A stretch of 64,000 nucleotides of DNA from assembly GCA_003149635.1 (NCBI GenBank), contig QCWI01000011.1:62001-126000 (forward strand), written 5' to 3'. This stretch comes from Fluviicola sp. XM-24bin1. GTDB lineage: Bacteria > Bacteroidota > Bacteroidia > Flavobacteriales_D > Crocinitomicaceae. Of the stretch, positions 1 through 64,000 are shown piece by piece. The position numbers and the translations under genes are program-made. The stretch's first letter is position 1, and each line of letters begins with the position of its first letter. Under the pieces are notes generated by a model, which made no database searches, had not been told where the DNA came from, and worked only from the letters and a program-made list of their open reading frames with translations.

Positions 1-55
1 GAGCGAGACGTTGAATTTTCTGCTCTAACTGTATAGGTGATAAGATTTCTTGCAT
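1..55 (-). CDS. 5' end of a probable phosphoribosyltransferase gene, cut by window edge
   Basis: Reading leftward from an ATG at 55-53 the frame is open to the window edge and gives MQEILSPIQLEQKIQRLA. The pattern of a short lead followed by L-x-x-x-Q-K-I-x-R-L-A resembles the N-terminus of hypoxanthine/PyrR-type phosphoribosyltransferases, but only 18 residues are visible, so the function is a guess. The gene call itself is supported by a clean TAnnTTTG promoter box 19 nt upstream (75-82, minus strand). It is divergent from the PQQ/SPOR lipoprotein gene at 193. Confidence 0.5.
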   Translation of the reverse strand, partial: MQEILSPIQLEQKIQRLA

Positions 56-74
56 AACATTCTCGTGACTGAAG

Positions 75-82
75 CAAAGATA
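75..82 (-). promoter_or_regulatory. Bacteroidota -7 promoter box (TATCTTTG)
   Basis: On the minus strand the sequence reads TATCTTTG, a perfect match to the Bacteroidota TAnnTTTG -7 element. It sits 19 nt upstream of the ATG at 55 and so is placed to drive the truncated gene at the left edge. No convincing -33 TTG was seen. Confidence 0.55.
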
Positions 83-192
83 AGAAAAAGCGATAGCTTT
101 TGAAGACGAGAAACAGGCAGGCTAGCGCCAAAGTTTTGAGGAAGGAAACCTTCTCAAGAGATTAGAGTATAAGGTATAGCTTATTTATCCAC

Positions 193-2121
193 ATGTTAAA
201 AACAGTTCGACACCATCGTTTTGTTTATCCGGTAATTTTCGCTGGAGTTTTTGTCATTTCTGCATGTGAAGCAAATGTTGAATCACCTCCTGTATCCAAT
301 GAGATGATCTCAGCGGAATCGGAAACGGCAGAAGAGCAGGATTCTATTGAAATCATCAATGGGACTTTTTTAGGAAACGATCAACGCAATTACTACGGTG
401 ATAGCATTGGAAATGAGCTTAAAGAACTCTGGAAACTGCATTTGGGAACCGGGACGACAAATTTGGCAGATGGCCCAGTGGAATGGAGTGGTGCGGGCTG
501 GACAGGACAGCCACTTGTAGTGCGCGAACACGATAAAAAATACTTGTTACTCGGCTGTTATGATCACAACTTGAAAAAGATTGATGCGGCCACCGGAAAT
601 CTAGTTTGGTCGTATGAATATGACGATGTCATTAAAGGAACCGGAAGTATCTGGGACAATGCCGATGCGGAAAAACCGGAAGATCGCTTGGTAATCCTTC
701 AAGGAAGCCGTTTGGGGAATCAAAATTCGCTGTCCGCACCTGAAGTATATAGCTATCGTGCAATCTCTTATATGACGGGTGAAGAGTTGTGGCGCATGAA
801 CAGCAAACGAAGTAGCAGTTATAGCAGAGATGTTGATGCTTCTGCCATTACAATCGGAGATACTGCCTACATTGGATTGGAAAATGGTTCGTTTATTTCA
901 TTCGGCCCAGGAAAAGAACATTTGAAACCTATTGCATCTACCGAATACTTTGAGCCTAGTGTTTTTCAAGAGCTTCCGTTGTACGAAAAGGAAGATGTCT
1001 GGAAGCACGGAGGGAATCTAGTAACGGAAGCTTCTCCTGCTCGAATTGGCGATCGCATTTACATTGCGTCGGGTTCAGGGCATGTTTACGGCTACAATCT
1101 AACTACGAAATCAATAGACTGGACATTTGACATTGGATCGGATTTAGACGGCTCGCCTGTGGTAACTTCGGATGGATGTTTGTTGATAACGGTAGAAAAG
1201 CAATATATCAGTGGGAGAGGAGGTGTATTTAAGTTGAATCCAGCTAAATCGCCTGAAGATTGCGTGGTTTGGTATTTCCCTACGGGCGATCGCGAATTTG
1301 CTGACTGGAAAGGAGGTGTTATTGGCAGCGTTGCAATCAACGATCAATACAATGATTCTGGTGAATATCCATTTATGGCAGTTTTCACAGGGATTGATGG
1401 TAAGTTGTACTTGGTAGATCATAAGTCAATTGATCCTGATAATGTATGTTCAGGCCCCAACGACGAGCAATCGTATCCAATGCCGGTATTATTAGAGGAG
1501 AGAAATATTGGCCCTTCGATTTCCACGCCGATTTTCGTTCAGAATAAGATCGTTGCTGCTGGATATCATGGATTGAACCTTTACGAAGTAAACAAGACCG
1601 GACAAATCATCGCCTCAACTAAGAAGAATGGTGTGTTTGAAGCTTCTCCGGTAGCCGATCAAGGGAAGATTTATATTGCATCCAGAAATGGTTATTTGTA
1701 CTGTCTTGGAAGTGAAAATGAATTTTCATCGGATTCAGAATTAGTAGCGGATGTCCAAGATAAGAAAGTAACTCCAAAGTTTTCCAAGCCAAAACCAATC
1801 AAAAAGGAACCTGTCAAAAAAGAAGTGAAGAAGCCATCGAAGCCGAAAGTTGCTCAAAAACCTGAGATCAAGAATTCTGGATCAAAATCACTTAGGAAAG
1901 GTTATTATTACATTGTTGCCGGTGCATTTGGAGTAAAATCGAACGCCGTAAAAGAGGTCAAAAGGTACTGCGCAATGGGAATTGATGCTTTCATGACTCC
2001 TGCGGCAAATAATATGAATTACGTAATTGTGGGCGGTGCAGGTTCCAAAACGGAGATCCTATCCATCAAGTCCAAACTACTGGATGAAAAGGGTGTAGAA
2101 GGGTGGATTTATCACCGATAA
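193..2121 (+). CDS. PQQ-like beta-propeller lipoprotein with C-terminal SPOR domain
   Basis: A 642-aa exported protein. The N-terminus has a basic stretch, a hydrophobic segment and a lipobox ending in Cys at about residue 25 (ISAC), so it is probably a lipoprotein. Residues ~75-520 contain repeated blades of PQQ/WD-like type, for example KIDAATGNLVWSYEYDD, and three 'SPV/SPA...IYIAS' blade starts. Residues ~535-565 are a Lys/Pro linker. Residues ~570-642 (GYYYIVAGAFGVKSNA onward) look like a SPOR peptidoglycan-binding domain. The likely place of action is the periplasmic face of the envelope, with the SPOR domain targeting denuded glycan at division sites and the propeller serving as a protein platform. 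It is not a quinoprotein dehydrogenase on this evidence: no dehydrogenase signature was recognised. The gene stands alone. Confidence 0.75.
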   Translation: MLKTVRHHRFVYPVIFAGVFVISACEANVESPPVSNEMISAESETAEEQDSIEIINGTFLGNDQRNYYGDSIGNELKELWKLHLGTGTTNLADGPVEWSGAGWTGQPLVVREHDKKYLLLGCYDHNLKKIDAATGNLVWSYEYDDVIKGTGSIWDNADAEKPEDRLVILQGSRLGNQNSLSAPEVYSYRAISYMTGEELWRMNSKRSSSYSRDVDASAITIGDTAYIGLENGSFISFGPGKEHLKPIASTEYFEPSVFQELPLYEKEDVWKHGGNLVTEASPARIGDRIYIASGSGHVYGYNLTTKSIDWTFDIGSDLDGSPVVTSDGCLLITVEKQYISGRGGVFKLNPAKSPEDCVVWYFPTGDREFADWKGGVIGSVAINDQYNDSGEYPFMAVFTGIDGKLYLVDHKSIDPDNVCSGPNDEQSYPMPVLLEERNIGPSISTPIFVQNKIVAAGYHGLNLYEVNKTGQIIASTKKNGVFEASPVADQGKIYIASRNGYLYCLGSENEFSSDSELVADVQDKKVTPKFSKPKPIKKEPVKKEVKKPSKPKVAQKPEIKNSGSKSLRKGYYYIVAGAFGVKSNAVKEVKRYCAMGIDAFMTPAANNMNYVIVGGAGSKTEILSIKSKLLDEKGVEGWIYHR

Positions 2122-2295
2122 AAACGAATAGATTTCGTATCCGTTTTCATAAAGAATAATCGAAGCTAAAAATCGAATAAAATTCATTGCTCTAATCGAC
2201 CGCTATTCAAGGGTTTCAGAGTTATCCACGTGAATTGTTCAAAACATTGGAAAAAAAGGTCTGCAAAATGGGTTTAGCGCTTGTCAATTTTATAC

Positions 2296-2303
2296 TAAAT
2301 TTG
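2296..2303 (+). promoter_or_regulatory. Bacteroidota -7 promoter box (TAAATTTG) of carB
   Basis: TAAATTTG matches TAnnTTTG exactly and lies 54 nt upstream of the carB ATG. This leaves a longer leader than at most other promoters in this window. No well-spaced -33 TTG was found. Confidence 0.6.
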
Positions 2304-2357
2304 CGTTCAATTTGACGCGAACTATCGTGAAGTTGAACCCCCATAATTGCGCAGAAA

Positions 2358-5174
2358 ATGCCAAAAGACAATTCGATTAAGTCCATTCTGATTATTGGTA
2401 GTGGACCCATTGTGATCGGTCAAGCATGTGAATTTGACTACTCTGGATCACAAGCCTCAAGATCTCTCCGAGAAGAAGGTATAGAAGTAACGTTAATCAA
2501 TTCGAATCCAGCAACGATTATGACCGACAAGGTTGTTGCAGATAACGTGTATCTAAAACCGCTTGAACCTCAAAGCATTATTGAGATCCTCGAAAAACAT
2601 GATATCGATGCGGTACTTCCTACCATGGGAGGACAAACCGGATTAAACCTTTGCATTAAATGTGAGGAGATGGGAATCTGGGACGAATACAACGTTCGTA
2701 CGGTCGGTGTTGATATCAATGCCATTGAGATTACTGAGAACCGTGAGGCTTTCCGTGATTTGATGACGGAAATTGGAGTAGGGATGGCACCGCAAAAAGC
2801 GGCTAAATCATTCTTACAAGGAAAAGAAATCGCGCAAGAATTCGGATTCCCATTGTGTGTTCGTGCTTCATATACACTGGGTGGTGCTGGAGCTTCCATC
2901 GTTCACGATCCAAATGAATTTGACGATCTATTAGAAAGAGGTCTGCAATTGTCTCCTATTCACGAGGTAATGATCGATAAGGCACTCTTGGGATGGAAAG
3001 AATACGAGCTAGAGCTATTACGCGATGCCAACGATAACGTAGTAATCATCTGTTCAATCGAGAACTTCGATCCAATGGGGATTCACACAGGTGATTCAAT
3101 TACCGTGGCACCAGCCATGACACTTTCGGACACAACATTCCAGAAGATGCGTGACATGGCCATTCACATGATGCGTTCCATCGGTAACTTTGCCGGAGGA
3201 TGTAACGTTCAGTTCGCCGTTTCGCCAGACGAAAAAGAAGAAATTATTGCCATTGAGATCAACCCACGTGTATCGCGATCGTCTGCATTGGCATCCAAAG
3301 CCACAGGATACCCAATTGCAAAGATTGCTGCAAAATTGGCAATCGGTTACCACTTGGATGAATTGAGCAACCAAATTACCAAGACGACTTCTGCCTTGTT
3401 CGAACCAACCTTGGACTATGTAATCGTGAAAATTCCACGTTGGAACTTCAACAAGTTCCCCGGAGCCGATCGCGAATTAGGACTTCAAATGAAGGCAGTT
3501 GGAGAAGTTATGGGGATCGGTCGTTCGTTCCAAGAAGCATTGCAGAAAGCGTGTCAATCATTAGAGATCAACCGTAATGGATTGGGGGCTGATGGAAAGG
3601 AATTAAGAGATCAAAACAAGATACTGGACAGCCTAGAGCATCCAAGCTGGAACCGTTTGTTCCATATTTATGATGCCATCAAACTCGGAATTCCTTTTAA
3701 AACGATTTTCGAGAAAACGAAGATTGATATTTGGTTCTTGAAACAAATCGAAGACTTAATTAAGTTGGAGGGGCGTATTGAGAAGTTCCATTTGGATAGC
3801 ATTCCGAAAGAATTGCTCTTTGAGGCGAAGCAGAAAGGATACGCCGATCGCCAAATTGCACATTTATTGCGTTGTTTGGAGTCTGAAGTGCACGCTAAAA
3901 GAGAAGAATTTGGAATTAGCCGAGTGTACAAATTGGTAGATACATGTGCGGCAGAATTTGAAGCGCAAACACCATACTATTACTCAACATTTGAATACGA
4001 GAACGAAAGCGAAGTCTCCGATAAGAAGAAAGTCGTAGTACTTGGTTCTGGGCCGAACCGAATTGGTCAGGGAATTGAGTTCGATTATAGCTGTGTGCAC
4101 GGCGTTTTGGCCGCGAAAGAATGTGGTTATGAAACGATTATGATCAACTGTAACCCAGAAACAGTATCTACTGATTTTGATACCGCAGACAAATTGTACT
4201 TCGAGCCGGTATTCTGGGAGCACATTTACGATATTATCAAGCACGAGAAACCGGAAGGTGTAATCGTTCAGTTGGGGGGGCAAACCGCATTGAAACTAGC
4301 AGAGAAGCTAGAGCGTTACGGAATTAAAATCTTCGGAACGAGCTACGATGCATTGGACTTAGCGGAAGATCGTGGTCGATTCTCGAATGTCTTGAAGAAA
4401 ATGGACATTCCTTATCCAAAATTTGGCGTTGTTGAAAGTGCTGAGCAAGCGTTGGAACTTTCCAACGAACTCGGATTCCCATTATTGGTGCGTCCTTCAT
4501 ACGTATTAGGAGGTCAGAAGATGAAAATCGTCATCAACAAAGAAGAATTGGAGCATCACGTGGTTGATATTCTGCGAGATATGCCAGACAATCAAATTCT
4601 ATTGGATCACTTCTTGGGTGGAGCTATTGAAGCCGAAGCAGATGCGATTTGTGATGGAGAAGATGTCTACATCATTGGTGTAATGCAGCACATTGAGCCT
4701 GCAGGAATTCACTCTGGAGATTCTTACGCTGTTCTTCCTCCTTACAACCTTGGAGATTTTGTTATGCAACAAATAGAGGATATCACCAAGAAAGTTGCGA
4801 TTGAATTGAAGACGGTTGGATTGATCAACATTCAGTTCGCGATCAAAGACGACAAAGTGTATGTGATTGAAGCGAACCCACGTGCATCACGTACGGTACC
4901 GTTCATCGCAAAGGCATACGACGAGCCTTACGTGAACTATGCTGCGAAAGTAATGTTAGGGGAGAAGAAAGTAAAAGATTTCAACTTCCAACCGAAGAAA
5001 AATGGATACGCCATCAAGATTCCGGTATTCTCTTATGAGAAATTCCCAGAAGTGAAGAAAGAACTTGGGCCTGAGATGAAATCTACAGGCGAAGCCATTC
5101 GATTCATCGACTCTTTGAAAGATCCTTACTTCATGAAGATCTACTCAGAGCGTAACATGCACTTGTCTCGATAA
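2358..5174 (+). CDS. carB: carbamoyl-phosphate synthase large subunit, lacking the C-terminal allosteric domain
   Basis: Makes carbamoyl phosphate from ammonia (delivered by CarA), bicarbonate and two ATP, for pyrimidine and arginine synthesis. The N-terminus (SILIIGSGPIVIGQACEFDY) and the second half (VVVLGSGPNRIGQGIEFDYS, residue ~560) are the two internally duplicated synthetase halves, each with a carbamoyl-phosphate synthetase/ATP-grasp domain; the phosphate loop SYTLGGAG and its partner SYVLGGQ are both present. The protein is 938 aa against about 1070 in E. coli. It stops just after the second ATP-grasp domain, so the ~130-residue MGS-like regulatory domain (ornithine/UMP site) is absent. 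Similar short CarB proteins are known in Flavobacteriia. carA is not adjacent. The stop codon overlaps the next start by one base (TAATG). Confidence 0.95.
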   Translation: MPKDNSIKSILIIGSGPIVIGQACEFDYSGSQASRSLREEGIEVTLINSNPATIMTDKVVADNVYLKPLEPQSIIEILEKHDIDAVLPTMGGQTGLNLCIKCEEMGIWDEYNVRTVGVDINAIEITENREAFRDLMTEIGVGMAPQKAAKSFLQGKEIAQEFGFPLCVRASYTLGGAGASIVHDPNEFDDLLERGLQLSPIHEVMIDKALLGWKEYELELLRDANDNVVIICSIENFDPMGIHTGDSITVAPAMTLSDTTFQKMRDMAIHMMRSIGNFAGGCNVQFAVSPDEKEEIIAIEINPRVSRSSALASKATGYPIAKIAAKLAIGYHLDELSNQITKTTSALFEPTLDYVIVKIPRWNFNKFPGADRELGLQMKAVGEVMGIGRSFQEALQKACQSLEINRNGLGADGKELRDQNKILDSLEHPSWNRLFHIYDAIKLGIPFKTIFEKTKIDIWFLKQIEDLIKLEGRIEKFHLDSIPKELLFEAKQKGYADRQIAHLLRCLESEVHAKREEFGISRVYKLVDTCAAEFEAQTPYYYSTFEYENESEVSDKKKVVVLGSGPNRIGQGIEFDYSCVHGVLAAKECGYETIMINCNPETVSTDFDTADKLYFEPVFWEHIYDIIKHEKPEGVIVQLGGQTALKLAEKLERYGIKIFGTSYDALDLAEDRGRFSNVLKKMDIPYPKFGVVESAEQALELSNELGFPLLVRPSYVLGGQKMKIVINKEELEHHVVDILRDMPDNQILLDHFLGGAIEAEADAICDGEDVYIIGVMQHIEPAGIHSGDSYAVLPPYNLGDFVMQQIEDITKKVAIELKTVGLINIQFAIKDDKVYVIEANPRASRTVPFIAKAYDEPYVNYAAKVMLGEKKVKDFNFQPKKNGYAIKIPVFSYEKFPEVKKELGPEMKSTGEAIRFIDSLKDPYFMKIYSERNMHLSR

Positions 5175-5434
5175 TGATTGCAGAAGCTAGTCTTACCGGT
5201 GTCATCCGAATGGTGTTCATCATTATCGGAGTGCTGATAGTATTACGCTTCGTTGGTCAATTGATGCTTGCCAAGCGCAACATCGAAGAAGAAAAAGAGC
5301 TAGATCGCCAGAAAAAGGCCCAAGATGCTGAGGCGAAACGCAAGAAAAAGAATCTAGGAAGAACCCAAATCCTAGGAAAAAGAAAGTCGTCGAACGACGG
5401 AATAGAAGATGTAGAATTTGAGGAGGTCGATTGA
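5174..5434 (+). CDS. small membrane-anchored DUF4834-type protein
   Basis: An 86-aa protein with one N-terminal membrane segment (residues ~8-30, VIRMVFIIIGVLIVLRFVG), then a highly charged Lys/Glu tail and an acidic C-terminus (EDVEFEEVD). This layout is that of the Bacteroidota DUF4834 family, whose function is unknown. Its ATG overlaps the carB stop codon, so the two are translationally coupled. The 3' end of the gene is built into a terminator hairpin (5420-5449). A decayed copy of this 3' end occurs at 6806-6880. Confidence 0.75.
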   Translation: MIAEASLTGVIRMVFIIIGVLIVLRFVGQLMLAKRNIEEEKELDRQKKAQDAEAKRKKKNLGRTQILGKRKSSNDGIEDVEFEEVD

Positions 5435-5449
5435 TCTCCTCATTTTTTG
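5420..5449 (+). terminator. intrinsic terminator overlapping the DUF4834 stop
   Basis: GAGGAG (5420-5425) pairs with CTCCTC (5436-5441) and is followed by a run of T. The stem includes the last codons and the stop of the DUF4834 gene. Confidence 0.65.
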
Positions 5450-5527
5450 TCTTAATAACCGCTTCCGTGTTTGCTTCTTTTTCTTAACCTTTACGAATTC
5501 ATTGGATTGCACTTGTCGTGAACTGAA

Positions 5528-6805
5528 ATGAAAAAGATACTCATCATAACATACTATTGGCCGCCAAAGGGTGGTGTAGGTGTGCAGCGATGGCTGAAAC
5601 TTGCCAAATATCTGGACAGAGCAGGGTATGATGTGACGGTGTACACGGCAAAAGATGGAATCACTTCGGTAAAAGACGATAAGTTGACGGAATCAGTGCC
5701 AAACGGAATTACGGTGCTAGAAAGGAAGATTTTTGAACCTCAAAAGTTGCTGAAGGTTTTTTCAAAAAAGACCGTTTCTGCTGATTATTTGATGACGAAA
5801 AACAACGGGCCGATTAAGCGATTGCTTTATTGGATTCGTGCGAATGTATTCGTACCTGATTCCCGAGCATTTTGGATCAAACCGTCTATTCGATTTTTGA
5901 ACAAACAGCTTACAGAGAATCCAGTGGATTTGGTGATTTCAACGGGGCCTCCACACAGTATGCATCTCATTGCCATGGGCTTGGTGAAAAAGCATCCTGT
6001 AAAATGGGTGGCTGATTTCAGAGATCCGTGGACGAACATCGTGTTCTTTGACAATCTTCCTTTGATGAAATTTATCGTCAAAAAGCACAAGCGTTTAGAG
6101 AAGAAAGTGCTCACCACAGCCGACCATCTTTTAACCGTGAGTCCATCTTGGGGAGAAGATTTTAAGAGTATGGGAGCAAATGAGGTTTCAGTCATTACGA
6201 ATGGTTTCGATCCAGAAGATTACGTTTATCCAGAAACAAAGCCTCAGCCTTCAGAATTTAAAATCGGTTATTTCGGCCTTTTCAATAAAGACAGAGATCA
6301 TTCATTCTTTTGGGAGGTGCTCCAAGAGATGCGCTCAGAACTACCCGAATTAGAAGATGATTTAAAGCTGTTCTTCTCCGGAGAAATGCATCCTGAGTTC
6401 TTTTCAACTATGAAAACCTTGGATCTAGAGAATAAGTTGGAGTACCATACTTTCATGAACCATAAAGATGCCATTTGTGAAATGACGCAATGCGATTTGC
6501 TTTTGGTTTCTCAAGCGGAGGAAAAGGCCATCAATGGAAGGATTCCGGCAAAAGTTTTCGAATACATCGGAGCCAAAAGACCAGTGCTTGCCATCGGTGA
6601 AAAGGGGAGTGATCTAGAGAAAATCTTGGATGATATTTCCTTTGGCTGGTTCGTTGGATTTGGTGATAAAACGGCTATGAAAGAAGCCATTCTAGCCATT
6701 TATCAGCTACGGACTTCTAGTGAAGGCTTCGACGATGCAATCTCGAAATATTCCCGCGAGTTGCAAGCAAAACAAGTCGTCGAATTATTCGATAGCCTCA
6801 AGTAA
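5528..6805 (+). CDS. GT-B glycosyltransferase (GT4-like)
   Basis: A 425-aa cytoplasmic or membrane-peripheral glycosyltransferase. The N-terminal Rossmann half begins KKILIITYYWPPKGGVGVQR, with the glycine-rich donor/acceptor loop typical of GT4 proteins. The C-terminal half has KIGYFGLFNKDRD (start of the second Rossmann fold, residue ~245) and RIPAKVFEYIGAKRPVLAIG (~340-360), the usual donor-binding region. Substrate unknown; with neighbouring genes it probably acts on surface polysaccharide or glycan. The gene is flanked on both sides by copies of the DUF4834 3' end, which suggests that it was brought in between DUF4834 and the YfhO-like gene. Confidence 0.85.
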   Translation: MKKILIITYYWPPKGGVGVQRWLKLAKYLDRAGYDVTVYTAKDGITSVKDDKLTESVPNGITVLERKIFEPQKLLKVFSKKTVSADYLMTKNNGPIKRLLYWIRANVFVPDSRAFWIKPSIRFLNKQLTENPVDLVISTGPPHSMHLIAMGLVKKHPVKWVADFRDPWTNIVFFDNLPLMKFIVKKHKRLEKKVLTTADHLLTVSPSWGEDFKSMGANEVSVITNGFDPEDYVYPETKPQPSEFKIGYFGLFNKDRDHSFFWEVLQEMRSELPELEDDLKLFFSGEMHPEFFSTMKTLDLENKLEYHTFMNHKDAICEMTQCDLLLVSQAEEKAINGRIPAKVFEYIGAKRPVLAIGEKGSDLEKILDDISFGWFVGFGDKTAMKEAILAIYQLRTSSEGFDDAISKYSRELQAKQVVELFDSLK

Positions 6806-6880
6806 GAAATATTCCAAGAAGAAATCGTCTGTTGAAGATGCAGAATTTGAGGTAGAATCGACCGATCTGCTCTTTTCTTT
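6806..6880 (+). pseudogene. decayed remnant of a DUF4834 3' end plus terminator
   Basis: Directly after the glycosyltransferase, and in a different frame from it, the DNA can be read KKYSKKKSSVEDAEFEVES. This parallels the true DUF4834 C-terminus KRKSSNDGIEDVEFEEVD. At DNA level GAAGATGCAGAATTTGAGG here matches GAAGATGTAGAATTTGAGG at 5405-5423. The similarity continues through the T-rich terminator (GATCTGCTCTTTTC here, GATCTCCTCATTTTTT there). There is no start codon, ribosome site or membrane segment in front of it, so it is a fragment and not a gene. Confidence 0.55.
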
Positions 6881-6923
6881 TTCGTATATTCACCCTCGTT
6901 AAAATTACAGCCATAATCGCTTT

Positions 6924-9900
6924 ATGAATATCAAAACTTTCTTTCAGAAAAACTGGATCCACTTCGCAATAATTGGATTGTTTCTAATCATTGCAGCAGT
7001 GTACTTTTCACCTCAAATGGACGATCAGTCCTTGAGACAGCACGATATCGAACAATTCCATGGGATGGTTCAAGAGGTTAAGTATCACCGAGAAGTAGAA
7101 GGAAACGAACCGCTTTGGACAAACAGCATGTTCGGCGGAATGCCTGCAACACAAATCCATGTGGAGCACGAAGGAAATATTGCGAATGAAATCAGACGTG
7201 TAGTTTTTAGATTGTTCCCAGCGCCTGCAGGAACGTTTATATTGCACCTGATCTGTTTCTATGTCATGGCCATAATGCTGAGAATCAAACCTGTGATAGC
7301 CACGGTTGGAGCTTTTGCCTTTGCTTTCGCCAGTTATGAAATGGTGATTATGGCGGCGGGGCACAATACCAAAGCAATGGCGGTCGCATTTCTACCGCTC
7401 GTCTTAGGCGGATTCATATATTCCTACAGGCGGAATTGGAAATGGGGCGCCCTCTTATCAGCATTATTCTTGGCGCTGCAATTATCAGCAAACCACGTTC
7501 AGGTAACCTATTACATGATGTTCTTACTCGGAGCTCTTGGAATCTATTTCCTTGTAGAAGCCATTCGTAAGAAAGAAATTAAACCGTTTTTAATCACGTC
7601 CGTGAGCCTTGTAGCCGCGTACCTTTTGGCATTGGTGATCAATGTCGGGAACCTTTCTATGACCAACAGCTATGCGAAGCACACGATTCGTGGTGATAAT
7701 GACTTGACAGTCAGGGCTGATGGTACGGAAAATGTGGACGAAAAAGAAGGTCTTTCCCTTGACTATATTACACAGTACAGTTATGGAAGAGGGGAGTCGA
7801 TGACGCTTCTTTCACCTTATGTACGCGGTTCTCACTCTGGTTCCATTGCCAATTCAGACTTTCTTGAAATGGCTGAACAAATGGTGGAAGATGAAGAATT
7901 AGAGAGTCGAAATTTAGACTTAGCAAAGGAGGTCAGCATGTATTGGGGAGATCAACCTTCCACAGCCGGGCCGGTGTATGTCGGTATCGTTGTATTCTTC
8001 CTAGCGTTCCTTGGATTGTTCTTTATTAAAGACCATACAAAGTGGATTTACCTAGGGATAGCCTTACTCTGCTTGATCTTCTCATGGGGTAGTAACGCCA
8101 TGGGGGCAACGGAATTCTTTGTTGAATACCTTCCATTGTACAAGAAGTTCCGTACCGTAACGATCGCCTTGGTTATTATTCAGTTGATCATTCCATTCTT
8201 AGGAATTCTGTTGCTTCAGAAATTCTATGAAAACCGTGAAGAACTCAAGGAAAAGAAAAACTTGTTCTACATCGCGTCGGGAATTTTCTTTGTGCTTTTG
8301 CTTGGAATGAAATTCGGTGGGCCGGATCGTTTCGCACCAAGTGCTAAAGTGGAAGATCAGCAAATGGATAGCTACACATCAAGAAAAGTCCAGCAATGGG
8401 AATTCTACGAGCGTCAGCAACCTGGATTTATTCAAAATCAAATCGGTGTTGATCCAAACAACCAAGAGGCAGTGATCGGAGCCGCTGACGCACAAGCTGC
8501 AGAAGCCTTCGGTGCCATGCGCAAGATTCGCGAGCAAATGTACAGTTCATCAACATCGCGGACGTTACTATTTGGATTGCTATCTATCGGATTGGTTGCA
8601 TTGTTCTTCTTCACAAGCATGAATGGTATGATCATCGCCGGGGCGATAGGAGTTGTTGTACTTCTCGATTTGGTACCTGTCGATCGTCATTATCTTGGAG
8701 AAGGTGAAGATTTGGACGGGAACTCCCGAAACTGGATTTTAAAAGAAGAAAAGGATTGGCCTTTGACGCCGCAAGCATCTGACGAAGCACTAATGGCTCA
8801 AGAAATTCAAACGAACCCATCGCTGCAAGCTGCAGTTGATAAAGGAGAGAAGCTTGGAATTGCACGCGCCGAAAGAGAAGAGGTGGAAGGTGCAACGAAG
8901 CGCAGAATTATCGATTCTTACCGATTCCGTGCTTTGAGCGCTGCAACGCATTACCGTGTGTTTGATTATCAAGATGGTTGGAACGGAACACGTGCGGCAT
9001 ATTATCACAAAGCGCTGTCAGGATATCACGCGGCCAAGTTGAGAAGAATTCAGAATGCATTTGAGTTCCATATTATGAACTCCAACAACGAGTTCTTCAA
9101 TATGATGAACGTGAAGTACTTCATTCAAGGCGGGCAAGCACAAGATCTTCGTGCCAATCCAGGAGCACTTGGAGTAGGATGGGCGATTAAAGATGTAAAA
9201 GCCGTTGATACGCCAGATGACGAAATCCGTGCTTTGGGTAAAACGTTTGAAATCAAACTTCGCGGGCCAGGTAGATTACTCGTAAATGGTAACCCGGTAA
9301 AATCTCAAGTGGTATATGGAACAGAGAATCTCGTGTATCTTGTTAGCCCGGGAGATTCCATTCCATTCCGCATTCAAAACAATATTGAAAAGGGAATGAC
9401 GTCTGTGTTCGTGCAGGACAAAGGTCAAGGACGTACTGGTTTTGTTCCAGAAATCACGTTGGAAGCGGATACTTTGAACTCATTCATCCAATTGGCATCG
9501 ATAACGTGTACCGACGACTTCAAAGCGAAGGAGAAAGTTATCGTGTCAAAAGACATTGCTAAAGATCTCGCGAAATCGTATTCAGGTGAAGCGGAAGTAA
9601 CATTGGATAAATACGCTGCCAACAAAATGGAATATAGCGTAAATGCGAAAGGAAAGCAGTTTATCGTATTCTCTGAAATCTACTATCCAGATGGATGGAC
9701 AGCGACAATAGACGGTAAAGAAGTGGATATTCATCGCGTAAACTATTTACTCCGAGGATTGGAAGTGAGTGGAGGAAAACATAAGGTAGTATTTGAATAT
9801 GCGCCTGCCGAATTCAAGCGATCGAATACTATTGCCTTCATCGGTTCAACGTTATTGGTATTGTTGTTCCTTGGCTTTGCAGGATGGAATTTCATGCAGC

Positions 9901-9938
9901 AAAGAAAGAACAAACAAACTGCGGTAGAAGTAAAGTAA
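6924..9938 (+). CDS. YfhO-like large polytopic membrane protein
   Basis: A 1004-aa integral membrane protein. Residues 1-~460 carry about ten hydrophobic segments (first at ~10-28). A second hydrophobic cluster lies at ~540-590, followed by a large soluble domain (~595-965) and a final membrane span (TIAFIGSTLLVLLFLGFAGW) near the C-terminus. This is the architecture of the YfhO family, members of which are GT-C-like and linked to glycosylation of cell-surface polymers in Bacillus and Listeria. The specific reaction here is not known. It is followed after 25 nt by a glycosyltransferase, consistent with a shared glycan pathway. Confidence 0.8.
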   Translation: MNIKTFFQKNWIHFAIIGLFLIIAAVYFSPQMDDQSLRQHDIEQFHGMVQEVKYHREVEGNEPLWTNSMFGGMPATQIHVEHEGNIANEIRRVVFRLFPAPAGTFILHLICFYVMAIMLRIKPVIATVGAFAFAFASYEMVIMAAGHNTKAMAVAFLPLVLGGFIYSYRRNWKWGALLSALFLALQLSANHVQVTYYMMFLLGALGIYFLVEAIRKKEIKPFLITSVSLVAAYLLALVINVGNLSMTNSYAKHTIRGDNDLTVRADGTENVDEKEGLSLDYITQYSYGRGESMTLLSPYVRGSHSGSIANSDFLEMAEQMVEDEELESRNLDLAKEVSMYWGDQPSTAGPVYVGIVVFFLAFLGLFFIKDHTKWIYLGIALLCLIFSWGSNAMGATEFFVEYLPLYKKFRTVTIALVIIQLIIPFLGILLLQKFYENREELKEKKNLFYIASGIFFVLLLGMKFGGPDRFAPSAKVEDQQMDSYTSRKVQQWEFYERQQPGFIQNQIGVDPNNQEAVIGAADAQAAEAFGAMRKIREQMYSSSTSRTLLFGLLSIGLVALFFFTSMNGMIIAGAIGVVVLLDLVPVDRHYLGEGEDLDGNSRNWILKEEKDWPLTPQASDEALMAQEIQTNPSLQAAVDKGEKLGIARAEREEVEGATKRRIIDSYRFRALSAATHYRVFDYQDGWNGTRAAYYHKALSGYHAAKLRRIQNAFEFHIMNSNNEFFNMMNVKYFIQGGQAQDLRANPGALGVGWAIKDVKAVDTPDDEIRALGKTFEIKLRGPGRLLVNGNPVKSQVVYGTENLVYLVSPGDSIPFRIQNNIEKGMTSVFVQDKGQGRTGFVPEITLEADTLNSFIQLASITCTDDFKAKEKVIVSKDIAKDLAKSYSGEAEVTLDKYAANKMEYSVNAKGKQFIVFSEIYYPDGWTATIDGKEVDIHRVNYLLRGLEVSGGKHKVVFEYAPAEFKRSNTIAFIGSTLLVLLFLGFAGWNFMQQRKNKQTAVEVK

Positions 9939-9963
9939 AAGCTATCCGCAAGGACTGACTGGT

Positions 9964-11157
9964 ATGATGAAATCGGTTGCTGTTGTTCTGGACAATGAAC
10001 TTGATGGAGATGGACGCGTCTTAAAGGAGATTCGTATGCTCATGACTCTAGGCCACAAGGTGCATGTTTTGTGCTTTGGATACGATGGAAAGAGCTACAA
10101 GCAACACGATTTTGAGGTAACCCGCATTTCTATTTCTAAGAAAAAGAAAGACCGACTCAACTTCTTGAATGTTGCGCTTCCTTTCTATCGCAATCTTTTA
10201 ATTAAGGAGGTAGCAAAATTTCTGAGTCAGAATTCGTTTGATATCGTGCATACGCATGATTTGTATATGGCGAAACCCGTATATAAAGGAATTGAAAAGG
10301 CCGGGAAGAAGATCCCGATGATTCTAGATCTCCATGAGAATTTCCCTTACGCATATGCTTCATACAGCTGGACGAGCAGGGGATTCCGCAAGTGGATCGC
10401 AAAGCCGCATAAATGGCATCAATGGGAGCAAGAATATTTGAATTATGCGGATGGCGTCGTTTTCCTGAGTGATTCATTTCGAACTTCACTTCTAGAAAAA
10501 TATGCTTTTCTAAAGGATAGAAAGACGTTGGTTCTGCCCAACATCCCTGATTTAAATCTCTTTAACGAACCAAGAATAATTGATCGTTCTGATAAAACGA
10601 CGTTCCTGTATTTCGGGATGATTGGCCGAAGACGCGGGATCTTTGAGGTCATGGAAGCGTTATCTGAAATCCAGAAAGATCGAAATGATTTCAAACTCTT
10701 ACTGATTGGCCCGGTGGATAAATCGGATCGTGTGGATTTTGAGCAATTACGCAATCAACTGAGCGAAGATAATTTCGAATACGTTTCATGGCTTCCGTTA
10801 GAAGATTTGAGGACGTACATGAAGATCTCGGATGTTGGAATCTGTCCGATTTACAAGAATCCTCAGCATGAGTCAGGCATTGCCAACAAAGTCTTCCAGT
10901 ACATGTATGGAGAATTGGCCTTGTTCGTTTCCAATTGTAACCCGCAGCAAGCCGTTGTTGAAACTTACGATCTCGGCTTCGTATTTGAAGACGGAAACCC
11001 GGAATCTTTGAAGCAGGAAATTCTCAACGCTCTTGACGATTCAGATGCATTGGAGACAATGGGAGAGCGTAGCAAAAAGGCTTTTGATGAACATTTTCAA
11101 TTAGAGAATTATCTCGAAGATTTGAATGTGTTTTACAACGGATTGCTTGAATCTTAG
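9964..11157 (+). CDS. GT-B glycosyltransferase (GT4-like)
   Basis: A 397-aa protein of GT4 type. The N-terminal half contains DIVHTHDLYMAKP (~residues 92-104) and LDLHENFPYAYASY, typical acceptor-side elements; the C-terminal half begins TFLYFGMIGRRRGIFEVMEA (~218-237) and ends in a helix near NALDDSDALETMGERS. Two consecutive ATG codons occur at the start (9964 and 9967); either may be used. It lies 25 nt behind the YfhO-like gene, probably in the same transcript. Its last 4 bases overlap the convergent flippase gene. Confidence 0.85.
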   Translation: MMKSVAVVLDNELDGDGRVLKEIRMLMTLGHKVHVLCFGYDGKSYKQHDFEVTRISISKKKKDRLNFLNVALPFYRNLLIKEVAKFLSQNSFDIVHTHDLYMAKPVYKGIEKAGKKIPMILDLHENFPYAYASYSWTSRGFRKWIAKPHKWHQWEQEYLNYADGVVFLSDSFRTSLLEKYAFLKDRKTLVLPNIPDLNLFNEPRIIDRSDKTTFLYFGMIGRRRGIFEVMEALSEIQKDRNDFKLLLIGPVDKSDRVDFEQLRNQLSEDNFEYVSWLPLEDLRTYMKISDVGICPIYKNPQHESGIANKVFQYMYGELALFVSNCNPQQAVVETYDLGFVFEDGNPESLKQEILNALDDSDALETMGERSKKAFDEHFQLENYLEDLNVFYNGLLES

Positions 11158-12647
11158 CCCTTTCTAAAATACTTCATCACGTACTTATCTAGGAAGATAT
11201 TCATCTCTTCTGACACCTTCAGTCTGTAAGAAGCAATTAGAAAAATAGACGCCATAATCACGGAGCGGATTACAATGTTTACGATCGGATGAAAATCCAA
11301 AGGCAAGAAAGCTGTGGAAGCATAAGCGCTTAAAGCGATTGCCAGAATAATCAAGGTGTTTTTATTGAAAGGTTGAAATCCGAAGCGTCTCCAGATAAAG
11401 CCAAACTTCAAGAGATTAAACAGAAAAAGAGATACGAATGTGGCAATGGCTGCTCCGATAACGTGATATTGTTCGATGAATACCAAGTTGAAAACGACAT
11501 TAAATCCAGCGAGAATCAACAAGGAATAGAAGTTGAATCGGAAATATTTCGAATATCCGATGATGTGCGAGTTCACACTGGTAGCGGCATCGACAATCTT
11601 CGAGATTCCTAGAAACAAGAAAACGTATTTCCCTAGCGTAGCTGAATTTGAATCCGGCATGATGGAGAATAAGTCATCGATGTTATTCCAAATCATAAAG
11701 AATAACAATGTACTCGCCAATAATAAAGTATCTGAAGACTTACGATATACTTTGGCGATTTCATCCGTGTTATTCTCATTCCAGTATTGAGAAATCATAG
11801 GAGAAACAATGGATTGGATGGCTAGAATGGGCTTTCCAATTACCTCGCTAATCACACGAATAATGGCGTACGCTCCTCCCAGTTCCACGCTAATCAATGC
11901 ACTGACCATGATGACATCAATGGTAACAACCAAACGATTCCCTAGTTCGCTAAAAAGTCCAAAAAGCGAATATTCAACAATTTTCTTCCTTAGATCCGGC
12001 TTGATGAACTTCAGATTCAACTTTAAAGAGAATTGCCCCAATCTCTTGAGGTAGAGAAGCATTCCTATCAAAATTAATAGTTGCATCGCAACGATAAGCT
12101 GAATAAAATCTTCTGTTGAGATATAACTGAAGCTAAAGGCCAGAATAAACAACGGCAACGAAATCTTTATGAATAAATCGTTGAGTAGGTTCGGTACTAC
12201 AATACGCCCAAAATTAGAGATATAGCGCAAGAGAATGGCATTCATCATGTAGAACAATACGAGCGGGATGATGTAGAGAAAGTAGTCTGAGAAGACGCCA
12301 ATACTGGGATTGCCTGCGAACATTACCTCAAGAATCAGATGCTGAAGTAATGGGAGAAAAAGTAGAAAGAGGACAAAGCCCGCAACAGCGCCTAAGAGAA
12401 GGAATGCAAGGAAACCATTGTGTTTATTGTCGGAATCTTTAAAATCTGGAAAGAAACGAATGGCATGCGCACTGAATCCAGCTAGGAATATGGACATGAT
12501 GAACATGGCGCCTTGCGTAAACAGCTGGAACAGCCCGTATAATTCTTCTTCTTGTGGATAGATGAAAAGGGCGCTAAGCGTTCCGATGGCCACCCCCAGA
12601 TAACTGACGATGGTGTATTTAATACTCTGACGAAATACTATCCCCAT
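11154..12647 (-). CDS. polysaccharide flippase (Wzx/MATE-like, MOP superfamily)
   Basis: A 497-aa protein with about 12-14 hydrophobic segments throughout and short polar loops, the pattern of Wzx-type lipid-linked oligosaccharide flippases. The start GIVFRQSIKYTIVSYLGVAIG fits the first amphipathic segment of O-antigen/polysaccharide translocases. It would move undecaprenyl-linked sugar units across the inner membrane. It is convergent with the glycosyltransferase at 9964 (4-bp overlap) and divergent from the one at 12903, so it sits centrally in the glycan block on its own transcript. Confidence 0.85.
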   Translation of the reverse strand: MGIVFRQSIKYTIVSYLGVAIGTLSALFIYPQEEELYGLFQLFTQGAMFIMSIFLAGFSAHAIRFFPDFKDSDNKHNGFLAFLLLGAVAGFVLFLLFLPLLQHLILEVMFAGNPSIGVFSDYFLYIIPLVLFYMMNAILLRYISNFGRIVVPNLLNDLFIKISLPLFILAFSFSYISTEDFIQLIVAMQLLILIGMLLYLKRLGQFSLKLNLKFIKPDLRKKIVEYSLFGLFSELGNRLVVTIDVIMVSALISVELGGAYAIIRVISEVIGKPILAIQSIVSPMISQYWNENNTDEIAKVYRKSSDTLLLASTLLFFMIWNNIDDLFSIMPDSNSATLGKYVFLFLGISKIVDAATSVNSHIIGYSKYFRFNFYSLLILAGFNVVFNLVFIEQYHVIGAAIATFVSLFLFNLLKFGFIWRRFGFQPFNKNTLIILAIALSAYASTAFLPLDFHPIVNIVIRSVIMASIFLIASYRLKVSEEMNIFLDKYVMKYFRKG

Positions 12648-12902
12648 TTATATGTAGCGTTGGATGAAATGGCGCAACCTATTGACAAATGTTCCTTGTT
12701 GATGCAATGTCTCTTTTATTCAGCTAACTTAATCATTTTGCGTAGAAATAGGAAACAACCAAGGAGGTGCAATTACTGCGATTAGCACTTGTTAAAATTG
12801 TTTGTTGAAAACCCTTAACTTTAATGCTTCATTTGAATATCGAAGGACAGTTCCCGGATGATATGTTTCTATTAATCAAACACCGATAAATAGCAGATAA
12901 TA

Positions 12903-14156
12903 GTGATAAACAAGACGTTGTTACTGATTTGTAATCATTTTCCCTATGGTGGTGGAGAGACATTTATCGAAGGGGAATTTGAATATCTGCACAAAGCTTT
13001 CAAGAAGGTAATTGTCCTGACTAGAACGAACAAAACCGAGGTTAAATATCAAGTTCCACAGGATGTTGAATTAATTCGACTGGCGCCAAAATCCGATTTG
13101 AAGCGAAAATTCCGATTCCTTTCTATTCAATTTGCTAATCGCAAGAGGATAAATGAGTTGTTACAAAATGAAGCGTCTTCAGTAAAATCTATTTTCGGAA
13201 GTCAAGCAAATGATTCTCAGAAGGCAAAGATGAAGCACGACCTATTTAAGGCACTCGAACTGAAAGACTTCATTGAAAGGAAAGTTTTGCCAGTTACAGG
13301 GAAGGATATCGTTGTCTATTCCTATTGGCAGAACGCATCGACCCTATCAGCGGTGTTATTGAAAGAAGATAATTTGTGCGATTTGGCCATTTCAAGAGGG
13401 CACGGAAGTGATGTGTATTTTGAAGCGCATAAAGACAATTATTTATCCTTCAGAAAGTACATCTCTCAGAACATTGATGGTTTATTCTTCATTTCCGATT
13501 TTGGGAAGAAGTATCAATCCGAGAAATTAAAGTCGCAATTTGAAAGTTATATAGTCTCAAGATTGGGAACGCGAATTACTCAAGAACCAAAGGAATCGGG
13601 GAATAGTGATAAAAAGGTCTTAGCCAGCTGTTCGAATATCATTCCATTGAAAAGAATTCATTTGATTATTCGTGCTTTGGCAGAAATTGATTCGACGGAA
13701 ATTCACTGGGTACATTTTGGAAACGGCCCAATGGAAACCGAAGTGCGTGATTTGGCGAAAGAGATGCTTTCTAACAAAAAGAACATTTCCTACGATTTTA
13801 AAGGACGTGTGCCCAACGATGAAATCCATACTTTCTATGCTGATTCTCAAGTGGATTTGTTTGTCAATGTTAGTGAGTCGGAGGGAGTTCCAGTGAGTAT
13901 AATGGAAGCGATGAGTCATGGGATTCCAGCCGTCGCAACGAATGTTGGCGGTACCAGTGAAATCGTAGACGATAAATGTGGGAAACTGGTTAATAGTGAC
14001 GTGAGTCCAAGTCAATTGGCGACGGTGCTGGAAGACGAATTGGATAAAAAAGAAAAGGGTGCGTTAGCATATGAGAAATGGAAGAAGTATTATTGTGCGG
14101 AAGAAAACTATGCACGTTTCATTAACGACATCAAGGAACTAATCGACAGAGGATGA
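12903..14156 (+). CDS. GT4-family glycosyltransferase, GTG start
   Basis: A 417-aa GT-B enzyme. The donor-binding signature is clear near residues 322-350: SESEGVPVSIMEAMSHGIPA, the E-x7-E motif of GT4 retaining enzymes. The N-terminal half has NHFPYGGGETFIEGEFEYL, a GT4 glycine-rich loop. The only start that fits is GTG at 12903, preceded by an A-rich but otherwise weak leader. Its TGA overlaps the ATG of the methyltransferase (ATGA), so the two are translationally coupled. No other gene lies in the 255-nt gap to the divergent flippase gene. Confidence 0.88.
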   Translation: MINKTLLLICNHFPYGGGETFIEGEFEYLHKAFKKVIVLTRTNKTEVKYQVPQDVELIRLAPKSDLKRKFRFLSIQFANRKRINELLQNEASSVKSIFGSQANDSQKAKMKHDLFKALELKDFIERKVLPVTGKDIVVYSYWQNASTLSAVLLKEDNLCDLAISRGHGSDVYFEAHKDNYLSFRKYISQNIDGLFFISDFGKKYQSEKLKSQFESYIVSRLGTRITQEPKESGNSDKKVLASCSNIIPLKRIHLIIRALAEIDSTEIHWVHFGNGPMETEVRDLAKEMLSNKKNISYDFKGRVPNDEIHTFYADSQVDLFVNVSESEGVPVSIMEAMSHGIPAVATNVGGTSEIVDDKCGKLVNSDVSPSQLATVLEDELDKKEKGALAYEKWKKYYCAEENYARFINDIKELIDRG

Positions 14157-14893
14157 TTATAGATAAAGAGATATTGACATATTTAGAGGGGGAGAAATTT
14201 TCGAATGGAAGAGTTTTTAACCTTCCCAATAACATTCAACCGGAACATCGAATTGAGTACTTAACCAATTTGGTGAAGGGTAAAAAGGTTGTACATCTGG
14301 GTTGTTTGGATCACTTGCCTTTGATTGGAGATAAGATCAAAAAAGGGGAGTGGCTGCATGCTCGTTTGACGGAAAGCGCTGAAAAATGCGTTGGTTTTGA
14401 CATCAACGAAGAAACGGCAAAGGAAGTTGAGGAAAAATATGGGATCGACAATATTACATGCGTGGATATCACTGCAGAAGCGAACGAAGCCATCCTAGCC
14501 GAGAAGTGGGATTACCTAATTCTTGGTGAGCTCTTAGAACATATTGACAATCCAGTGGAATTCCTGTCTAGGTTGAGAGAATACTATAAAGATTCTATTG
14601 ATCAGATCGTAATTACTGTTCCTCACATTCTGAATATCAACAGAATGAAAGAAATGAAGAAGTGTATTGAAATCATCAATACGGATCACCGTTTTTGGTT
14701 TACACCTTATACTATCGCCAAAGTAGCTACAGAAGCGGGGATTAAGCCTACGGAAGTTCTTTACAAATCACGCGGGCCGCTTTCATTTGGGAAGTTGGTG
14801 TACAGAAAAATGTACAAAACAGTTCTACGTAAGGAGCCTACGTATCCGTTTTACTACTTCAATAACCTCATACTTGTAGGTACATTAAAGTAA
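14153..14893 (+). CDS. class I SAM-dependent methyltransferase
   Basis: A 246-aa protein with the class I Rossmann layout: motif I KKVVHLGCLDHLPLI (~residues 44-58), motif II acidic strand end CVGFDINEETAKEV (~81-95) and the catalytic-side strand WDYLILGELLEHIDNP (~123-138). Substrate unknown. It is coupled by an ATGA overlap to the preceding glycosyltransferase, so methylation of a sugar or lipid-linked intermediate is the most natural guess. The C-terminal ~60 residues are basic. Confidence 0.85.
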   Translation: MIIDKEILTYLEGEKFSNGRVFNLPNNIQPEHRIEYLTNLVKGKKVVHLGCLDHLPLIGDKIKKGEWLHARLTESAEKCVGFDINEETAKEVEEKYGIDNITCVDITAEANEAILAEKWDYLILGELLEHIDNPVEFLSRLREYYKDSIDQIVITVPHILNINRMKEMKKCIEIINTDHRFWFTPYTIAKVATEAGIKPTEVLYKSRGPLSFGKLVYRKMYKTVLRKEPTYPFYYFNNLILVGTLK

Positions 14894-14916
14894 AAAGTAG
14901 GAGAAGATTCTCCTAC
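14890..14916. terminator. convergent-gene hairpin with two heptads at the stop codon
   Basis: GTAGGAGA (14897-14904) pairs with TCTCCTAC (14909-14916) around a 4-nt loop. It lies between convergent genes and can stop transcription from both sides, although no long T-run follows. The left arm is preceded by GTAAAAA, in 7-bp phase with GTAGGAG, and the stop codon TAA is inside the first heptad. Confidence 0.5.
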
Positions 14917-14960
14917 CTTAAATTCTTTTCAAGAAGTAATTCAGAAATTCTGAGTGAATT

Positions 14961-15479
14961 TTATCCTTTTACGAAGGCACGAATCTTCACTTGATGTGTT
15001 TTCTCTTTGGTGTTCGCTGTAACCGTAACCGTCTTTGTAATTTCATTCAACTGACCAGGCTTCGACTTGAATTTTACTTCAATAACGTCTGTTGCTCCAG
15101 GAGGAATTGGCTTTTCCGGTTTTTTCGGAGTAGTACATCCACAACTTGCTGAAACATTTTCAATGATCAAAGGACGTTTACCAGTGTTGGTAACTTTGAA
15201 TTCAGTGAACACATCAGTTTCTGCTGCCACATCACCGAAATCGTGCATTTCTTTATCAAATGTAAGTGAAGTCATCGTTGCTTCAAGCTTGCGCTCTTCT
15301 TCTGCAACACGCTTGCGTTCCGCTTCCATTTCCTTTTTCACTTCAGGAGAAAGATCTGCATCCGCGTCAATTGACGATGTTACTTCTCCGCTTTGAGCTT
15401 TCGCTCCTTCATCTTCTTCAGAGCCGCTGCATGAAAACAACAAAAAGGCTGCTGCAACGGGAATCAATAAATGCTTCAT
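14961..15479 (-). CDS. DUF1573 lipoprotein
   Basis: A 172-aa secreted protein; start taken as the ATG at 15479 because the upstream in-frame TTG (15503) lies inside the promoter box. A short hydrophobic segment ends in a lipobox Cys (LLFSC, residue ~15). A charged helix (~residues 45-70) leads to the DUF1573 domain, with the hallmark VSASCGCTTPKKPEKPIPPG. DUF1573 folds as an Ig/ASPM-like beta sandwich in many Bacteroidota lipoproteins; its role is unknown. It follows the S41 protease gene on the same strand after 36 nt but has its own promoter. Confidence 0.85.
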   Translation of the reverse strand: MKHLLIPVAAAFLLFSCSGSEEDEGAKAQSGEVTSSIDADADLSPEVKKEMEAERKRVAEEERKLEATMTSLTFDKEMHDFGDVAAETDVFTEFKVTNTGKRPLIIENVSASCGCTTPKKPEKPIPPGATDVIEVKFKSKPGQLNEITKTVTVTANTKEKTHQVKIRAFVKG

Positions 15480-15500
15480 TTTTGTCTGGATTTTACGACT

Positions 15501-15508
15501 CAAATGTA
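15501..15508 (-). promoter_or_regulatory. Bacteroidota -7 promoter box (TACATTTG) of the DUF1573 gene
   Basis: The minus strand reads TACATTTG, 21 nt upstream of the ATG at 15479. It lies within the 36-nt gap after the S41 protease stop, so the DUF1573 gene probably has an independent promoter. It also shows that the in-frame TTG at 15503 is not a start codon. Confidence 0.6.
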
Positions 15509-15515
15509 CAAAATT

Positions 15516-17117
15516 CTAGTTGTTGGAACCAAGCAAGTCATACTGCTCTGATTCAATTACCTCAATTGCTTTTTGAAGAATCTCGTTGGATTCGTTGTAG
15601 ATCTGGTAGAACTCGCTGTATCCCCAAAGATCACGCGCCATTGTTGCTTTCAAACGAAGTTTTAGCAAGTTTTCGCTCAATTCGTACTCTTCTTCATTGA
15701 ATGCCAAGTCTTCATCGTCACCACGCTCTTCTTCAACGTAAGCGAAGAATTCATCCATTAGTTCCTTGTCCATTTCGAAGTTATCGCGGAACATGGAGAA
15801 GTCTCCATATTTCGAAAGCAAATCTTCACGGTTTCCGTCTACGTACTCCAATGCAAAAGTGTTTACCTTACCAGAACGAACTAGGGCAGAGTAGTAATCC
15901 GTGATTTCTGTTGTGTCCAAAGGAACAAATACATCTGGCATAATTCCACCGCCACCGTACACTTTACGCTTATTGATCATCGTTTCGAAAAGCAATGAAT
16001 CATCGAATTGAATTGAATCCTGATTCATGAACTCACCGCGATCGTATCGATCCAGCAAATCTTTCTGGTATGCTTCTTTGTCTTCGTATGATTTCTGAAT
16101 GAAACGTCCGCTAGGCGTGTAGTAACGAGCAATCGTCAATCGAATTTGAGAACCATCCGTTAAATCGATTGGTCGTTGTACCAATCCTTTTCCGAATGTA
16201 CGCCGTCCGACAATCATTCCGCGATCCCAATCCTGAATAGCGCCTGAGAGAATTTCACTCGCTGATGCAGAGTACTCATCTGTCAAAACGATCAACTTGC
16301 CATCTTCCCAAAGTCCGTCAATTCCTGCTGTCAAATCGGTACGCGGTTGCGCGCGTCCTTCTGAATATACAATCAACTTGTCGTCAGATAAGAATTCGTC
16401 AGATAGATATTGCGCTGCGCGAAGCAATCCTCCGCCATTTCCTTGCAAGTCGAAGATTAGATTCTCCATCCCTGCGGCCTTCAATTCTTTGATTCCATCT
16501 CGCACTTCTTTCAATGAGTTTCGAGAGAATGCGTTCAATTTGATGTATCCTGTTTTATCGGAAACCATATACACAGCATCCACAGAGTTTACAGGAATAA
16601 TATCACGGGTAATCACAAAATCTAGGGTGTTGCGCATGTTTTTACGTTGCACTTCAACTTTTACCTTGGTACCGCGATCTCCTAAAAGTCGTTCACGAAC
16701 ACCGCTATTCTTCAGGCCAACTCCAGCAACCGTTTCATTTTCAATCTTGATGATTTTATCTCCCGCCTGCAATCCTAGCTTTTCAGATGGCCCACCCGGA
16801 ATGGTAGAAACCACCATTAATGTGTCTTTTAAGATTTGAAAACGGATTCCAATTCCAACAAAGTTTCCATTAATTCGTTCGTTCGCCTCGTTGACTTCTT
16901 CTTTTGAGATAAAAGTAGAGTGGGGATCCAATTTCTCCAACAATGCCACAATCGCTGCATCCGTTAATTGTTCTTGATCCACGTCATCTACATACAACTT
17001 GTTAACGTATGTAAGAACTTCATCGAATTTTTGCGTCGTCGCAATTTTGTCTTTTTCAATTTGACTGTATCCTGCAAACGACATCAGCGCCACGGCTGAG
17101 AATAAAATATATTTCAT
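15516..17117 (-). CDS. S41 family C-terminal processing protease with PDZ domain
   Basis: A 533-aa periplasmic serine protease. The N-terminus is a signal peptide ending GYSQ (~residue 19). A PDZ domain spans ~85-165 (GIGIRFQILKDTLMVVSTI; GLQAGDKIIKIEN). The S41 catalytic core has the Ser motif EYSASASEILSGAIQDW (~282-298) and the Lys motif GKGLVQRP (~309-316), which form the Ser/Lys dyad of tail-specific proteases. The C-terminal ~150 residues are acidic and helical. It probably trims or degrades periplasmic proteins. It is divergent from the NlpC/P60 gene; the shared 268-nt gap holds heptad repeats. Confidence 0.92.
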   Translation of the reverse strand: MKYILFSAVALMSFAGYSQIEKDKIATTQKFDEVLTYVNKLYVDDVDQEQLTDAAIVALLEKLDPHSTFISKEEVNEANERINGNFVGIGIRFQILKDTLMVVSTIPGGPSEKLGLQAGDKIIKIENETVAGVGLKNSGVRERLLGDRGTKVKVEVQRKNMRNTLDFVITRDIIPVNSVDAVYMVSDKTGYIKLNAFSRNSLKEVRDGIKELKAAGMENLIFDLQGNGGGLLRAAQYLSDEFLSDDKLIVYSEGRAQPRTDLTAGIDGLWEDGKLIVLTDEYSASASEILSGAIQDWDRGMIVGRRTFGKGLVQRPIDLTDGSQIRLTIARYYTPSGRFIQKSYEDKEAYQKDLLDRYDRGEFMNQDSIQFDDSLLFETMINKRKVYGGGGIMPDVFVPLDTTEITDYYSALVRSGKVNTFALEYVDGNREDLLSKYGDFSMFRDNFEMDKELMDEFFAYVEEERGDDEDLAFNEEEYELSENLLKLRLKATMARDLWGYSEFYQIYNESNEILQKAIEVIESEQYDLLGSNN

Positions 17118-17209
17118 GAAATAAGTTTAATGATCACGGTTCGATACCATATACTAATATAACGCATTTGTCGGTCAATTGATACGCCGATCGTCACATA
17201 AAAATTGTT

Positions 17210-17310
17210 AAGAGAAAAGACGAAAAGATGAAAGAGAAAAGATAGGTCTAGAGGAGGATTGTAAATGCGCACAGGTCTTTTGTCTTTGTTCTTTTATCTT
17301 TCGTCTCAGC
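17210..17310. repeat. paired 7-bp-period arrays forming an inverted repeat
   Basis: Left array from 17210: AAGAGAA, AAGACGA, one extra A, AAGATGA, AAGAGAA, AAGATAG. Right array from 17276: TCTTTTG, TCTTTGT, TCTTTTA, TCTTTCG, in exact 7-bp phase. The arrays are complementary (AAAGAnn against TCTTTnn), so about 35 nt on each side could pair around a ~28-nt loop. They lie between two divergent genes and so are upstream of both. The rest of this 268-nt gap shows nothing else except likely weak promoters. Confidence 0.65.
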
Positions 17311-17385
17311 CGTCAACACTCAATTGTGGAATGAATTTCGCTGTATGGCGTATCAACAAGAGGTTTAATTCGTTACTTCGAATAG

Positions 17386-18288
17386 ATGAAATGGCACGTA
17401 ACACTCATATTTCTTCTATTGTTTGTAGGAGTTCGGTTTGAAGCTAAGGCTCAGAATCCGGAATTCGACAAACTAGAAATGCTTTTCGATCAACGGCACT
17501 ACAAAAAGGTGTACCGAAGATCAAGAAGGTTAATGGACAAGCCGGAATACGACTTCTCCTTGCTTCCGAAGTATTATAAAAGTTTGAGTGCCTTACAATT
17601 GTCTCAAAATGAGCATTGGTTGTTGCGTCATCCGCATGCTCTGGAAGATGCCAAAGAACTGTTTCTTGAGATTAAGCGTGACGAGGATTCCGAAAAACTA
17701 TTCGCTTCTCACAAGTACGAATTGACTTGGGTGAAGAATGAATTGGTGACTTGGGCGGCAGATCTAAAACGACGCGGAAAGAAAGATGAGTTCGAATTGG
17801 TGCAAGAAATCATAGACGTCCTCTTTGAAAATATTGATGATTTGGATGACATTCCAGATGCATCCACCGTTGAGAATCCCGATACAACTGTAGTTGCGAA
17901 TCCAGATTTTCGAGATGAGATCATTATTACCGCGAAGAAACAATTGGGAACGCCATACGTCTGGGCGGGAAGTTCACCCGGCGGATTCGATTGCAGTGGA
18001 TTTACGAGCTACGTGATGAAGCAAAATGGAAAGAGTTTGCCACGCAGAGCTGTAGATCAGTACGAATCGTCTAAAAAAGTGAAGGCCAAGAATGTCCAAA
18101 AAGGCGATCTCGTCTTCTTCGATAACGGTTCCGGAATATCGCATGTAGGCATTGTGATCTCTGAAAAAGGTGAGCCACTGACAATGATTCACAGTGCTTC
18201 CAGCAAAGGGATTGTCATCACGGACGTCACAAAGAGTGATTACTGGACGAAGCGTTTATACGGGTTCGGAACTTACGTGACCGACTAG
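17386..18288 (+). CDS. NlpC/P60 (C40) peptidoglycan hydrolase
   Basis: A 300-aa exported protein with a signal peptide ending near KAQN (~residue 24). Residues ~25-150 are a helical, charged domain without a recognised family. The C-terminal ~120 residues form an NlpC/P60 domain: catalytic Cys in FDCSGFTSYV (~residue 202), His in SHVGIVI (~251) and a second His in MIHSASSKGI (~268), the expected Cys-His-His order. It should cleave D-Glu-diamino-acid bonds in peptidoglycan stems. No SH3b domain is seen. The stop overlaps the convergent membrane-protein gene by 4 bp. Confidence 0.9.
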   Translation: MKWHVTLIFLLLFVGVRFEAKAQNPEFDKLEMLFDQRHYKKVYRRSRRLMDKPEYDFSLLPKYYKSLSALQLSQNEHWLLRHPHALEDAKELFLEIKRDEDSEKLFASHKYELTWVKNELVTWAADLKRRGKKDEFELVQEIIDVLFENIDDLDDIPDASTVENPDTTVVANPDFRDEIIITAKKQLGTPYVWAGSSPGGFDCSGFTSYVMKQNGKSLPRRAVDQYESSKKVKAKNVQKGDLVFFDNGSGISHVGIVISEKGEPLTMIHSASSKGIVITDVTKSDYWTKRLYGFGTYVTD

Positions 18289-18809
18289 TGTTGCTTTTCA
18301 GGCAGGAAGAGCTGAATTATGGAAAATAGCCCTGTTCCCAACAAACTGATCCAAGCGATCATGTAGTAATCGCGACTGGAGGTTTCTAGCAGCAACGGAA
18401 TTAAAAATAGGATAGAGGTGATTCCCAAGAATCCTTTTGCAAGCCAAGCGCTCCAATTATTTCGATTCAATCGTAGGAAATAAGCTTGTCCGCACAGTAA
18501 TACAAACGCTGCTATTGTTGGTTTCCAGAATGCCATTACGTTTTTCGGACTTACAAACATCAGTAACAATCCAATGAGAGTGAGAATGAACAGACCAAAT
18601 GAAATCCAATTGATTTTATTTCTACCGATCCAATGGATGCGGTAAACTCCAAGCAAAACGGCCAAGGATAAGTAGAAAATGCCTCCAATTATCGCTTTAC
18701 CGAAGTTCTCATCTGTAACATCCAGATTATACAATTGAACAAGCCCTAATACTAGAGTAGCCACAAAAATTAACGTTAACGCGTGTTTGGAAGCATTTAA
18801 AATCTTCAT
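18285..18809 (-). CDS. six-span membrane protein of unknown function
   Basis: A 174-aa protein with about six hydrophobic segments (first LTLIFVATLVLGLVQLYNL, last IAWISLLGTGLFSIIQLFL), short loops and no recognisable motif. The start is the ATG at 18809; the TTG further upstream lies inside a promoter box. The -7 box ends only 4 nt before the ATG, so the transcript is predicted to begin at or very near the start codon. No function is offered. Confidence 0.7.
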   Translation of the reverse strand: MKILNASKHALTLIFVATLVLGLVQLYNLDVTDENFGKAIIGGIFYLSLAVLLGVYRIHWIGRNKINWISFGLFILTLIGLLLMFVSPKNVMAFWKPTIAAFVLLCGQAYFLRLNRNNWSAWLAKGFLGITSILFLIPLLLETSSRDYYMIAWISLLGTGLFSIIQLFLPEKQH

Positions 18810-18813
18810 GACA

Positions 18814-18821
18814 CAAATGTA
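18814..18821 (-). promoter_or_regulatory. Bacteroidota -7 promoter box (TACATTTG), 4 nt before ATG
   Basis: The minus strand reads TACATTTG, then TGTC, then the ATG at 18809. With normal spacing from -7 box to start point the mRNA would have almost no leader. It directly follows the clpB terminator. Confidence 0.55.
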
Positions 18822-18862
18822 CAAAAGAAAGGCAGCCGGTCTATTCGAAGACTCAGCTGCCT
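18822..18862 (-). terminator. intrinsic terminator of clpB
   Basis: AGGCAGC and GCTGCCT (18856-18862 and 18830-18836) form the stem, with a further partly paired region (GTCT/AGAC) below the loop TTCGAA. On the minus strand it is followed by TTCTTTT. Confidence 0.7.
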
Positions 18863-18868
18863 AACTTT

Positions 18869-18889
18869 CTCTCTACTACTTACTACTAA
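18869..18889. repeat. short 7-bp-period array after clpB
   Basis: In plus orientation CTCTCTA, CTACTTA, CTACTAA follow in 7-bp phase (minus strand: TTAGTAG, TAAGTAG, TAGAGAG). The array lies between the clpB stop codon (18893-18895) and its terminator. It resembles the other heptad arrays but is short. Confidence 0.4.
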
Positions 18890-18892
18890 AAC

Positions 18893-21514
18893 TTAAATTC
18901 CTATTTCTTCCTCTTCATTTATGGGGCGGCGAAAAACCATCTTCCCATCGAAGATGTCCAAAACGACATTTTGTGAAGTATCAATTTGATTTCCGAGGAT
19001 TGCTTTGGATAATTCATTCATCACCATCTTCTGAATCACTCGTTTTACCGGTCGCGCTCCAAAGAACGGGTCGTAGCCTGATTCTGCGATGAATGTCATT
19101 GCTTCGTCTTTCACGACCAAATTGATTTGTTGTTCTTTCAACCGATCAGCGAGAGCTTTCATTTGAATCGAAACGATTTCGTTGATATTCTGTCGTGTTA
19201 ACGGCTGGAACATGATCGTTTCATCAATTCTATTCAAGAATTCAGGTCGAATCGTTTGTTTCAACAATTCCATAACATCGGTTTTTGCTTGCTCGGAAGC
19301 TCTGTCGAACTCACTTTCTTTGATTCCTTCGAAGCGCTCGTGGATGACATGCGAACCAAGATTGGACGTCATAATGATGATCGTATTCTTGAAATTCACG
19401 GTGCGTCCTTTGTTGTCCGTCAATCGGCCATCATCTAGCACTTGCAACAAGATGTTAAATACATCTGGATGCGCTTTTTCGATTTCATCCAATAAGATGA
19501 TGGAGTATGGACGTCGGCGAACGGCTTCGGTCAACTGGCCTCCTTCATCATATCCGACGTATCCAGGAGGTGCTCCCACCAATCTACTTACAGCGTGCTT
19601 CTCCTGGTACTCACTCATATCGATGCGCGTCATGGCATTTTCATCGTTAAAGAGATAGTCCGCTAGGGATTTCGCTAATTCTGTCTTTCCAACTCCCGTT
19701 GTTCCAAGGAAGATGAACGATCCAATCGGGCGTTTTCCGTCTTGAAGTCCTGCGCGAGAGCGTCTTACGGCATCAGAAATTGCTTCGATAGCTTCTTTCT
19801 GACCTACAACACGCTTGCTAAGTTGATCTTCCAGTTTTAGCAATTTCTCGCGTTCACTTTCAATCATCTTGTTCACCGGGATTCCCGTCCATTTGGAAAC
19901 TACTTCAGCAATTTCCTCGGCATCGACCTCTTCCTTGATCATTTTGGAATCAGCCTGCATTTCTAACAATTTCGCTTTTGCTTCTTCCAAATCGCGCTCG
20001 GTTTCTTTGATCCGTCCGTATCGCAACTCTGCCACTTTTCCGAAATCTCCAGCTCTTTCTGCTTGATCTGCTTCTAATTTCAAGTTGTCGATTTCTTCTT
20101 TGAATGCTTGAATCTTGTCCACGACTTCATGCTCCGATTGCCATTTGGCTCTTAGCGCATCGCGCTCTGAACTCAAATTCGCTAATTCTTCCTCCAGCGA
20201 TTGCATCTTCACTTTATCTTTCTCACGTTTGATGGCCTCGCGCTCAATCTCCAATTGCATGATTTTACGTTCAATCTCGTCCAGTTCTTCAGGTTTTGAG
20301 TTAATTTCCATGCGCAATTTGGACGCCGCTTCGTCAATCAAATCAATGGCTTTGTCCGGCAAATGACGCTCCGTAATATATCTTTGCGATAACTCTACGG
20401 CATTTATAATAGCCGCGTCTTTGATCAAAACTTTATGATGATTCTCGTACTTCTCTTTAATTCCTCGGAGAATCGAAATAGCATCTTCTGTTGAAGGCTC
20501 ATCCACCAAAACTGTTTGGAATCGACGTACCAACGCTTTGTCCTTCTCAAAATACTTTTGATACTCGTTCAGAGTTGTTGCTCCGACTGCACGCAGCTCT
20601 CCACGGGCGAGGGCGGGCTTCAGTATGTTTGCTGCATCCATTGCTCCTTCACCGCTACCTCCGGCTCCTACGAGCGTGTGAATTTCATCAATAAAGAGAA
20701 TGATTTCTCCATCGGCTTTAATCACTTCTTTTACAACGGATTTCAAGCGCTCCTCGAACTCTCCTTTGTATTTAGCTCCGGCAATTAGGGCGCCCATATC
20801 TAAAGAGTACACGATCTTAGATTTTAGATTTTCTGGTACATCTCCTTCAATAATTCGGTGTGCAATCCCTTCGGCAATGGCTGTTTTACCAACACCTGGC
20901 TCACCAATAAGAATTGGATTGTTCTTGGTTCTTCGCGTGAGAATCTGCAAAACACGTCGAATCTCATCATCACGGCCAATCACAGGATCTAATTTTCCCG
21001 CTTTTGCCATTTCATTCAAGTTGTTGGCGTATTTGTCCAATGATTGATACGTTCCGTCCGTACTATTCGATTGCACCGTTTCGCCATTACGTAGATTCAT
21101 GATTTCCTCCTTTAATTTCTTTTTTGTGATTCCATTATCCTTCAAAAGGGTACCTGCCGCATCTGTCGCTGAAAGCATGGCATAAAACAATACTTCGATG
21201 GATACATACGTATCGTTGAATGTTTTTATTTCAGTGAAAGCATTGTTCAATACTTGGTTCATTTGATTGGACATATACATTTGTCCTCCAGATACTTTAG
21301 GGTATGTTTGCACGATTCGATCAGATGCATTTTTCAGCATGTCCGAATCCACATTCATGGCATTCAATAAGAAGGGAGTAACATCTTTATCCACTTCCAT
21401 GATACCAGAAAGTACGTGCCCAGTCTCTATTGTTTGATGACCGTTTTGTGTCGCCAATTGCTGCGCCGCTTGCAAAGCTTCTTGCGTTCGAATTGTCAAT
21501 TTATTTTGGTCCAT
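18893..21514 (-). CDS. clpB: ATP-dependent disaggregase ClpB
   Basis: An 873-aa Hsp100 AAA+ chaperone that, with the DnaK system, extracts polypeptides from aggregates. Domains in order: Clp N-domain (1-~145), first AAA+ with Walker A GEPGVGKT (~residue 206) and Walker [10 protein letters not shown], coiled-coil middle domain (~410-520, long Glu/Lys/Arg helix [20 protein letters not shown]), second AAA+ with Walker A GTTGVGKT (~606) and [12 protein letters not shown], then the C-terminal small domain. The middle domain marks ClpB and not ClpA or ClpC. It is monocistronic. The divergent gap carries two TGTCAAAA-type motifs that may be stress-control sites. Confidence 0.97.
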
Positions 21515-21541
21515 TGTTCATTGTTTTGTTCGACTGGTTTT

Positions 21542-21625
21542 TGTCAAAAGGCACGCCATTTCATTTTTGAATGATTTTTTCGGAAAAAATGGCATTAACC
21601 TTTAATTCGACCTGTCAAAATGTCC
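21542..21625 (-). promoter_or_regulatory. two TGTCAAAA motifs in the clpB upstream region
   Basis: TGTCAAAAGGCAC (21542-21554) and TGTCAAAATGTCC (21613-21625) are two related 13-mers between clpB and the divergent glucosaminidase gene; read as TGTCAnnnTGtCA-like elements they could be binding sites of a stress regulator. The assignment is inferred only from recurrence and from the heat-shock gene next to them. Confidence 0.3.
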
Positions 21626-21732
21626 GTTATTCGTGGTTTTTCGAAGTTTTCAACAATAAAATGATAGTTATTAACAATTTTATGTAACTCAATTACGATA
21701 TACACGTAGTAGAGAACACAAACACAACAAAC

Positions 21733-22629
21733 ATGAATAAGAATTTAGTACTGATATCAGCGCTTTTACTCAGTTCTAGTTCCTTCGCTGCGAAGATTAC
21801 TAGAGCTGAATACGTTGATACATGGAAAGAAACGGCGATCCAGCAAATGATGGATCACAACATCCCGGCGAGTATTACTTTAGCGCAAGGGATTCTTGAA
21901 AGTGGAAGTGGAAATTCCACATTGGCCGTTGAAGGAAACAATCATTTTGGAATTAAGTGCCACGGTTGGACGGGGAAGAAAATGTACATGGATGACGATG
22001 CCAAAGGCGAATGCTTTCGTGTATATAAAAACGCAAGTGAGTCGTATCAAGATCACTCAACGTTTCTAACTACGTACAGTCGATATGCCTTTTTATTCGA
22101 ATACGATGTTACCGATTATAAATCCTGGGCAAAAGGATTGAAGAAAGCAGGGTATGCAACAAGTCCTAAGTATCCGGAAAAGCTAATCAAAATAATTGAG
22201 GAGCTTGATTTGGATCAATACGACACGGGAATGATGCTGGAAGCACCGCAATTGATCGTAAACAATGAATCTCATTCTAACAAACATTCTGTAATGCTTC
22301 ATTCTAATAAGGTGAAGTATGTTACCGTCAAAGAAGGAGATACATTCTATAAGATTTCGAAAGAATTTGGTTTGACCTTGAAACAATTGTACCGATACAA
22401 CGACTTTGGTAGTTCAAAAGATATGTTGGAAGCGGGCGATATCGTTTACATTCAGCCAAAGAAACGATCTAATATTTTTAAAAGAACGAGAACAACGCTT
22501 ACGGAAGATATGACCGTAGCTGAGATTTCACAGAAATTCGCGATGAATGCTAAGACAGTCATGCGATTAAATGGTTTCACCAGTCCTGATGATGTCATCG
22601 AAAAGGGTGAAAAGATAACCCTCAGATAG
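21733..22629 (+). CDS. GH73 glucosaminidase with two LysM domains
   Basis: A 298-aa secreted peptidoglycan hydrolase. Signal peptide: NLVLISALLLSSSSFAA (~residue 19). The glucosaminidase (GH73) domain spans ~25-165 with ASITLAQGILESGSGNSTLA, in which the Glu of LESGSG is the expected catalytic acid, and NNHFGIKCHGW. Two C-terminal LysM domains follow (~195-243, YVTVKEGDTFYKISKEFGLT; ~255-298), which bind GlcNAc chains. The product fits a cell-separation or wall-remodelling role. It has its own upstream region divergent from clpB and is followed by a strong terminator. Confidence 0.92.
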   Translation: MNKNLVLISALLLSSSSFAAKITRAEYVDTWKETAIQQMMDHNIPASITLAQGILESGSGNSTLAVEGNNHFGIKCHGWTGKKMYMDDDAKGECFRVYKNASESYQDHSTFLTTYSRYAFLFEYDVTDYKSWAKGLKKAGYATSPKYPEKLIKIIEELDLDQYDTGMMLEAPQLIVNNESHSNKHSVMLHSNKVKYVTVKEGDTFYKISKEFGLTLKQLYRYNDFGSSKDMLEAGDIVYIQPKKRSNIFKRTRTTLTEDMTVAEISQKFAMNAKTVMRLNGFTSPDDVIEKGEKITLR

Positions 22630-22671
22630 GACAGAGTCCGAATTGAGGTTTTTTAGTTTGTTGTTGTTTGT

Positions 22672-22699
22672 GAAAGGCTTTGGGAAACCAAGGCCTTTC
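22672..22699 (+). terminator. intrinsic terminator after the glucosaminidase gene
   Basis: GAAAGGCTTTGG pairs with CCAAGGCCTTTC around GAAA with one bulge, followed by TTGTATTCTTATT. The T-tract is weak but the stem is strong. Confidence 0.65.
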
Positions 22700-22870
22700 T
22701 TGTATTCTTATTACTCTATTATGTGACTATAGTATTGTTAAGTCTTTATGGTCTACGCAAGAATCAAGGGAGATAGCAGTTCAAGCAATAAGTTGAAATG
22801 AATTGTTATGGTTTGAATCTTAATTCTTAATTTGCGTCTTATACTGTGACTTAAACCCCAATAATAAGGT

Positions 22871-24409
22871 ATGAAGCCATCTACGGAACTCTTTAAACTC
22901 GTGAAGTCGCTAACGAAATCTGAGAAGCGATTTTTCAAACTTTCCTCATCACTGCAATCCGGAGAAAAGAATTATTTGAAAATCTTCGATTACATCGAAA
23001 AGCAATCTGTGTATGATGAAGCTGCATTGAAGAAAGAATTTGAAGGAGAAACGTTTATCAAGCATCTGCCTTCAGAGAAGAATCATCTTTATAAGTTGAT
23101 TTTGAAGAGTTTACGAGCGTATTATAGTGAGCAGAGTATCAGTAGTACACTGACACAGGAAATTAAAAACGTAGAAATCCTTTATAACAAAGCACTATAT
23201 AAAGAGTGCGAGAAGTTTGTTGGTAGAGCCAAAGAAATAGCAAAACGTCACGAGAAATTCTACTATTGGTTCGAATTGATTAGTTGGGAAAAGAAGTTGT
23301 TGGAATCGGCGTATGAATCAGGGGAGTTCTCAACGGATTTGGATAAATTGGTAGAGGAAGAGGAGATGGTAATTGCCAAACTTCGAAATCTTGCTGAATA
23401 CACTGTAATTTACAGTAAAATCAACCAGATTTTCCGTTCTGGAGGATTTACTCGAAATGAACGCGAGCGTAAGGTGGTAGAGGATATTGCGGATTATCAC
23501 CTGATTAAAGGAAAGAATACGGCGCTCAGCACCAAGGCGGCGTCCATCTGTTATTACATCAAAGGACTTTGTGCTGCTACGAACCGTAATTATGAGGACA
23601 GTTTCCAATTCTTCAATAGAACTCGCGAAATTTTGGACAACAATCCGGATATCAGGCTAGATGCTGGTCAGCGCTACGTAAATACATTGTTTCATTTACT
23701 CCGCTGCCACACGGATTTAGGTGAATTTGACGAGGCAAAGGCATTAATTGAAGACATCCGTAGTTTACAAGGAAAGAAAGCCTTTAAATCCGTGGATATT
23801 GCCGTTCGAATCGTTTCGAATACGTACAATCAAGAATTGGTACTGCTGCATTCTTTGGGGGATTTCGACGGAAGTGTAGCATTGATCCCAACCATTGAAG
23901 ATCTGCAAGAAACTTACGAGGGTAAGATCAGTAAAGAAATGGAAGTTTTGCTTACCTACAACAAAGCATACAGTCATTTCGGAGTAGGCGATTACAAAAA
24001 AGCACTGCAATATCTGAATGAAGTATTGAACGATAACGAGCAGAATCTGCGCAGAGATATTTACAGCTTCTCGCGTCTATTCAATATTGTAATTCATTAT
24101 GAATTAGAAAATTACGACTTCTTGGAATACGTTGTGAAATCGACAAACAGATACTTGAGCAAGCAAGATCGTGATTATCAAATTGAGAACGTGTGCATCA
24201 AGCACATTCGTAAACTGGCCAAAACTATTGATGGTGTAAATCGTTTGGAGATTTTTGAGAAAATGGACGAGGAAATCACGGAATTACTCAAAGATCATAA
24301 CGAACGCGTGGTATTGGAGTACTTTGATATCGCTGCGTGGGTGAAAAGCAAATTGAATAAAACTCCTTTCGATCAAACCATTCGCGATGGATTGACGCAG
24401 AAAGCGTAG
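22871..24409 (+). CDS. conserved-looking helical-repeat protein of unknown function
   Basis: A 512-aa soluble protein with no signal peptide or membrane segment. It is rich in Leu, Lys and Glu. Tetratricopeptide-like helices can be seen, for example EMEVLLTYNKAYSHFGVGDY followed by KKALQYLNEVLNDN (~residues 355-390). The start KPSTELFKLVKSLTKSEKRF resembles proteins I have seen annotated as hypothetical in Flavobacteriales; no function is known to me. It is probably a scaffold. It stands alone; heptad repeats separate it from proS. Confidence 0.75.
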   Translation: MKPSTELFKLVKSLTKSEKRFFKLSSSLQSGEKNYLKIFDYIEKQSVYDEAALKKEFEGETFIKHLPSEKNHLYKLILKSLRAYYSEQSISSTLTQEIKNVEILYNKALYKECEKFVGRAKEIAKRHEKFYYWFELISWEKKLLESAYESGEFSTDLDKLVEEEEMVIAKLRNLAEYTVIYSKINQIFRSGGFTRNERERKVVEDIADYHLIKGKNTALSTKAASICYYIKGLCAATNRNYEDSFQFFNRTREILDNNPDIRLDAGQRYVNTLFHLLRCHTDLGEFDEAKALIEDIRSLQGKKAFKSVDIAVRIVSNTYNQELVLLHSLGDFDGSVALIPTIEDLQETYEGKISKEMEVLLTYNKAYSHFGVGDYKKALQYLNEVLNDNEQNLRRDIYSFSRLFNIVIHYELENYDFLEYVVKSTNRYLSKQDRDYQIENVCIKHIRKLAKTIDGVNRLEIFEKMDEEITELLKDHNERVVLEYFDIAAWVKSKLNKTPFDQTIRDGLTQKA

Positions 24410-24429
24410 GGAAGGGAAGTACACTGTGG

Positions 24430-24489
24430 GTAAAAAGTAGAAGGTAGAAAGTAAAAAGTATCCTTCCACCTTTAACCTTCCGCTTTCTG
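24430..24489. repeat. paired 7-bp-period arrays between the helical-repeat gene and proS
   Basis: Left array: GTAAAAA, GTAGAAG, GTAGAAA, GTAAAAA (24430-24457) in perfect phase. Right array: CCTTCCA, CCTTTAA, CCTTCCG, CTTTCTG (24462-24489) in perfect phase. The two are roughly complementary and separated by only 4 nt, so they can fold into one long imperfect hairpin. The proS -33 TTG begins 2 nt after the right array. Confidence 0.7.
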
Positions 24490-24490
24490 C

Positions 24491-24519
24491 TTGTCGCTAG
24501 CTCCTTCTTCTTATATTTG
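24491..24519 (+). promoter_or_regulatory. proS promoter (TTG-N18-TATATTTG)
   Basis: TTG at 24491-24493 and TATATTTG at 24512-24519 are separated by 18 nt, a good Bacteroidota house-keeping promoter. The ATG of proS is 28 nt downstream. Confidence 0.7.
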
Positions 24520-24547
24520 CTGTCTTTACTAAAAATTCAGATTTCAA

Positions 24548-26026
24548 ATGGCTCAGAAACTCACAACGAGAGCAGAAGATTATTCAGAATGGTATAACCA
24601 ATTAGTGGAGTTAGCAGACCTTGCAGAGCACTCAGATGTTCGTGGGTGTATGGTGATCAAGCCATACGGTTACGCCATCTGGGAGAAGATGAAAGACGTT
24701 TTGGACGCGAAGTTCAAAGAAACAGGTCACTCTAATGCATATTTCCCCATTTTCATTCCGAAAAGCCTGTTTGAAGCTGAAGAGAAGAACGCAGAAGGAT
24801 TTGCGAAAGAATGCGCGGTTGTAACGCATTACCGTTTGAAAAACGACGAAGACAATCCTGGAAAGCTAATTGTAGATCCAAAAGCGCGTTTGGAGGAAGA
24901 ACTTGTAGTTCGACCGACCAGTGAGGCGATTATTTGGAATACGTACAAGAAATGGATTCAATCCTACCGTGATTTGCCAATTTTGATCAATCAGTGGGCA
25001 AACGTAGTTCGTTGGGAGATGCGTACACGAATTTTCCTTAGAACGGCTGAATTCTTGTGGCAAGAAGGACATACAGCGCATCAATCGAAGCAAGAAGCAC
25101 TGGAAGAAACGGAACGCATGAACAATGTGTACGCTGCTTTTGCAGAAGAGTACATGGCAATGCCGGTAATTAAAGGTCGAAAAAGCGATAGTGAACGATT
25201 TGCGGGTGCTGATGAAACCTACTGTATCGAAGCGATGATGCAGGATGGAAAAGCATTGCAAGCAGGAACATCCCACTTCTTAGGGCAAAACTTTGCGAAG
25301 GCTTTCGATGTGAAATTCACCAATAAAGAAGGGAAACAAGATTACGTTTGGGCAACTTCTTGGGGAGTTTCAACTCGTTTGATGGGAGCTTTGATTATGA
25401 CACATTCAGACGATGAAGGATTGGTGTTGCCACCCGCTTTGGCGCCAATTCAGGTTGTTGCCGTTCCAATTTTTAAATCAGATGAAGATCTAGCAGCGAT
25501 TTCAGAGAAATTGAACGAATTAGCTACTGAATTACGCAAACGTGGAATTTCCTTCAAACTAGACGATGATGATAACAGGCGTCCAGGATGGAAGTTTGCG
25601 GAGTACGAAGCAAAAGGAGTTCCAGTTCGTTTGGCAATGGGGCCGAGAGATTTGGGGAACGGATCTGTGGAAGTAGCACGTCGTGATGAGAAGACCAAAG
25701 AAGTTGTCTCGTTTGAAGGAGTTGCGGATTACATCGAATCGTTATTGGAAGAAATGCAAAAGAACTTGTTCGATAAAGCATTGAAATTCCGCACAGAAAA
25801 TACGCGAACAGTGGATTCATACGATGAGTTCAAAGAGAGAATAGAAAGTGAAGGAGGGTTCTTCCTAGCGCACTGGGATGGAACAGAGGAGACAGAACAA
25901 AAAATCAAAGAAGACACAAAAGCGACCATTCGTTGTATTCCTTTCGATAGAGAGGAAGAAGCAGGTGTATGTATGGTAACAGGAAAGCCTTCCGCTGGAC
26001 GTGTGATCTTCGCTAAGGCTTACTAA
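24548..26026 (+). CDS. proS: prolyl-tRNA synthetase, archaeal/eukaryal type
   Basis: Charges tRNA-Pro. At 492 aa it is the short class II form without the ~180-residue editing insertion of the E. coli enzyme. Visible features include the N-terminal core with [18 protein letters not shown], motif 2 region [20 protein letters not shown] (~residues 157-176), the proline/ATP pocket stretch [15 protein letters not shown], motif 3 region [20 protein letters not shown] (~274-293), the anticodon-binding domain from ~300, and a C-terminal domain ending in a Tyr (AKAY), as is usual for this type. The next gene begins 2 nt downstream. Confidence 0.96.
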
Positions 26027-26028
26027 TC

Positions 26029-26718
26029 ATGGAAAAGAAACACAAGAGAAGAGAGGCGATTATTGACCTTTTGGTGAATAAAGCCGCAATGAAACAAGAT
26101 ATTGCCGATTATTCGGAAGGCGTTTTCAATTCTTTTAAAATTGTCGTTCAAGACGAACTACAAGAACTGAGAAAACACGTAGATGACAGCCGTGTGCGTC
26201 TTACCTACGAAGACAAAGGTAAATACGAGTTTCGTTTGCATATCGGTAGCGATACGCTTGTGTTTCAATTGCACACAAACATTTTCCGCTTCGACGATGA
26301 GAATCCTCTCTGGGAAAGCGAATACCTGAAAGAAAATGGAGCGAACGGCTTCTTTGGAGTGATCAATATCTTCAATTTCCTAGCCGAATCCATGGAACAG
26401 AACCGCATGAATGATGTCGGTTATCTGATCGGACGCATGCTCATGAATCACAACTATCATTTTATGGTGGAAGGAAAAGGTCCGTTAAACACCTTGTTTA
26501 CTGATCTGGAAAAGAACGTATTAACAGACGAGGTGATGCGTCAAATTGTGCAGACGGCCATGGCATTCGCAATCAATTTTGACTTGATTGTTCCGCCTTA
26601 CGAAAGATTACAAGCTATTACCATTGGACAAGTCAATCAAATCAGTTCAGATTTGCAAATGGCGACAGGTAAAAGATTGGGGTTCAAGTTCTCGTCTGAA
26701 GACGACGTTATTTTTTAG
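26029..26718 (+). CDS. unknown soluble protein coupled to proS
   Basis: A 229-aa protein without signal peptide or membrane spans. The first third is charged and helical (KKHKRREAIIDLLVNKAAMK); residues ~70-110 look like beta strands (YEFRLHIGSDTLVFQLHTNI), followed by a helical C-terminal half. I do not recognise a family. It starts 2 nt after the proS stop and so is almost certainly co-transcribed and coupled with it; the tRNA-Glu promoter follows directly. A role connected with translation is inferred only from position. Confidence 0.75.
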   Translation: MEKKHKRREAIIDLLVNKAAMKQDIADYSEGVFNSFKIVVQDELQELRKHVDDSRVRLTYEDKGKYEFRLHIGSDTLVFQLHTNIFRFDDENPLWESEYLKENGANGFFGVINIFNFLAESMEQNRMNDVGYLIGRMLMNHNYHFMVEGKGPLNTLFTDLEKNVLTDEVMRQIVQTAMAFAINFDLIVPPYERLQAITIGQVNQISSDLQMATGKRLGFKFSSEDDVIF

Positions 26719-26737
26719 AAAAAATCCCCTGTGAACG

Positions 26738-26768
26738 TTTGTGATTAAAGAAATTCAAGTTATATTTG
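26738..26768 (+). promoter_or_regulatory. tRNA-Glu/rpsT promoter (TTTG-N19-TATATTTG)
   Basis: TTTG at 26738-26741 and TATATTTG at 26761-26768 with 19 nt between them: the best full match to the Bacteroidota consensus in this window. It lies 52 nt upstream of the first tRNA-Glu and probably drives both tRNAs and perhaps rpsT. Confidence 0.75.
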
Positions 26769-26820
26769 CACTCGCTTTTGGCGGCAGATGTTGTAAAACG
26801 ATACAGCAAAATTGAAATAA

Positions 26821-26892
26821 GGCCCATTCGTCTAGTGGTTAGGACGCCAGGTTTTCATCCTGGAAACAGGAGTTCGATTCTCCTATGGGCTG
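26821..26892 (+). tRNA. tRNA-Glu (anticodon TTC), copy 1
   Basis: 72 nt. Acceptor stem GGCCCAT/ATGGGCT (with a G-U first pair), anticodon stem CCAGG/CCTGG enclosing TTTTCAT, giving anticodon TTC for GAA/GAG; T arm AGGAG-TTCGATT-CTCCT. The discriminator base is G and CCA is not encoded. It is identical to copy 2. Confidence 0.97.
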
Positions 26893-26961
26893 CGAAAGCA
26901 GAGCGAGAGTGATGTTTGAGTGCGAGGGTATCCCTCAAAACTCCACCCTCACACTGTAAAT
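26893..26961 (+). other. spacer between tRNA-Glu copies with nested hairpins
   Basis: The 69-nt spacer contains GAGGGTATCCCTC (26924-26936), a small perfect hairpin, and a wider imperfect inverted repeat: GAGTGCGAGGGT (26918-26929) against ACCCTCACACTG (26945-26956), 10 of 12 complementary. Such structures could guide processing of the tandem tRNA precursor. Confidence 0.45.
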
Positions 26962-27033
26962 GGCCCATTCGTCTAGTGGTTAGGACGCCAGGTTTTCATC
27001 CTGGAAACAGGAGTTCGATTCTCCTATGGGCTG
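26962..27033 (+). tRNA. tRNA-Glu (anticodon TTC), copy 2
   Basis: 72 nt and identical to copy 1. It ends 31 nt before the rpsT start codon, so the primary transcript probably contains both tRNAs and rpsT. Confidence 0.97.
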
Positions 27034-27064
27034 CAACGAACTGTTTAAAATAAGAAAGGTTAAT

Positions 27065-27316
27065 ATGGCGAATCACAAGTCAGCATTAAAAAGAATCCGA
27101 TCAAACGAAGCAAAGCGTCTTCGCAACAAGTATCAGCACAAAACGACGCGTAACGCGATCCGTAAATTGCGCAGCATCGAAGACAAGAAAGAAGCAGAAA
27201 AAATGCTTCCTTCTGTTACAGCTATGATCGACAAATTGGCAAAGCGTAACATTATTCACAAGAATAAAGCAGCAAACTTGAAGTCTGGACTTCAGGTACG
27301 TGTTAACGCGCTTTAA
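27065..27316 (+). CDS. rpsT: 30S ribosomal protein S20
   Basis: 83 aa, begins [20 protein letters not shown], the S20 signature; very basic throughout. It binds 16S rRNA during early 30S assembly. The start is ATG 27065; the longer in-frame extension to 27026 would run back into the tRNA-Glu sequence and is rejected. No separate promoter box was seen in the 31-nt gap to the tRNA. A strong terminator follows. Confidence 0.96.
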
Positions 27317-27337
27317 TCTTTGTTAAACCCATTTTAC

Positions 27338-27372
27338 AGGGCTCCTGATTTGTTTCGGGCAGCCCTTTTTTT
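27338..27372 (+). terminator. rpsT intrinsic terminator
   Basis: AGGGCT (27338-27343) pairs with AGCCCT (27361-27366), with partial inner pairing, followed by seven T. Confidence 0.85.
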
Positions 27373-27387
27373 ATACTTTTAGCTGAG

Positions 27388-29151
27388 ATGAAATTCTGGA
27401 TATTCTTCGTGTTCATGGCAGTATCGGCGGTTGCAAACGCCCAGCTTGACCTCGTTCCAGATACCATCTTGTTCACTCAGCGAACCGGCGGAATTCAAGA
27501 TACTTTCGACATCGCCAACAATCCTTTACCTTCTTCATTTGACGGCGGTAGAAACCTCTCCAGTCGTTCGGCTCTATCTGCAGATCAACTCTTTTTAGAC
27601 ATTACGCAATATCGATTGAATGGCTTTACGACGCAGGATCGCATGCGTTATAGTTCTTTGCCACATTTGGGATTTGCCTACTCATTTGGTTCTCAAGGAA
27701 CGCAGTTCTTGCACTTGCGTTATACTCAGGCATTCAATGGAGGGTTCAAACTCAATCTGGACTACCACCGTTACACCGGAGCTGGATTCCTTAGAAATAG
27801 CAACTTTACGGGCGATGATGTTCGTATGCGCGTACAGCGGGATGGATTACGCTATTCAATGAAATTTGCGGGGAGTTTTCAATCCTATAATGTTTCACAT
27901 CCGGGAGGTATTAATACAGATACAGCAGCATTGACGGGAAGTATAGGATTGGATTCACTAATCGGTTTGGGGTTAGAATTTGTTCCTGTTTTGAGAACAG
28001 CGAATAGTGAAACACGCATGGCTACCGCAGAGATTCAGAACTTTTTGAATTTCACTTCAGATTCTTTGAATCATTTCGGATTGGTGACGAAACATCAATT
28101 CGCCATTATCAATCGAAAGTTCTTCGAAAGCAACAGCGGTGCGAATATTGAGGGATATTCCATTGTGAACTACGATTCGACACAAACGCAAGATGTTTGG
28201 AATCATCCTTCTTTAGCAAATGGGGCAGGAGTGTATTTCTTAAACAAGACGACCGGATTTTACATTGATGGAACCGTGCAACATCGTTATTGGAACAGTT
28301 GGGATGTAAGAGATTTGCGCGATACTTCTGAAATCGATTTGAAATCTGAATTGCGTTTCGAATGGAAAGGAATTTCTTTGAGCAACTCCTTCCGATTCAA
28401 TATTATCGGTGGATTTAACGGTATAGAGAACAGAACCTCCGCCCAATACGCTTCAAAAAAGTTGGAGGTGAAGGCGAACGCATTGTTCTCATCATTGCCA
28501 GCGGATGCCATTCAACGTTTCTTCTACGGAAACAATTACGGCTACCAATTAAACGCGATAAATCGTCAGGTTGTGTTAAAGATAGGAGGATCTGCTTCGT
28601 ATGTTGTTAAGGACAGCTTGTTATCGCTGGAGGGAAAAGCAACTTTATTCTCACTGCCGTCTGTTTATACCTTTGATGGAACGAACTGGGCATTAAATGA
28701 TTCTCTTGGAACGGCCAATTCCATTGAATTTGGAGCGCATTTGCAATGGATGGCACTTCACTTTCGTCCTGCAGTAGTATTAAGCACAGATCGTTATAAC
28801 TATTTACCGACATTTCAAGGCTACTCACGATTGTACGTAAAAGGAAGATTGTTCAAGGCGAAGAAACTCGCTGCTGTTGTAGGATTGGATGCTTCCTTCA
28901 ATAATGGATTTGCATTGCGGAGCTATATCCCGTCCATGGACGCCTTTTATTGGAACAGTTCGCTGGGAATCAATCCTGGAATGGCGAACCTGCATTTCTT
29001 TGCTTCCTTGGGAATTGATCAATTCCGATTCTACGCAAGGTTTGAAAACATCGGATACTTCTGGAATGATCGAACTATTCGAGAGGCCGTTGGATATTCT
29101 ATTGCTGGGACTCGAATTCGCGTCGGGATTTCTTGGGATTTCTTTAATTAA
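27388..29151 (+). CDS. putative outer-membrane beta-barrel (Porin_10-like)
   Basis: A 587-aa exported protein with a signal peptide cleaved after VANAQ (~residue 19). The mature part is rich in alternating hydrophobic/polar segments ending in aromatic residues, as in beta strands of an outer-membrane barrel (FLHLRYTQAFNGGFKLNLDY, IRVGISWDFF). The C-terminus ends ...WDFFN, close to the aromatic barrel-end signal. The whole resembles the 'putative porin' family of Bacteroidota. Substrate unknown; possibly a diffusion channel. Monocistronic, with a small hairpin and T-run about 27 nt downstream. Confidence 0.75.
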   Translation: MKFWIFFVFMAVSAVANAQLDLVPDTILFTQRTGGIQDTFDIANNPLPSSFDGGRNLSSRSALSADQLFLDITQYRLNGFTTQDRMRYSSLPHLGFAYSFGSQGTQFLHLRYTQAFNGGFKLNLDYHRYTGAGFLRNSNFTGDDVRMRVQRDGLRYSMKFAGSFQSYNVSHPGGINTDTAALTGSIGLDSLIGLGLEFVPVLRTANSETRMATAEIQNFLNFTSDSLNHFGLVTKHQFAIINRKFFESNSGANIEGYSIVNYDSTQTQDVWNHPSLANGAGVYFLNKTTGFYIDGTVQHRYWNSWDVRDLRDTSEIDLKSELRFEWKGISLSNSFRFNIIGGFNGIENRTSAQYASKKLEVKANALFSSLPADAIQRFFYGNNYGYQLNAINRQVVLKIGGSASYVVKDSLLSLEGKATLFSLPSVYTFDGTNWALNDSLGTANSIEFGAHLQWMALHFRPAVVLSTDRYNYLPTFQGYSRLYVKGRLFKAKKLAAVVGLDASFNNGFALRSYIPSMDAFYWNSSLGINPGMANLHFFASLGIDQFRFYARFENIGYFWNDRTIREAVGYSIAGTRIRVGISWDFFN

Positions 29152-29177
29152 TTACTCTAAACAAACGTGTCCTTCGA

Positions 29178-29197
29178 GTGCCTCAGGGCACATTTTT
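29178..29197 (+). terminator. small hairpin and T-run after the porin gene, with REP-like core
   Basis: GTGCC-TCAG-GGCAC (29178-29191) followed by ATTTTT. It lies inside the phrase CCTTCGAGTGCCTCAGGGCA, which resembles the TTCGAnTnCnCTCA core also found in the fabG terminator loop at 30299. Confidence 0.5.
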
Positions 29198-29213
29198 CGT
29201 TGGTTGAGGCTCT

Positions 29214-29236
29214 TGCCGTGCCTGACGGCAGACAGG
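29214..29236. repeat. palindromic element (TGCCGT...ACGGCA)
   Basis: TGCCGT and ACGGCA enclose GCCTG; the overlapping CCTG...CAGG allows an alternative pairing. It looks like a short intergenic palindrome of repetitive type. Only one copy is present in this window. Confidence 0.35.
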
Positions 29237-29251
29237 AAAACAATTTGATAT

Positions 29252-29296
29252 AGGTACAAAAAAAGAGAGAGTGACTTCGTGAGTCACTCTCTATAC
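29252..29296 (-). terminator. strong hairpin with a T-tract on the minus strand
   Basis: AGAGAGTGACT (29266-29276) pairs perfectly with AGTCACTCTCT (29282-29292) around TCGTG; an outer AGGTA/TACCT pair may extend it. The T-tract (seven to eight T) occurs on the minus strand side, so it should stop leftward transcription, although no leftward gene precedes it here. The rest of the gap 29152-29509 (358 nt) holds the other listed elements and the fabG promoter; no gene is seen. Confidence 0.6.
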
Positions 29297-29485
29297 CTAA
29301 CCTACCTTTTACAACTAAACCTAACCAAATGTAAAAATCTCTTTGAATAAACGGTAATAAATAGTCGGTATATGAATATTCAACGCGAACCAATGAACGT
29401 TTCGACGAATTATTAATGTGAATCGATCAATTTCAGGTATTTACGTGTTAACGCGGGTATTGGACTGATCGATCAATAGAATACT

Positions 29486-29493
29486 TATATTTG
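29486..29493 (+). promoter_or_regulatory. Bacteroidota -7 promoter box (TATATTTG) of fabG
   Basis: TATATTTG lies 16 nt upstream of the fabG ATG at 29510. A TTG at 29460-29462 is 23 nt upstream, at the long end of acceptable spacing. Confidence 0.65.
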
Positions 29494-29509
29494 CCAAAAT
29501 TTGAAATTC

Positions 29510-30256
29510 ATGAAATTACTAGACGGCAAAGTTGTTTTAATTACAGGAGCTTCTCGTGGAATCGGGAAATCTATCGCTGAAGAATGTGTAAATCAAGGTG
29601 CAACGGTTGCATTCACGTATTTATCGTCTGAAGAAAAAGCGAAAGCATTGGAAGCGGAATTGTCTGCAAACGGAGGAACTGTGAAAGGATTTAAATCCGA
29701 CGCGTCTCAATTTGATCAAGCTCAAGAATTGGTAGATCAGGTAATTGAAGCTTTCGGAACAGTTGATGTTTTGATTAACAATGCCGGAATTACACGTGAC
29801 ACTTTGTTAATGCGTATGACAGAGCAACAGTGGGATGACGTGATAAATACGAACTTGAAGTCTGCCTTCAACTTGACGAAAGCGGTTCAACGTCCGATGT
29901 TGAAAGCCCGTAAAGGATCAATTATCAACATGTCATCTGTAGTAGGAGTGAGCGGTAATGCTGGACAAGCGAATTACGCGGCTTCAAAAGCAGGAATGAT
30001 TGGATTTACAAAGTCAGTAGCTCAAGAGCTTGGATCTCGTAACATTCGTTGCAATGCGATCGCTCCAGGATTCATCGAAACAGAAATGACTGCTGAATTG
30101 GACGAGAAAGTTGTTGCTGAATGGCGTGCATCAATTCCTTTGAAGCGTGGAGGTCAGCCGAAAGATGTTGCTGATTTGGCGGTATTCCTAGGATCTGACA
30201 TGTCTGCATACATTACTGGACAAACAATTAACGTTTGTGGAGGAATGCTGATGTAA
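29510..30256 (+). CDS. fabG: 3-oxoacyl-[acyl-carrier-protein] reductase
   Basis: A 248-aa short-chain dehydrogenase/reductase that reduces 3-oxoacyl-ACP with NADPH in fatty-acid elongation. Features: TGASRGIGKSIAEE (cofactor glycine motif, ~residues 12-25), NNAGITRD (~86-93), catalytic Ser in SSVVGVSGNAGQ, YAASKAG (catalytic Tyr and Lys, ~152-158), PGFIETEMT and C-terminal GQTINVCGGM, all diagnostic of FabG. The start is the ATG at 29510; the in-frame TTG at 29501 has no support. Monocistronic with its own promoter and terminator. Confidence 0.95.
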   Translation: MKLLDGKVVLITGASRGIGKSIAEECVNQGATVAFTYLSSEEKAKALEAELSANGGTVKGFKSDASQFDQAQELVDQVIEAFGTVDVLINNAGITRDTLLMRMTEQQWDDVINTNLKSAFNLTKAVQRPMLKARKGSIINMSSVVGVSGNAGQANYAASKAGMIGFTKSVAQELGSRNIRCNAIAPGFIETEMTAELDEKVVAEWRASIPLKRGGQPKDVADLAVFLGSDMSAYITGQTINVCGGMLM

Positions 30257-30281
30257 GAAATTACAAGAAATAAATATTTAG

Positions 30282-30335
30282 CCGGGTATATCGGTCATTT
30301 CGACTTCGCTCAATGATCTCTTACCCGGTTTTTTT
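30282..30335 (+). terminator. fabG terminator with REP-like loop
   Basis: CCGGGTA (30282-30288) pairs with TACCCGG (30322-30328), followed by a run of seven T. The loop holds TCATTTCGACTTCGCTCAATGA, itself an inverted repeat (TCATT/AATGA), of a type common between genes in Bacteroidota. Confidence 0.8.
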
Positions 30336-30354
30336 GTGCCCTAAACTTTAGAAT

Positions 30355-33300
30355 TTACTTCGCCGTTCCTACACGATTCCCTGAAACCCGCTTCATGAAA
30401 CGAACGGATGCAACTAGCAAGTGCCTAATAATGTCGAAATATAGAGCAATGTAGGTGAGGATGGAAATGATCCAGATAAAGACCAAGTTGATGTTAAAGG
30501 TGCTGTATTTTCTTCCAAACAAGTATTTGTGTGGGGCATAGAAATGCGTCTGAAAGAAAGGCGTACCGATTGGATCTTGATAAATCGGGTCATCGTTCTG
30601 ATACAAGCGGCCTTCGTGCACAATTACCTTTTCAGATTCCAAACGATTGGTAACCAATTTCTGTAAGGCTTCGTTCGTATATTTCTTCTTAAGCGCGATA
30701 TAATTCTTCTCACCAATCTTGTGGATATAATTATTGATGTTTCGCGTATTCTTATTGACTTTCTCGTTGAAGTTGTTCTTCAGATAGTCCAAGAATTTGT
30801 TGATATTTTTGAAATCTTCATCCTTGGTCATTTCCTTGGATTTCAAGTCGCTAATACACGATTCACACGATAAATTACTCCAGTAAGCATCTTCACGTTC
30901 AATTTCGTTAATCAAAATAGTACGCGCATCCTGAAGTTCTTTCTTGGTGTGCTCGTCTGGTGTTTGAAGCGTCTGAATTCTAGACTTAATCTCAGGAAGC
31001 CAATAATCTTTCTTCCATTTCGCCTGACTTTTCTCCAGTTCAAACGTGAAGGTCTTTTCAGACAATGAATTGTCCACGCTTTGCTCAACGGCTAAGCCCT
31101 CGTATGCCCAACGTGAAATCATCATGTTTCCAACCCAAGGAACTTTGTTCGCTTCAGAAAGAGATGGGTGGAGCTTATCAAACTTCACGATTACTCCACT
31201 GAACAACAGTTGGGGTATGATCAAAAGAGGAACGATGATATAAATCACCTTGGCAGAATTGAAAGCACTTGAAATGTTCAATCCTAGCAAATTAGAGGCG
31301 CAGGCGGTAGAGAAGAGGACAACCCAATATTCCAGCCAATTCTCACTGATCCCGAGAATTAAATTTCCAATCAGAAGGAATAAACCTGTTTGAATAGCAG
31401 ATATCGTAAACATGATCAATACCTTGGAGAACAGATAACTACTCCGTGAAATATTCAGAAAAGATTCCCTAGATAAGATCTCCTTGTCTTTATTGATTTC
31501 CTCCGCAGCGACTGTCAATCCTAAGAAAATGGAGACAATTACAGCGATAAAAATGTACTGCGGAATATTCTCGTTACCGTAAAAGGAATAGCCTCCCGCT
31601 TCTCCAGAATCAAAATATTTGATGAAAAAGCTCAATACCAAAGCTAGAATAGGCGCAACCAATGAGTTTACCAGAATGTACTGCAAATTCGAGGCTTTGC
31701 TCAATACATCTCTCCGCACGTATGTGGTGAACTGGCGCCATTTCCCTGGTAATTGAGAAATACGCACTGCACTAGACTCCACGTCTTTCTTTTTGTACTT
31801 TTCACGCTGTTCCAAATACAATTCGTGCCAATCCTCAGCGGATCGCTTCCTGGACTGCGTTTCATTTCCGAATTCATCAACGATTCTAGCGTCGATCAAG
31901 TCGAAAATTTGTTCCGGATTCACGTTACCGCAAAGGCTGCATTCTCTCTCGTGGGCATTTCCTCGGAACGAATACGTTTTGAAGTGAACAATGGCATTCA
32001 GCGGGTTTCCGTCGTAAATTGGATAACCTCCTTTGTCCATGATCAGCAAGCGATCGAACAATTTGAAGATATTCGACGATGGTTGGTGAATGACTACGAA
32101 AACCAATTTTCCGTTCAAAGACAATTCTTTGAGAAGATCCATAATGTTTTCAGAATCTCTACTGGAGAGACCTGAAGTCGGTTCATCTACGAATAGGATA
32201 GAGGGCTCTCGGATCAGTTCTAAGGCGATATTCAATCGTTTTCGTTGTCCGCCTGAGATTACCTTATCCAATTTCGATCCTACTTTCAAATAACGAATCT
32301 CGTAGAGTCCCAACATTTTTAAAGTAGACGCGACTTTCTTTGTCAATTCTGAATCGCTGAATCCCTTCATGCACAATCGGGCAGAGAAGAAGAGGTTTTC
32401 AAATACGGACAATTCTTCCACCAATAAGTCGCTTTGACTCACGTGACCAATCACACCTTCTAAAGATTTTCGGTCCTCGTGCAGGTCAATTCCATTGATT
32501 TTCAGGTTTCCATGCGTTGGTTTGATCTTTCCGTTCATGATGTTCATGAGCGTCGTCTTACCGGTACCGGAACCTCCCATGATTCCAACCAAGTTACCGC
32601 TGGAAGTGGTCAATGAGAGTTCTTTTAAAGCAATGTTATCCGCTTTAAATGAATGACTTACCTTGTTGACTTCGAAGTTCAGCGTTTCTCTGTTCTCTTG
32701 ATCAAGAACTCGCGAAATAATATCGCTGTAGAAAATCTGCTGGCTCTTCGTGGTACGAATGGTAGATCCAATATTGAAGACATGCGTCTTGTCAGTATCG
32801 GAAATCTGTCCATTGATAAAAAGCTCGTGCTTTCCGAAATAGCGGAAGAAGATCGTTTTTACGCTTTCAATATAGATGGCGTGAATAAACCCGTCTAATC
32901 CATCAACCTCGGCAAATTTCGCACTTTTAAACTCCTGCGTGTTGTTCGCACAGTAATAAACATGATTCTTCTCATCTACGATATCATCGGATGTTGCCTG
33001 AATGAAATGATGAATCTGCTGAAATTCTTCACTTTTGATATTAAAGGAATCCGCCACTGTCTGGATGAATTCCATTTCCTTTTCCGTAAGGACGTTATCA
33101 GAGTGTATGAACTCAAAGATTCGAAGGAGTACAATGAATTTCTGTCGTTGCGTGAGCTCCTTATTGATTTGCTCACAGATGCGTAAGACTTTCACTGAGT
33201 GAAGAGCAGTACGCTTTTTATCACCTGATTTGTTGTACACTTTTCCACGGGTGGAATTCAAGAAATCCTCGAAGATATTGAGGTATTTTTTCACGTCAGA

Positions 33301-33453
33301 GGAGCTCAACTCCGACTGCAAGAAGCTTTCGATAACTTTCTCTCCTTCAGTACTTTGAAGGAATGTTCCGCCTTGGTCTTGATGCGATACTTCATCTACC
33401 TTCGCTACAATGGCGAAGAGTTGCATTAAAGCACGAAGTATTCTTTCGCTCAT
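30355..33453 (-). CDS. ABC transporter: TerB-like, ATPase and ABC-2 permease in one chain
   Basis: A 1032-aa inner-membrane ABC protein of ABCG-like order. Residues 1-~150 are helical and resemble a TerB-like domain. Residues ~190-260 are a beta-rich region of uncertain type. The ATPase follows: Walker A GGSGTGKT (~294), signature SGGQRKRLNIAL (~401), Walker B ILFVDEPTSG, H-loop VIHQPSS. A CxxC (CSLCGN, ~506) lies after it. The permease spans ~580-1030 with six or so membrane segments, the last near the C-terminus; a ~200-residue charged insert (~770-985) interrupts it and has a second CxxC (CESC, ~864). It is the last gene of a unit with the two exported proteins upstream. Substrate unknown. 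Confidence 0.85.
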   Translation of the reverse strand: MSERILRALMQLFAIVAKVDEVSHQDQGGTFLQSTEGEKVIESFLQSELSSSDVKKYLNIFEDFLNSTRGKVYNKSGDKKRTALHSVKVLRICEQINKELTQRQKFIVLLRIFEFIHSDNVLTEKEMEFIQTVADSFNIKSEEFQQIHHFIQATSDDIVDEKNHVYYCANNTQEFKSAKFAEVDGLDGFIHAIYIESVKTIFFRYFGKHELFINGQISDTDKTHVFNIGSTIRTTKSQQIFYSDIISRVLDQENRETLNFEVNKVSHSFKADNIALKELSLTTSSGNLVGIMGGSGTGKTTLMNIMNGKIKPTHGNLKINGIDLHEDRKSLEGVIGHVSQSDLLVEELSVFENLFFSARLCMKGFSDSELTKKVASTLKMLGLYEIRYLKVGSKLDKVISGGQRKRLNIALELIREPSILFVDEPTSGLSSRDSENIMDLLKELSLNGKLVFVVIHQPSSNIFKLFDRLLIMDKGGYPIYDGNPLNAIVHFKTYSFRGNAHERECSLCGNVNPEQIFDLIDARIVDEFGNETQSRKRSAEDWHELYLEQREKYKKKDVESSAVRISQLPGKWRQFTTYVRRDVLSKASNLQYILVNSLVAPILALVLSFFIKYFDSGEAGGYSFYGNENIPQYIFIAVIVSIFLGLTVAAEEINKDKEILSRESFLNISRSSYLFSKVLIMFTISAIQTGLFLLIGNLILGISENWLEYWVVLFSTACASNLLGLNISSAFNSAKVIYIIVPLLIIPQLLFSGVIVKFDKLHPSLSEANKVPWVGNMMISRWAYEGLAVEQSVDNSLSEKTFTFELEKSQAKWKKDYWLPEIKSRIQTLQTPDEHTKKELQDARTILINEIEREDAYWSNLSCESCISDLKSKEMTKDEDFKNINKFLDYLKNNFNEKVNKNTRNINNYIHKIGEKNYIALKKKYTNEALQKLVTNRLESEKVIVHEGRLYQNDDPIYQDPIGTPFFQTHFYAPHKYLFGRKYSTFNINLVFIWIISILTYIALYFDIIRHLLVASVRFMKRVSGNRVGTAK

Positions 33454-33468
33454 GGGCGATAAGGCTTA

Positions 33469-33891
33469 TTATTTGAATCCAATCAACATGACAACGCAAC
33501 CTGAAAATTTCAGATCCGGATCCAATTTTGTTTCGATGGTTACAGTAATACTTTCGTCAACTTCGAAGTCCCAATAAGGAGCATTCTTATAGTTGCTGTT
33601 TGTGAAAAGGATGTTTCCAGCAGGATCTTTCAAAGTGAAGATTACGTAGTCTTCATCATCACCAGCGCTGGCCGCGATACGGTAAGTAGACCCTCCGAAT
33701 AGAGTTGTTTCGAATTTTGCTACTTCTCCACGATCCAGGAATGCTGTATAAACCTGTCCATCAGAGATGTATTCCGTTTTTGTGTCTTTCGTAAGCAGTT
33801 TCTCGCAATTATCCACGATTCGCTCACAATCTTGCGCAAACGTACTTCCAAGTACTAGTGTTGTTGCTAAGGCAGTTAGAAATAATTTCAT
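33469..33891 (-). CDS. small secreted beta-rich protein, unknown
   Basis: A 140-aa protein with a signal peptide (LFLTALATTLVLGSTFAQ, cut after ~residue 19). The mature part contains three Cys (DCERIVDNCEKLL and a later SGCVV) and a beta-sandwich-like pattern (TYRIAASAGDDEDYVIFTLK, ITVTIETKLDPDLKFSG), somewhat like pre-peptidase C-terminal domains. Function unknown. It begins 6 nt after the lipoprotein gene and ends 15 nt before the ABC protein gene, so the three should be one operon. Confidence 0.75.
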   Translation of the reverse strand: MKLFLTALATTLVLGSTFAQDCERIVDNCEKLLTKDTKTEYISDGQVYTAFLDRGEVAKFETTLFGGSTYRIAASAGDDEDYVIFTLKDPAGNILFTNSNYKNAPYWDFEVDESITVTIETKLDPDLKFSGCVVMLIGFK

Positions 33892-33897
33892 CGTGTG

Positions 33898-34791
33898 TTA
33901 TGCTTTAATGATTCCGTTGCGAATTGTTGCGATTTTCTCTGCGATCTCTTTGGCAGTAGCATCGTCGAATTCGATATTATACGTATGGTTCAATTTCATT
34001 GTCTTGCTCTCAGCATCTGTACTAGGAGCTTCGTAGACGTAATCCAAAACGATTTTATCAAAAGATGTTTTGAGATCCTTTAGCTGTGCCAAAAGTTCAT
34101 CGTTTGTGTTATCATCGTTGTATTGCCCTAACAATTCAATAATCGACTCAAGCGATTGTTTCTGCTGCGCAATTCTTTGTTCGATGTCCTCACTCTCAGC
34201 TCTAGAATTCAAGGTTGTTGCATAATACATGGATTCAATCCAACCTCCCGTTAAGATTTTCGCTGAAACCGCTTTTCTATTGGCGTTCTTCAAGAAGTTG
34301 TCTGCATTTTTAAAGGCTTGAGACATCAGCTTGACCATTTTGTCTTCATCTCCTGAGTTGTTTTCGAAATCAGCAATGAATTTAGCACTGAAGGCTGCAT
34401 CCAAACCAAGTTCGTTACTCAATGTCTCTATTGTCTTCAAATAGTTCAGAGAAACATTTTTCTGACCATACATTGATGCATATCCCAAATCGGTTCCGTA
34501 GATCCCAAGGTTCAATGCCTGCTTGTGCTCAGAAGCGTAATTCGAAACAACTGTGCGATCGCTCAATAAAGACTCATCAAACTTCAGATTCAATTTCTTA
34601 ATCAAGTATCCAGTTTGAATAGGAGAAGGGATACTGAAAATTTGATCGTCGAAAACAGCTCGGAAAGAATTTCTTTCATCGAACGTTTCTTCTTCGACTT
34701 TTTTCTCCGTTTTAGCCTCCTCGCCACAGGAATTAAATAGGAAAGCCCCAGCAGCAAAGAAAACTAGCGGTTTGAGAATGGCCTTTTTCAT
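33898..34791 (-). CDS. lipoprotein of unknown function
   Basis: A 297-aa protein with lipobox LFNSC (~residue 21) after a hydrophobic segment; start chosen at ATG 34791 since the in-frame TTG extension would place eight odd residues before the signal peptide. After an acidic linker (EEAKTEKKVEEETFDE) the remaining ~250 residues are helical and Ala/Asn/Leu-rich. No family is recognised. It is the first gene of the lipoprotein / secreted protein / ABC exporter unit and is divergent from hemB. Confidence 0.75.
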   Translation of the reverse strand: MKKAILKPLVFFAAGAFLFNSCGEEAKTEKKVEEETFDERNSFRAVFDDQIFSIPSPIQTGYLIKKLNLKFDESLLSDRTVVSNYASEHKQALNLGIYGTDLGYASMYGQKNVSLNYLKTIETLSNELGLDAAFSAKFIADFENNSGDEDKMVKLMSQAFKNADNFLKNANRKAVSAKILTGGWIESMYYATTLNSRAESEDIEQRIAQQKQSLESIIELLGQYNDDNTNDELLAQLKDLKTSFDKIVLDYVYEAPSTDAESKTMKLNHTYNIEFDDATAKEIAEKIATIRNGIIKA

Positions 34792-34855
34792 AGATTCGTT
34801 TTCGAAATAATGCAAGGCTAAAATAGCAAAAATCGCGATATTACAAGTGAATTGG

Positions 34856-34863
34856 TAAATTTG
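34856..34863 (+). promoter_or_regulatory. Bacteroidota -7 promoter box (TAAATTTG) of hemB
   Basis: TAAATTTG lies 17 nt upstream of the hemB ATG. The 89-nt gap also has to hold the promoter of the divergent lipoprotein gene; TATTTTAG on the minus strand near 34822 is a weaker candidate for that. Confidence 0.6.
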
Positions 34864-34880
34864 TTTCCAAACAATAGAAT

Positions 34881-35843
34881 ATGCATATCCGACCGCGTCG
34901 AAACCGTAAAAATAGTGTCATTCGAGATATGATTCAGGAATCCCAATTGGGGGTTCAAAATCTTATCTATCCTTTGTTTTTGGAAGATGGGAAAGGAATC
35001 AAAACTGAGATCGCATCGCTACCGAATAATTACCGTTGGTCTATTGATCTATTGATCCCTGAAATTGAATCGTGCATAGCGCTTGGGATTCGAACGTTTG
35101 TATTGTTTCCGGCAGTGAAGGATGAATTAAAGGATACAACGGGATCGTACAGCTACAGCGACGCGAATTTTTATTTGCATGCGATTCGGAAAATCAAGGA
35201 GACTTTCCCTGAAATAGTTTTGATGAGCGATGTGGCTTTGGATCCGTATTCTTCCGACGGACACGACGGTGTGGTGAAAGATGGTGTCATCTTGAACGAC
35301 GAAACTTTACCGATTCTTTCTAAAATGTCCATAGCTCAAGCACAAGCTGGAATTGATATCATTGGCCCAAGTGATATGATGGACGGTCGTGTTGGAACAA
35401 TCCGTGAGGACTTGGATGCTGCGGGATACACAGATGTAAGTATCATATCGTACACAGCGAAATATGCCAGTGCTTTTTATGGGCCATTCAGAGATGCATT
35501 GGATTCAGCGCCGAAATCGGGAGATAAGAAGACCTATCAAATGAATCCGGCTAATAAGCGAGAAGCTTTAATCGAAGCGCAACTGGATATGGAAGAAGGA
35601 GCTGATATGCTCATGGTGAAACCGGCCACGTGTTATTTAGATATCATTCATTTGTTGAAAGAAAGTTGCGATGTTCCAATTACAGCCTACAACGTTAGTG
35701 GTGAATATGCCATGATTCATGCAGCAGCTCAAAAGGGTTGGTTGGATTACGAATCGGCTTTCATGGAAATGCTTTTGAGCATTCGCAGGGCCGGTGCTGA
35801 TGGCATTTTGACCTACTTTGCAAAAGATTTTGCACGTCTATAG
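34881..35843 (+). CDS. hemB: porphobilinogen synthase (delta-aminolevulinate dehydratase)
   Basis: A 320-aa cytosolic enzyme that joins two 5-aminolevulinate molecules into porphobilinogen for haem. The two active-site lysines are visible in SYTAKYASAFYGPFRDA (~residue 193) and MLMVKPATCYLD (~246). The metal loop reads DVALDPYSSDGHDG (~114-127): the Zn-binding cysteines of the zinc-type enzyme are replaced by Ala/Asp, so this is the magnesium/zinc-independent type. Length is normal. It has its own promoter box. Confidence 0.96.
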   Translation: MHIRPRRNRKNSVIRDMIQESQLGVQNLIYPLFLEDGKGIKTEIASLPNNYRWSIDLLIPEIESCIALGIRTFVLFPAVKDELKDTTGSYSYSDANFYLHAIRKIKETFPEIVLMSDVALDPYSSDGHDGVVKDGVILNDETLPILSKMSIAQAQAGIDIIGPSDMMDGRVGTIREDLDAAGYTDVSIISYTAKYASAFYGPFRDALDSAPKSGDKKTYQMNPANKREALIEAQLDMEEGADMLMVKPATCYLDIIHLLKESCDVPITAYNVSGEYAMIHAAAQKGWLDYESAFMEMLLSIRRAGADGILTYFAKDFARL

Positions 35844-35888
35844 CAATAAATCTTTCGGTTTCAACATTTTCTAGATACATTTATATGT

Positions 35889-36848
35889 ATGGAAGATTCC
35901 GACTTTTATCCACCAAAGCCTGAGCTGGTTGAATACAAGGCAAGAGGGAGCGCTGGACTGACCGTTTTATCGTTGGTTATGTTCACGATGGCCTTTCTAT
36001 GGCTTTTTGGCGTGGAAGAGTTTAGTTTTCTTGCCATGTTGATCGCTGTTTTGATCATCCATGAAATGGGACACTTCGTAATGATGAAAGTGTTCAGATA
36101 CGAGAACGTCCGGATGTTGTTCATCCCGCTGATGGGCGCGTTTGTTCAAGGAAAGAAGCGCAATTACTCTCAGAAGGAATCCTTTTTGGTCGTCTTTGCA
36201 GGGCCATTACCCGGTATGATTATAGGGGCCGTTTTACTTTGGTATAGCAATACCTATCATATCGCCTGGATGCTACAGCTATCCGCTTTATTCCTGCTAC
36301 TGAACATCATCAATTTATTACCGTTAGATCCTTTGGATGGCGGACAATTGTTCAAGCTATTTGCCGTTCGAAATCATGAGTATTTTTTAATGGCGTTTGC
36401 ATTTGCATCATCTATAATCATCATCGCCGTAGGATTCTTTCTTGATGAATTCGGTTACTTACTGATCATTTTCGGCTTCTTGATGGGCTTTAGAGTGCGA
36501 TCTTTGCAAAAGCAATTCCACATGCATAAGGAACTGAAGAAGGAGGAGGTTGATTATAAGAAATCGTACAAAAGCCTTACGAATCGTGAATTTGCGCGGA
36601 TTAAGCAGGTCGTACTAGAACATACTCCTCAGTTAAAAAAATACATCGATCAAATTTCGGAAGATCAATCCGACCCATTGATTGCGAGTCAAGTGAATAA
36701 TGTGTTGGTCACACCTTTAAAGAATGACGCATCTCCGTTGTTCCGTACCGTCATTCTAATGCTCTGGCTCTTGGCATTTGCATTGCCATTCCTTATGTAT
36801 TTCACCTTAGACATGGTTTGGATTCGTTCCGCATTCTTTTTAGCATGA
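35889..36848 (+). CDS. M50 family site-2-type membrane protease
   Basis: A 319-aa polytopic membrane protein with the zinc motif IIHEMGHFVMM (HExxH, ~residues 57-67) in one membrane segment and NLLPLDPLDGGQ (~142-153), the third-ligand motif of M50 peptidases, in another. About six to seven hydrophobic segments occur, including two at the C-terminus (~295-319). Residues ~215-285 are a cytoplasmic charged region. It likely cuts a membrane-embedded substrate, but the target is unknown. The Smr gene starts within its stop codon (ATGA). Confidence 0.85.
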   Translation: MEDSDFYPPKPELVEYKARGSAGLTVLSLVMFTMAFLWLFGVEEFSFLAMLIAVLIIHEMGHFVMMKVFRYENVRMLFIPLMGAFVQGKKRNYSQKESFLVVFAGPLPGMIIGAVLLWYSNTYHIAWMLQLSALFLLLNIINLLPLDPLDGGQLFKLFAVRNHEYFLMAFAFASSIIIIAVGFFLDEFGYLLIIFGFLMGFRVRSLQKQFHMHKELKKEEVDYKKSYKSLTNREFARIKQVVLEHTPQLKKYIDQISEDQSDPLIASQVNNVLVTPLKNDASPLFRTVILMLWLLAFALPFLMYFTLDMVWIRSAFFLA

Positions 36849-37399
36849 ATTTCACCGTAGGACAAAAGATTACCTTTTTGCACGAGCAAGGAGAAGGAAC
36901 GATACTGGAAGTATTGGGTGTTGGTAAATTCAGAATAGAAGACGATCACGGCTTCGAAAGGATTTGTCTGAAGTCAGAGATTGCACCCGTATTTGGAACG
37001 GATTATAAAATCAATGAGGCAGCTATTGCAGGACTGAACGAGGACGAAACCTTCTCAACTTCCAGAAAAGCACAACAAACAAAGCATGTAGGAACGGGCA
37101 GAGCGGGCTTCGAAATTTGGGAAATCGATTTGCATATTGAATCCTTGACGGAATCTCACACTGGGTGGACGAACACTGATATCGTTCGCAAACAATTGAT
37201 GGAATTGCGATCCTTTGTAAATCGTGCCAGAGCGAAACGCATACGCAAGTTAATTGTCATTCACGGCGTTGGAACAGGCGTTTTGAAGGAAGAAGTGCGA
37301 GAGTTTTTCCGCGATCAGGAAGGAGTTGAATGCTATGATGCGAGTTATCAGGAGTATGGGAAGGGGGCGACAGCTGTGGAGATTCGATATAATATATGA
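36845..37399 (+). CDS. Smr-domain protein
   Basis: A 184-aa protein; start set at ATG 36845, overlapping the M50 stop (ATGA). Residues ~1-50 form a small beta-barrel-like domain (VGQKITFLHEQGEGTILEVL), resembling the KOW/Tudor-like part of MutS2-related proteins. The C-terminal ~85 residues are an Smr domain: EIDLHIESL (LDxH-type motif, ~residue 97) and VIHGVGTGVLKEEV (HGxGxGxL motif, ~residue 139). Smr domains bind or nick nucleic acids; the exact role is open. Its stop codon runs straight into a heptad array. Confidence 0.88.
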   Translation: MNFTVGQKITFLHEQGEGTILEVLGVGKFRIEDDHGFERICLKSEIAPVFGTDYKINEAAIAGLNEDETFSTSRKAQQTKHVGTGRAGFEIWEIDLHIESLTESHTGWTNTDIVRKQLMELRSFVNRARAKRIRKLIVIHGVGTGVLKEEVREFFRDQEGVECYDASYQEYGKGATAVEIRYNI

Positions 37400-37447
37400 A
37401 AAGTGAAATGTGTCAAGCGATTAGTGAATAGTGAGAAGTGAAAAGGG
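37399..37447. repeat. seven perfect 7-bp-period units starting in the Smr stop codon
   Basis: Units in strict phase: AAAAGTG, AAATGTG, TCAAGCG, ATTAGTG, AATAGTG, AGAAGTG, AAAAGGG. Positions 5-7 read GTG in five units, GCG in one and GGG in one, while the first positions vary. The first A is the last base of the TGA stop of the Smr gene, and the array ends 4 nt before the convergent membrane-glycosyltransferase gene. No complementary right arm is present here. Confidence 0.7.
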
Positions 37448-37450
37448 CAT

Positions 37451-39115
37451 TCATTCCTCTTGATTTTTCATATCTATCCAAGACTTAGGATACCTTCGAT
37501 ACAAACAAAATCCTCCGTTACATTCCACCAACTCAAACTTGAATTTAGAAGGGTTCCAGCTATTCCCTTGTTTTGCAACCAGATAGAGTGGTTCGTCCAC
37601 ATCAGCGATTAGGAACCAATCCATTTCTTCTCGGCGCTGTTCTGTTTTCGCATAGAAGTACTGTCCGTAGCTTTTGAACTGGAAGGTCACAATTTTAATA
37701 TTCTCCTCATGACTTCGCTTGTAGAATTCAATCGCTGGGCGTTGAGAGAATTTTTCGATCGCCGGAAGCAGTGTATAGCAAGCAATGAGCAAAGCAATCA
37801 TAATAGAGCCCGCCGTGGTTATTGCGAAATGACCGATCTTCGTTTTTCTCAGATAGATAAACCCAAGAATTGTTCCAGTCAATAGAATTGCTCCAACACC
37901 GAAGGCCAAAGGATTTAGATTTATGTCCTGACGTAATGACGCTGCAACAAAGGGATCGGCAATCTTCTCGGCGAATTCGTAGTTGTTTCCAATGAAGTAA
38001 GCGACAGCCAGGAAAACCAACGAAAGCAAGATTCCTAAAGACAAATAGCCCCATTTCACAAATCGACTCAGTTGGATTTGTTTTGAATCGATAAGATAGA
38101 GCGAATATGCCGCTACAAAGCTCAACGGCACCCACGTCATCGAAGAGTAGTGAATGATCTTCGTTGTAACAATGCTGAAGAGAATCAGAACCCCCCAGAA
38201 CAAGCAAAGCATCCATAAATGAAAATCCATGGTGGTTTCGGAACGTTTTTTCAATAAGTATGGAATGGCAATAATAGAAATCGGGAAACATCCGAAGAAT
38301 ACCACCACGAAGTGATAATAGAAAGGTTGTTCGTGTCCCGCAACGTTCGAACTAAACAATTCCGCCTGATACGCGATAAACTGCCGAATGATTTCGAATC
38401 CATTCTGCGAGAATTCCATCGTCAGCCAAACCATAATGATCCCCAGCAATCCGCCAAGAAAAGCAAGAATGTATTTGATCTTTGGAAACGGTTTAAATCG
38501 TTTGATAACCAGATATACGAAGAGCGTTAATCCGAGTAACAGGAAACCTACCGGGCCTTTTGTTATGACGCTAAATCCACTAAAAACTCCCGAGAGCAGT
38601 GCTAATTGTCCTCTTTTTTCCTCATCCAGACCAGAAATCACTCGAATCATGAAATACACAGAAAGGAAAATGAAGAAATTGAAAGAAGGATCAATAATTC
38701 CGGATTTGAAATAGGCATTCGGCAATAAACTTCCGCAGAATACTAAGGCCCAAATCAATCCAAACTTCGGGCTAAAATGCTTGCGACCAATCAAGTAGAT
38801 GGTAATCAAATAGAGGATTCCAAAGATCGCATTGGGGAAACGAGCTGCAAAGGCATTCACGCCAAAGAGTTTCATCGATGCTACTTGCATCCAAATAAAG
38901 AACGGCGGTTTTTCCCAGAAGGGCTCGTAATTCACTTGAACACGCAAATAATCGCCTGTTTGCTTCATCTCTCGTGCGGATTCCGCAAAGTTGATTTCAT
39001 CCCAATCAAATAGGTGCGTTTGACCGATTCCAAAGAAGAACAAAGCGCCCAATCCAGTTAGGAGGAGGAGACTCCAGCGTTTGTTTTCGGCTATGTCGTT
39101 GAATGAAATCTTCAA
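37451..39115 (-). CDS. GT39/ArnT-like membrane glycosyltransferase
   Basis: A 554-aa GT-C-type protein with about ten to twelve membrane segments. Near the N-terminus is the diagnostic first-loop motif THLFDWDEINFAESAREM (~residues 32-49), in which the DE pair is the catalytic/metal acidic motif of dolichyl-mannosyl/ArnT-type transferases, followed by PFWEKPPFFIWMQ. Residues ~470-554 are a soluble periplasmic tail. It should transfer a sugar from a polyprenyl-phosphate carrier; acceptor unknown. It is divergent from the secreted protein gene at 39161. Confidence 0.88.
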   Translation of the reverse strand: MKISFNDIAENKRWSLLLLTGLGALFFFGIGQTHLFDWDEINFAESAREMKQTGDYLRVQVNYEPFWEKPPFFIWMQVASMKLFGVNAFAARFPNAIFGILYLITIYLIGRKHFSPKFGLIWALVFCGSLLPNAYFKSGIIDPSFNFFIFLSVYFMIRVISGLDEEKRGQLALLSGVFSGFSVITKGPVGFLLLGLTLFVYLVIKRFKPFPKIKYILAFLGGLLGIIMVWLTMEFSQNGFEIIRQFIAYQAELFSSNVAGHEQPFYYHFVVVFFGCFPISIIAIPYLLKKRSETTMDFHLWMLCLFWGVLILFSIVTTKIIHYSSMTWVPLSFVAAYSLYLIDSKQIQLSRFVKWGYLSLGILLSLVFLAVAYFIGNNYEFAEKIADPFVAASLRQDINLNPLAFGVGAILLTGTILGFIYLRKTKIGHFAITTAGSIMIALLIACYTLLPAIEKFSQRPAIEFYKRSHEENIKIVTFQFKSYGQYFYAKTEQRREEMDWFLIADVDEPLYLVAKQGNSWNPSKFKFELVECNGGFCLYRRYPKSWIDMKNQEE

Positions 39116-39160
39116 AGGGATTTGAATTGCGCCGCTAAATTACGATTTTTAGAATGTTTC

Positions 39161-40690
39161 ATGAGAATACGAATCAATCATATCATTATTGCGTTGGCAC
39201 TGCTTGGTTATTCAGAAAGTGCAGGTGCCCATTCGCGTAAAGATGTTGGAGAGTGGTATTTGGAATTCGTTATGCTCTGGGATGGAGACTCTTGGAATGT
39301 CTCCTTATCTCCAGAAGACCCTTACTATAATGATGAGGAGTCCATCCTATTCATAGATCGTAAAACTGGACAAACGCCAAAGCTTCTGGAAGAATTTCCT
39401 TCTAAAGAGTCCAAGGAAATCCCGTGGTCACTGATACGAGGTGTTACTTTCGTGTTTAAAAATGAAGACGGGAAATGTCCGAGTGAATCCGCGGTCTTAT
39501 CTCAATTTAAGGTGCTAGAAGATTGTCCCTTAGATTCAATTACAAGTCTCAGCGTTCTTTATTACGAATACGATTGTCGACTGGAGGTTGATATTGATTC
39601 ACTTACCTGGCTTAACAATCCTTCAAGGAAGAAAGCATTAGCTGAAGTAATTATGATGGGGGATCACGCTCCGGAATTAAAGATTCAAACTTTGAAGGAG
39701 CATCCTATTGTTGAGCTTGAACTAACAACTCCCTTAGGACAAGATATAGAGGATTACAAACATTTACGGATCCTTAGAATGCCAGGACTCCGCAGTACTT
39801 TCGCGTTTAATGCAGCACGCAATCCAAATCTTGTAGACGTTTCAGAATCTGATGGAATATATCGCAACCGATTTCATCATGAACATGCGGAACGCTATTT
39901 CTGGTTGAAATATTTACCGTCAATTAAAATGCCCATCGGTCAATCTATTGATATTAAAGAAAGAGGAAATTGCTATCACCCATTGAGCAGATTGATCAGC
40001 TATACTGAAGCTCATTATCCAGGAAGGATAGAACGTGGTGGTGAAGTTTATGTAATTGAGGATGAGCTTCCAGAAGAGGCACGATACGAACACGACGGGG
40101 ATACACTATTGCATGGATTCATTGATGGTGACACCTTGCAAGGAATTTGGACTTTCAGAGTTCAGGAACAATACGGTTTTAACGACGAAGAATCGTTTCA
40201 TTTGGATTTGAGCGCGGAATTACCAGCTATTTCTGAGAATGGGAGTTGGGAGTTAAAATATTTGGCTGGAAATATGGCAATTTCTGGTTTTTTCAAGGAT
40301 GGCTTAAAAGAAGGTGAGTGGCTTTTTTATACGGAATCAGGAGAGTTGGTTTGTAAGCGCTATTTTCATGCTGACACCTTAGACCGGACAATTGTAAACT
40401 TTCACATGCGTGGAAATCCGCTGCAATCACGTGCTTATTTCTTCTCTCCGAATGCTTCAATACAGTCCTTTGAGAATAACGGTAAAATTTCCTTTATGTA
40501 TATAGACCTCTGGAAAGATGAGAAGGATCCACTAGTGATCACGAATCAGTCCATTTCGATAATGAATGGCGAAGGGAATTACAAGATTTACAATCGAAAT
40601 CACCCAGAGTTTGAAACTATCTTTAGAGAAGTCGTTATCGATAAGGTGTATCCCGAATACATTGGACAAGAACTTCCTTTTAGCTATTAA
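39161..40690 (+). CDS. secreted protein of unknown function
   Basis: A 509-aa exported protein; start at ATG 39161 gives a good signal peptide (HIIIALALLGYSESAGAHS). The middle region (~150-225) has Leu/Ile-rich segments that loosely resemble leucine-rich repeats. The C-terminal third has phrases of the type DGLKEGEWLFYTESGELVCK, i.e. MORN-variant/'toxin-antitoxin repeat' modules common in Bacteroidota. No catalytic motif is visible and I do not recognise the protein. It ends 4 nt before the M28 lipoprotein gene, so they are co-transcribed. Confidence 0.7.
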   Translation: MRIRINHIIIALALLGYSESAGAHSRKDVGEWYLEFVMLWDGDSWNVSLSPEDPYYNDEESILFIDRKTGQTPKLLEEFPSKESKEIPWSLIRGVTFVFKNEDGKCPSESAVLSQFKVLEDCPLDSITSLSVLYYEYDCRLEVDIDSLTWLNNPSRKKALAEVIMMGDHAPELKIQTLKEHPIVELELTTPLGQDIEDYKHLRILRMPGLRSTFAFNAARNPNLVDVSESDGIYRNRFHHEHAERYFWLKYLPSIKMPIGQSIDIKERGNCYHPLSRLISYTEAHYPGRIERGGEVYVIEDELPEEARYEHDGDTLLHGFIDGDTLQGIWTFRVQEQYGFNDEESFHLDLSAELPAISENGSWELKYLAGNMAISGFFKDGLKEGEWLFYTESGELVCKRYFHADTLDRTIVNFHMRGNPLQSRAYFFSPNASIQSFENNGKISFMYIDLWKDEKDPLVITNQSISIMNGEGNYKIYNRNHPEFETIFREVVIDKVYPEYIGQELPFSY

Positions 40691-40694
40691 GAGC

Positions 40695-41669
40695 ATGATA
40701 AAATTAAATCTCTTCCTAATCGTTTTAGTATTCATTACTTCTGCATTCAGTTGTGAGGAATCTGATAATTCTAATCAGGATGACAGCCAAAAGAAAAACA
40801 CTTCTGAACAGGCAGACATCTCGGATACGCTCAAAATTCGAAAACATCTGGAATTTCTAACCAAAGCAGATCAATTCCGAAACTTTAGAAATGTAGAACG
40901 ATTGGATTCCGTTGCAGCTTATATCTATCGTGAATTTGATCAATATGCAGACACAACTTTTTATCAGGAATATGAAGTAAATGGAAGTATCTATCGAAAT
41001 GTGGTTTGTTCGTTTGGAGCGTATCATGATGACCGAGTAGTGGTGGGCGCTCATTACGACGTTTGTGGAGATCAAGAAGGCGCAGATGACAATGCTACTG
41101 GAGTTGCAGGATTATTGGAATTGGCGCGTTTGCTTGAAGGCGATACACTCATGGAACGGATTGATTTGGTTGCATATTCTTTAGAAGAACCGCCATTCTT
41201 CCGAACGGAGCAAATGGGAAGTTATATCCATGCTAAATCCCTTGTCGATGATGGAATAGATGTCATCGGAATGGTTTGTTTGGAAATGATCGGATATTTT
41301 GATGATGATAAAGGCTCACAGGAATATCCAGTAGGAGGGATGAAGTCCGTTTATGGTACTAAAGGGGATTATATTGCGCTGGTAAGTCAGATGGGGCCGG
41401 GCAGATTCGTGCAGCAATTCAACAAAGATTTTAAGAATACAAATCGAATTAGAACCAAGGAAATTGCAGCGCCTAAAAGCATGACTGGAATTGATTTCTC
41501 GGATCATTTAAACTATTGGAAGTTTGGCTTCAGCGCTTTAATGATCACAGATACGGCGTTCTTTAGGAACAAGCATTATCATGAAAAATCCGATACGATG
41601 GAAAAATTGGATTTAGCGCGAATGGCTGATGTTATTGATACGGTTTATTTGACGTTAGCCATGAAGTAG
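40695..41669 (+). CDS. M28-family metallopeptidase lipoprotein
   Basis: A 324-aa lipoprotein: lipobox TSAFSC (~residue 19) after a hydrophobic segment; the start ATG 40695 is chosen for this signal, since the longer frame overlaps the upstream gene. The M28 zinc-peptidase core is visible: VVVGAHYDVCGDQEGADDNA (His and Asp ligands, ~residues 115-134), YSLEEPPFF (catalytic Glu-Glu), a later CLEMIGYFDD and the last His ligand in FSDHLNYWKFG. It is probably an aminopeptidase anchored in the envelope. Co-transcribed with the preceding secreted protein. Confidence 0.9.
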   Translation: MIKLNLFLIVLVFITSAFSCEESDNSNQDDSQKKNTSEQADISDTLKIRKHLEFLTKADQFRNFRNVERLDSVAAYIYREFDQYADTTFYQEYEVNGSIYRNVVCSFGAYHDDRVVVGAHYDVCGDQEGADDNATGVAGLLELARLLEGDTLMERIDLVAYSLEEPPFFRTEQMGSYIHAKSLVDDGIDVIGMVCLEMIGYFDDDKGSQEYPVGGMKSVYGTKGDYIALVSQMGPGRFVQQFNKDFKNTNRIRTKEIAAPKSMTGIDFSDHLNYWKFGFSALMITDTAFFRNKHYHEKSDTMEKLDLARMADVIDTVYLTLAMK

Positions 41670-41770
41670 CCAAGGCTTGACTTGTGATGATAGTGTGCAA
41701 CTTGTTGCTCAAATTCGAAACTTCTCGAACTACCAAATTATAGATTTCTACATTTCTAGAAATGCTATGA

Positions 41771-42520
41771 TTAATCTTTCTTATGGAAGAGATCCGACTT
41801 CGCCATCTTCGTCTTATTGAAGAAGTACAACCAACTCACACCTAAAACGCCCAATCCATACTTCGCACTGCGCTGGAAGTTGATTGAAGACGCCTCCTCA
41901 AAGTACTTCGTAGGACAGGTAATCTCAGCAATCTCATATCCTTCGTAGAAAATTTGAGCCAACATCTGATTGTCAAAAATGAAATCGTCCGAATTGATAT
42001 TGTAATTGATGCTTCTCAACACCTCTCCAGAGAACATGCGGTAACCTGTGTGGTATTCCGACAATTTCTGTCCCATTAAGATATTCTGTGACAACGTAAG
42101 GAATCGATTCGCAACGTACTTATAAAATGGCATTCCACCTTTTAGAGCTCCTTTACCTAGAATTCGAGAGCCAATAACCACATGATACACATCATTGGCA
42201 ATCAAATGCGCCATACTTTCAATCAGCTTCGGAGTGTATTGGTAATCAGGGTGCAACATGACAACGATATCCGCATATAATTCCAATGCTTTGTTGTAAC
42301 AAGACTTCTGATTTCCTCCGTAACCTTTGTTTTGCTCGTGCACGATCACATGTTCAATTCCGATTTCACGCGCTACTTCAGCAGTGTTATCGCTACTCTT
42401 ATCATCCACTAAAACAACATCATCCACGATATCAAATGGAATCTCATCGTAGGTTTGCTTCAATGTTTTTGCTGCGTTGTATGCAGGGAGAATGACAACA
42501 AGTTTTTTTCCTTTAATCAT
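41771..42520 (-). CDS. GT2-family (DPM-like) glycosyltransferase
   Basis: A 249-aa GT-A enzyme; start at ATG 42520 (KGKKLVVILPAYNAAKTLKQ). The nucleotide-sugar motif VDDVVLVDDKSSDNTAEVA lies at ~residues 32-50; the metal-binding acidic motif is VMLHPDYQYTPK (~88-99) and FDNQMLAQ is present later. No membrane spans. The protein resembles polyprenyl-phosphate mannosyl/glucosyltransferases that make the sugar-lipid donor used by GT-C enzymes such as the one at 37451; that link is inferred. Divergent from the membrane protein at 42618. Confidence 0.9.
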   Translation of the reverse strand: MIKGKKLVVILPAYNAAKTLKQTYDEIPFDIVDDVVLVDDKSSDNTAEVAREIGIEHVIVHEQNKGYGGNQKSCYNKALELYADIVVMLHPDYQYTPKLIESMAHLIANDVYHVVIGSRILGKGALKGGMPFYKYVANRFLTLSQNILMGQKLSEYHTGYRMFSGEVLRSINYNINSDDFIFDNQMLAQIFYEGYEIAEITCPTKYFEEASSINFQRSAKYGLGVLGVSWLYFFNKTKMAKSDLFHKKD

Positions 42521-42608
42521 GTGTTGGCAGAAATTACGATGCAAAACTAACAAAGAATTGGACAACGTCCGATCAAAACGCAAAAAGCTGTGCATTGGTT
42601 GAAGTTCT

Positions 42609-42616
42609 TATTTTTG
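42609..42616 (+). promoter_or_regulatory. Bacteroidota -7 promoter box (TATTTTTG) 1 nt before an ATG
   Basis: TATTTTTG, then one G, then the ATG of the membrane protein. At normal spacing the transcript would begin inside the reading frame, so either the start codon is slightly downstream (GTG 42621) or this box is not the active promoter. Confidence 0.4.
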
Positions 42617-42617
42617 G

Positions 42618-44312
42618 ATGGTGAAACTACGTTGGTCATATCTCGCTATTGTGGTTGTCGGCATTGTAATGCTGCTCTTCCGATTTTCGTATCCACGCGA
42701 GGACAATGAGCCGCTTAAGGTGACTACCTGGGATGCTTTTGGCTATTACATGTATAATCCGTCCATTTTTATTTACGGCGATGTAAGCGAGCTAAAGTGG
42801 ATTCCTGAAATCGAAAAGAAGTATTCTGTAACGGGAGGTGAGTTGTATCAAGCGACGCCATTAGAAAATGGCAAATACACGAATAAATATCTGGGAGGCG
42901 TGGCGATCATGCAATTGCCATTCTTTTTTTTAGGGCACGTAATTGCATCGGTTACGGATTACCCAGCAGATGGATTCTCTGCGCCTTATCAATATTCAAT
43001 AGCGTTTGGTTCAATCGTTTATTGCATACTTGGATTGCTCTTACTTCGACATGTTTTGTCACGATTTTACGATGATAAGGCTATAGGAATTACGCTGTTA
43101 TTACTGGGATTGGGAACAAATTTGATTCAATATACTTCCATTGACGGTGGACAGAGTCATGCGTACATTTTTCCGTTGTACTCACTAATTCTCTGGGGCA
43201 CGATCAAGTGGCACGAACGGCCGCATTGGAAATGGGCGGCTTTGATTGGATTCACCATTGGATTGGCGACGATCTGCCGTCCAACGGAGTTGATCATGTT
43301 ATTTATCCCTTTGCTGTGGAATACGCATGAAAGATCGGCGAGAAAGGAGAAGTGGAAATTTGTTCGAAAACATTTGCCGCATTTATGGTTTGTTATTGGA
43401 TTCGGGATTGTTGGCATTCTTCCACAATTGATGTATTGGCTTTATACTACAGGCAGTCCCATCCATAACGTAGGAAGCAAATGGTTCTTTTTCAATCCGT
43501 GGTTCCGCGTATTATTTGGTGTGAATAATGGATTCTTCATTTATACACCCATCGTGATTTTGTTCATCGTCGGATTCTTTTTCATGAAGAAATATCCTTT
43601 CCGAAGATCAGTGATCACCTTCTGTTTGCTAAATATTTGGATTATAATTTCCTGGTCGGATTGGCGCTACGGAGCTACGTATTCTACTCGTGCCATGGTA
43701 CAAAGCTATCCCGTGTTTGCGCTCGCAATGTGCGCTGCAGTGACTGCCGTCATGAACACGAAATTCTTGAAGAAAGCCGTTTTTGTATTGAGCGCTTTCC
43801 TTCTGTATGTCAATATCTTCCAGATTACGCAGTACAATTCCACCGTATTGCATCCGCATGATATGACCTGGCAATATTACGGACGAATCTTCCTGAATTC
43901 AGAACCAACTTCGCTGGATTTTAGTTTGTTGGATGGTAACATCATTTTTGACAAAAAATCAAAAAAAATCGAGCGTACAACACCATTTAAAGAGCAGTTA
44001 ATAAGTTCGCCTAAAAACTTTCAAAACCTGAGTATCATTGAGCTCGGAAGAAAAACCAAGTTTGTCTCCATCATGCTGTACATCGAAGATCGCGGAGGAG
44101 CAGAGTCTAATTATATCAGTGCTGCTTTCAGTGGAAAGGAGATCGGCAAGGTTCGTTTAAAACATCCTCATTTCAAAAAGGGGGATGTCAATATGTATGA
44201 ATTTCATATTGAGATTCCTAAATCAGACAAAAGAGAACTTTCTGTCAATATTGTAGGTTGGGCGCCCATGGAAGGGTACTTTATCACGGGAAGAATCGCT
44301 GAGTTCCGCTAA
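42618..44312 (+). CDS. polytopic membrane protein, GT-C-like
   Basis: A 564-aa protein with a first membrane segment (WSYLAIVVVGIVMLLFRF), a periplasmic loop of ~60 residues with WDAFGYYMYNPSIFIYGDV, then about nine further segments up to residue ~400 and a soluble C-terminal domain (~430-564). The layout, with a large first loop and many spans, is that of GT-C glycosyltransferases, but the DE/DD motif is not obvious. It is opposite the GT2 gene. Start uncertain (ATG 42618 or GTG 42621). Confidence 0.65.
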   Translation: MVKLRWSYLAIVVVGIVMLLFRFSYPREDNEPLKVTTWDAFGYYMYNPSIFIYGDVSELKWIPEIEKKYSVTGGELYQATPLENGKYTNKYLGGVAIMQLPFFFLGHVIASVTDYPADGFSAPYQYSIAFGSIVYCILGLLLLRHVLSRFYDDKAIGITLLLLGLGTNLIQYTSIDGGQSHAYIFPLYSLILWGTIKWHERPHWKWAALIGFTIGLATICRPTELIMLFIPLLWNTHERSARKEKWKFVRKHLPHLWFVIGFGIVGILPQLMYWLYTTGSPIHNVGSKWFFFNPWFRVLFGVNNGFFIYTPIVILFIVGFFFMKKYPFRRSVITFCLLNIWIIISWSDWRYGATYSTRAMVQSYPVFALAMCAAVTAVMNTKFLKKAVFVLSAFLLYVNIFQITQYNSTVLHPHDMTWQYYGRIFLNSEPTSLDFSLLDGNIIFDKKSKKIERTTPFKEQLISSPKNFQNLSIIELGRKTKFVSIMLYIEDRGGAESNYISAAFSGKEIGKVRLKHPHFKKGDVNMYEFHIEIPKSDKRELSVNIVGWAPMEGYFITGRIAEFR

Positions 44313-44791
44313 ATATCCTTTCGGAAGGTGTGAATGTCGTTGTGATTCTCTTCAATCTTATCCTTAATCTTCTTAATCGATTGTGCCAGAATAAATATAT
44401 CCGCTGGTGCATTTTTAGCCAGCCATTCCCAACTGGACTCTTCCGCTTCAACAGCTAAGGCGATATGATACAGAATTTCGAAATTGTGGGTTAAGAGCCA
44501 TTTTTGAGCACTTTCATTGCCTTCTGCCGCGTTGATCATCGCTAGCAAATGGGCGTAGCCGTTATTTTGCAGCCAATTGCGTGCATCATCCTTAAGGTAA
44601 ATAGCGAAAGTGGCCATGGTCAATTCTTCGTATCCATTTTCTTTCAACCACAGCATGAATTCGTCATCACCGTCAATGGCCTTGGCCCATGCAAGAATGA
44701 TTTTCGGATGGTAATCCAAATGATTGAGCGCCGTTTTGGACAAATCCTTGGCGATAATCTCTCGTTTTTTCTTTTTAAACCAGTTTCTCAT
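44309..44791 (-). CDS. protein of four ~26-residue helical repeats
   Basis: A 160-aa soluble protein. After a basic N-terminus four repeats can be aligned on a Trp-Leu pair: FMLWLKENGYEEL, ARNWLQNNGYAHLL, AQKWLLTHNFEIL, SWEWLAKNAPADI, spaced 23-27 residues apart. This is a small helical-repeat scaffold, origin and function unknown. Its ATG overlaps the stop of the SpmAB-like gene (ATGA), so it is made with that membrane protein. The last 4 bp overlap the convergent gene at 42618. Confidence 0.75.
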   Translation of the reverse strand: MRNWFKKKKREIIAKDLSKTALNHLDYHPKIILAWAKAIDGDDEFMLWLKENGYEELTMATFAIYLKDDARNWLQNNGYAHLLAMINAAEGNESAQKWLLTHNFEILYHIALAVEAEESSWEWLAKNAPADIFILAQSIKKIKDKIEENHNDIHTFRKDI

Positions 44792-46065
44792 GCGAAGAAG
44801 ATGTAAGATACGATAATTGCAGCTGTCAATCCGGCTAAATCGGCAATAAGTCCGGCAGCAATAGCATAGCGAATATTGGTGATCTTCACCGAACCGAAAT
44901 ACAAGGCCAAAACATAAAACGTAGTATCCGTGCTTCCCTGCATCGCTGAGGCAATCTTAGTCGGCATCGACATGGCCAATTTCGGGCCTGCTTTGATTAC
45001 TTCTAAAGGCTGTCCATGATGATCGACAGTTGTTATTAAATCTTGCAAAGCCCCTCTGGCGCCGCCACCACTCAAAGGCTTCATCAATCCTACCGGGAGA
45101 GCATCTACCCATTCGGTTGCTGTAATTCCAGCCCAAATACAGAACTCTTTGATCCCGAATAAAACGGCATCTAACGTTCCACTTCCGCGCAACACTGCAA
45201 TGGCAGCAAGGATCACAATCAAATAGGGTATAATCGAAATGGCGATGTCAAATCCTTCTTTTGCGCCATCTACAAAAGTGCTGTACACATTGATCTTCTT
45301 TCGAACGGCTAAAAGAATAAACGAGATGATAATGAGGAAGATGATGACATTACCACCGACTTTTGAAATATATTCTGCACTTCCTGGATCATTTTTTACA
45401 TAAGCCAATAATCCGAATACTACTACGCTGAATCCGCCGAGATATAGCAGAACAATAGGGTGGAAGAGATTGATTTTTTGAAAGAAGGACATAGCGATCA
45501 ATCCGGCCAGTGTCGCGCAATACGTGGCAATTAAGATCGGCATGAACATCTGCGTTGGATCTGCGAAATGATTCGAAGACAACAATGCAAAAATGGATAC
45601 AGGAATCAATGTTAATCCTGAGGTATTCAGTACCAAGAACATGATTTGCGCATCGGTGGCACGTTCCTTCTGATCGTTTAAATCCTGTAGTTCACGCATA
45701 GCCTTCAGCCCCATTGGAGTTGCAGCATTATCTAGGTTGAGCATGTTCGCGCTGATATTCATCATCATCGAACCAACAGCGGGATGATCTTTCGGAACGG
45801 ATGGAAACAAACGTGTAAATAATGGTGCCACAAGTCGGGTCAAGATTTTTACCGCTCCACCTTGTTCTCCAATACGCATGATTCCCATCCACAAGCAAAG
45901 CATTCCCGTCAACCCCAGTGCAACGTTAAATCCCGTTTCTGCAGAGTCGAATAGGCTTTTCACCATCTCGTCAAAGATGAAGTAATCCTGCCAGAAAATG
46001 AGCTTGGAAAAGGCGACGATACCTGAAATCAGAAACATCGCTATCCAAATACGATTCAATACCAT
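44788..46065 (-). CDS. SpmA-SpmB fusion, nucleoside-recognition (Gate) domain membrane protein
   Basis: A 425-aa membrane protein with about ten segments. The first half has GLTGMLCLWMGIMRIGEQGG and MMNISANMLNLDNAATPMGL, the SpmA-type Gate motif; the second half (from ~residue 245) repeats the pattern with DALPVGLMKPLSGGGARGAL and MQGSTDTTFYVLALYFGS, the SpmB type. Such fusions occur widely in non-sporulating Bacteroidota; transport or gating of a small solute is assumed but unproved. Coupled to the downstream repeat protein. Confidence 0.9.
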   Translation of the reverse strand: MVLNRIWIAMFLISGIVAFSKLIFWQDYFIFDEMVKSLFDSAETGFNVALGLTGMLCLWMGIMRIGEQGGAVKILTRLVAPLFTRLFPSVPKDHPAVGSMMMNISANMLNLDNAATPMGLKAMRELQDLNDQKERATDAQIMFLVLNTSGLTLIPVSIFALLSSNHFADPTQMFMPILIATYCATLAGLIAMSFFQKINLFHPIVLLYLGGFSVVVFGLLAYVKNDPGSAEYISKVGGNVIIFLIIISFILLAVRKKINVYSTFVDGAKEGFDIAISIIPYLIVILAAIAVLRGSGTLDAVLFGIKEFCIWAGITATEWVDALPVGLMKPLSGGGARGALQDLITTVDHHGQPLEVIKAGPKLAMSMPTKIASAMQGSTDTTFYVLALYFGSVKITNIRYAIAAGLIADLAGLTAAIIVSYIFFA

Positions 46066-46146
46066 AAACCAAAGATGTCAATAAATTGAATGCCGATTTC
46101 GGTGAAAGAAACGAATCTATTAACAGCCTTGTAAGGATAATAGCCT

Positions 46147-46713
46147 TTAAGACTGATGTCTTATGCAGAAAAACACGAAGTTTTCAATCAAAATGGCACC
46201 ATGATTTCCAGATATTTCCGGCTGGAACTGCACTCCAAAATATGGTTTAGATTCGTGCTGCATAGTCTCATTTACACACGCATCAGACGCAGCAATCAGC
46301 TTAAAACCCGCTGGAATAGAAATAGTTTCATAATGATTCTTCATCATTTCTACTTCCTGAGGTAGGCGCTCGAACAAAATGGATTCTTCAAAAGCCTCTA
46401 TCACTTGCCATCCGGAATCGTGTTTCATCATCGATGCTTGAGAACCGAAGTGCATTCCTAGCAATTGATGTCCCAGTGAAATGCCTAAAATAGGCACATT
46501 TGCTTCCACGCACATCGCGACTTTTTCCAAATACAAAGTCGTGTCCATGGCAGATACTGAGAGTGATCCATTCGAAATAATAATGCCTTTGATGCCTTCG
46601 AAATCTTCCTTCTTTGCATCTAGAATAGGAACGATGCGCACATCCATCTCATTGTCGACGATATCCGCGATAGATTGCACTTGTGGAGAGCCGGCATTCA
46701 GAACAAGGATCAT
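46147..46713 (-). CDS. glutamine amidotransferase-like protein with both catalytic residues replaced
   Basis: A 188-aa class I glutamine amidotransferase homologue closest in look to the GuaA-type glutaminase domain; start ATG 46713, overlapping the Sua5/YciO stop (ATGA). The nucleophile elbow, normally GICLGHQL, reads GISLGHQL (~residues 76-83): Cys is Ser. The catalytic His region, normally GVQFHPE, reads GVQFQPE (~164-170): His is Gln, Glu is kept. The fold should be intact but glutaminase activity is not expected. The reading frame is full length and uninterrupted. A regulatory or binding role is the natural inference. Confidence 0.85.
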   Translation of the reverse strand: MILVLNAGSPQVQSIADIVDNEMDVRIVPILDAKKEDFEGIKGIIISNGSLSVSAMDTTLYLEKVAMCVEANVPILGISLGHQLLGMHFGSQASMMKHDSGWQVIEAFEESILFERLPQEVEMMKNHYETISIPAGFKLIAASDACVNETMQHESKPYFGVQFQPEISGNHGAILIENFVFFCIRHQS

Positions 46714-47327
46714 AGCTCTAGAATTCCTGCGCCTTGTCGAAGTATTTCGACGTTTCCGTCCACGCATTCCACCACGGTTGAAGCCAGAAGATTCCCATAA
46801 CCACCGTCAATAATTAAATCTACTTTGCTATCGTAACGTTCGTAAATCTCATACGGATCAATGAAATAATCCAAAATTTCATCCTCATCATCATGAAGAG
46901 AGGTTGTTGCTAATGGATTTCCCAATTGCTCTGTGATTTCCTTCAAAATAGGATTGTCCGGTATACGAATTCCAATTTCCTTTCGATTCGTTCCAAACAA
47001 ACGCGGAATTTCGTTCGTCGCCGTCAATACGAATGTGAATGGCCCTGGTAACGAGCGATTCATCAACTTAAAAGTAGGGCGGTCGATATTCTTTACGTAA
47101 TCGGATAAGTCACTCATTCCGTTGCAAATAATGGAGAATCGCGCTTTTTTCAATCGGATTCCCTTCAATGCCGCCAACTTGTTCAATGCCTTTTTGTTGT
47201 ACAAATCGCATCCCATCGCGTAAACGGTATCCGTTGGAAAGATGATAATCCCTCCTTTTCGCAATGCATTCAGCACTCTATCAATAGAGCGTTGATCAAT
47301 ATTTTCCGGATTGATTTCGAGTAACAT
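46710..47327 (-). CDS. Sua5/YciO/YrdC-family protein (threonylcarbamoyl-AMP synthase-like)
   Basis: A 205-aa protein of the YrdC fold. Visible: GGIIIFPTDTVYAMGCDL (~residues 25-42), LKKARFSIICNGMSDLSDYV (~residues 58-77) and SLPGPFTFVLTATNEIPRL (~91-109), the nucleotide/threonine-binding parts. The second stretch is of the YciO/TsaC kind that binds RNA or nucleotides and may make threonylcarbamoyl-AMP for tRNA t6A. True TsaC activity as against a YciO-type side role is not decidable here. It is first in a two-gene unit with the amidotransferase homologue. Confidence 0.88.
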   Translation of the reverse strand: MLLEINPENIDQRSIDRVLNALRKGGIIIFPTDTVYAMGCDLYNKKALNKLAALKGIRLKKARFSIICNGMSDLSDYVKNIDRPTFKLMNRSLPGPFTFVLTATNEIPRLFGTNRKEIGIRIPDNPILKEITEQLGNPLATTSLHDDEDEILDYFIDPYEIYERYDSKVDLIIDGGYGNLLASTVVECVDGNVEILRQGAGILEL

Positions 47328-47332
47328 GCCGG

Positions 47333-47340
47333 CAAAGATA
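47333..47340 (-). promoter_or_regulatory. Bacteroidota -7 promoter box (TATCTTTG), 5 nt before the YrdC-family ATG
   Basis: The minus strand reads TATCTTTG, then CCGGC, then the ATG at 47327. The mRNA is predicted to be leaderless or nearly so. Confidence 0.55.
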
Positions 47341-47394
47341 GAGGAAATAACAGAATTGAGTGGGAATGGCGAGTGTGAGAAGAAGACAGAAGCG

Positions 47395-48498
47395 CTACTT
47401 CACAAAAACTTTGCAAGAGATTGCGTAATGATCGCTTAGTGCTTCGTCCTGAATTTTGAATTTATGCGATCCTAATGATTCTGAATGGAAGATATAATCG
47501 ATTCTTCCTGCTGGAATTTCACCCGCATACGTTTTACCGATTCCCATACGGCAATTACGATACGCATCCGTTAGATGATTGTGAAAACGCTGATAGGTGT
47601 AGGAGAGAGGTGTGTCATTAAAATCACCGCAGACGATCACTGGATATGGTGATTTCTGAATATGCTTGATCAATCGATTTGCTTGCTTTGCACGTTCTGG
47701 GAAGGCTTCAATTACTTTTTCCATAGCATCGAAGAATCCAGATTCAGAATCTTCATTTACCAACGCCGCGCGCTCTTCTGAATCTAAGCTTATGGACTGC
47801 AAATGAACATTGTACACGCGAATTGTGTCTTTTTTGAAAACAATGTCGGAATAGATGGAATAGTTGAAAGACCTCAAATCGGAATCAAATCGAACTTCTC
47901 CTTTTTCGATAATCGGATATTTGGAGAACAACGCAATTCCATAATTTCTACGACCACGCTCCACATGCGTATATCGCTCCTGATAATCCGTCATTCCCAA
48001 AAGCGTAATAATAGTGTCTTTCGTTACAAATTTCGTTGGGCGATCTTGATGGTAAAACTCTTGAAAACAAACAATGTCGGGAGATTCCTCCTTTAAGAAC
48101 TTTAAAATTTTACGACGAGATTTCTGCGCTTCTTTCGGGTCGTCGTTATAAAAATCGAAGAGGCGTACATTATAACTCATCACTTTGAGCGATGAAGCAT
48201 TCCTGGGCGGTTCATCGCCACCACCAAGGGTAAACGTTCGGAAATGCAGGCCAGATCCAGAAATCAGGAGAGCTAGCATAGCTATAGCAGACCAACGTCG
48301 GAAAAAGAACTGGGCGATCATCACTCCAATAAAAACCAGAACAATGACTGGATAAGCCAATCCAAAGACTGGAATTATCGCAAAGCTATCGGGATGTGTA
48401 TAGGGGGCAAAATAGGAGAGGAGCAGCGATACTGCCGATACCACGCAAAGGATGTCCAGCAACAATCGGATCCAGCGCCTACCTCCGCGTTTACCCAT
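47395..48498 (-). CDS. endonuclease/exonuclease/phosphatase (EEP) family hydrolase, membrane anchored
   Basis: A 367-aa protein with three N-terminal membrane segments (~residues 12-85) and a periplasmic or cytosolic EEP domain. Motifs: MSYNVRLFDFYN (~106-117, first metal site), DIVCFQEFYHQ (Glu, ~140), CGDFNDTPLSYTY (Asp/Asn, ~290) and LSDHYAISCKV (final Asp-His). It may be a nuclease or phosphodiesterase; no substrate is known. Its ATG overlaps the preceding rhomboid gene by 8 bp, last gene of the mutL operon. Confidence 0.9.
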   Translation of the reverse strand: MGKRGGRRWIRLLLDILCVVSAVSLLLSYFAPYTHPDSFAIIPVFGLAYPVIVLVFIGVMIAQFFFRRWSAIAMLALLISGSGLHFRTFTLGGGDEPPRNASSLKVMSYNVRLFDFYNDDPKEAQKSRRKILKFLKEESPDIVCFQEFYHQDRPTKFVTKDTIITLLGMTDYQERYTHVERGRRNYGIALFSKYPIIEKGEVRFDSDLRSFNYSIYSDIVFKKDTIRVYNVHLQSISLDSEERAALVNEDSESGFFDAMEKVIEAFPERAKQANRLIKHIQKSPYPVIVCGDFNDTPLSYTYQRFHNHLTDAYRNCRMGIGKTYAGEIPAGRIDYIFHSESLGSHKFKIQDEALSDHYAISCKVFVK

Positions 48499-49396
48499 TC
48501 TTACTTTGGTTGAACAGGAAGTCCTTCTCGCGTTTACTCAGCGATTCATAACCAGATTTTGAGATCTTATCTAAAATTCGATCAATCTCTTTCTGCCGCG
48601 CTTTTGCATCAGCATTGTATTCTTCATCTGTCATATTACGAACCTCGGGACCGCGTTTCACCTTCAAACGATTACGTTCTCTGCGTTTGAACAATCCGAG
48701 GAATCTCTCAGAAAAGCGTTGAAATCGTGTAATCAAGTTATTCGAATTATAAATGTTTCGGGAGCCAACAAAACCTACGATAGCTCCTCCTAAATGTGCA
48801 AAATGAGCCACTCCATCGTTCGTTCCCAAGCGGAAGAAATCGATGGCGATATAAATAACAGCCAACCAAATCAATCGGATTGGAGGGAAGATGAACAGCG
48901 TTACTTTCAAATCCGGTCGACCAAATCCAAGCAATACGAACAATGCCATAACTGCGCCAGAAGCACCTACAACTGAGGAATATTGGCCATATATACCTGG
49001 AAAGGCCAAGTGCGCAATAATCTCCAGTGCACCACCTGTAAATCCTCCCAAAAGATAAGTGTACAGCAATTTTTTGCCATCGAATATCTGTTCGAACATA
49101 CGACCAATGAAGTACAACATCACCATGTTCAATAGGATGTGCAGGAACCCGAAATGCGCGAACATGCTAGTGATTATTGTCCACGGATGGTAGAGGAAAT
49201 CTTGCAGGTCTGTTGGCATTGCGAATATTTGACGTAAAATGTCTGCCGTTTCAGTTTCCATACCGGCCAGCCTTCCGAAGACACCAGCAATCTGAATCGC
49301 CAGGAAGACAATGACATTCAAGAAGATCAACTTCATGAATGTGCTTTGCTTGTATAAGACTCTTAATTCGTCTAGAAAACTACGTTGTGTTTGCAT
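48491..49396 (-). CDS. rhomboid intramembrane serine protease, second copy
   Basis: A 301-aa protein with six-to-seven membrane spans. The catalytic Ser is in VVGASGAVMALFVLLGF (~residue 145) and the His in HFAHLGGAIVGF (~197), both intact. After the membrane domain a ~70-residue basic/acidic cytoplasmic tail ends ESLSKREKDFLFNQS, typical of this Bacteroidota rhomboid subgroup. The start follows the first rhomboid stop by 6 nt. Confidence 0.93.
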   Translation of the reverse strand: MQTQRSFLDELRVLYKQSTFMKLIFLNVIVFLAIQIAGVFGRLAGMETETADILRQIFAMPTDLQDFLYHPWTIITSMFAHFGFLHILLNMVMLYFIGRMFEQIFDGKKLLYTYLLGGFTGGALEIIAHLAFPGIYGQYSSVVGASGAVMALFVLLGFGRPDLKVTLFIFPPIRLIWLAVIYIAIDFFRLGTNDGVAHFAHLGGAIVGFVGSRNIYNSNNLITRFQRFSERFLGLFKRRERNRLKVKRGPEVRNMTDEEYNADAKARQKEIDRILDKISKSGYESLSKREKDFLFNQSKNG

Positions 49397-49402
49397 CTCG
49401 AA

Positions 49403-50122
49403 TTAGTAAAATTTTGTTTTATCTCTTTGCCAGATCTTAATCATAATAAATCCGAACACCATTCCTCCAAGGTGAGCAACATGGGCTATTGATCCTCCGT
49501 CGGATTGAATGAACCCACTGTACACAGCAATACCTCCTAAAATTAGCGCCAACCACTTTGCTTTGATTGGAATAGGAGGGAAGAGCAACATGAATTGGGT
49601 GTTTGGAAACAAAAGGGCAAATGCCATAAGTAATCCATAAACCGCACCAGAAGCACCAAGTGTAGGAGAATTAACAATCTTAATTGACTGTTCAAATCCT
49701 TCAATGGAAATGGCTCCAGACTCCACCAATGGAACAAGTTGGTCTAATGTTGGGAACCAGCGTCCGGTATATTGATAAATTTCAAATGCTTCCCATCCGG
49801 TGTGGAGCACCATAGCTCCAAGGGCTGTGATGATGTAATAGGTGAAAAATCGTTTCTTCCCCCATGTTCGCTCCAAATGCGAGCCAAAAACGACCAATCC
49901 AACCATATTGAATAGGATGTGGAACAAATCAGCGTGCATGAAGAAGTGTGTAATGATCTGATAGGGCTCAAAAAATATCGATGTTGGGAAAAACATACTC
50001 AGATACACCTGTAGGTTAATTCCTTGCCCTTGCAAAACTGCAGTTGCAAGAAAGAACAACACATTAAGAATCAGTAAGTTCTTAACTACGTCGGGCATGT
50101 TTCCAAAGATCTGTCTAAACAT
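49403..50122 (-). CDS. rhomboid intramembrane serine protease, first copy
   Basis: A 239-aa protein of six membrane spans. The Ser nucleophile lies in LGASGAVYGLLMAFALL (~residue 155) and the His in HVAHLGGMVFGF (~217). The second-span motif HADLFHILFNMVGLVVFG is conserved. It starts 2 nt after mutL. The two rhomboids are only moderately alike, so they probably have separate substrates and are not a fresh duplication. Confidence 0.93.
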   Translation of the reverse strand: MFRQIFGNMPDVVKNLLILNVLFFLATAVLQGQGINLQVYLSMFFPTSIFFEPYQIITHFFMHADLFHILFNMVGLVVFGSHLERTWGKKRFFTYYIITALGAMVLHTGWEAFEIYQYTGRWFPTLDQLVPLVESGAISIEGFEQSIKIVNSPTLGASGAVYGLLMAFALLFPNTQFMLLFPPIPIKAKWLALILGGIAVYSGFIQSDGGSIAHVAHLGGMVFGFIMIKIWQRDKTKFY

Positions 50123-50124
50123 TT

Positions 50125-51969
50125 CTATTCAAATTTTTTATCAATGAACGCTAAGTCTAGCGTTTCCATAATCTTTTTATTGGTCGGAGAATACGCGTGA
50201 TCCTCACATTGGAACAAACGATCAATCAGCGATTGAATTTGTTCTTTGTTGGAAAGCTCTAATCGCTTCATAGCAGCGGATCTAGCGATCGATCGCACCA
50301 ACTCATGGGCAACTTCTCCTTTTTCAATATCCTTGTGCGCCAGCGTTTCCAAGATGCGGTCAATCGATTTGGACAGCGTTTCTTCTTCTAAGACACTTGG
50401 CACTGCATTTACCGTAAGTACTTCATCATTCACATCTCCAATAAATCCCAATTGTTTTAAAACCGTATGATTTTCTTTCCAGTTAATGCCTTCTTGCTTG
50501 GAAAGTTCTTTTTCAATGGGAAACAATAATTTCTGAGACTCTATTGGATTGATAATGAATGAGTTAATTATCTCATTATAAACTATTCGTTCAATAGCTC
50601 TTCTTGCATGAATTACCAAGAAACCGCTTTTGCCTGGAGCAAGAATGTACGAGTCTTTAACAAGGAAACTTCCATAATTCGGAAGCATTTCTTCCTCTTC
50701 AAAAACCGGAGTTACCTCTTGAATTTTCTCTTCTTTAATCTCGTAGAAATTCTCCCAATCCTCCTGCTTTGCTTCTTGCGTACCGAATCCTTGCGATTTA
50801 ATCGCATGGGAGAAGTTATCTTTCGTTTTTCCAGAACTACCGCTAGAAGAGCGAGACGGTGACGAGAATGGATTGTATTCTGGGTTCACCTGAATCTGAG
50901 GTTCCACAGCAGGCTGTGATCGCATTGCATGAGGAATGTCAAAGCTCGTTTCCTGCTCAAAATCAAGGGTTGGAGCAATGTTATATTTCCCGAGCGCCTG
51001 TCGAACGCTACTCAACAAGATTGAATAAATAAACTTCTCCTCTTCAAACTTGATTTCCGTCTTCGTTGGATGTACGTTCACATCAATCTTAGAAGGATCT
51101 ACATCCAAGTACAAGAAATACCCAGGAAAGCTTTTGTCAGCGATCAAACCTTCGAATGCCTTAGAAATGGCATGATTGAAGTACGAACTCTTGAAAAAAC
51201 GATCGTTTACGAATAGAAACTGCTCTCCGCGTGTCTTACGGGCAAATTCAGGCTTTAACACAAATCCTTTAAGCGTAACGATGTCGGTAGTTTCTTCAAT
51301 GGGCACCAAGCGATCATTTGATTTCTTGCCCAATACGTCTACAATTCTTTTTCTAAGCGTCGTTGCGAGGAGATGATACAACTCATTTCCATTGTGATGC
51401 AAAGAGAATTGAATTCCAGGATGAGCCAGTACTACGCGTTCAAACTCATCGGAGATTCGTCCGAATTCTACTTTATCTGATTTAAGAAAATTCCGTCTTG
51501 CCGGTACATTGAAAAACAAATTCTTAATCTCGAAGCTGGTTCCTTGCGGCACCGCCGACTCTTCATTTGTTTTAAACGTGCTTCCTTCAATGACAATCGT
51601 TCTACCCAATTCACCATCTTCTAGGCGCGTATTCATTTGCACATGGGCAATCGCAGCAATGGATGCCAAAGCTTCTCCTCGGAAGCCTTTGGTCGCCAAA
51701 GCGAATAGATCCTCCGCTTTCGTCACTTTACTTGTGGCATGCCGTTCGAAACAAAGAAGTGCATCGCCTGCACTCATTCCTTTCCCGTTATCAACGACTT
51801 GAATTAAGGTTTTTCCGGAATCTTTGATATTGACGTCAATACACGTCGCTCCAGCATCAATGCTGTTTTCGAGCAATTCCTTTACTACCGAGGCAGGTCG
51901 TTGGATAACCTCTCCGGCCGCAATCTGATTCGCAATGTTGTCGGGTAATAATTTTATTAAGTCACTCAT
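50125..51969 (-). CDS. mutL: DNA mismatch repair protein MutL
   Basis: A 614-aa protein; start ATG 51969 (SDLIKLLPDNIANQIAAGEV), the usual MutL beginning. N-terminal GHKL ATPase: ELLENSIDAGATCID (~residues 33-47), VVDNGKGM (~57-64) and GFRGEALASIAAI (~93-105). The linker is ~345-430. The C-terminal domain lacks the expected endonuclease motif DQHAxxE: the corresponding segment reads FLVIHARRAIERIVYNE, without the Asp. The CPHGRP-type site reads SPTNKKIM. It couples MutS recognition to downstream repair. Co-transcribed with the small membrane protein and the two rhomboids. Confidence 0.95.
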   Translation of the reverse strand: MSDLIKLLPDNIANQIAAGEVIQRPASVVKELLENSIDAGATCIDVNIKDSGKTLIQVVDNGKGMSAGDALLCFERHATSKVTKAEDLFALATKGFRGEALASIAAIAHVQMNTRLEDGELGRTIVIEGSTFKTNEESAVPQGTSFEIKNLFFNVPARRNFLKSDKVEFGRISDEFERVVLAHPGIQFSLHHNGNELYHLLATTLRKRIVDVLGKKSNDRLVPIEETTDIVTLKGFVLKPEFARKTRGEQFLFVNDRFFKSSYFNHAISKAFEGLIADKSFPGYFLYLDVDPSKIDVNVHPTKTEIKFEEEKFIYSILLSSVRQALGKYNIAPTLDFEQETSFDIPHAMRSQPAVEPQIQVNPEYNPFSSPSRSSSGSSGKTKDNFSHAIKSQGFGTQEAKQEDWENFYEIKEEKIQEVTPVFEEEEMLPNYGSFLVKDSYILAPGKSGFLVIHARRAIERIVYNEIINSFIINPIESQKLLFPIEKELSKQEGINWKENHTVLKQLGFIGDVNDEVLTVNAVPSVLEEETLSKSIDRILETLAHKDIEKGEVAHELVRSIARSAAMKRLELSNKEQIQSLIDRLFQCEDHAYSPTNKKIMETLDLAFIDKKFE

Positions 51970-51973
51970 CCTC

Positions 51974-52297
51974 TTACCACAGTCGCTCCACAATGGTTTC
52001 GACTTTATCGATTCCAAAAAACAAAAAGTAAAACAATCCCATAAGCACTAGCAGAAGGGTGAAAATGCGAACATTGGATGATTGACGCTGACTATGTCGG
52101 TAGCCTGCGCGATCAGATTCTGCCCGCATGGCTTCCCGGAGCATTTGTTTGCGCTCTTCCGGTGACATTTCCCCAGATTCCGCACGTCTGATTTGCTCCT
52201 TTCGTTTCTCCAGACGCTCCTTGCGCTCGTCGTAATAACGAGGCTGATAGTCAAATTTGCGATTCTGAAGGGTATTATTTAGAAACTTGAATTTCAT
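51974..52297 (-). CDS. small membrane-anchored protein upstream of mutL
   Basis: A 107-aa protein; start ATG 52297. The first ~70 residues are very charged (YYDERKERLEKRKEQIRRAE) and probably helical. A single membrane segment near the C-terminus (IFTLLLVLMGLFYFLFFGI, ~78-96) would place it as a tail-anchored protein. Function unknown. It ends 4 nt before the mutL start, with a promoter box 15 nt in front of it, so it is the operon's first gene. Confidence 0.75.
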   Translation of the reverse strand: MKFKFLNNTLQNRKFDYQPRYYDERKERLEKRKEQIRRAESGEMSPEERKQMLREAMRAESDRAGYRHSQRQSSNVRIFTLLLVLMGLFYFLFFGIDKVETIVERLW

Positions 52298-52312
52298 ATA
52301 ATGCTGTCTAAA

Positions 52313-52320
52313 CAAAAATA
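52313..52320 (-). promoter_or_regulatory. Bacteroidota -7 promoter box (TATTTTTG) of the mutL operon
   Basis: The minus strand reads TATTTTTG, 15 nt upstream of the small-protein ATG at 52297. Confidence 0.5.
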
Positions 52321-52488
52321 GCAATAAAAACGGTGCTTTTTATGTTGAATATTTCCCCAATATTCATGCCTCGGGTAAATTACTGCCACTCTGTCAGAAC
52401 AAAGTTTGGAAAAGTTTTTGCTTCTCCCATGTTTATAACTAATGTTAACAGTGCGAAACTCCATTGGCCTGTTTTCTAAATTTAGACT

Positions 52489-55473
52489 ATGAAATCCAAA
52501 ATCTCCACCCTTATACTCTTAGGGATAGCGACATCGCTAACCTTCATCCTATGGGCTTCATTGGCCGAAACGAATACTCCTGTAAAGCACGTAAGTCATA
52601 TTGAACCGACACCGGAACTGGAAGAATCGATCATTCCCAAAGAAGTTCCTTATACTGACAATGTGTCGAATGCTTGGGTTGATGAAACATTGAGCAAACT
52701 TTCCTTAAGAGAGAAAATCGCGCAGTTCTTTATGGTGGCTGTTTATCCGAAACAAAACGAGGTACACTTTCAACATATCGATTCTTTGGTATCGAAGCAC
52801 GGTATTGGTGGAATCATTGTTTTTCAAGGGGATCGCGATCAAGCGAAAAAAGCTATCAAGCGCTATCAGGGAAAGGCGAGTATTCCTTTGTTAACAGCCA
52901 TGGATGCAGAATGGGGGCCAAGCATGCGATTGTCCAATGAGCCAAGATTTCCTTACGCAATTACGATAGGTGCGGCGAACGATCCGGCACTTTCACAACA
53001 CATCGGAGCCTTGATGGGGCAGGAATGTAGAGATTTGGGCGTTCATTTGAATTTTGCCCCTGTAGCCGATGTGAATAGCAATCCTAAGAATCCAGTAATT
53101 GGTTATCGATCTTTTGGTGAAAATCCAAGAAATGTTGGAAAACATGTGGCTGCGACCGTAATAGGAATGGAAGGACAAAGTGTACTCACAAGTATTAAAC
53201 ATTTCCCTGGACATGGAGATACGGATACCGATTCCCACAAAGAACTTCCATTGGTGAATAATAGCTATTTGCAGATTCGCGCGATTGATTTCGTGCCATT
53301 TCAGGATGGGATCGATGCTGGAGCAAGTACTGTCATGATTGCGCATTTAAACGTTCCAGCATTGGATTCAACGGGAACGCCATCCAGTTTGTCAAAACCT
53401 ATTATTCATGGGTATTTGAAAGGAGAGCTAGGATATAATGGACTGATCGTAAGTGATGCGCTTGGCATGAAAGGTGTATCCAATAAATACGGCAAAACCG
53501 AGGTTGTTGTGAAGGCTTTTGAAGCCGGATGTGACATCTTATTGATGCCGGGAAGCGTTGTAAAAGCAATCGACGCTATTAAAGCGAAAGTCAATGCTGG
53601 TGAGATTTCTGAGGAAGAAATCAACATTCGCTGTAAGCGTGTTCTAGCGGCAAAACACAAGTCGATTGTAGCTCCAAAACCTATGAAGGAATACACGGAA
53701 TCTGAGCGTGATTTGTACCGAAAATTGATATTCGAAAAGGCGATTACCGTTTTAAAGAATGATAATGATGTGTTGCCAATCAATCGTTTCGATAAGAAGA
53801 TTGCTGTGGTTACCGTAGGTAAATTCACGGGAAGCGTTCGACCGGCGATGGATAAAGTCACCAAAGTGGATCATTTCTCGTACAAAACAGGCTCTGAGGC
53901 GCTTTCTAAGTTTGGTCCTAAAATCGGGCAGTACGACATGGTAATTTCTACGCTACACGCGGGATCCATGCGACCTTCCGGAAACTACAAACTCCCAACA
54001 GGATGGAAGTCTTGGTTGACCAAGCTTGGAACGGCCAAGGAAAGTGCATTGGCATTGTTCGGAAGTCCGCTGGCTTTGAAAGACGTGAAGGAAATTGATG
54101 CTATTGATGCTGTGGCAATCGGTTATGAAAACAATTCATTGATGCAAGATCGCATGGGGCAATTCCTAATGGGGACATTTGGTTCTTCCGGTAAATTGCC
54201 AGTAACTGTGGATAGTCGTTTTAAAGTAGGGCATGGTCTTGAAGTGAAGTGGGGCGGACGTTTGAAAGATTCACAACCCGAAGAATTGGGCATCAATCCT
54301 GAGAAATTGAAGCAAATCGACTCAATTGCCATGTTAGGAGTTCGTAATGGTGCATATCCCGGATGTCAGGTGGCAGTGGCCATTGAAGGTAAGTTGATCT
54401 ATGAAAAATCATATGGTCACCATACCTACAGCAAAAAACAAGAAGTTCAAAATACGGATGTGTACGACATCGCTTCGATCACCAAGATTGCAGCTTCTAC
54501 GTTGTCAATTATGCATTTGAACTCGGAAGATAAATTCAACCTCGCAGGAACGCTAGGAGATTACATCCCTGAAATCACTGGTGACAGTCCGTTCAACAAT
54601 ATCGTTTTACGTCAGATGCTTTCGCACCAAGCAGGATTAACCCCTTGGATTCCGTTTTACACGAAGACCTTGGAGGAAGACAAATCCTTATCCCCGAAAT
54701 TCTACGCCAAAGCACCGTCTGATTCGTTCAACGTGAAAGTGTCAGACAATCTGTGGATTCGAGGAGATTACGAAGATGTGATGTACCAAACCATGCTGAA
54801 TAGCACTTTGGGGCCAAAGCGCTACAAGTATTCAGATGTCGGATATTATTTCATTAAGAAAATCGTAGAGAAGCAATCAGGCCAATCCTTGGATCAGTTT
54901 GTTTTGTCGGAATTCTATGCCCCAATGGGACTGCAATACATGCGCTACAATCCGTTGGAGCACTTCGAGAAATCGCAGATTACACCTACAGAAAATGATA
55001 AGATCTTCCGTAAGCAGCAAATTCACGGATACGTTCATGATCAAGGTGCAGCAATGGTCGGAGGTGTAGGTGGACATGCGGGATTGTTCTCTAACGCAGG
55101 AGATCTGGCTAGCTTGATGCAATTGTTCTTGAACAACGGTTATTACGGCCAAAACTACATCAAAGAGCAAGTATTGAAGGAGTACACCGATTGTCAGTTT
55201 TGCAGCACGAACCGACGCGGCGCTGGATTTGACAAGCCTGTTCGCGAAGGAAAGGGCGGCCCAAGTTCAAATAAAGTGTCATTGAAAAGTTTTGGTCACA
55301 CTGGATTTACTGGTACAATCGCTTGGGCAGATCCAGAGAATCAAGTGAATTATGTATTCCTTTCGAATCGTGTTTACCAAGATGCGGAGAATTGGAAATT
55401 GGTTAGAATGGACATTCGTACCAAAATTCAGGACGTGATTTACGAAGCGCTCGTTGAAGCGAAGCTTAAATAA
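52489..55473 (+). CDS. fusion of GH3 (NagZ-like) hydrolase and serine beta-lactamase-type domain
   Basis: A 994-aa exported protein. Signal-anchor: STLILLGIATSLTFILWASL (~residues 5-24). GH3 domain ~60-390: KHFPGHGDTDTDSH (~238-251, His of the NagZ catalytic loop) and GLIVSDALGMKGV (~318-330, nucleophile Asp). A Rossmann-like GH3 C-terminal part follows (~410-600). Residues ~605-990 are a beta-lactamase/DD-peptidase-like domain with SITK (~663), YSDVGY and HTGFTG (~937). Such fusions are known in Bacteroidota. Probable job: remove GlcNAc from muropeptides and hydrolyse or bind a peptide/ester in the periplasm for wall recycling. Monocistronic. Confidence 0.92.
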   Translation: MKSKISTLILLGIATSLTFILWASLAETNTPVKHVSHIEPTPELEESIIPKEVPYTDNVSNAWVDETLSKLSLREKIAQFFMVAVYPKQNEVHFQHIDSLVSKHGIGGIIVFQGDRDQAKKAIKRYQGKASIPLLTAMDAEWGPSMRLSNEPRFPYAITIGAANDPALSQHIGALMGQECRDLGVHLNFAPVADVNSNPKNPVIGYRSFGENPRNVGKHVAATVIGMEGQSVLTSIKHFPGHGDTDTDSHKELPLVNNSYLQIRAIDFVPFQDGIDAGASTVMIAHLNVPALDSTGTPSSLSKPIIHGYLKGELGYNGLIVSDALGMKGVSNKYGKTEVVVKAFEAGCDILLMPGSVVKAIDAIKAKVNAGEISEEEINIRCKRVLAAKHKSIVAPKPMKEYTESERDLYRKLIFEKAITVLKNDNDVLPINRFDKKIAVVTVGKFTGSVRPAMDKVTKVDHFSYKTGSEALSKFGPKIGQYDMVISTLHAGSMRPSGNYKLPTGWKSWLTKLGTAKESALALFGSPLALKDVKEIDAIDAVAIGYENNSLMQDRMGQFLMGTFGSSGKLPVTVDSRFKVGHGLEVKWGGRLKDSQPEELGINPEKLKQIDSIAMLGVRNGAYPGCQVAVAIEGKLIYEKSYGHHTYSKKQEVQNTDVYDIASITKIAASTLSIMHLNSEDKFNLAGTLGDYIPEITGDSPFNNIVLRQMLSHQAGLTPWIPFYTKTLEEDKSLSPKFYAKAPSDSFNVKVSDNLWIRGDYEDVMYQTMLNSTLGPKRYKYSDVGYYFIKKIVEKQSGQSLDQFVLSEFYAPMGLQYMRYNPLEHFEKSQITPTENDKIFRKQQIHGYVHDQGAAMVGGVGGHAGLFSNAGDLASLMQLFLNNGYYGQNYIKEQVLKEYTDCQFCSTNRRGAGFDKPVREGKGGPSSNKVSLKSFGHTGFTGTIAWADPENQVNYVFLSNRVYQDAENWKLVRMDIRTKIQDVIYEALVEAKLK

Positions 55474-55543
55474 GAAATAATGAGTCAAGAATATTGAATA
55501 GGGAAGCACGCTTTATTCAATATTCCTTATTTCTTATTCATTA
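55471..55543. repeat. paired 7-bp-period arrays beginning at the GH3 fusion stop codon
   Basis: Left array in strict phase from the stop codon itself: TAAGAAA, TAATGAG, TCAAGAA, TATTGAA, TAGGGAA (55471-55505). Right array in strict phase: TTCAATA, TTCCTTA, TTTCTTA, TTCATTA (55516-55543). Reversed, the right array has the same TAAnGAA consensus, so the two form an imperfect hairpin with a 10-nt loop. It may double as a terminator. Confidence 0.7.
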
Positions 55544-55653
55544 TTTCAATTTAAGATTTAAAGAATACTCGAAACTCACGCAAGCAGTGCAGTCCTGTAT
55601 CCTAGAATAATGTATACTTTTACGAGGAATTAGGCGAAATAAACGTGAAGTTG

Positions 55654-56781
55654 ATGAAAATAGGAATTGTATTGTATCCAACCTATGGGGGAAGTGGAGT
55701 AGTAGCAACAGAGTTGGGGAAATCACTTGCCAAGAAAGGACATGAAGTTCATTTCATCACGTACTCGCAGCCGGTTCGATTGAGCGGTTTTCGCAAGAAC
55801 GTATATTACCACGAAGTAGCCGTTTCTGATTACCCGCTTTTCGAATACACGCCATACGAGACAGTTCTAGCCAGTAAAATGGTAGATGTGGTAAAGCGTG
55901 AATCGCTCGAACTTTTGCACGTACATTACGCTATTCCGCATGCATCAGCTGCTTACATGGCAAAAATGATTTTGCGTCAGCAAGGATTCGAAATTCCTTT
56001 TGTAACTACATTGCACGGAACGGACATTACACTCGTTGGGAAAGATCCTTCGTTTGAACCGGTAATTACCTTCTGTCTAAACGAATCCGATGCCGTAACG
56101 GCCGTTTCGGAGAGTTTAAAGAAGGATACGTACAAGCATTTCAACACCAGTCGTGAGATTCAGGTGATTCCCAATTTCATTCATACCAAGCGAATGGCGA
56201 TTGAAGATATAGATGATATCCGAGCTCGTTATGCCAATCCAGGTGAGCCTCTATTGTGTCACATTTCCAATTTCCGCAAGGTAAAGAGGGTAGAAGACGT
56301 ATTGAAAATATTTGCTCGTGTGAATAAGCGCATTCCATCGAAAATTTTGATGGTGGGTGACGGGCCAGAGCGCTATAAACTAGAGGAATTGTGTACGATG
56401 TTGGGATTGTGCTCTCGCGTCAAGTTTATTGGAAAAGTACGCGATACACAAGCCGTTTTGGAAATTTCAGACCTCTTCTTATTGCCTTCTGAAACGGAAA
56501 GCTTTGGTTTGGCAGCGCTAGAAGCCATGGCTGTTGGTGTACCAGTTATTTCTTCAAATACAGGGGGAATTCCTGAAGTGAACGTACATGGAGTTACTGG
56601 GTTCCTTTCTGACGTTGGTGATGTTGATGACATGGCCAAAAATGCTTTGCATATCCTTGGTGATAAGGATCGATTGCACGAATTCAAAATGAACGCACGT
56701 AAGCACTCGGAAAAGTTCAATCTTGAGAAGGTTGTAGCTCAATACGAAGAAGTGTACAACAGCTTGTTAGTTACAAACTAA
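55654..56781 (+). CDS. bshA: N-acetyl-alpha-D-glucosaminyl L-malate synthase
   Basis: A 375-aa GT4 enzyme, first step of bacillithiol synthesis: it joins GlcNAc from UDP-GlcNAc to L-malate. Start is ATG 55654 (KIGIVLYPTYGGSGVVATEL), the BshA hallmark; the GTG nine bases upstream is less likely. Other motifs: HVHYAIPHASAAYMA, TTLHGTDITLVGKDPS and PSETESFGLAALEAMAVGVP (E-x7-E of GT4, ~272-291). It implies that this organism makes bacillithiol; bshB and bshC are not in the window. It overlaps the convergent membrane protein gene by 4 bp. Confidence 0.95.
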   Translation: MKIGIVLYPTYGGSGVVATELGKSLAKKGHEVHFITYSQPVRLSGFRKNVYYHEVAVSDYPLFEYTPYETVLASKMVDVVKRESLELLHVHYAIPHASAAYMAKMILRQQGFEIPFVTTLHGTDITLVGKDPSFEPVITFCLNESDAVTAVSESLKKDTYKHFNTSREIQVIPNFIHTKRMAIEDIDDIRARYANPGEPLLCHISNFRKVKRVEDVLKIFARVNKRIPSKILMVGDGPERYKLEELCTMLGLCSRVKFIGKVRDTQAVLEISDLFLLPSETESFGLAALEAMAVGVPVISSNTGGIPEVNVHGVTGFLSDVGDVDDMAKNALHILGDKDRLHEFKMNARKHSEKFNLEKVVAQYEEVYNSLLVTN

Positions 56782-58301
56782 TCTATGGCTCGGTAGAGCA
56801 CGATACTACCATTATCTCCCAATTCTTTAAATCTCGTTTTGAAACGATCGTATAGATAAGGGCGTTCGTCGATGTGAGCAACTACGTATTGTCCTTTCGG
56901 AAATCTTGGCACCAATTCTCCTGCGTTTGGCATTTGACGAATTGTCCCATTATGATTTAGATGCTGTAATACTTCCTGACCGATTCCCCAATTCTTTGGG
57001 ATGGCTACGGCTAAAGGATCAAACGGCTTTACACCATGTTTTTTCAATAATTCATCGCCTCCTCGAAATGTAAATGCCAGGTTCTTTCCTTGGCTCGTTC
57101 TGTTTAGTTCATTCCGAACGTTTTGCGTCCAATTCCCTTCACTGAGCATTATCAATAGCAACAGGAGCAGTCCACCAACTGACATTTTAGGGTATCGATA
57201 CATCCAATCAATGTTCAATCGATCCACAATAAAAATGGCTATCAGCACAAAAGGAAGCAATAACAATTTCAGAAAGTAGACATCGCTGTAGATCACTTGA
57301 TATGGATTCAATATTGCCACTCCAACCGCAAGTACAGCAAATAATGAAAAACGAAGGAAAGGATCATTCTTCCAAGCGACAGTCACTCTCTTTCGGAAGG
57401 CTTGATAGCCTAGAACCAATAAGACAATGGCTCCAACAACTGTTTGGAAAACCGTGAAATAGTGTAGTTTCCATGAATCCCAAATGGAATTAGAGACGGA
57501 TTGATCATACACCCAATCTTGGAGGAATCCTGCAAATTGACTTCCATATTCCTCTTTCTGACTATAAAAGAAGATCAAGGAGAGAAGAACAGGCAAATAG
57601 ATCAAGCTGATAAATAGGATTTTTCGCAAATCAACGTACTTACTAAAAACAGGTCGATTGACAATTAGAACTGTCGCACCTATCATGAATAGAACAAGAT
57701 CAGTAGAAGTGAGGACTCCGACAAGCATCCAAAGTAATGCCGAATATCCCTTTTTTAACTCATTAGAAATATGGAATTGATACAAATAGTACGTTCCAAT
57801 GATTACGCAACTTAACGCTGGAATCTCTGGCAAGAAATTGCTTTGATAGAAGGCAAAAATGGGAGCAGACGCCATAAAAACAAAGATAAATAGCGACTTT
57901 CCAATATGATTGGTGACGCGCAATGCAAGCAAATACAAGAAGAATAATCCGACAAATCCCCACAGAATATTGTACCATTGAACAACTTCGGTAAGTTGCG
58001 CACCCGATAAGGAATGAATCACTGCTGGAACAAACGCGTGAATAGGGAAGTGCGCCGCTGTAATTCGCGAAGAACTAGATTGATTCACATCGTACTCACC
58101 ATTTTGATAATTGTACGCTGGCGTTTCCGCGTGAAAGAAATCGAAACCATTGTTTACAAAGCCTTGAGCAATAGCGAGATTCGCCCCTTGTTCTCCATGA
58201 GCCGTCCCTCCTTGATTGGCCCCGAGCACCGCAGAGTGCAATCCAAAAAACAAGGCCAGAGCTACAACACAAAAAGCAAGAAATGCATAGCGCTTTGTCA
58301 T
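56778..58301 (-). CDS. polytopic membrane protein, possible GT-C glycosyltransferase
   Basis: A 507-aa protein with about eleven membrane segments and short loops. The first segment (FLAFCVVALALFFGLHSAV) is followed by a loop with GGTAHGEQGANLAIAQGF. The layout is of GT-C type, but the DD/DE motif is not obvious and the identity is open. A C-terminal soluble part of ~90 residues follows. It shares the gap at 58302-58445 with a heptad array. Confidence 0.6.
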   Translation of the reverse strand: MTKRYAFLAFCVVALALFFGLHSAVLGANQGGTAHGEQGANLAIAQGFVNNGFDFFHAETPAYNYQNGEYDVNQSSSSRITAAHFPIHAFVPAVIHSLSGAQLTEVVQWYNILWGFVGLFFLYLLALRVTNHIGKSLFIFVFMASAPIFAFYQSNFLPEIPALSCVIIGTYYLYQFHISNELKKGYSALLWMLVGVLTSTDLVLFMIGATVLIVNRPVFSKYVDLRKILFISLIYLPVLLSLIFFYSQKEEYGSQFAGFLQDWVYDQSVSNSIWDSWKLHYFTVFQTVVGAIVLLVLGYQAFRKRVTVAWKNDPFLRFSLFAVLAVGVAILNPYQVIYSDVYFLKLLLLPFVLIAIFIVDRLNIDWMYRYPKMSVGGLLLLLLIMLSEGNWTQNVRNELNRTSQGKNLAFTFRGGDELLKKHGVKPFDPLAVAIPKNWGIGQEVLQHLNHNGTIRQMPNAGELVPRFPKGQYVVAHIDERPYLYDRFKTRFKELGDNGSIVLYRAID

Positions 58302-58329
58302 GGTGATAAAGGTAGAAATTTAGTTGATT

Positions 58330-58421
58330 GGTAAAAGGTAAAAGGTAAAAGGTAAAAGGTAAAAGGTAGAAGGTAGAAGGTAGAGGGTATAAAGTCTTTG
58401 CCTTCTACTTTCTACCTTCTG
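58330..58421. repeat. heptad tandem repeat (GGTAAAA x5) with complementary right array
   Basis: Left array in strict phase: five GGTAAAA, two GGTAGAA, GGTAGAG, GGTATAA (58330-58392). Right array: CCTTCTA, CTTTCTA, CCTTCTG (58401-58421). The right array is the complement of the GTAGAAR form, giving a hairpin with a short loop. The five identical units suggest recent slippage. It lies downstream of the SIMPL gene (minus strand), starting about 24 nt after its stop. Confidence 0.8.
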
Positions 58422-58445
58422 CAACTTCCTCTTATCGTCTTTATT

Positions 58446-59159
58446 CTATTTTTCCTTGATCGAAAACTTCACATAAATCGAAGCTTGTAAGCGGATTTTC
58501 TCAAAGCCTATCTCTGGCAAACCTCCTGTCACAACGCTTCCGCCTTCTTCTTCGGCGACGTAACTACGTTGAATGTTGTTTGCAAAACTATTGAAGTAAT
58601 AATTCGGATCATTCTCACGCACTTCAATCGCATTTCCCGTTTCTTCACCAATAGCGTTCAATAGATAATCGGCTTTCTCTTTAGCAGCTTTAATGGCATC
58701 GATACGCAGTTGTTTGCGCAATTCAACAATATCGGAACGCTCCGTCCTTGAGATGTAGGCATCCAAAATTTCCAGTTCATCCAACTTTGTGAAGACTTTG
58801 TTGACTTCTTCTGCTGTCCCCAATTTTAAAGTATAAGACTTTGTGGTAATCACTTCTTTTCTTCGAAAACGGATTTTTACATAATCGGATTCAGAATCTG
58901 AGAGCACCAAGTTTTCCAAGGAAAGTCCGATATCCTGCAATCCTTTCTTTAAACTAGCTTCTTGTTGTTCCACGGTGATTGTTTGCTTTCCTTCTTCACG
59001 CTCCCGAATCGTAATAGCCACGTAGATTTCATCCGGCATGATTTCTAATCTAGCAGTGCCCGTTACTTCAATGTGTGGTGTAGGTTCTTTCTCTTGGGCG
59101 ATAGTAGGAGTTATGGTACTCACGAATAGAATCGCTATCAATAATTTGAACATTTTCAT
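58446..59159 (-). CDS. SIMPL (DUF541) domain periplasmic protein
   Basis: A 237-aa exported protein with a signal peptide (LLIAILFVSTITPTIAQE, cut ~residue 21). The SIMPL domain covers ~28-235: ITVEQQEASLKKGLQDIGLS, then a central VELRKQLRIDAIKAAKEKAD (~148-167, the usual SIMPL motif of charged helix) and NAIGEETGNAIEV. SIMPL proteins form beta-rich oligomers in the envelope; role unknown (linked to stress in several bacteria). Its upstream box TATATTCG at 59186-59193 is a near-match promoter. Confidence 0.88.
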   Translation of the reverse strand: MKMFKLLIAILFVSTITPTIAQEKEPTPHIEVTGTARLEIMPDEIYVAITIREREEGKQTITVEQQEASLKKGLQDIGLSLENLVLSDSESDYVKIRFRRKEVITTKSYTLKLGTAEEVNKVFTKLDELEILDAYISRTERSDIVELRKQLRIDAIKAAKEKADYLLNAIGEETGNAIEVRENDPNYYFNSFANNIQRSYVAEEEGGSVVTGGLPEIGFEKIRLQASIYVKFSIKEK

Positions 59160-59224
59160 GTGATTGGTTTTTAGTGTTATAAGTTCGAATATATGGTTTA
59201 TACAGTTGCAGGCGAAATTCGTTT

Positions 59225-59268
59225 AAAGAGAAAAGATCGCTTTGCTCTTTCCGTCTTTCATCTCGCTA
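59225..59268. repeat. short paired 7-bp-period arrays upstream of SIMPL
   Basis: Left: AAAGAGA, AAAGATC (59225-59238). Right: CTTTGCT, CTTTCCG, one extra T, CTTTCAT (59240-59261). The arms are complementary in pattern (AAAGAnn against CTTTnnn) and match the array at 17210 in consensus. It lies between the thiolase terminator and the SIMPL promoter. Confidence 0.5.
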
Positions 59269-59271
59269 AAA

Positions 59272-59302
59272 CAAAAAAGCCCTAATCGTAATGACCAGGG
59301 CT
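59272..59302 (-). terminator. thiolase intrinsic terminator
   Basis: On the minus strand AGCCCT (59302-59297) pairs with AGGGCT (59283-59278) around a 13-nt loop, then a run of T. Confidence 0.75.
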
Positions 59303-59325
59303 CTTAGTATTATTTCAGGAGAATC

Positions 59326-60504
59326 TTAGATATTCTCAATAATCATAGCAGAAGCGCCACCGCCTCCGTTACAAATACCAGCACCACCGAACTTCGCTCC
59401 GTTTTGCTTCAATACATTGATCAACGTAACGATGATTCGTGATCCACTGCTTCCAAGTGGGTGTCCCAAAGCTACAGCTCCACCGTTTACATCAACTTTC
59501 GCTGGATCCAATTCCAATTTCTGAGTATTCACGATTCCTACTACTGAGAACGCTTCGTTCAATTCCCAGAAATCAATATCTGAAGCTTCCATTCCTGCTT
59601 TTTTCAACGCTTTTGGAACTGCCTTTGACGGTGCAGTAGTAAACCACTCTGGCTCATGCGCAGCATCGGCGTAAGAGACGATCTTAGCTATTGGCTTCAA
59701 TCCCAATTCTTCTACTTTTTCTTTGCTCGCCAATACAAGGGCAGAAGCTCCGTCATTCAAAGTAGAAGCGTTTGCAGCTGTTACAGTACCTTCTTTTGTA
59801 AACACGGCACGTAATTGAGGAATCTTCTCCATTTTCACGTTCGTGTATTCTTCGTCTTTTTCTACTACAACTGGCTCTCCACGACGTTGTGGAACTTCCA
59901 CTGGAACTACTTCCTCATCAAATTTTCCAGCATCCCAAGCAGCCGCTGCACGATTGTACGAATCAATAGCGAAATTATCCTGATCTTCACGTGTGATGTT
60001 GTACTCATCCGCACATTTATCAGCGCAAACTCCCATGTGTACTTGGTTGTAAACGTCAGTCAATCCGTCTTTCACCATTCCATCGGTCATCTTTACATCA
60101 CCCAACTTCACGGCATTACGCGCGTTCATGTAGTGAGGTACGCTACTCATGTTTTCCATTCCTCCAGCAACAACGATGTCATTGTCTCCAGTCAGAATCG
60201 ATTGAGCTGCTAATGAAATCGACTTCATTCCGGATGCACATACCTTATTTACAGTAGTACATGGAACGGACTGTGGAATTCCAGCTTTCAAAGCAGCCTG
60301 ACGTGCAGGCGCTTGACCTAGATTCGCTTGCAATACGTTCCCCATGAAAACTTCTTGTACTTGGTCTGCTGCGATTCCAGCTTTGTTAAGTGCTCCTGTG
60401 ATTGCAACGCTTCCCAAAGTTGGTGCAGGTACTGTAGACAAAGCTCCTCCAAAGCTACCCATAGGTGTACGAACTGCAGATACGATGTATACTTCTTTGC
60501 TCAT
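59326..60504 (-). CDS. acetyl-CoA C-acyltransferase (thiolase)
   Basis: A 392-aa thiolase that interconverts acetyl-CoA and acetoacetyl- or 3-oxoacyl-CoA. Diagnostic motifs: VNKVCASGMKSISLA (nucleophile Cys, ~residue 88), WELNEAFSVVG (~316), GGAVALGHPLGSSGSRI (catalytic His) and AGICNGGGGASAM (C-x-G loop with the second Cys, ~381). Length is normal. Biosynthetic AtoB-type against degradative FadA-type cannot be told from the sequence alone, and no beta-oxidation genes are nearby. Monocistronic, with a terminator. Confidence 0.94.
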   Translation of the reverse strand: MSKEVYIVSAVRTPMGSFGGALSTVPAPTLGSVAITGALNKAGIAADQVQEVFMGNVLQANLGQAPARQAALKAGIPQSVPCTTVNKVCASGMKSISLAAQSILTGDNDIVVAGGMENMSSVPHYMNARNAVKLGDVKMTDGMVKDGLTDVYNQVHMGVCADKCADEYNITREDQDNFAIDSYNRAAAAWDAGKFDEEVVPVEVPQRRGEPVVVEKDEEYTNVKMEKIPQLRAVFTKEGTVTAANASTLNDGASALVLASKEKVEELGLKPIAKIVSYADAAHEPEWFTTAPSKAVPKALKKAGMEASDIDFWELNEAFSVVGIVNTQKLELDPAKVDVNGGAVALGHPLGSSGSRIIVTLINVLKQNGAKFGGAGICNGGGGASAMIIENI

Positions 60505-60631
60505 ATTTCTAGTTTTTAAAGTCGCACGAATTTAACAAAATCAGAGCATTATTTCCAGTTATTTCACCGCGCTAACACTCAGTTGTTATCATCTTTGAGC
60601 TGATATATTATGCGTGCCGAAAAGGATGCCT

Positions 60632-60639
60632 TATATTCG
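60632..60639 (+). promoter_or_regulatory. near-consensus -7 box (TATATTCG) of the DUF3078 gene
   Basis: TATATTCG differs from TAnnTTTG at one position (T to C). It is 17 nt upstream of ATG 60657. The same variant is seen upstream of SIMPL. Confidence 0.4.
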
Positions 60640-60656
60640 CTGCAAATTTGAAGAAT

Positions 60657-61634
60657 ATGCGATATTTTCTGATAACCCTTTTATTATTTACAAGCATCAC
60701 TTCTTTTTCTCAAGATGCTTCTGATTCCACCTCTCAAGAGGAACAACCGCCATGGCTTGTCAAGTCAATTTTTGGAATGAATGGAACCAATTCATCCTTT
60801 GTGAACTGGAATGCCGGAGGACGAAACAACATTTCATTGCTTGGATTTGTCAGTGCTTCAGCCGTTTTTAACAGTACTAAAATTGACTGGAACAACACCT
60901 TAGATTTATCCTTGGGAGGATTACAATTCCTAGACGGCAGTGGAGAAGGACTTCAAAAAACAGACGATCGTATTGAGTTTTCTTCGAAGATTGGATACCG
61001 ATTAAAGCAAAACAAGTATTACTACGTTTCATTCCTAGGTGGATTCAGAACACAGTTTTTGGATGGTTTTGATTTTCCAAATGACTCAACACCTATTTCG
61101 ACTTTTATGGCTCCTGGATACGTTAATCTCGCATTGGGGATCAACTACAAGCCGAACGACAATCTTTCTGTATTCCTGTCACCTATATCTTCGAAAATGA
61201 CATTTGTTCGAGATCAAAACTTGGCAAACCTAGGAGCATTTGGTGTTGACCCTGGCGTATTCGATACGATTACCGGTACTTTTACAACGCTGGGGCGTCA
61301 GTTTCGTCCTGAGTTTGGAGCCTATTTCCGAGTGATTTACAATCGTGAGGTGGCGAAGAATATCGAAATGAAATCACGCTTGGAACTCTTTAGCAATTAC
61401 ATCGATCGACCTCAAAATATTGACGTCAATGCCGATGTATTATTCAACTTTAAGGTCAACAGCTGGTTCAGCGCTTCTGCGAATTTCACTTTGATTTACG
61501 ATCATGACATTCTGATCACAGATGCTAACGGAAATACAGGGCCAAGAACTCAGTTCAGATCTGTACTCGGAGTTGGAGTTTCTTATACAATGAAGAACTT
61601 CAAGGAGAAGAATAAAGAAGAGAAAGAAAAGTAA
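60657..61634 (+). CDS. DUF3078 outer-membrane-type protein
   Basis: A 325-aa exported protein; start ATG 60657 gives a signal peptide (YFLITLLLFTSITSFSQD). The early phrase PPWLVKSIFGMNGTNSSFVN followed by W-N-A-G-G is the DUF3078 hallmark. The rest shows short alternating strands, as in a beta-barrel; it ends with a charged KEKNKEEKEK tail. Bacteroidota DUF3078 proteins are presumed envelope barrels of unknown task. The upstream TTG is not needed. Confidence 0.88.
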   Translation: MRYFLITLLLFTSITSFSQDASDSTSQEEQPPWLVKSIFGMNGTNSSFVNWNAGGRNNISLLGFVSASAVFNSTKIDWNNTLDLSLGGLQFLDGSGEGLQKTDDRIEFSSKIGYRLKQNKYYYVSFLGGFRTQFLDGFDFPNDSTPISTFMAPGYVNLALGINYKPNDNLSVFLSPISSKMTFVRDQNLANLGAFGVDPGVFDTITGTFTTLGRQFRPEFGAYFRVIYNREVAKNIEMKSRLELFSNYIDRPQNIDVNADVLFNFKVNSWFSASANFTLIYDHDILITDANGNTGPRTQFRSVLGVGVSYTMKNFKEKNKEEKEK

Positions 61635-61660
61635 GACTGATAAACTTTCTTAAAATATTA

Positions 61661-61689
61661 AGCTCTGCCATCTCGGCGGAGCTTTTTTT
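61661..61689 (+). terminator. DUF3078 gene terminator
   Basis: AGCTCTGCC and GGCGGAGCT pair with one mismatch around ATCTC, followed by seven T. Confidence 0.85.
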
Positions 61690-61837
61690 GATTCTATTCT
61701 CAACTTATTCAAATGGAATAATTGGTTGATATATAGCGGCATATGAGGTTTCTTCTGAATTTTTAACTGTGATTTTATCCCTCGGTTACATCGCCGGCCC
61801 GGCTCGTCCTTGGTCTTCAAAAGCTCGCGCTTTTTCT

Positions 61838-61845
61838 TATTTTTG
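61838..61845 (+). promoter_or_regulatory. Bacteroidota -7 promoter box (TATTTTTG) of the vWA gene
   Basis: TATTTTTG lies 7 nt upstream of the ATG at 61853, predicting a very short leader. The rest of the gap from 61690 shows no other clear element. Confidence 0.5.
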
Positions 61846-61852
61846 ATTCCTT

Positions 61853-63928
61853 ATGACGGTTTTCGCTGACATTTCTTTATTCTGGCTCATTCCTTGGGCA
61901 ACTGTATCTGTCGTTTTGGCGTTTTTCTATTACCGAAAACAACGTCAAGTGGAAGGAATTCCTTCCAGGCTCCGAACGCTTCTTACAACATTTAGAGCTT
62001 CTGCGATTTTTTTACTGGGAGTGCTCCTCTTCAGTATTCTGATCGAATCCAATGTTTCCAAGTTAGAGAAGCCTGTCATGATCGTTCTCGTGGACAATTC
62101 GTCTTCGATGTTGAATTACAAGGACAGTACGCAAGTAGATGGTAAGATTTCCAATTTTCAAAAGAAATTGAGCGAAAAGTATTCGGACAAGTTTGATGTG
62201 GTCACGTATAATGTAGATGAGGCTGTAAACACGGACAAATTCAACTTCAAAGGATCCGTATCCAATCTGGATGCTGGATTCCAGCACATCTACAATCAAT
62301 ATTACAATCGAAATATTGGAGGAATTTGTTTTATCAGTGACGGAAACTTCAATAAAGGAAACTCACCTCAATATACCGCTGAAAAAATTGCGCTTACGCC
62401 TGTATTTAGTGTTGGAGTGGGAGACACCATTCGTAAGAAAGATCAACTGATTAGCAACGTTTCAGCCAATGATATCGCTTTTTTCAAGAATCAATTTCCA
62501 ATAGAGGTTGATATTGAAGCAAGCAAAATGGGGCAAATGGATGTCCGAGTAGAATTGCTGCAAGAAGGTGAGTTGATTGCAACTGAAAACGTAAGTTATT
62601 CGGGAGAACCTATTGAATTCAAACATGTTTCGTTTTTGGTAGAAGCCAACCGAATTGGATTTGTGAATTATACGATCCGCATTCAAGAAATTGCTTCTGA
62701 ATCTACTTGGGAGAACAACAGTCGTAGCATTTATGTGGAAGTGATTGATTCCAGAAGTAAAATTCTGATTCTTTCGCAGTCGCCCCATCCAGACGTAGCC
62801 GCGATTAAACAGGTTTTAGATCAAGATGCGAATGCAGAAGTGACCTCGCAGCTCATTGAAGATTGGGATGGTTCCTTGAAAGATGTAGAATTGTTGGTTT
62901 GGCATGGAGCAGGAGTGAAGTCCAATCCAGATTTGGTAGCCGCTATCAAAAAGAACAACGTTCCTGTATGGTACATCGCCCCGGTGAATGCCAATAGCAA
63001 TCAGATTGCGGCTTTAGGAATAGGACTTAAAGTTCCTTCCGACCGACGCACTGACGATGTGCAGGGGTACGCAAATTCTGGATTCCAGCTTTTCGAAGTT
63101 TCTGAAAAAGTAGATCGCATGCTTGAAAAAGCGCCACCAGTGGTCGTAAAATATGGAACGATCAGTACTGAAGGAGGCTCCGCTTTGTTGTCGCAGCGCA
63201 TTGGCCCAGTAAAGAAGAAAGACCCTATTTTCTTATTTGGGAACACGAGTAAATCGAAATACGCGGCATTTTTAGGAGAAGGATTGTGGAGATGGCGATT
63301 GTCCGAATATTCGCGTATTAAGAAGCATGAAGGTTTCGAAGAATTAATTCAAAAGACTGCGCAGTACCTTGTTGTAAAGAAGAATACGGATCCGTTCCGT
63401 GTGAACTTACCGAAACGATTTACGATTAATGATGCTGTGTACATTCAAGCGGAATTCTATAACGAGGCATTCGAACCGATCACCACTGCGGACATTCAGT
63501 TAGAATTGAAGAATGAGGCCAACCGTGTGATTCCATATTCGTTTGCGAAGAATTCGCGTGATTACTCCTTAGGTCTAGGGAAACTGGCTGCTGGACGCTA
63601 TTCGTGGAAAGCAACTACCAAGTTCAATGGTAAATCCTACTTAAAAGAAGGTGTCTTTATCGTAGAGGATGTTTCATTAGAGTCGCTTGCTACTAGTGCC
63701 GATCATAACTTATTGCGATTGATGTCAGACGCTTCTTCGGGCAAGTTTTATTCGCTCCAGGGAATGGATCAACTTCTCAAGGATATTGGAAACCGTGATG
63801 ATATTGTGACAATTTCTTACGAAGAAACAGATTACAGTGATCTCATCGATTGGAAATGGATCTTTGCGCTTGTTGCACTTCTGCTTGCAATGGAATGGTT
63901 CCTGAGACGTTATTTCGGTACGTATTAG
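61853..63928 (+). CDS. vWA-domain membrane protein (BatA-like)
   Basis: A 691-aa protein with two N-terminal membrane segments (~residues 8-25 and 45-65), a von Willebrand A domain (~75-230) whose metal-binding MIDAS motif reads VLVDNSSSM, then beta-rich Ig-like regions and a glutamine-amidotransferase-like region (~300-400, SKILILSQSPHPDVAAIKQV). A final membrane span lies near the C-terminus (WIFALVALLLAMEWFLRRYF). Such proteins in Bacteroidota are often listed as vWA domain proteins and may act as envelope scaffolds or stress proteins. No MoxR/Bat neighbours are visible at the window edge. Confidence 0.8.
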   Translation: MTVFADISLFWLIPWATVSVVLAFFYYRKQRQVEGIPSRLRTLLTTFRASAIFLLGVLLFSILIESNVSKLEKPVMIVLVDNSSSMLNYKDSTQVDGKISNFQKKLSEKYSDKFDVVTYNVDEAVNTDKFNFKGSVSNLDAGFQHIYNQYYNRNIGGICFISDGNFNKGNSPQYTAEKIALTPVFSVGVGDTIRKKDQLISNVSANDIAFFKNQFPIEVDIEASKMGQMDVRVELLQEGELIATENVSYSGEPIEFKHVSFLVEANRIGFVNYTIRIQEIASESTWENNSRSIYVEVIDSRSKILILSQSPHPDVAAIKQVLDQDANAEVTSQLIEDWDGSLKDVELLVWHGAGVKSNPDLVAAIKKNNVPVWYIAPVNANSNQIAALGIGLKVPSDRRTDDVQGYANSGFQLFEVSEKVDRMLEKAPPVVVKYGTISTEGGSALLSQRIGPVKKKDPIFLFGNTSKSKYAAFLGEGLWRWRLSEYSRIKKHEGFEELIQKTAQYLVVKKNTDPFRVNLPKRFTINDAVYIQAEFYNEAFEPITTADIQLELKNEANRVIPYSFAKNSRDYSLGLGKLAAGRYSWKATTKFNGKSYLKEGVFIVEDVSLESLATSADHNLLRLMSDASSGKFYSLQGMDQLLKDIGNRDDIVTISYEETDYSDLIDWKWIFALVALLLAMEWFLRRYFGTY

Positions 63929-64000
63929 AATCCCACCACTTTGAATGAAGATCAAGCGTTTGACATGTAGATTTTCATTGAATCATGAGGGATTTGTTGT

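What the first reader, a model, noticed from the sequence alone, without database searches (positions are those of the whole stretch)
17210..59268. Family of strictly 7-bp-periodic intergenic arrays, often paired as inverted repeats
At least six gaps (17210, 24430, 37399, 55471, 58330, 59225) and probably two more (14890, 18869) hold tandem but degenerate 7-mers that keep phase over 3-9 units while sequence varies. Each array has a private consensus (AAGAnnA, GTAGAAR, nnAAGTG, TAAnGAA, GGTAAAA), yet the design is common: purine-rich heptads, then complementary pyrimidine-rich heptads, able to fold into one long imperfect hairpin. Four begin at or inside the stop codon of the gene before (14890, 37399, 55471) or carry it (18869). 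One sits between divergent genes, so termination alone does not explain them. The period is seen directly; the common origin is inferred. The closest named analogues I know are the heptameric STRR repeats of cyanobacteria; I know no named family for this type.
Basis: partly seen in the sequence, partly recalled or inferred. Interest (0 to 1): 0.72.

Follow-up and report, generated by a model that had tools for sequence, protein, structure and literature searches.

The report
Dispersed seven-base hairpins at gene ends
Between the genes of this Bacteroidota bacterium lie many short DNA hairpins built from seven-letter steps that often start right at the end of a gene; they look like dispersed repeat elements copied around the genome, and their strict yet degenerate seven-base pattern is unusual and unexplained.

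Summary
The 7-bp periodicity is real: 49 lag-7 segments in 461 gaps (864 kb of this genome) against 3.9 shuffled. Five of eight named places hold it; 59225, 14890 and 18869 do not reach threshold. The 'private consensuses' are largely one design: G-Y-N-R-A-A-R. Three tandem units match 138 times genome-wide (reversed control 8); sisters G012 59 (11) and G020 34 (4); 29 of 34 genus genomes have 7 or fewer. In the sample, 69 matches lie in gaps, none in 759 kb of coding DNA. Purine arm precedes pyrimidine arm in 12 of 12 adjacent strict pairs. The main family aligns as a ~100-bp quasi-palindrome. Of 17 copies facing a stop codon, 14 begin within 10 nt of it or overlap it (8.0 expected); 9 of those 14 stops are TAG (genome 20%). 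One copy fills the paaA-paaB gap, 54-96 nt in five species but 1-32 nt in 24, so termination is not the general role. Best reading: REP/MITE-like hairpin elements with heptad stems, spreading by an unknown route. Closest parallel: the heptad P6b stem of Nostoc trnL introns.

The parts
24410..24510 (.). Main-family element: purine heptads 24430-24460 then pyrimidine heptads 24463-24490; begins directly after the TAG stop of the + gene 22871-24409
   Evidence: lag-7 score 14; profile hit E 3.1e-19 (this copy is one of the 12 in the model); stop distance 0; orthologous array in G020, none in G012
58330..58438 (.). Main-family element with an expanded run of GGTAAAA units (58330-58394) and a pyrimidine arm 58401-58425; edge 7 nt from the TAG stop of the - gene 58446-59159
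   Evidence: lag-7 score 48; fold z -8.7; profile hit (copy is in the model); shorter purine-pyrimidine hairpin in G012, different heptads in G020
55470..55548 (.). GAATAAN-type heptad hairpin overlapping the stop codon of the + gene that ends at 55473
   Evidence: lag-7 score 12.5; fold z -6.4; matches at E<=0.01: 48 own, 32 G020, 10 G012, 1 G013, 0 G032; REP-like palindromes at the orthologous place in G012 and G020 (by eye)
17206..17318 (.). AAAGANG-type heptad hairpin between the divergent genes 15516-17117 (-) and 17386/17533-18288 (+)
   Evidence: lag-7 score 10 in the pyrimidine arm, 34-pair stem; fold z -2.7; differing segments in G012 and G020 at the same place
37397..37445 (+). AAGTGAN-type purine array alone, starting in the TGA stop of the + gene ending at 37399, in a convergent gap; no pyrimidine partner
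   Evidence: TRF period 7, 7.0 copies; lag-7 score 10.5; no fold
59223..59263 (.). Weak AAAGANG-type arms beside a canonical terminator; below threshold, membership doubtful
   Evidence: no lag-7 segment at score >=8; fold z -0.3/-0.4

Best explanation
The arrays are the stems of a few families of short (about 50-130 bp), dispersed, non-coding, quasi-palindromic intergenic elements. In the main family a purine arm of about four heptads (consensus G-Y-N-R-A-A-R) is followed by a short AT-rich loop (often GGATAATT) and a pyrimidine arm of complementary heptads, sometimes ending CCAACNC. Shown: the period, the motif, the arm order, a multi-copy alignable family, abundance in three of 34 genus genomes, placement at stop codons, a run of expanded units, and sequence turnover at orthologous sites. 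Inferred: the elements multiplied in the recent ancestor of three sister species by an unidentified route (a transposase acting in trans, or ectopic templated copying); once in place they change by gain or loss of 7-bp units and by copying between arms or elements. They are tolerated or favoured at gene ends, where the edge often supplies the TAG stop and the transcript would carry an imperfect hairpin. They are not primarily transcription terminators.
For: Period. Motif beyond a column-permutation null (A5, A6, pyrimidine at position 2: 0 of 200 each); three tandem units at period 7: 41 against 0.0 shuffled, other periods 0-1; 69 in gaps and 0 in 759 kb coding; genome-wide 138 against 8 control, G012 59/11, G020 34/4 (overlapping matches, not loci). 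Arm order: 35 of 36 stems, 12 to 0 adjacent runs, 17 to 0 counted by eye in the partial own listing. Family: 12 copies align; the profile finds 22 loci in 864 kb at E<=1e-5, 11 of the 12 model copies among them, 4 in 150 kb of G012, 1 in 120 kb of G020, 0 in 202 kb of six other genus members, E. coli and shuffled DNA. Stop codons. Gain: the paaA-paaB gap (subunits named by NCBIfam) is 78, 76, 79, 54 and 96 nt in own, G012, G020, G013 and G032 but 1-32 nt in 24 other species; one of 30 loci lacked paaB. An extra pyrimidine segment at L043:16411 is in own only, not in G012 or G020.
Against: No target-site duplication was recognised by eye and no long shared terminal sequence was found: at most 4 of 63 flanks (runs of two or more units, genes included) share an 8-mer. 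Units just outside strict runs are not motif-like (A at position 5 in 0.41 before and 0.57 after). No Y1_Tnp homologue was found in own, G012 or G020. Positional conservation is only partial: purine-first stem retained in G012 in 4 of 10 and in G020 in 4 of 11 array gaps, against 0 of 22 and 3 of 26; by lag-7 score 3 of 10 and 4 of 11 against 2 of 22 and 5 of 26. Lag-7 enrichment with other motifs exists across Bacteroidota (41 against 10.2), which a general slippage process explains more simply. Arms match their own partner better than other arms (mean 11.1 against 7.2; 10 of 40 rank first), but stems were chosen for good pairing, so this is biased.
Confidence: 0.55

Rival explanations
1. Neutral replication slippage with a preferred 7-nt step, plus hairpin-templated repair, makes the arrays in place; purine-pyrimidine arms arise from fold-back copying and nothing is mobile or selected.
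For: Heptads are reported as the most abundant long simple repeats in most genomes, with a polymerase-footprint idea (Mrazek 2007 as described in PMC4679880, Introduction read). Lag 7 is enriched across Bacteroidota with many different units. Unit-number changes are visible: GGTAAAA expansion at 58330 and apparently fewer units in L187, L188 and L192 upstream of glyS.
Against: Array units vary at positions 2, 3, 4 and 7 while A5 and A6 stay fixed in phase beyond the column-permutation null; the motif is shared between unrelated loci and abundant in three of 34 genus genomes; copies align as one element with similar size and loop; consistent arm order.
Confidence: 0.27
2. They are bidirectional intrinsic terminators: an A/G-rich 5' arm and U/C-rich 3' arm release RNA polymerase from either side.
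For: Arm order is the one a terminator needs on both strands; closeness to stop codons; strong folds at 55470 and 58330.
Against: A copy sits between paaA and paaB; by eye, heptads follow a canonical terminator at L036:12277, L043:16411, L038:1193 and L053:2925 and precede one at L043:6498; convergent against divergent gaps not significantly different, 10 of 71 against 8 of 101, P 0.21; 37399 does not fold.
Confidence: 0.1
3. Sequence-specific regulatory sites: the heptad is bound by a protein or is part of promoters or leaders.
For: In the genus of G226 pyrimidine heptads lie just upstream of a TAnnTTTG-like box (consensus recalled) of glyS (named by NCBIfam); of 29 rows 13 are of one sequence type and 14 of the other, identity in the last 25 nt of the array 0.82 and 0.97 against 0.26-0.31 in the bins 100-150 nt upstream; the types were sorted by array sequence, which raises the within-type figures. 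Fixed A5 and A6.
Against: No placement preference of pyrimidine arrays near start codons in the own genome (7 of 24 within 30 nt against 5.6 expected); 10 of 45 array gaps are convergent and hold no called start.
Confidence: 0.06

Closest known systems
Heptad P6b stem-loop of the Nostoc tRNA-Leu(UAA) group I intron (Class I TDNGATT, Class II NNTGAGT; PMC4476775, passages read)
   Same: Hairpin stem built from 7-nt units; structure kept while the unit class is replaced between lineages; 7-nt indels on one or both sides
   Different: One site inside an intron; here many dispersed intergenic sites, purine-pyrimidine arms, stop-codon placement
STRR heptanucleotide repeats of cyanobacteria (recalled; original papers not read)
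   Same: Intergenic tandem degenerate heptads in several sequence classes
   Different: Different phylum and units; paired arms and stop-codon edges are not part of the definition as recalled
TAACTGA direct repeats and heptamer assemblages (PMC4679880: abstract, Introduction and Bacteroidetes section read)
   Same: Intergenic heptads, also in five Bacteroidetes, with other heptamer repeats noted in G. forsetii, A. sublithincola and E. anophelis
   Different: One fixed unit, mostly just upstream of start codons in Maribeggiatoa; no hairpin design in the parts read
REP / CGTC- and GTAG-tagged palindromes (PMC3733652, passages read) and MITEs (recalled)
   Same: Short dispersed intergenic palindromes, some without a dedicated transposase
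   Different: REP stems are 5-13 bp next to a fixed tag; here stems are long, heptad-built and degenerate, with no recognised TSD or parent IS
Long simple sequence repeats with 7-nt units (Mrazek 2007, as described in PMC4679880)
   Same: Period 7, slippage-like unit expansion
   Different: Units here are degenerate at fixed positions and paired in inverted arms

Membership tests
Intrinsic terminator | hairpin directly followed by a T-run, at transcript ends | tested here: not met
   copy in the paaA-paaB gap; copies beyond canonical terminators (by eye); hairpin plus T-run found in 4 of 45 array gaps against 48 of 388 others of 40 bp or more (simple detector)
REP element mobilised by RAYT | palindrome with a GTAG- or CGTC-type 4-nt tag | tested here: inconclusive
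   no 8-mer shared by more than 4 of 63 flanks, but a 4-nt tag would escape this, and GTAG occurs inside the heptads
REP element mobilised by RAYT | Y1-type transposase in the genome | tested here: not met
   PF01797 not found in own, G012, G020; found in 13 of 34 genus genomes
MITE | terminal inverted repeats, target-site duplication, parent IS | tested here: inconclusive
   inverted arms present; no TSD recognised by eye in the aligned gaps; parent IS not searched
Cyanobacterial STRR | degenerate heptads in tandem between genes | tested here: met
Cyanobacterial STRR | the known STRR unit sequences, in cyanobacteria | not tested
   relatives are Crocinitomicaceae-like Bacteroidota; STRR units recalled only
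Simple-repeat slippage array (LSSR) | near-identical units, variation spread over all positions | tested here: not met
   variation concentrated at positions 2, 3, 4, 7 with A5, A6 fixed beyond the column-permutation null; exceptions such as 58330 and L053:2969 are near-perfect runs

The most novel reading that the evidence does not exclude
A family of mobile DNA hairpins whose stems follow a degenerate 7-bp code (G-Y-N-R-A-A-R on one arm, its complement on the other) that is recognised by a host or parasite factor with a 7-bp step, so that heptad phase and three letters per unit are selected while the rest drifts; elements insert at stop codons and replace one another at the same sites.
Probability: 0.15. 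Interest if true: 0.78.

Novelty: new variant of a known kind. Interest (0 to 1): 0.55.

Why it matters
Heptad repeats recur in unrelated bacteria (cyanobacteria, Beggiatoaceae, Bacteroidota) and I know of no accepted reason for the number seven. This genome gives an abundant set, concentrated in three sister species, with a consistent arm order, a position-specific code and orthologous sites where the sequence changed but the design stayed. That makes three ideas separable by experiment: polymerase slippage step, mobile hairpin, or recognition by a factor with a 7-bp step.

Tried and rejected
Terminator account: rejected as general (paaA-paaB copy, copies beyond terminators, no significant gap-type preference). 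Stop-cassette idea (period 7 puts stops in all three frames): stops are 98 on the purine strand against 17 on the other, but column permutation gives the same number (84.1 +- 5.1 against 86 observed in whole units), so composition explains it; in the strict units there is a small excess (98 of 158 units against 90.4 +- 3.2). RAYT mobilisation: no Y1_Tnp found in own, G012, G020. REP-like core CTTCGA..CTCA as the source of the hairpins: it occurs as loop of other hairpins and once between heptad arms (G020), but the aligned main-family copies do not carry it. Shared long termini: only GTTGG-like ends in part of the copies. Rfam at gathering scores: only the two tRNAs in the window. Literature: no paper listed there describes this family; nearest are those named. 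Limits: genes were called by my own scripts, not an annotation pipeline. 21 of the 40 own-genome stretches (420 kb) were placed to include hits, so densities from the 864 kb are too high for the main family; the C1+C2 subset was contiguous but its contigs and ends were also chosen with those hits in view; the whole-genome counts do not depend on the choice. Of the 12 stretches of G382, G220 and G126, 5 were placed on hits.
Full report
What was checked. The window lies in a 3.63-Mb assembly; ClpB relatives are Crocinitomicaceae-like Flavobacteriales, best named match 80% identical. I sampled 864 kb of this genome (window plus 40 stretches), called genes with a codon-usage script and analysed 461 gaps of 25 bp or more, 94.9 kb. 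Segments matching themselves at lag 7 (score >=8) number 49 against 3.9 in dinucleotide shuffles. Lags 4-6, 8-13 and 15 give 1-17; lag 14, a multiple, gives 25. Averaged over all gaps, lag 7 has the highest z (9.2), but lags 3, 4, 6, 9 and 21 are also raised (5.3-7.1). In the C1+C2 stretches segments are 19 against 1.9, in the window 7 against 0.1; in C1+C2 lags 8 (9/2.5), 9 (8/0.7) and 15 (15/1.3) also rise. E. coli has none at score >=9.

The eight places. 17210, 24430, 37399, 55471 and 58330 hold lag-7 arrays. 59225 stays below threshold and does not fold significantly. 14890 and 18869 are ordinary hairpins without a lag-7 segment at the threshold. 37399 is a purine array alone.

One heptad rather than many. 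Read on the purine strand, the 44 arrays used share G1, a non-G at position 2, A5 and A6. Against arrays whose seven columns were permuted, A5 (0.90 against 0.77), A6 (0.88 against 0.60) and pyrimidine at position 2 (0.59 against 0.22) were reached in 0 of 200 trials; R7 in 12 and R4 in 102; G1 is chosen by the phasing rule and proves nothing. The tandem motif of three units occurs 41 times in gaps at period 7 against 0.0 in shuffles, and 0-1 times at periods 5, 6 and 8-12. With a trailing G there are 69 matches in gaps and none in 759 kb of coding DNA. Over 34 genus genomes the pattern counts are: own 138 (reversed control 8), G012 59 (11), G020 34 (4), G028 14 (2), G017 10 (3); the other 29 have 7 or fewer. 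These are overlapping matches, not loci.

Anatomy. Of 36 stems overlapping an array with score >=10, 35 have more purine in the 5' arm; 25 have at least 0.65 purine there and none has 0.35 or less. Best stems of array gaps (score >=14): 17 of 36 strongly purine-first, 0 reversed; of gaps without arrays 12 of 225 and 1; shuffles 0-1 and 1-4. Strict runs on opposite strands within 150 bp: 12 purine-first, 0 the other way. Twelve copies align as one element of about 100 bp: about four purine heptads, a loop such as GGATAATT, three to four pyrimidine heptads, then often CCAAC. A profile of these finds 22 loci in own at E<=1e-5, 11 of the 12 included, 4 in 150 kb of G012, 1 in 120 kb of G020, none in 202 kb of six other genus members, 1.35 Mb of 71 other named Bacteroidota loci, 147 kb of nine nearer named loci, 400 kb of the genus of G226, E. 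coli or shuffled DNA, and one weak hit in 240 kb of G382/G220/G126.

Placement. Of the 22, 20 lie in gaps between two called genes: 12 co-directional, 5 convergent, 3 divergent; none in a called gene. Of the 17 with a stop codon facing the element, 14 have their edge within 10 nt of it or overlapping; random placement in the same gaps gives 8.0, and no simulation of 20,000 reached 14. Nine of these 14 stops are TAG against 19.9% of 682 genes (P 0.0004). For all lag-7 purine arrays, 15 of 20 array/stop pairs lie within 30 nt against 8.5 expected; pyrimidine arrays near starts show no preference, 7 of 24 against 5.6.

Comparison between species. The 58302 gap has a short purine-pyrimidine hairpin in G012 and AAGA-type arms in G020. 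The 24410 array aligns without gaps to G020, with changes at the variable heptad positions that are not compensated across the arms (my reading). Between paaA and paaB (L043:10762; both named by NCBIfam) own, G012 and G020 have 78, 76 and 79 nt with purine-pyrimidine heptad hairpins of different units. G013 has 54 nt of ACTAGTN-like units and G032 96 nt; 24 other species have 1-32 nt, and one of 30 loci lacked paaB (an earlier script, misplaced the gap start). Scored automatically, a purine-first stem is present in G012 in 4 of 10 own-array gaps against 0 of 22 others, and in G020 in 4 of 11 against 3 of 26: conservation is real but partial. At 55474 two species carry a REP-like palindrome instead.

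Wider distribution. Lag 7 is enriched in 71 other named Bacteroidota loci (41 against 10.2; lag 8 33 against 10.2) with many different units, and the GNNRAAR triple is absent there (0). A query from the 58330 array matches 18 of 247 phylum genomes at E <=0.001, own included. In the genus of G226 the pyrimidine heptads upstream of glyS are about as conserved as the start region: type 1 (13 rows) 0.82 and type 2 (14 rows) 0.97 identity in the last 25-nt bin, 0.84 and 0.86 in the next, against 0.26-0.31 in the bins 100-150 nt upstream; 2 of 29 rows fit neither type, one of 30 loci was dropped, and the types were sorted by array sequence. So heptad arrays can come under strong constraint.

Mechanism. 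The element reading explains common size, loop, motif, abundance in three sister species and arm order (a purine-pyrimidine hairpin looks the same after inversion). Slippage explains expansions such as 58330 and the phylum-wide period. I therefore hold that hairpin elements spread, and that a 7-bp slippage step remodels them in place. The route of spread is not known: PF01797 was not found in own, G012 and G020. Any effect on transcripts is inferred; RNA folds are strong at 55470 and 58330.

Known relatives. The Nostoc trnL P6b stem is the best parallel: heptad arms, replaced class by class with structure kept (PMC4476775, passages). MacGregor 2015 (PMC4679880, abstract and two sections) reports heptamer repeats in some Bacteroidetes and quotes the polymerase-footprint idea. 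A REP survey (PMC3733652, passages) lists palindromes in Bacteroidetes of another build. PMC6749651 and PMC4060949 were seen in passages only.

Noticed in passing
window 26890-26960: Spacer between the two tRNA-Glu genes is a purine-first, pyrimidine-second hairpin with a period near 6 (GAGTGN); G012 and G020 have a similar design with other sequence at the same place.
   Followed up: partly
L013:15781, L040:17921, L026:13447, L059:17967 and others: A 15-nt core CTTCGAGANCCTCAG serves as loop of many hairpins whose arms differ from site to site; a looser pattern has 37 matches in 864 kb, some within genes; in G020 it sits once between heptad arms.
   Followed up: partly
L177-L206 (upstream of glyS): Pyrimidine heptads just upstream of a TAnnTTTG-like box occur in two sequence types among species of one genus.
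   Followed up: partly
L218:5488, L223:3728, L225:295: A TCCGACTTCGGAC-type heptad array lies 14-18 nt before what looks like the same start codon in three species, with further copies nearby in G475.
   Followed up: no
L165:9376: Near-perfect array of GCGTCTA units directly after a called stop codon in Flagellimonas sp. 389, similar to the CTAGACG-type units seen in this genome.
   Followed up: no
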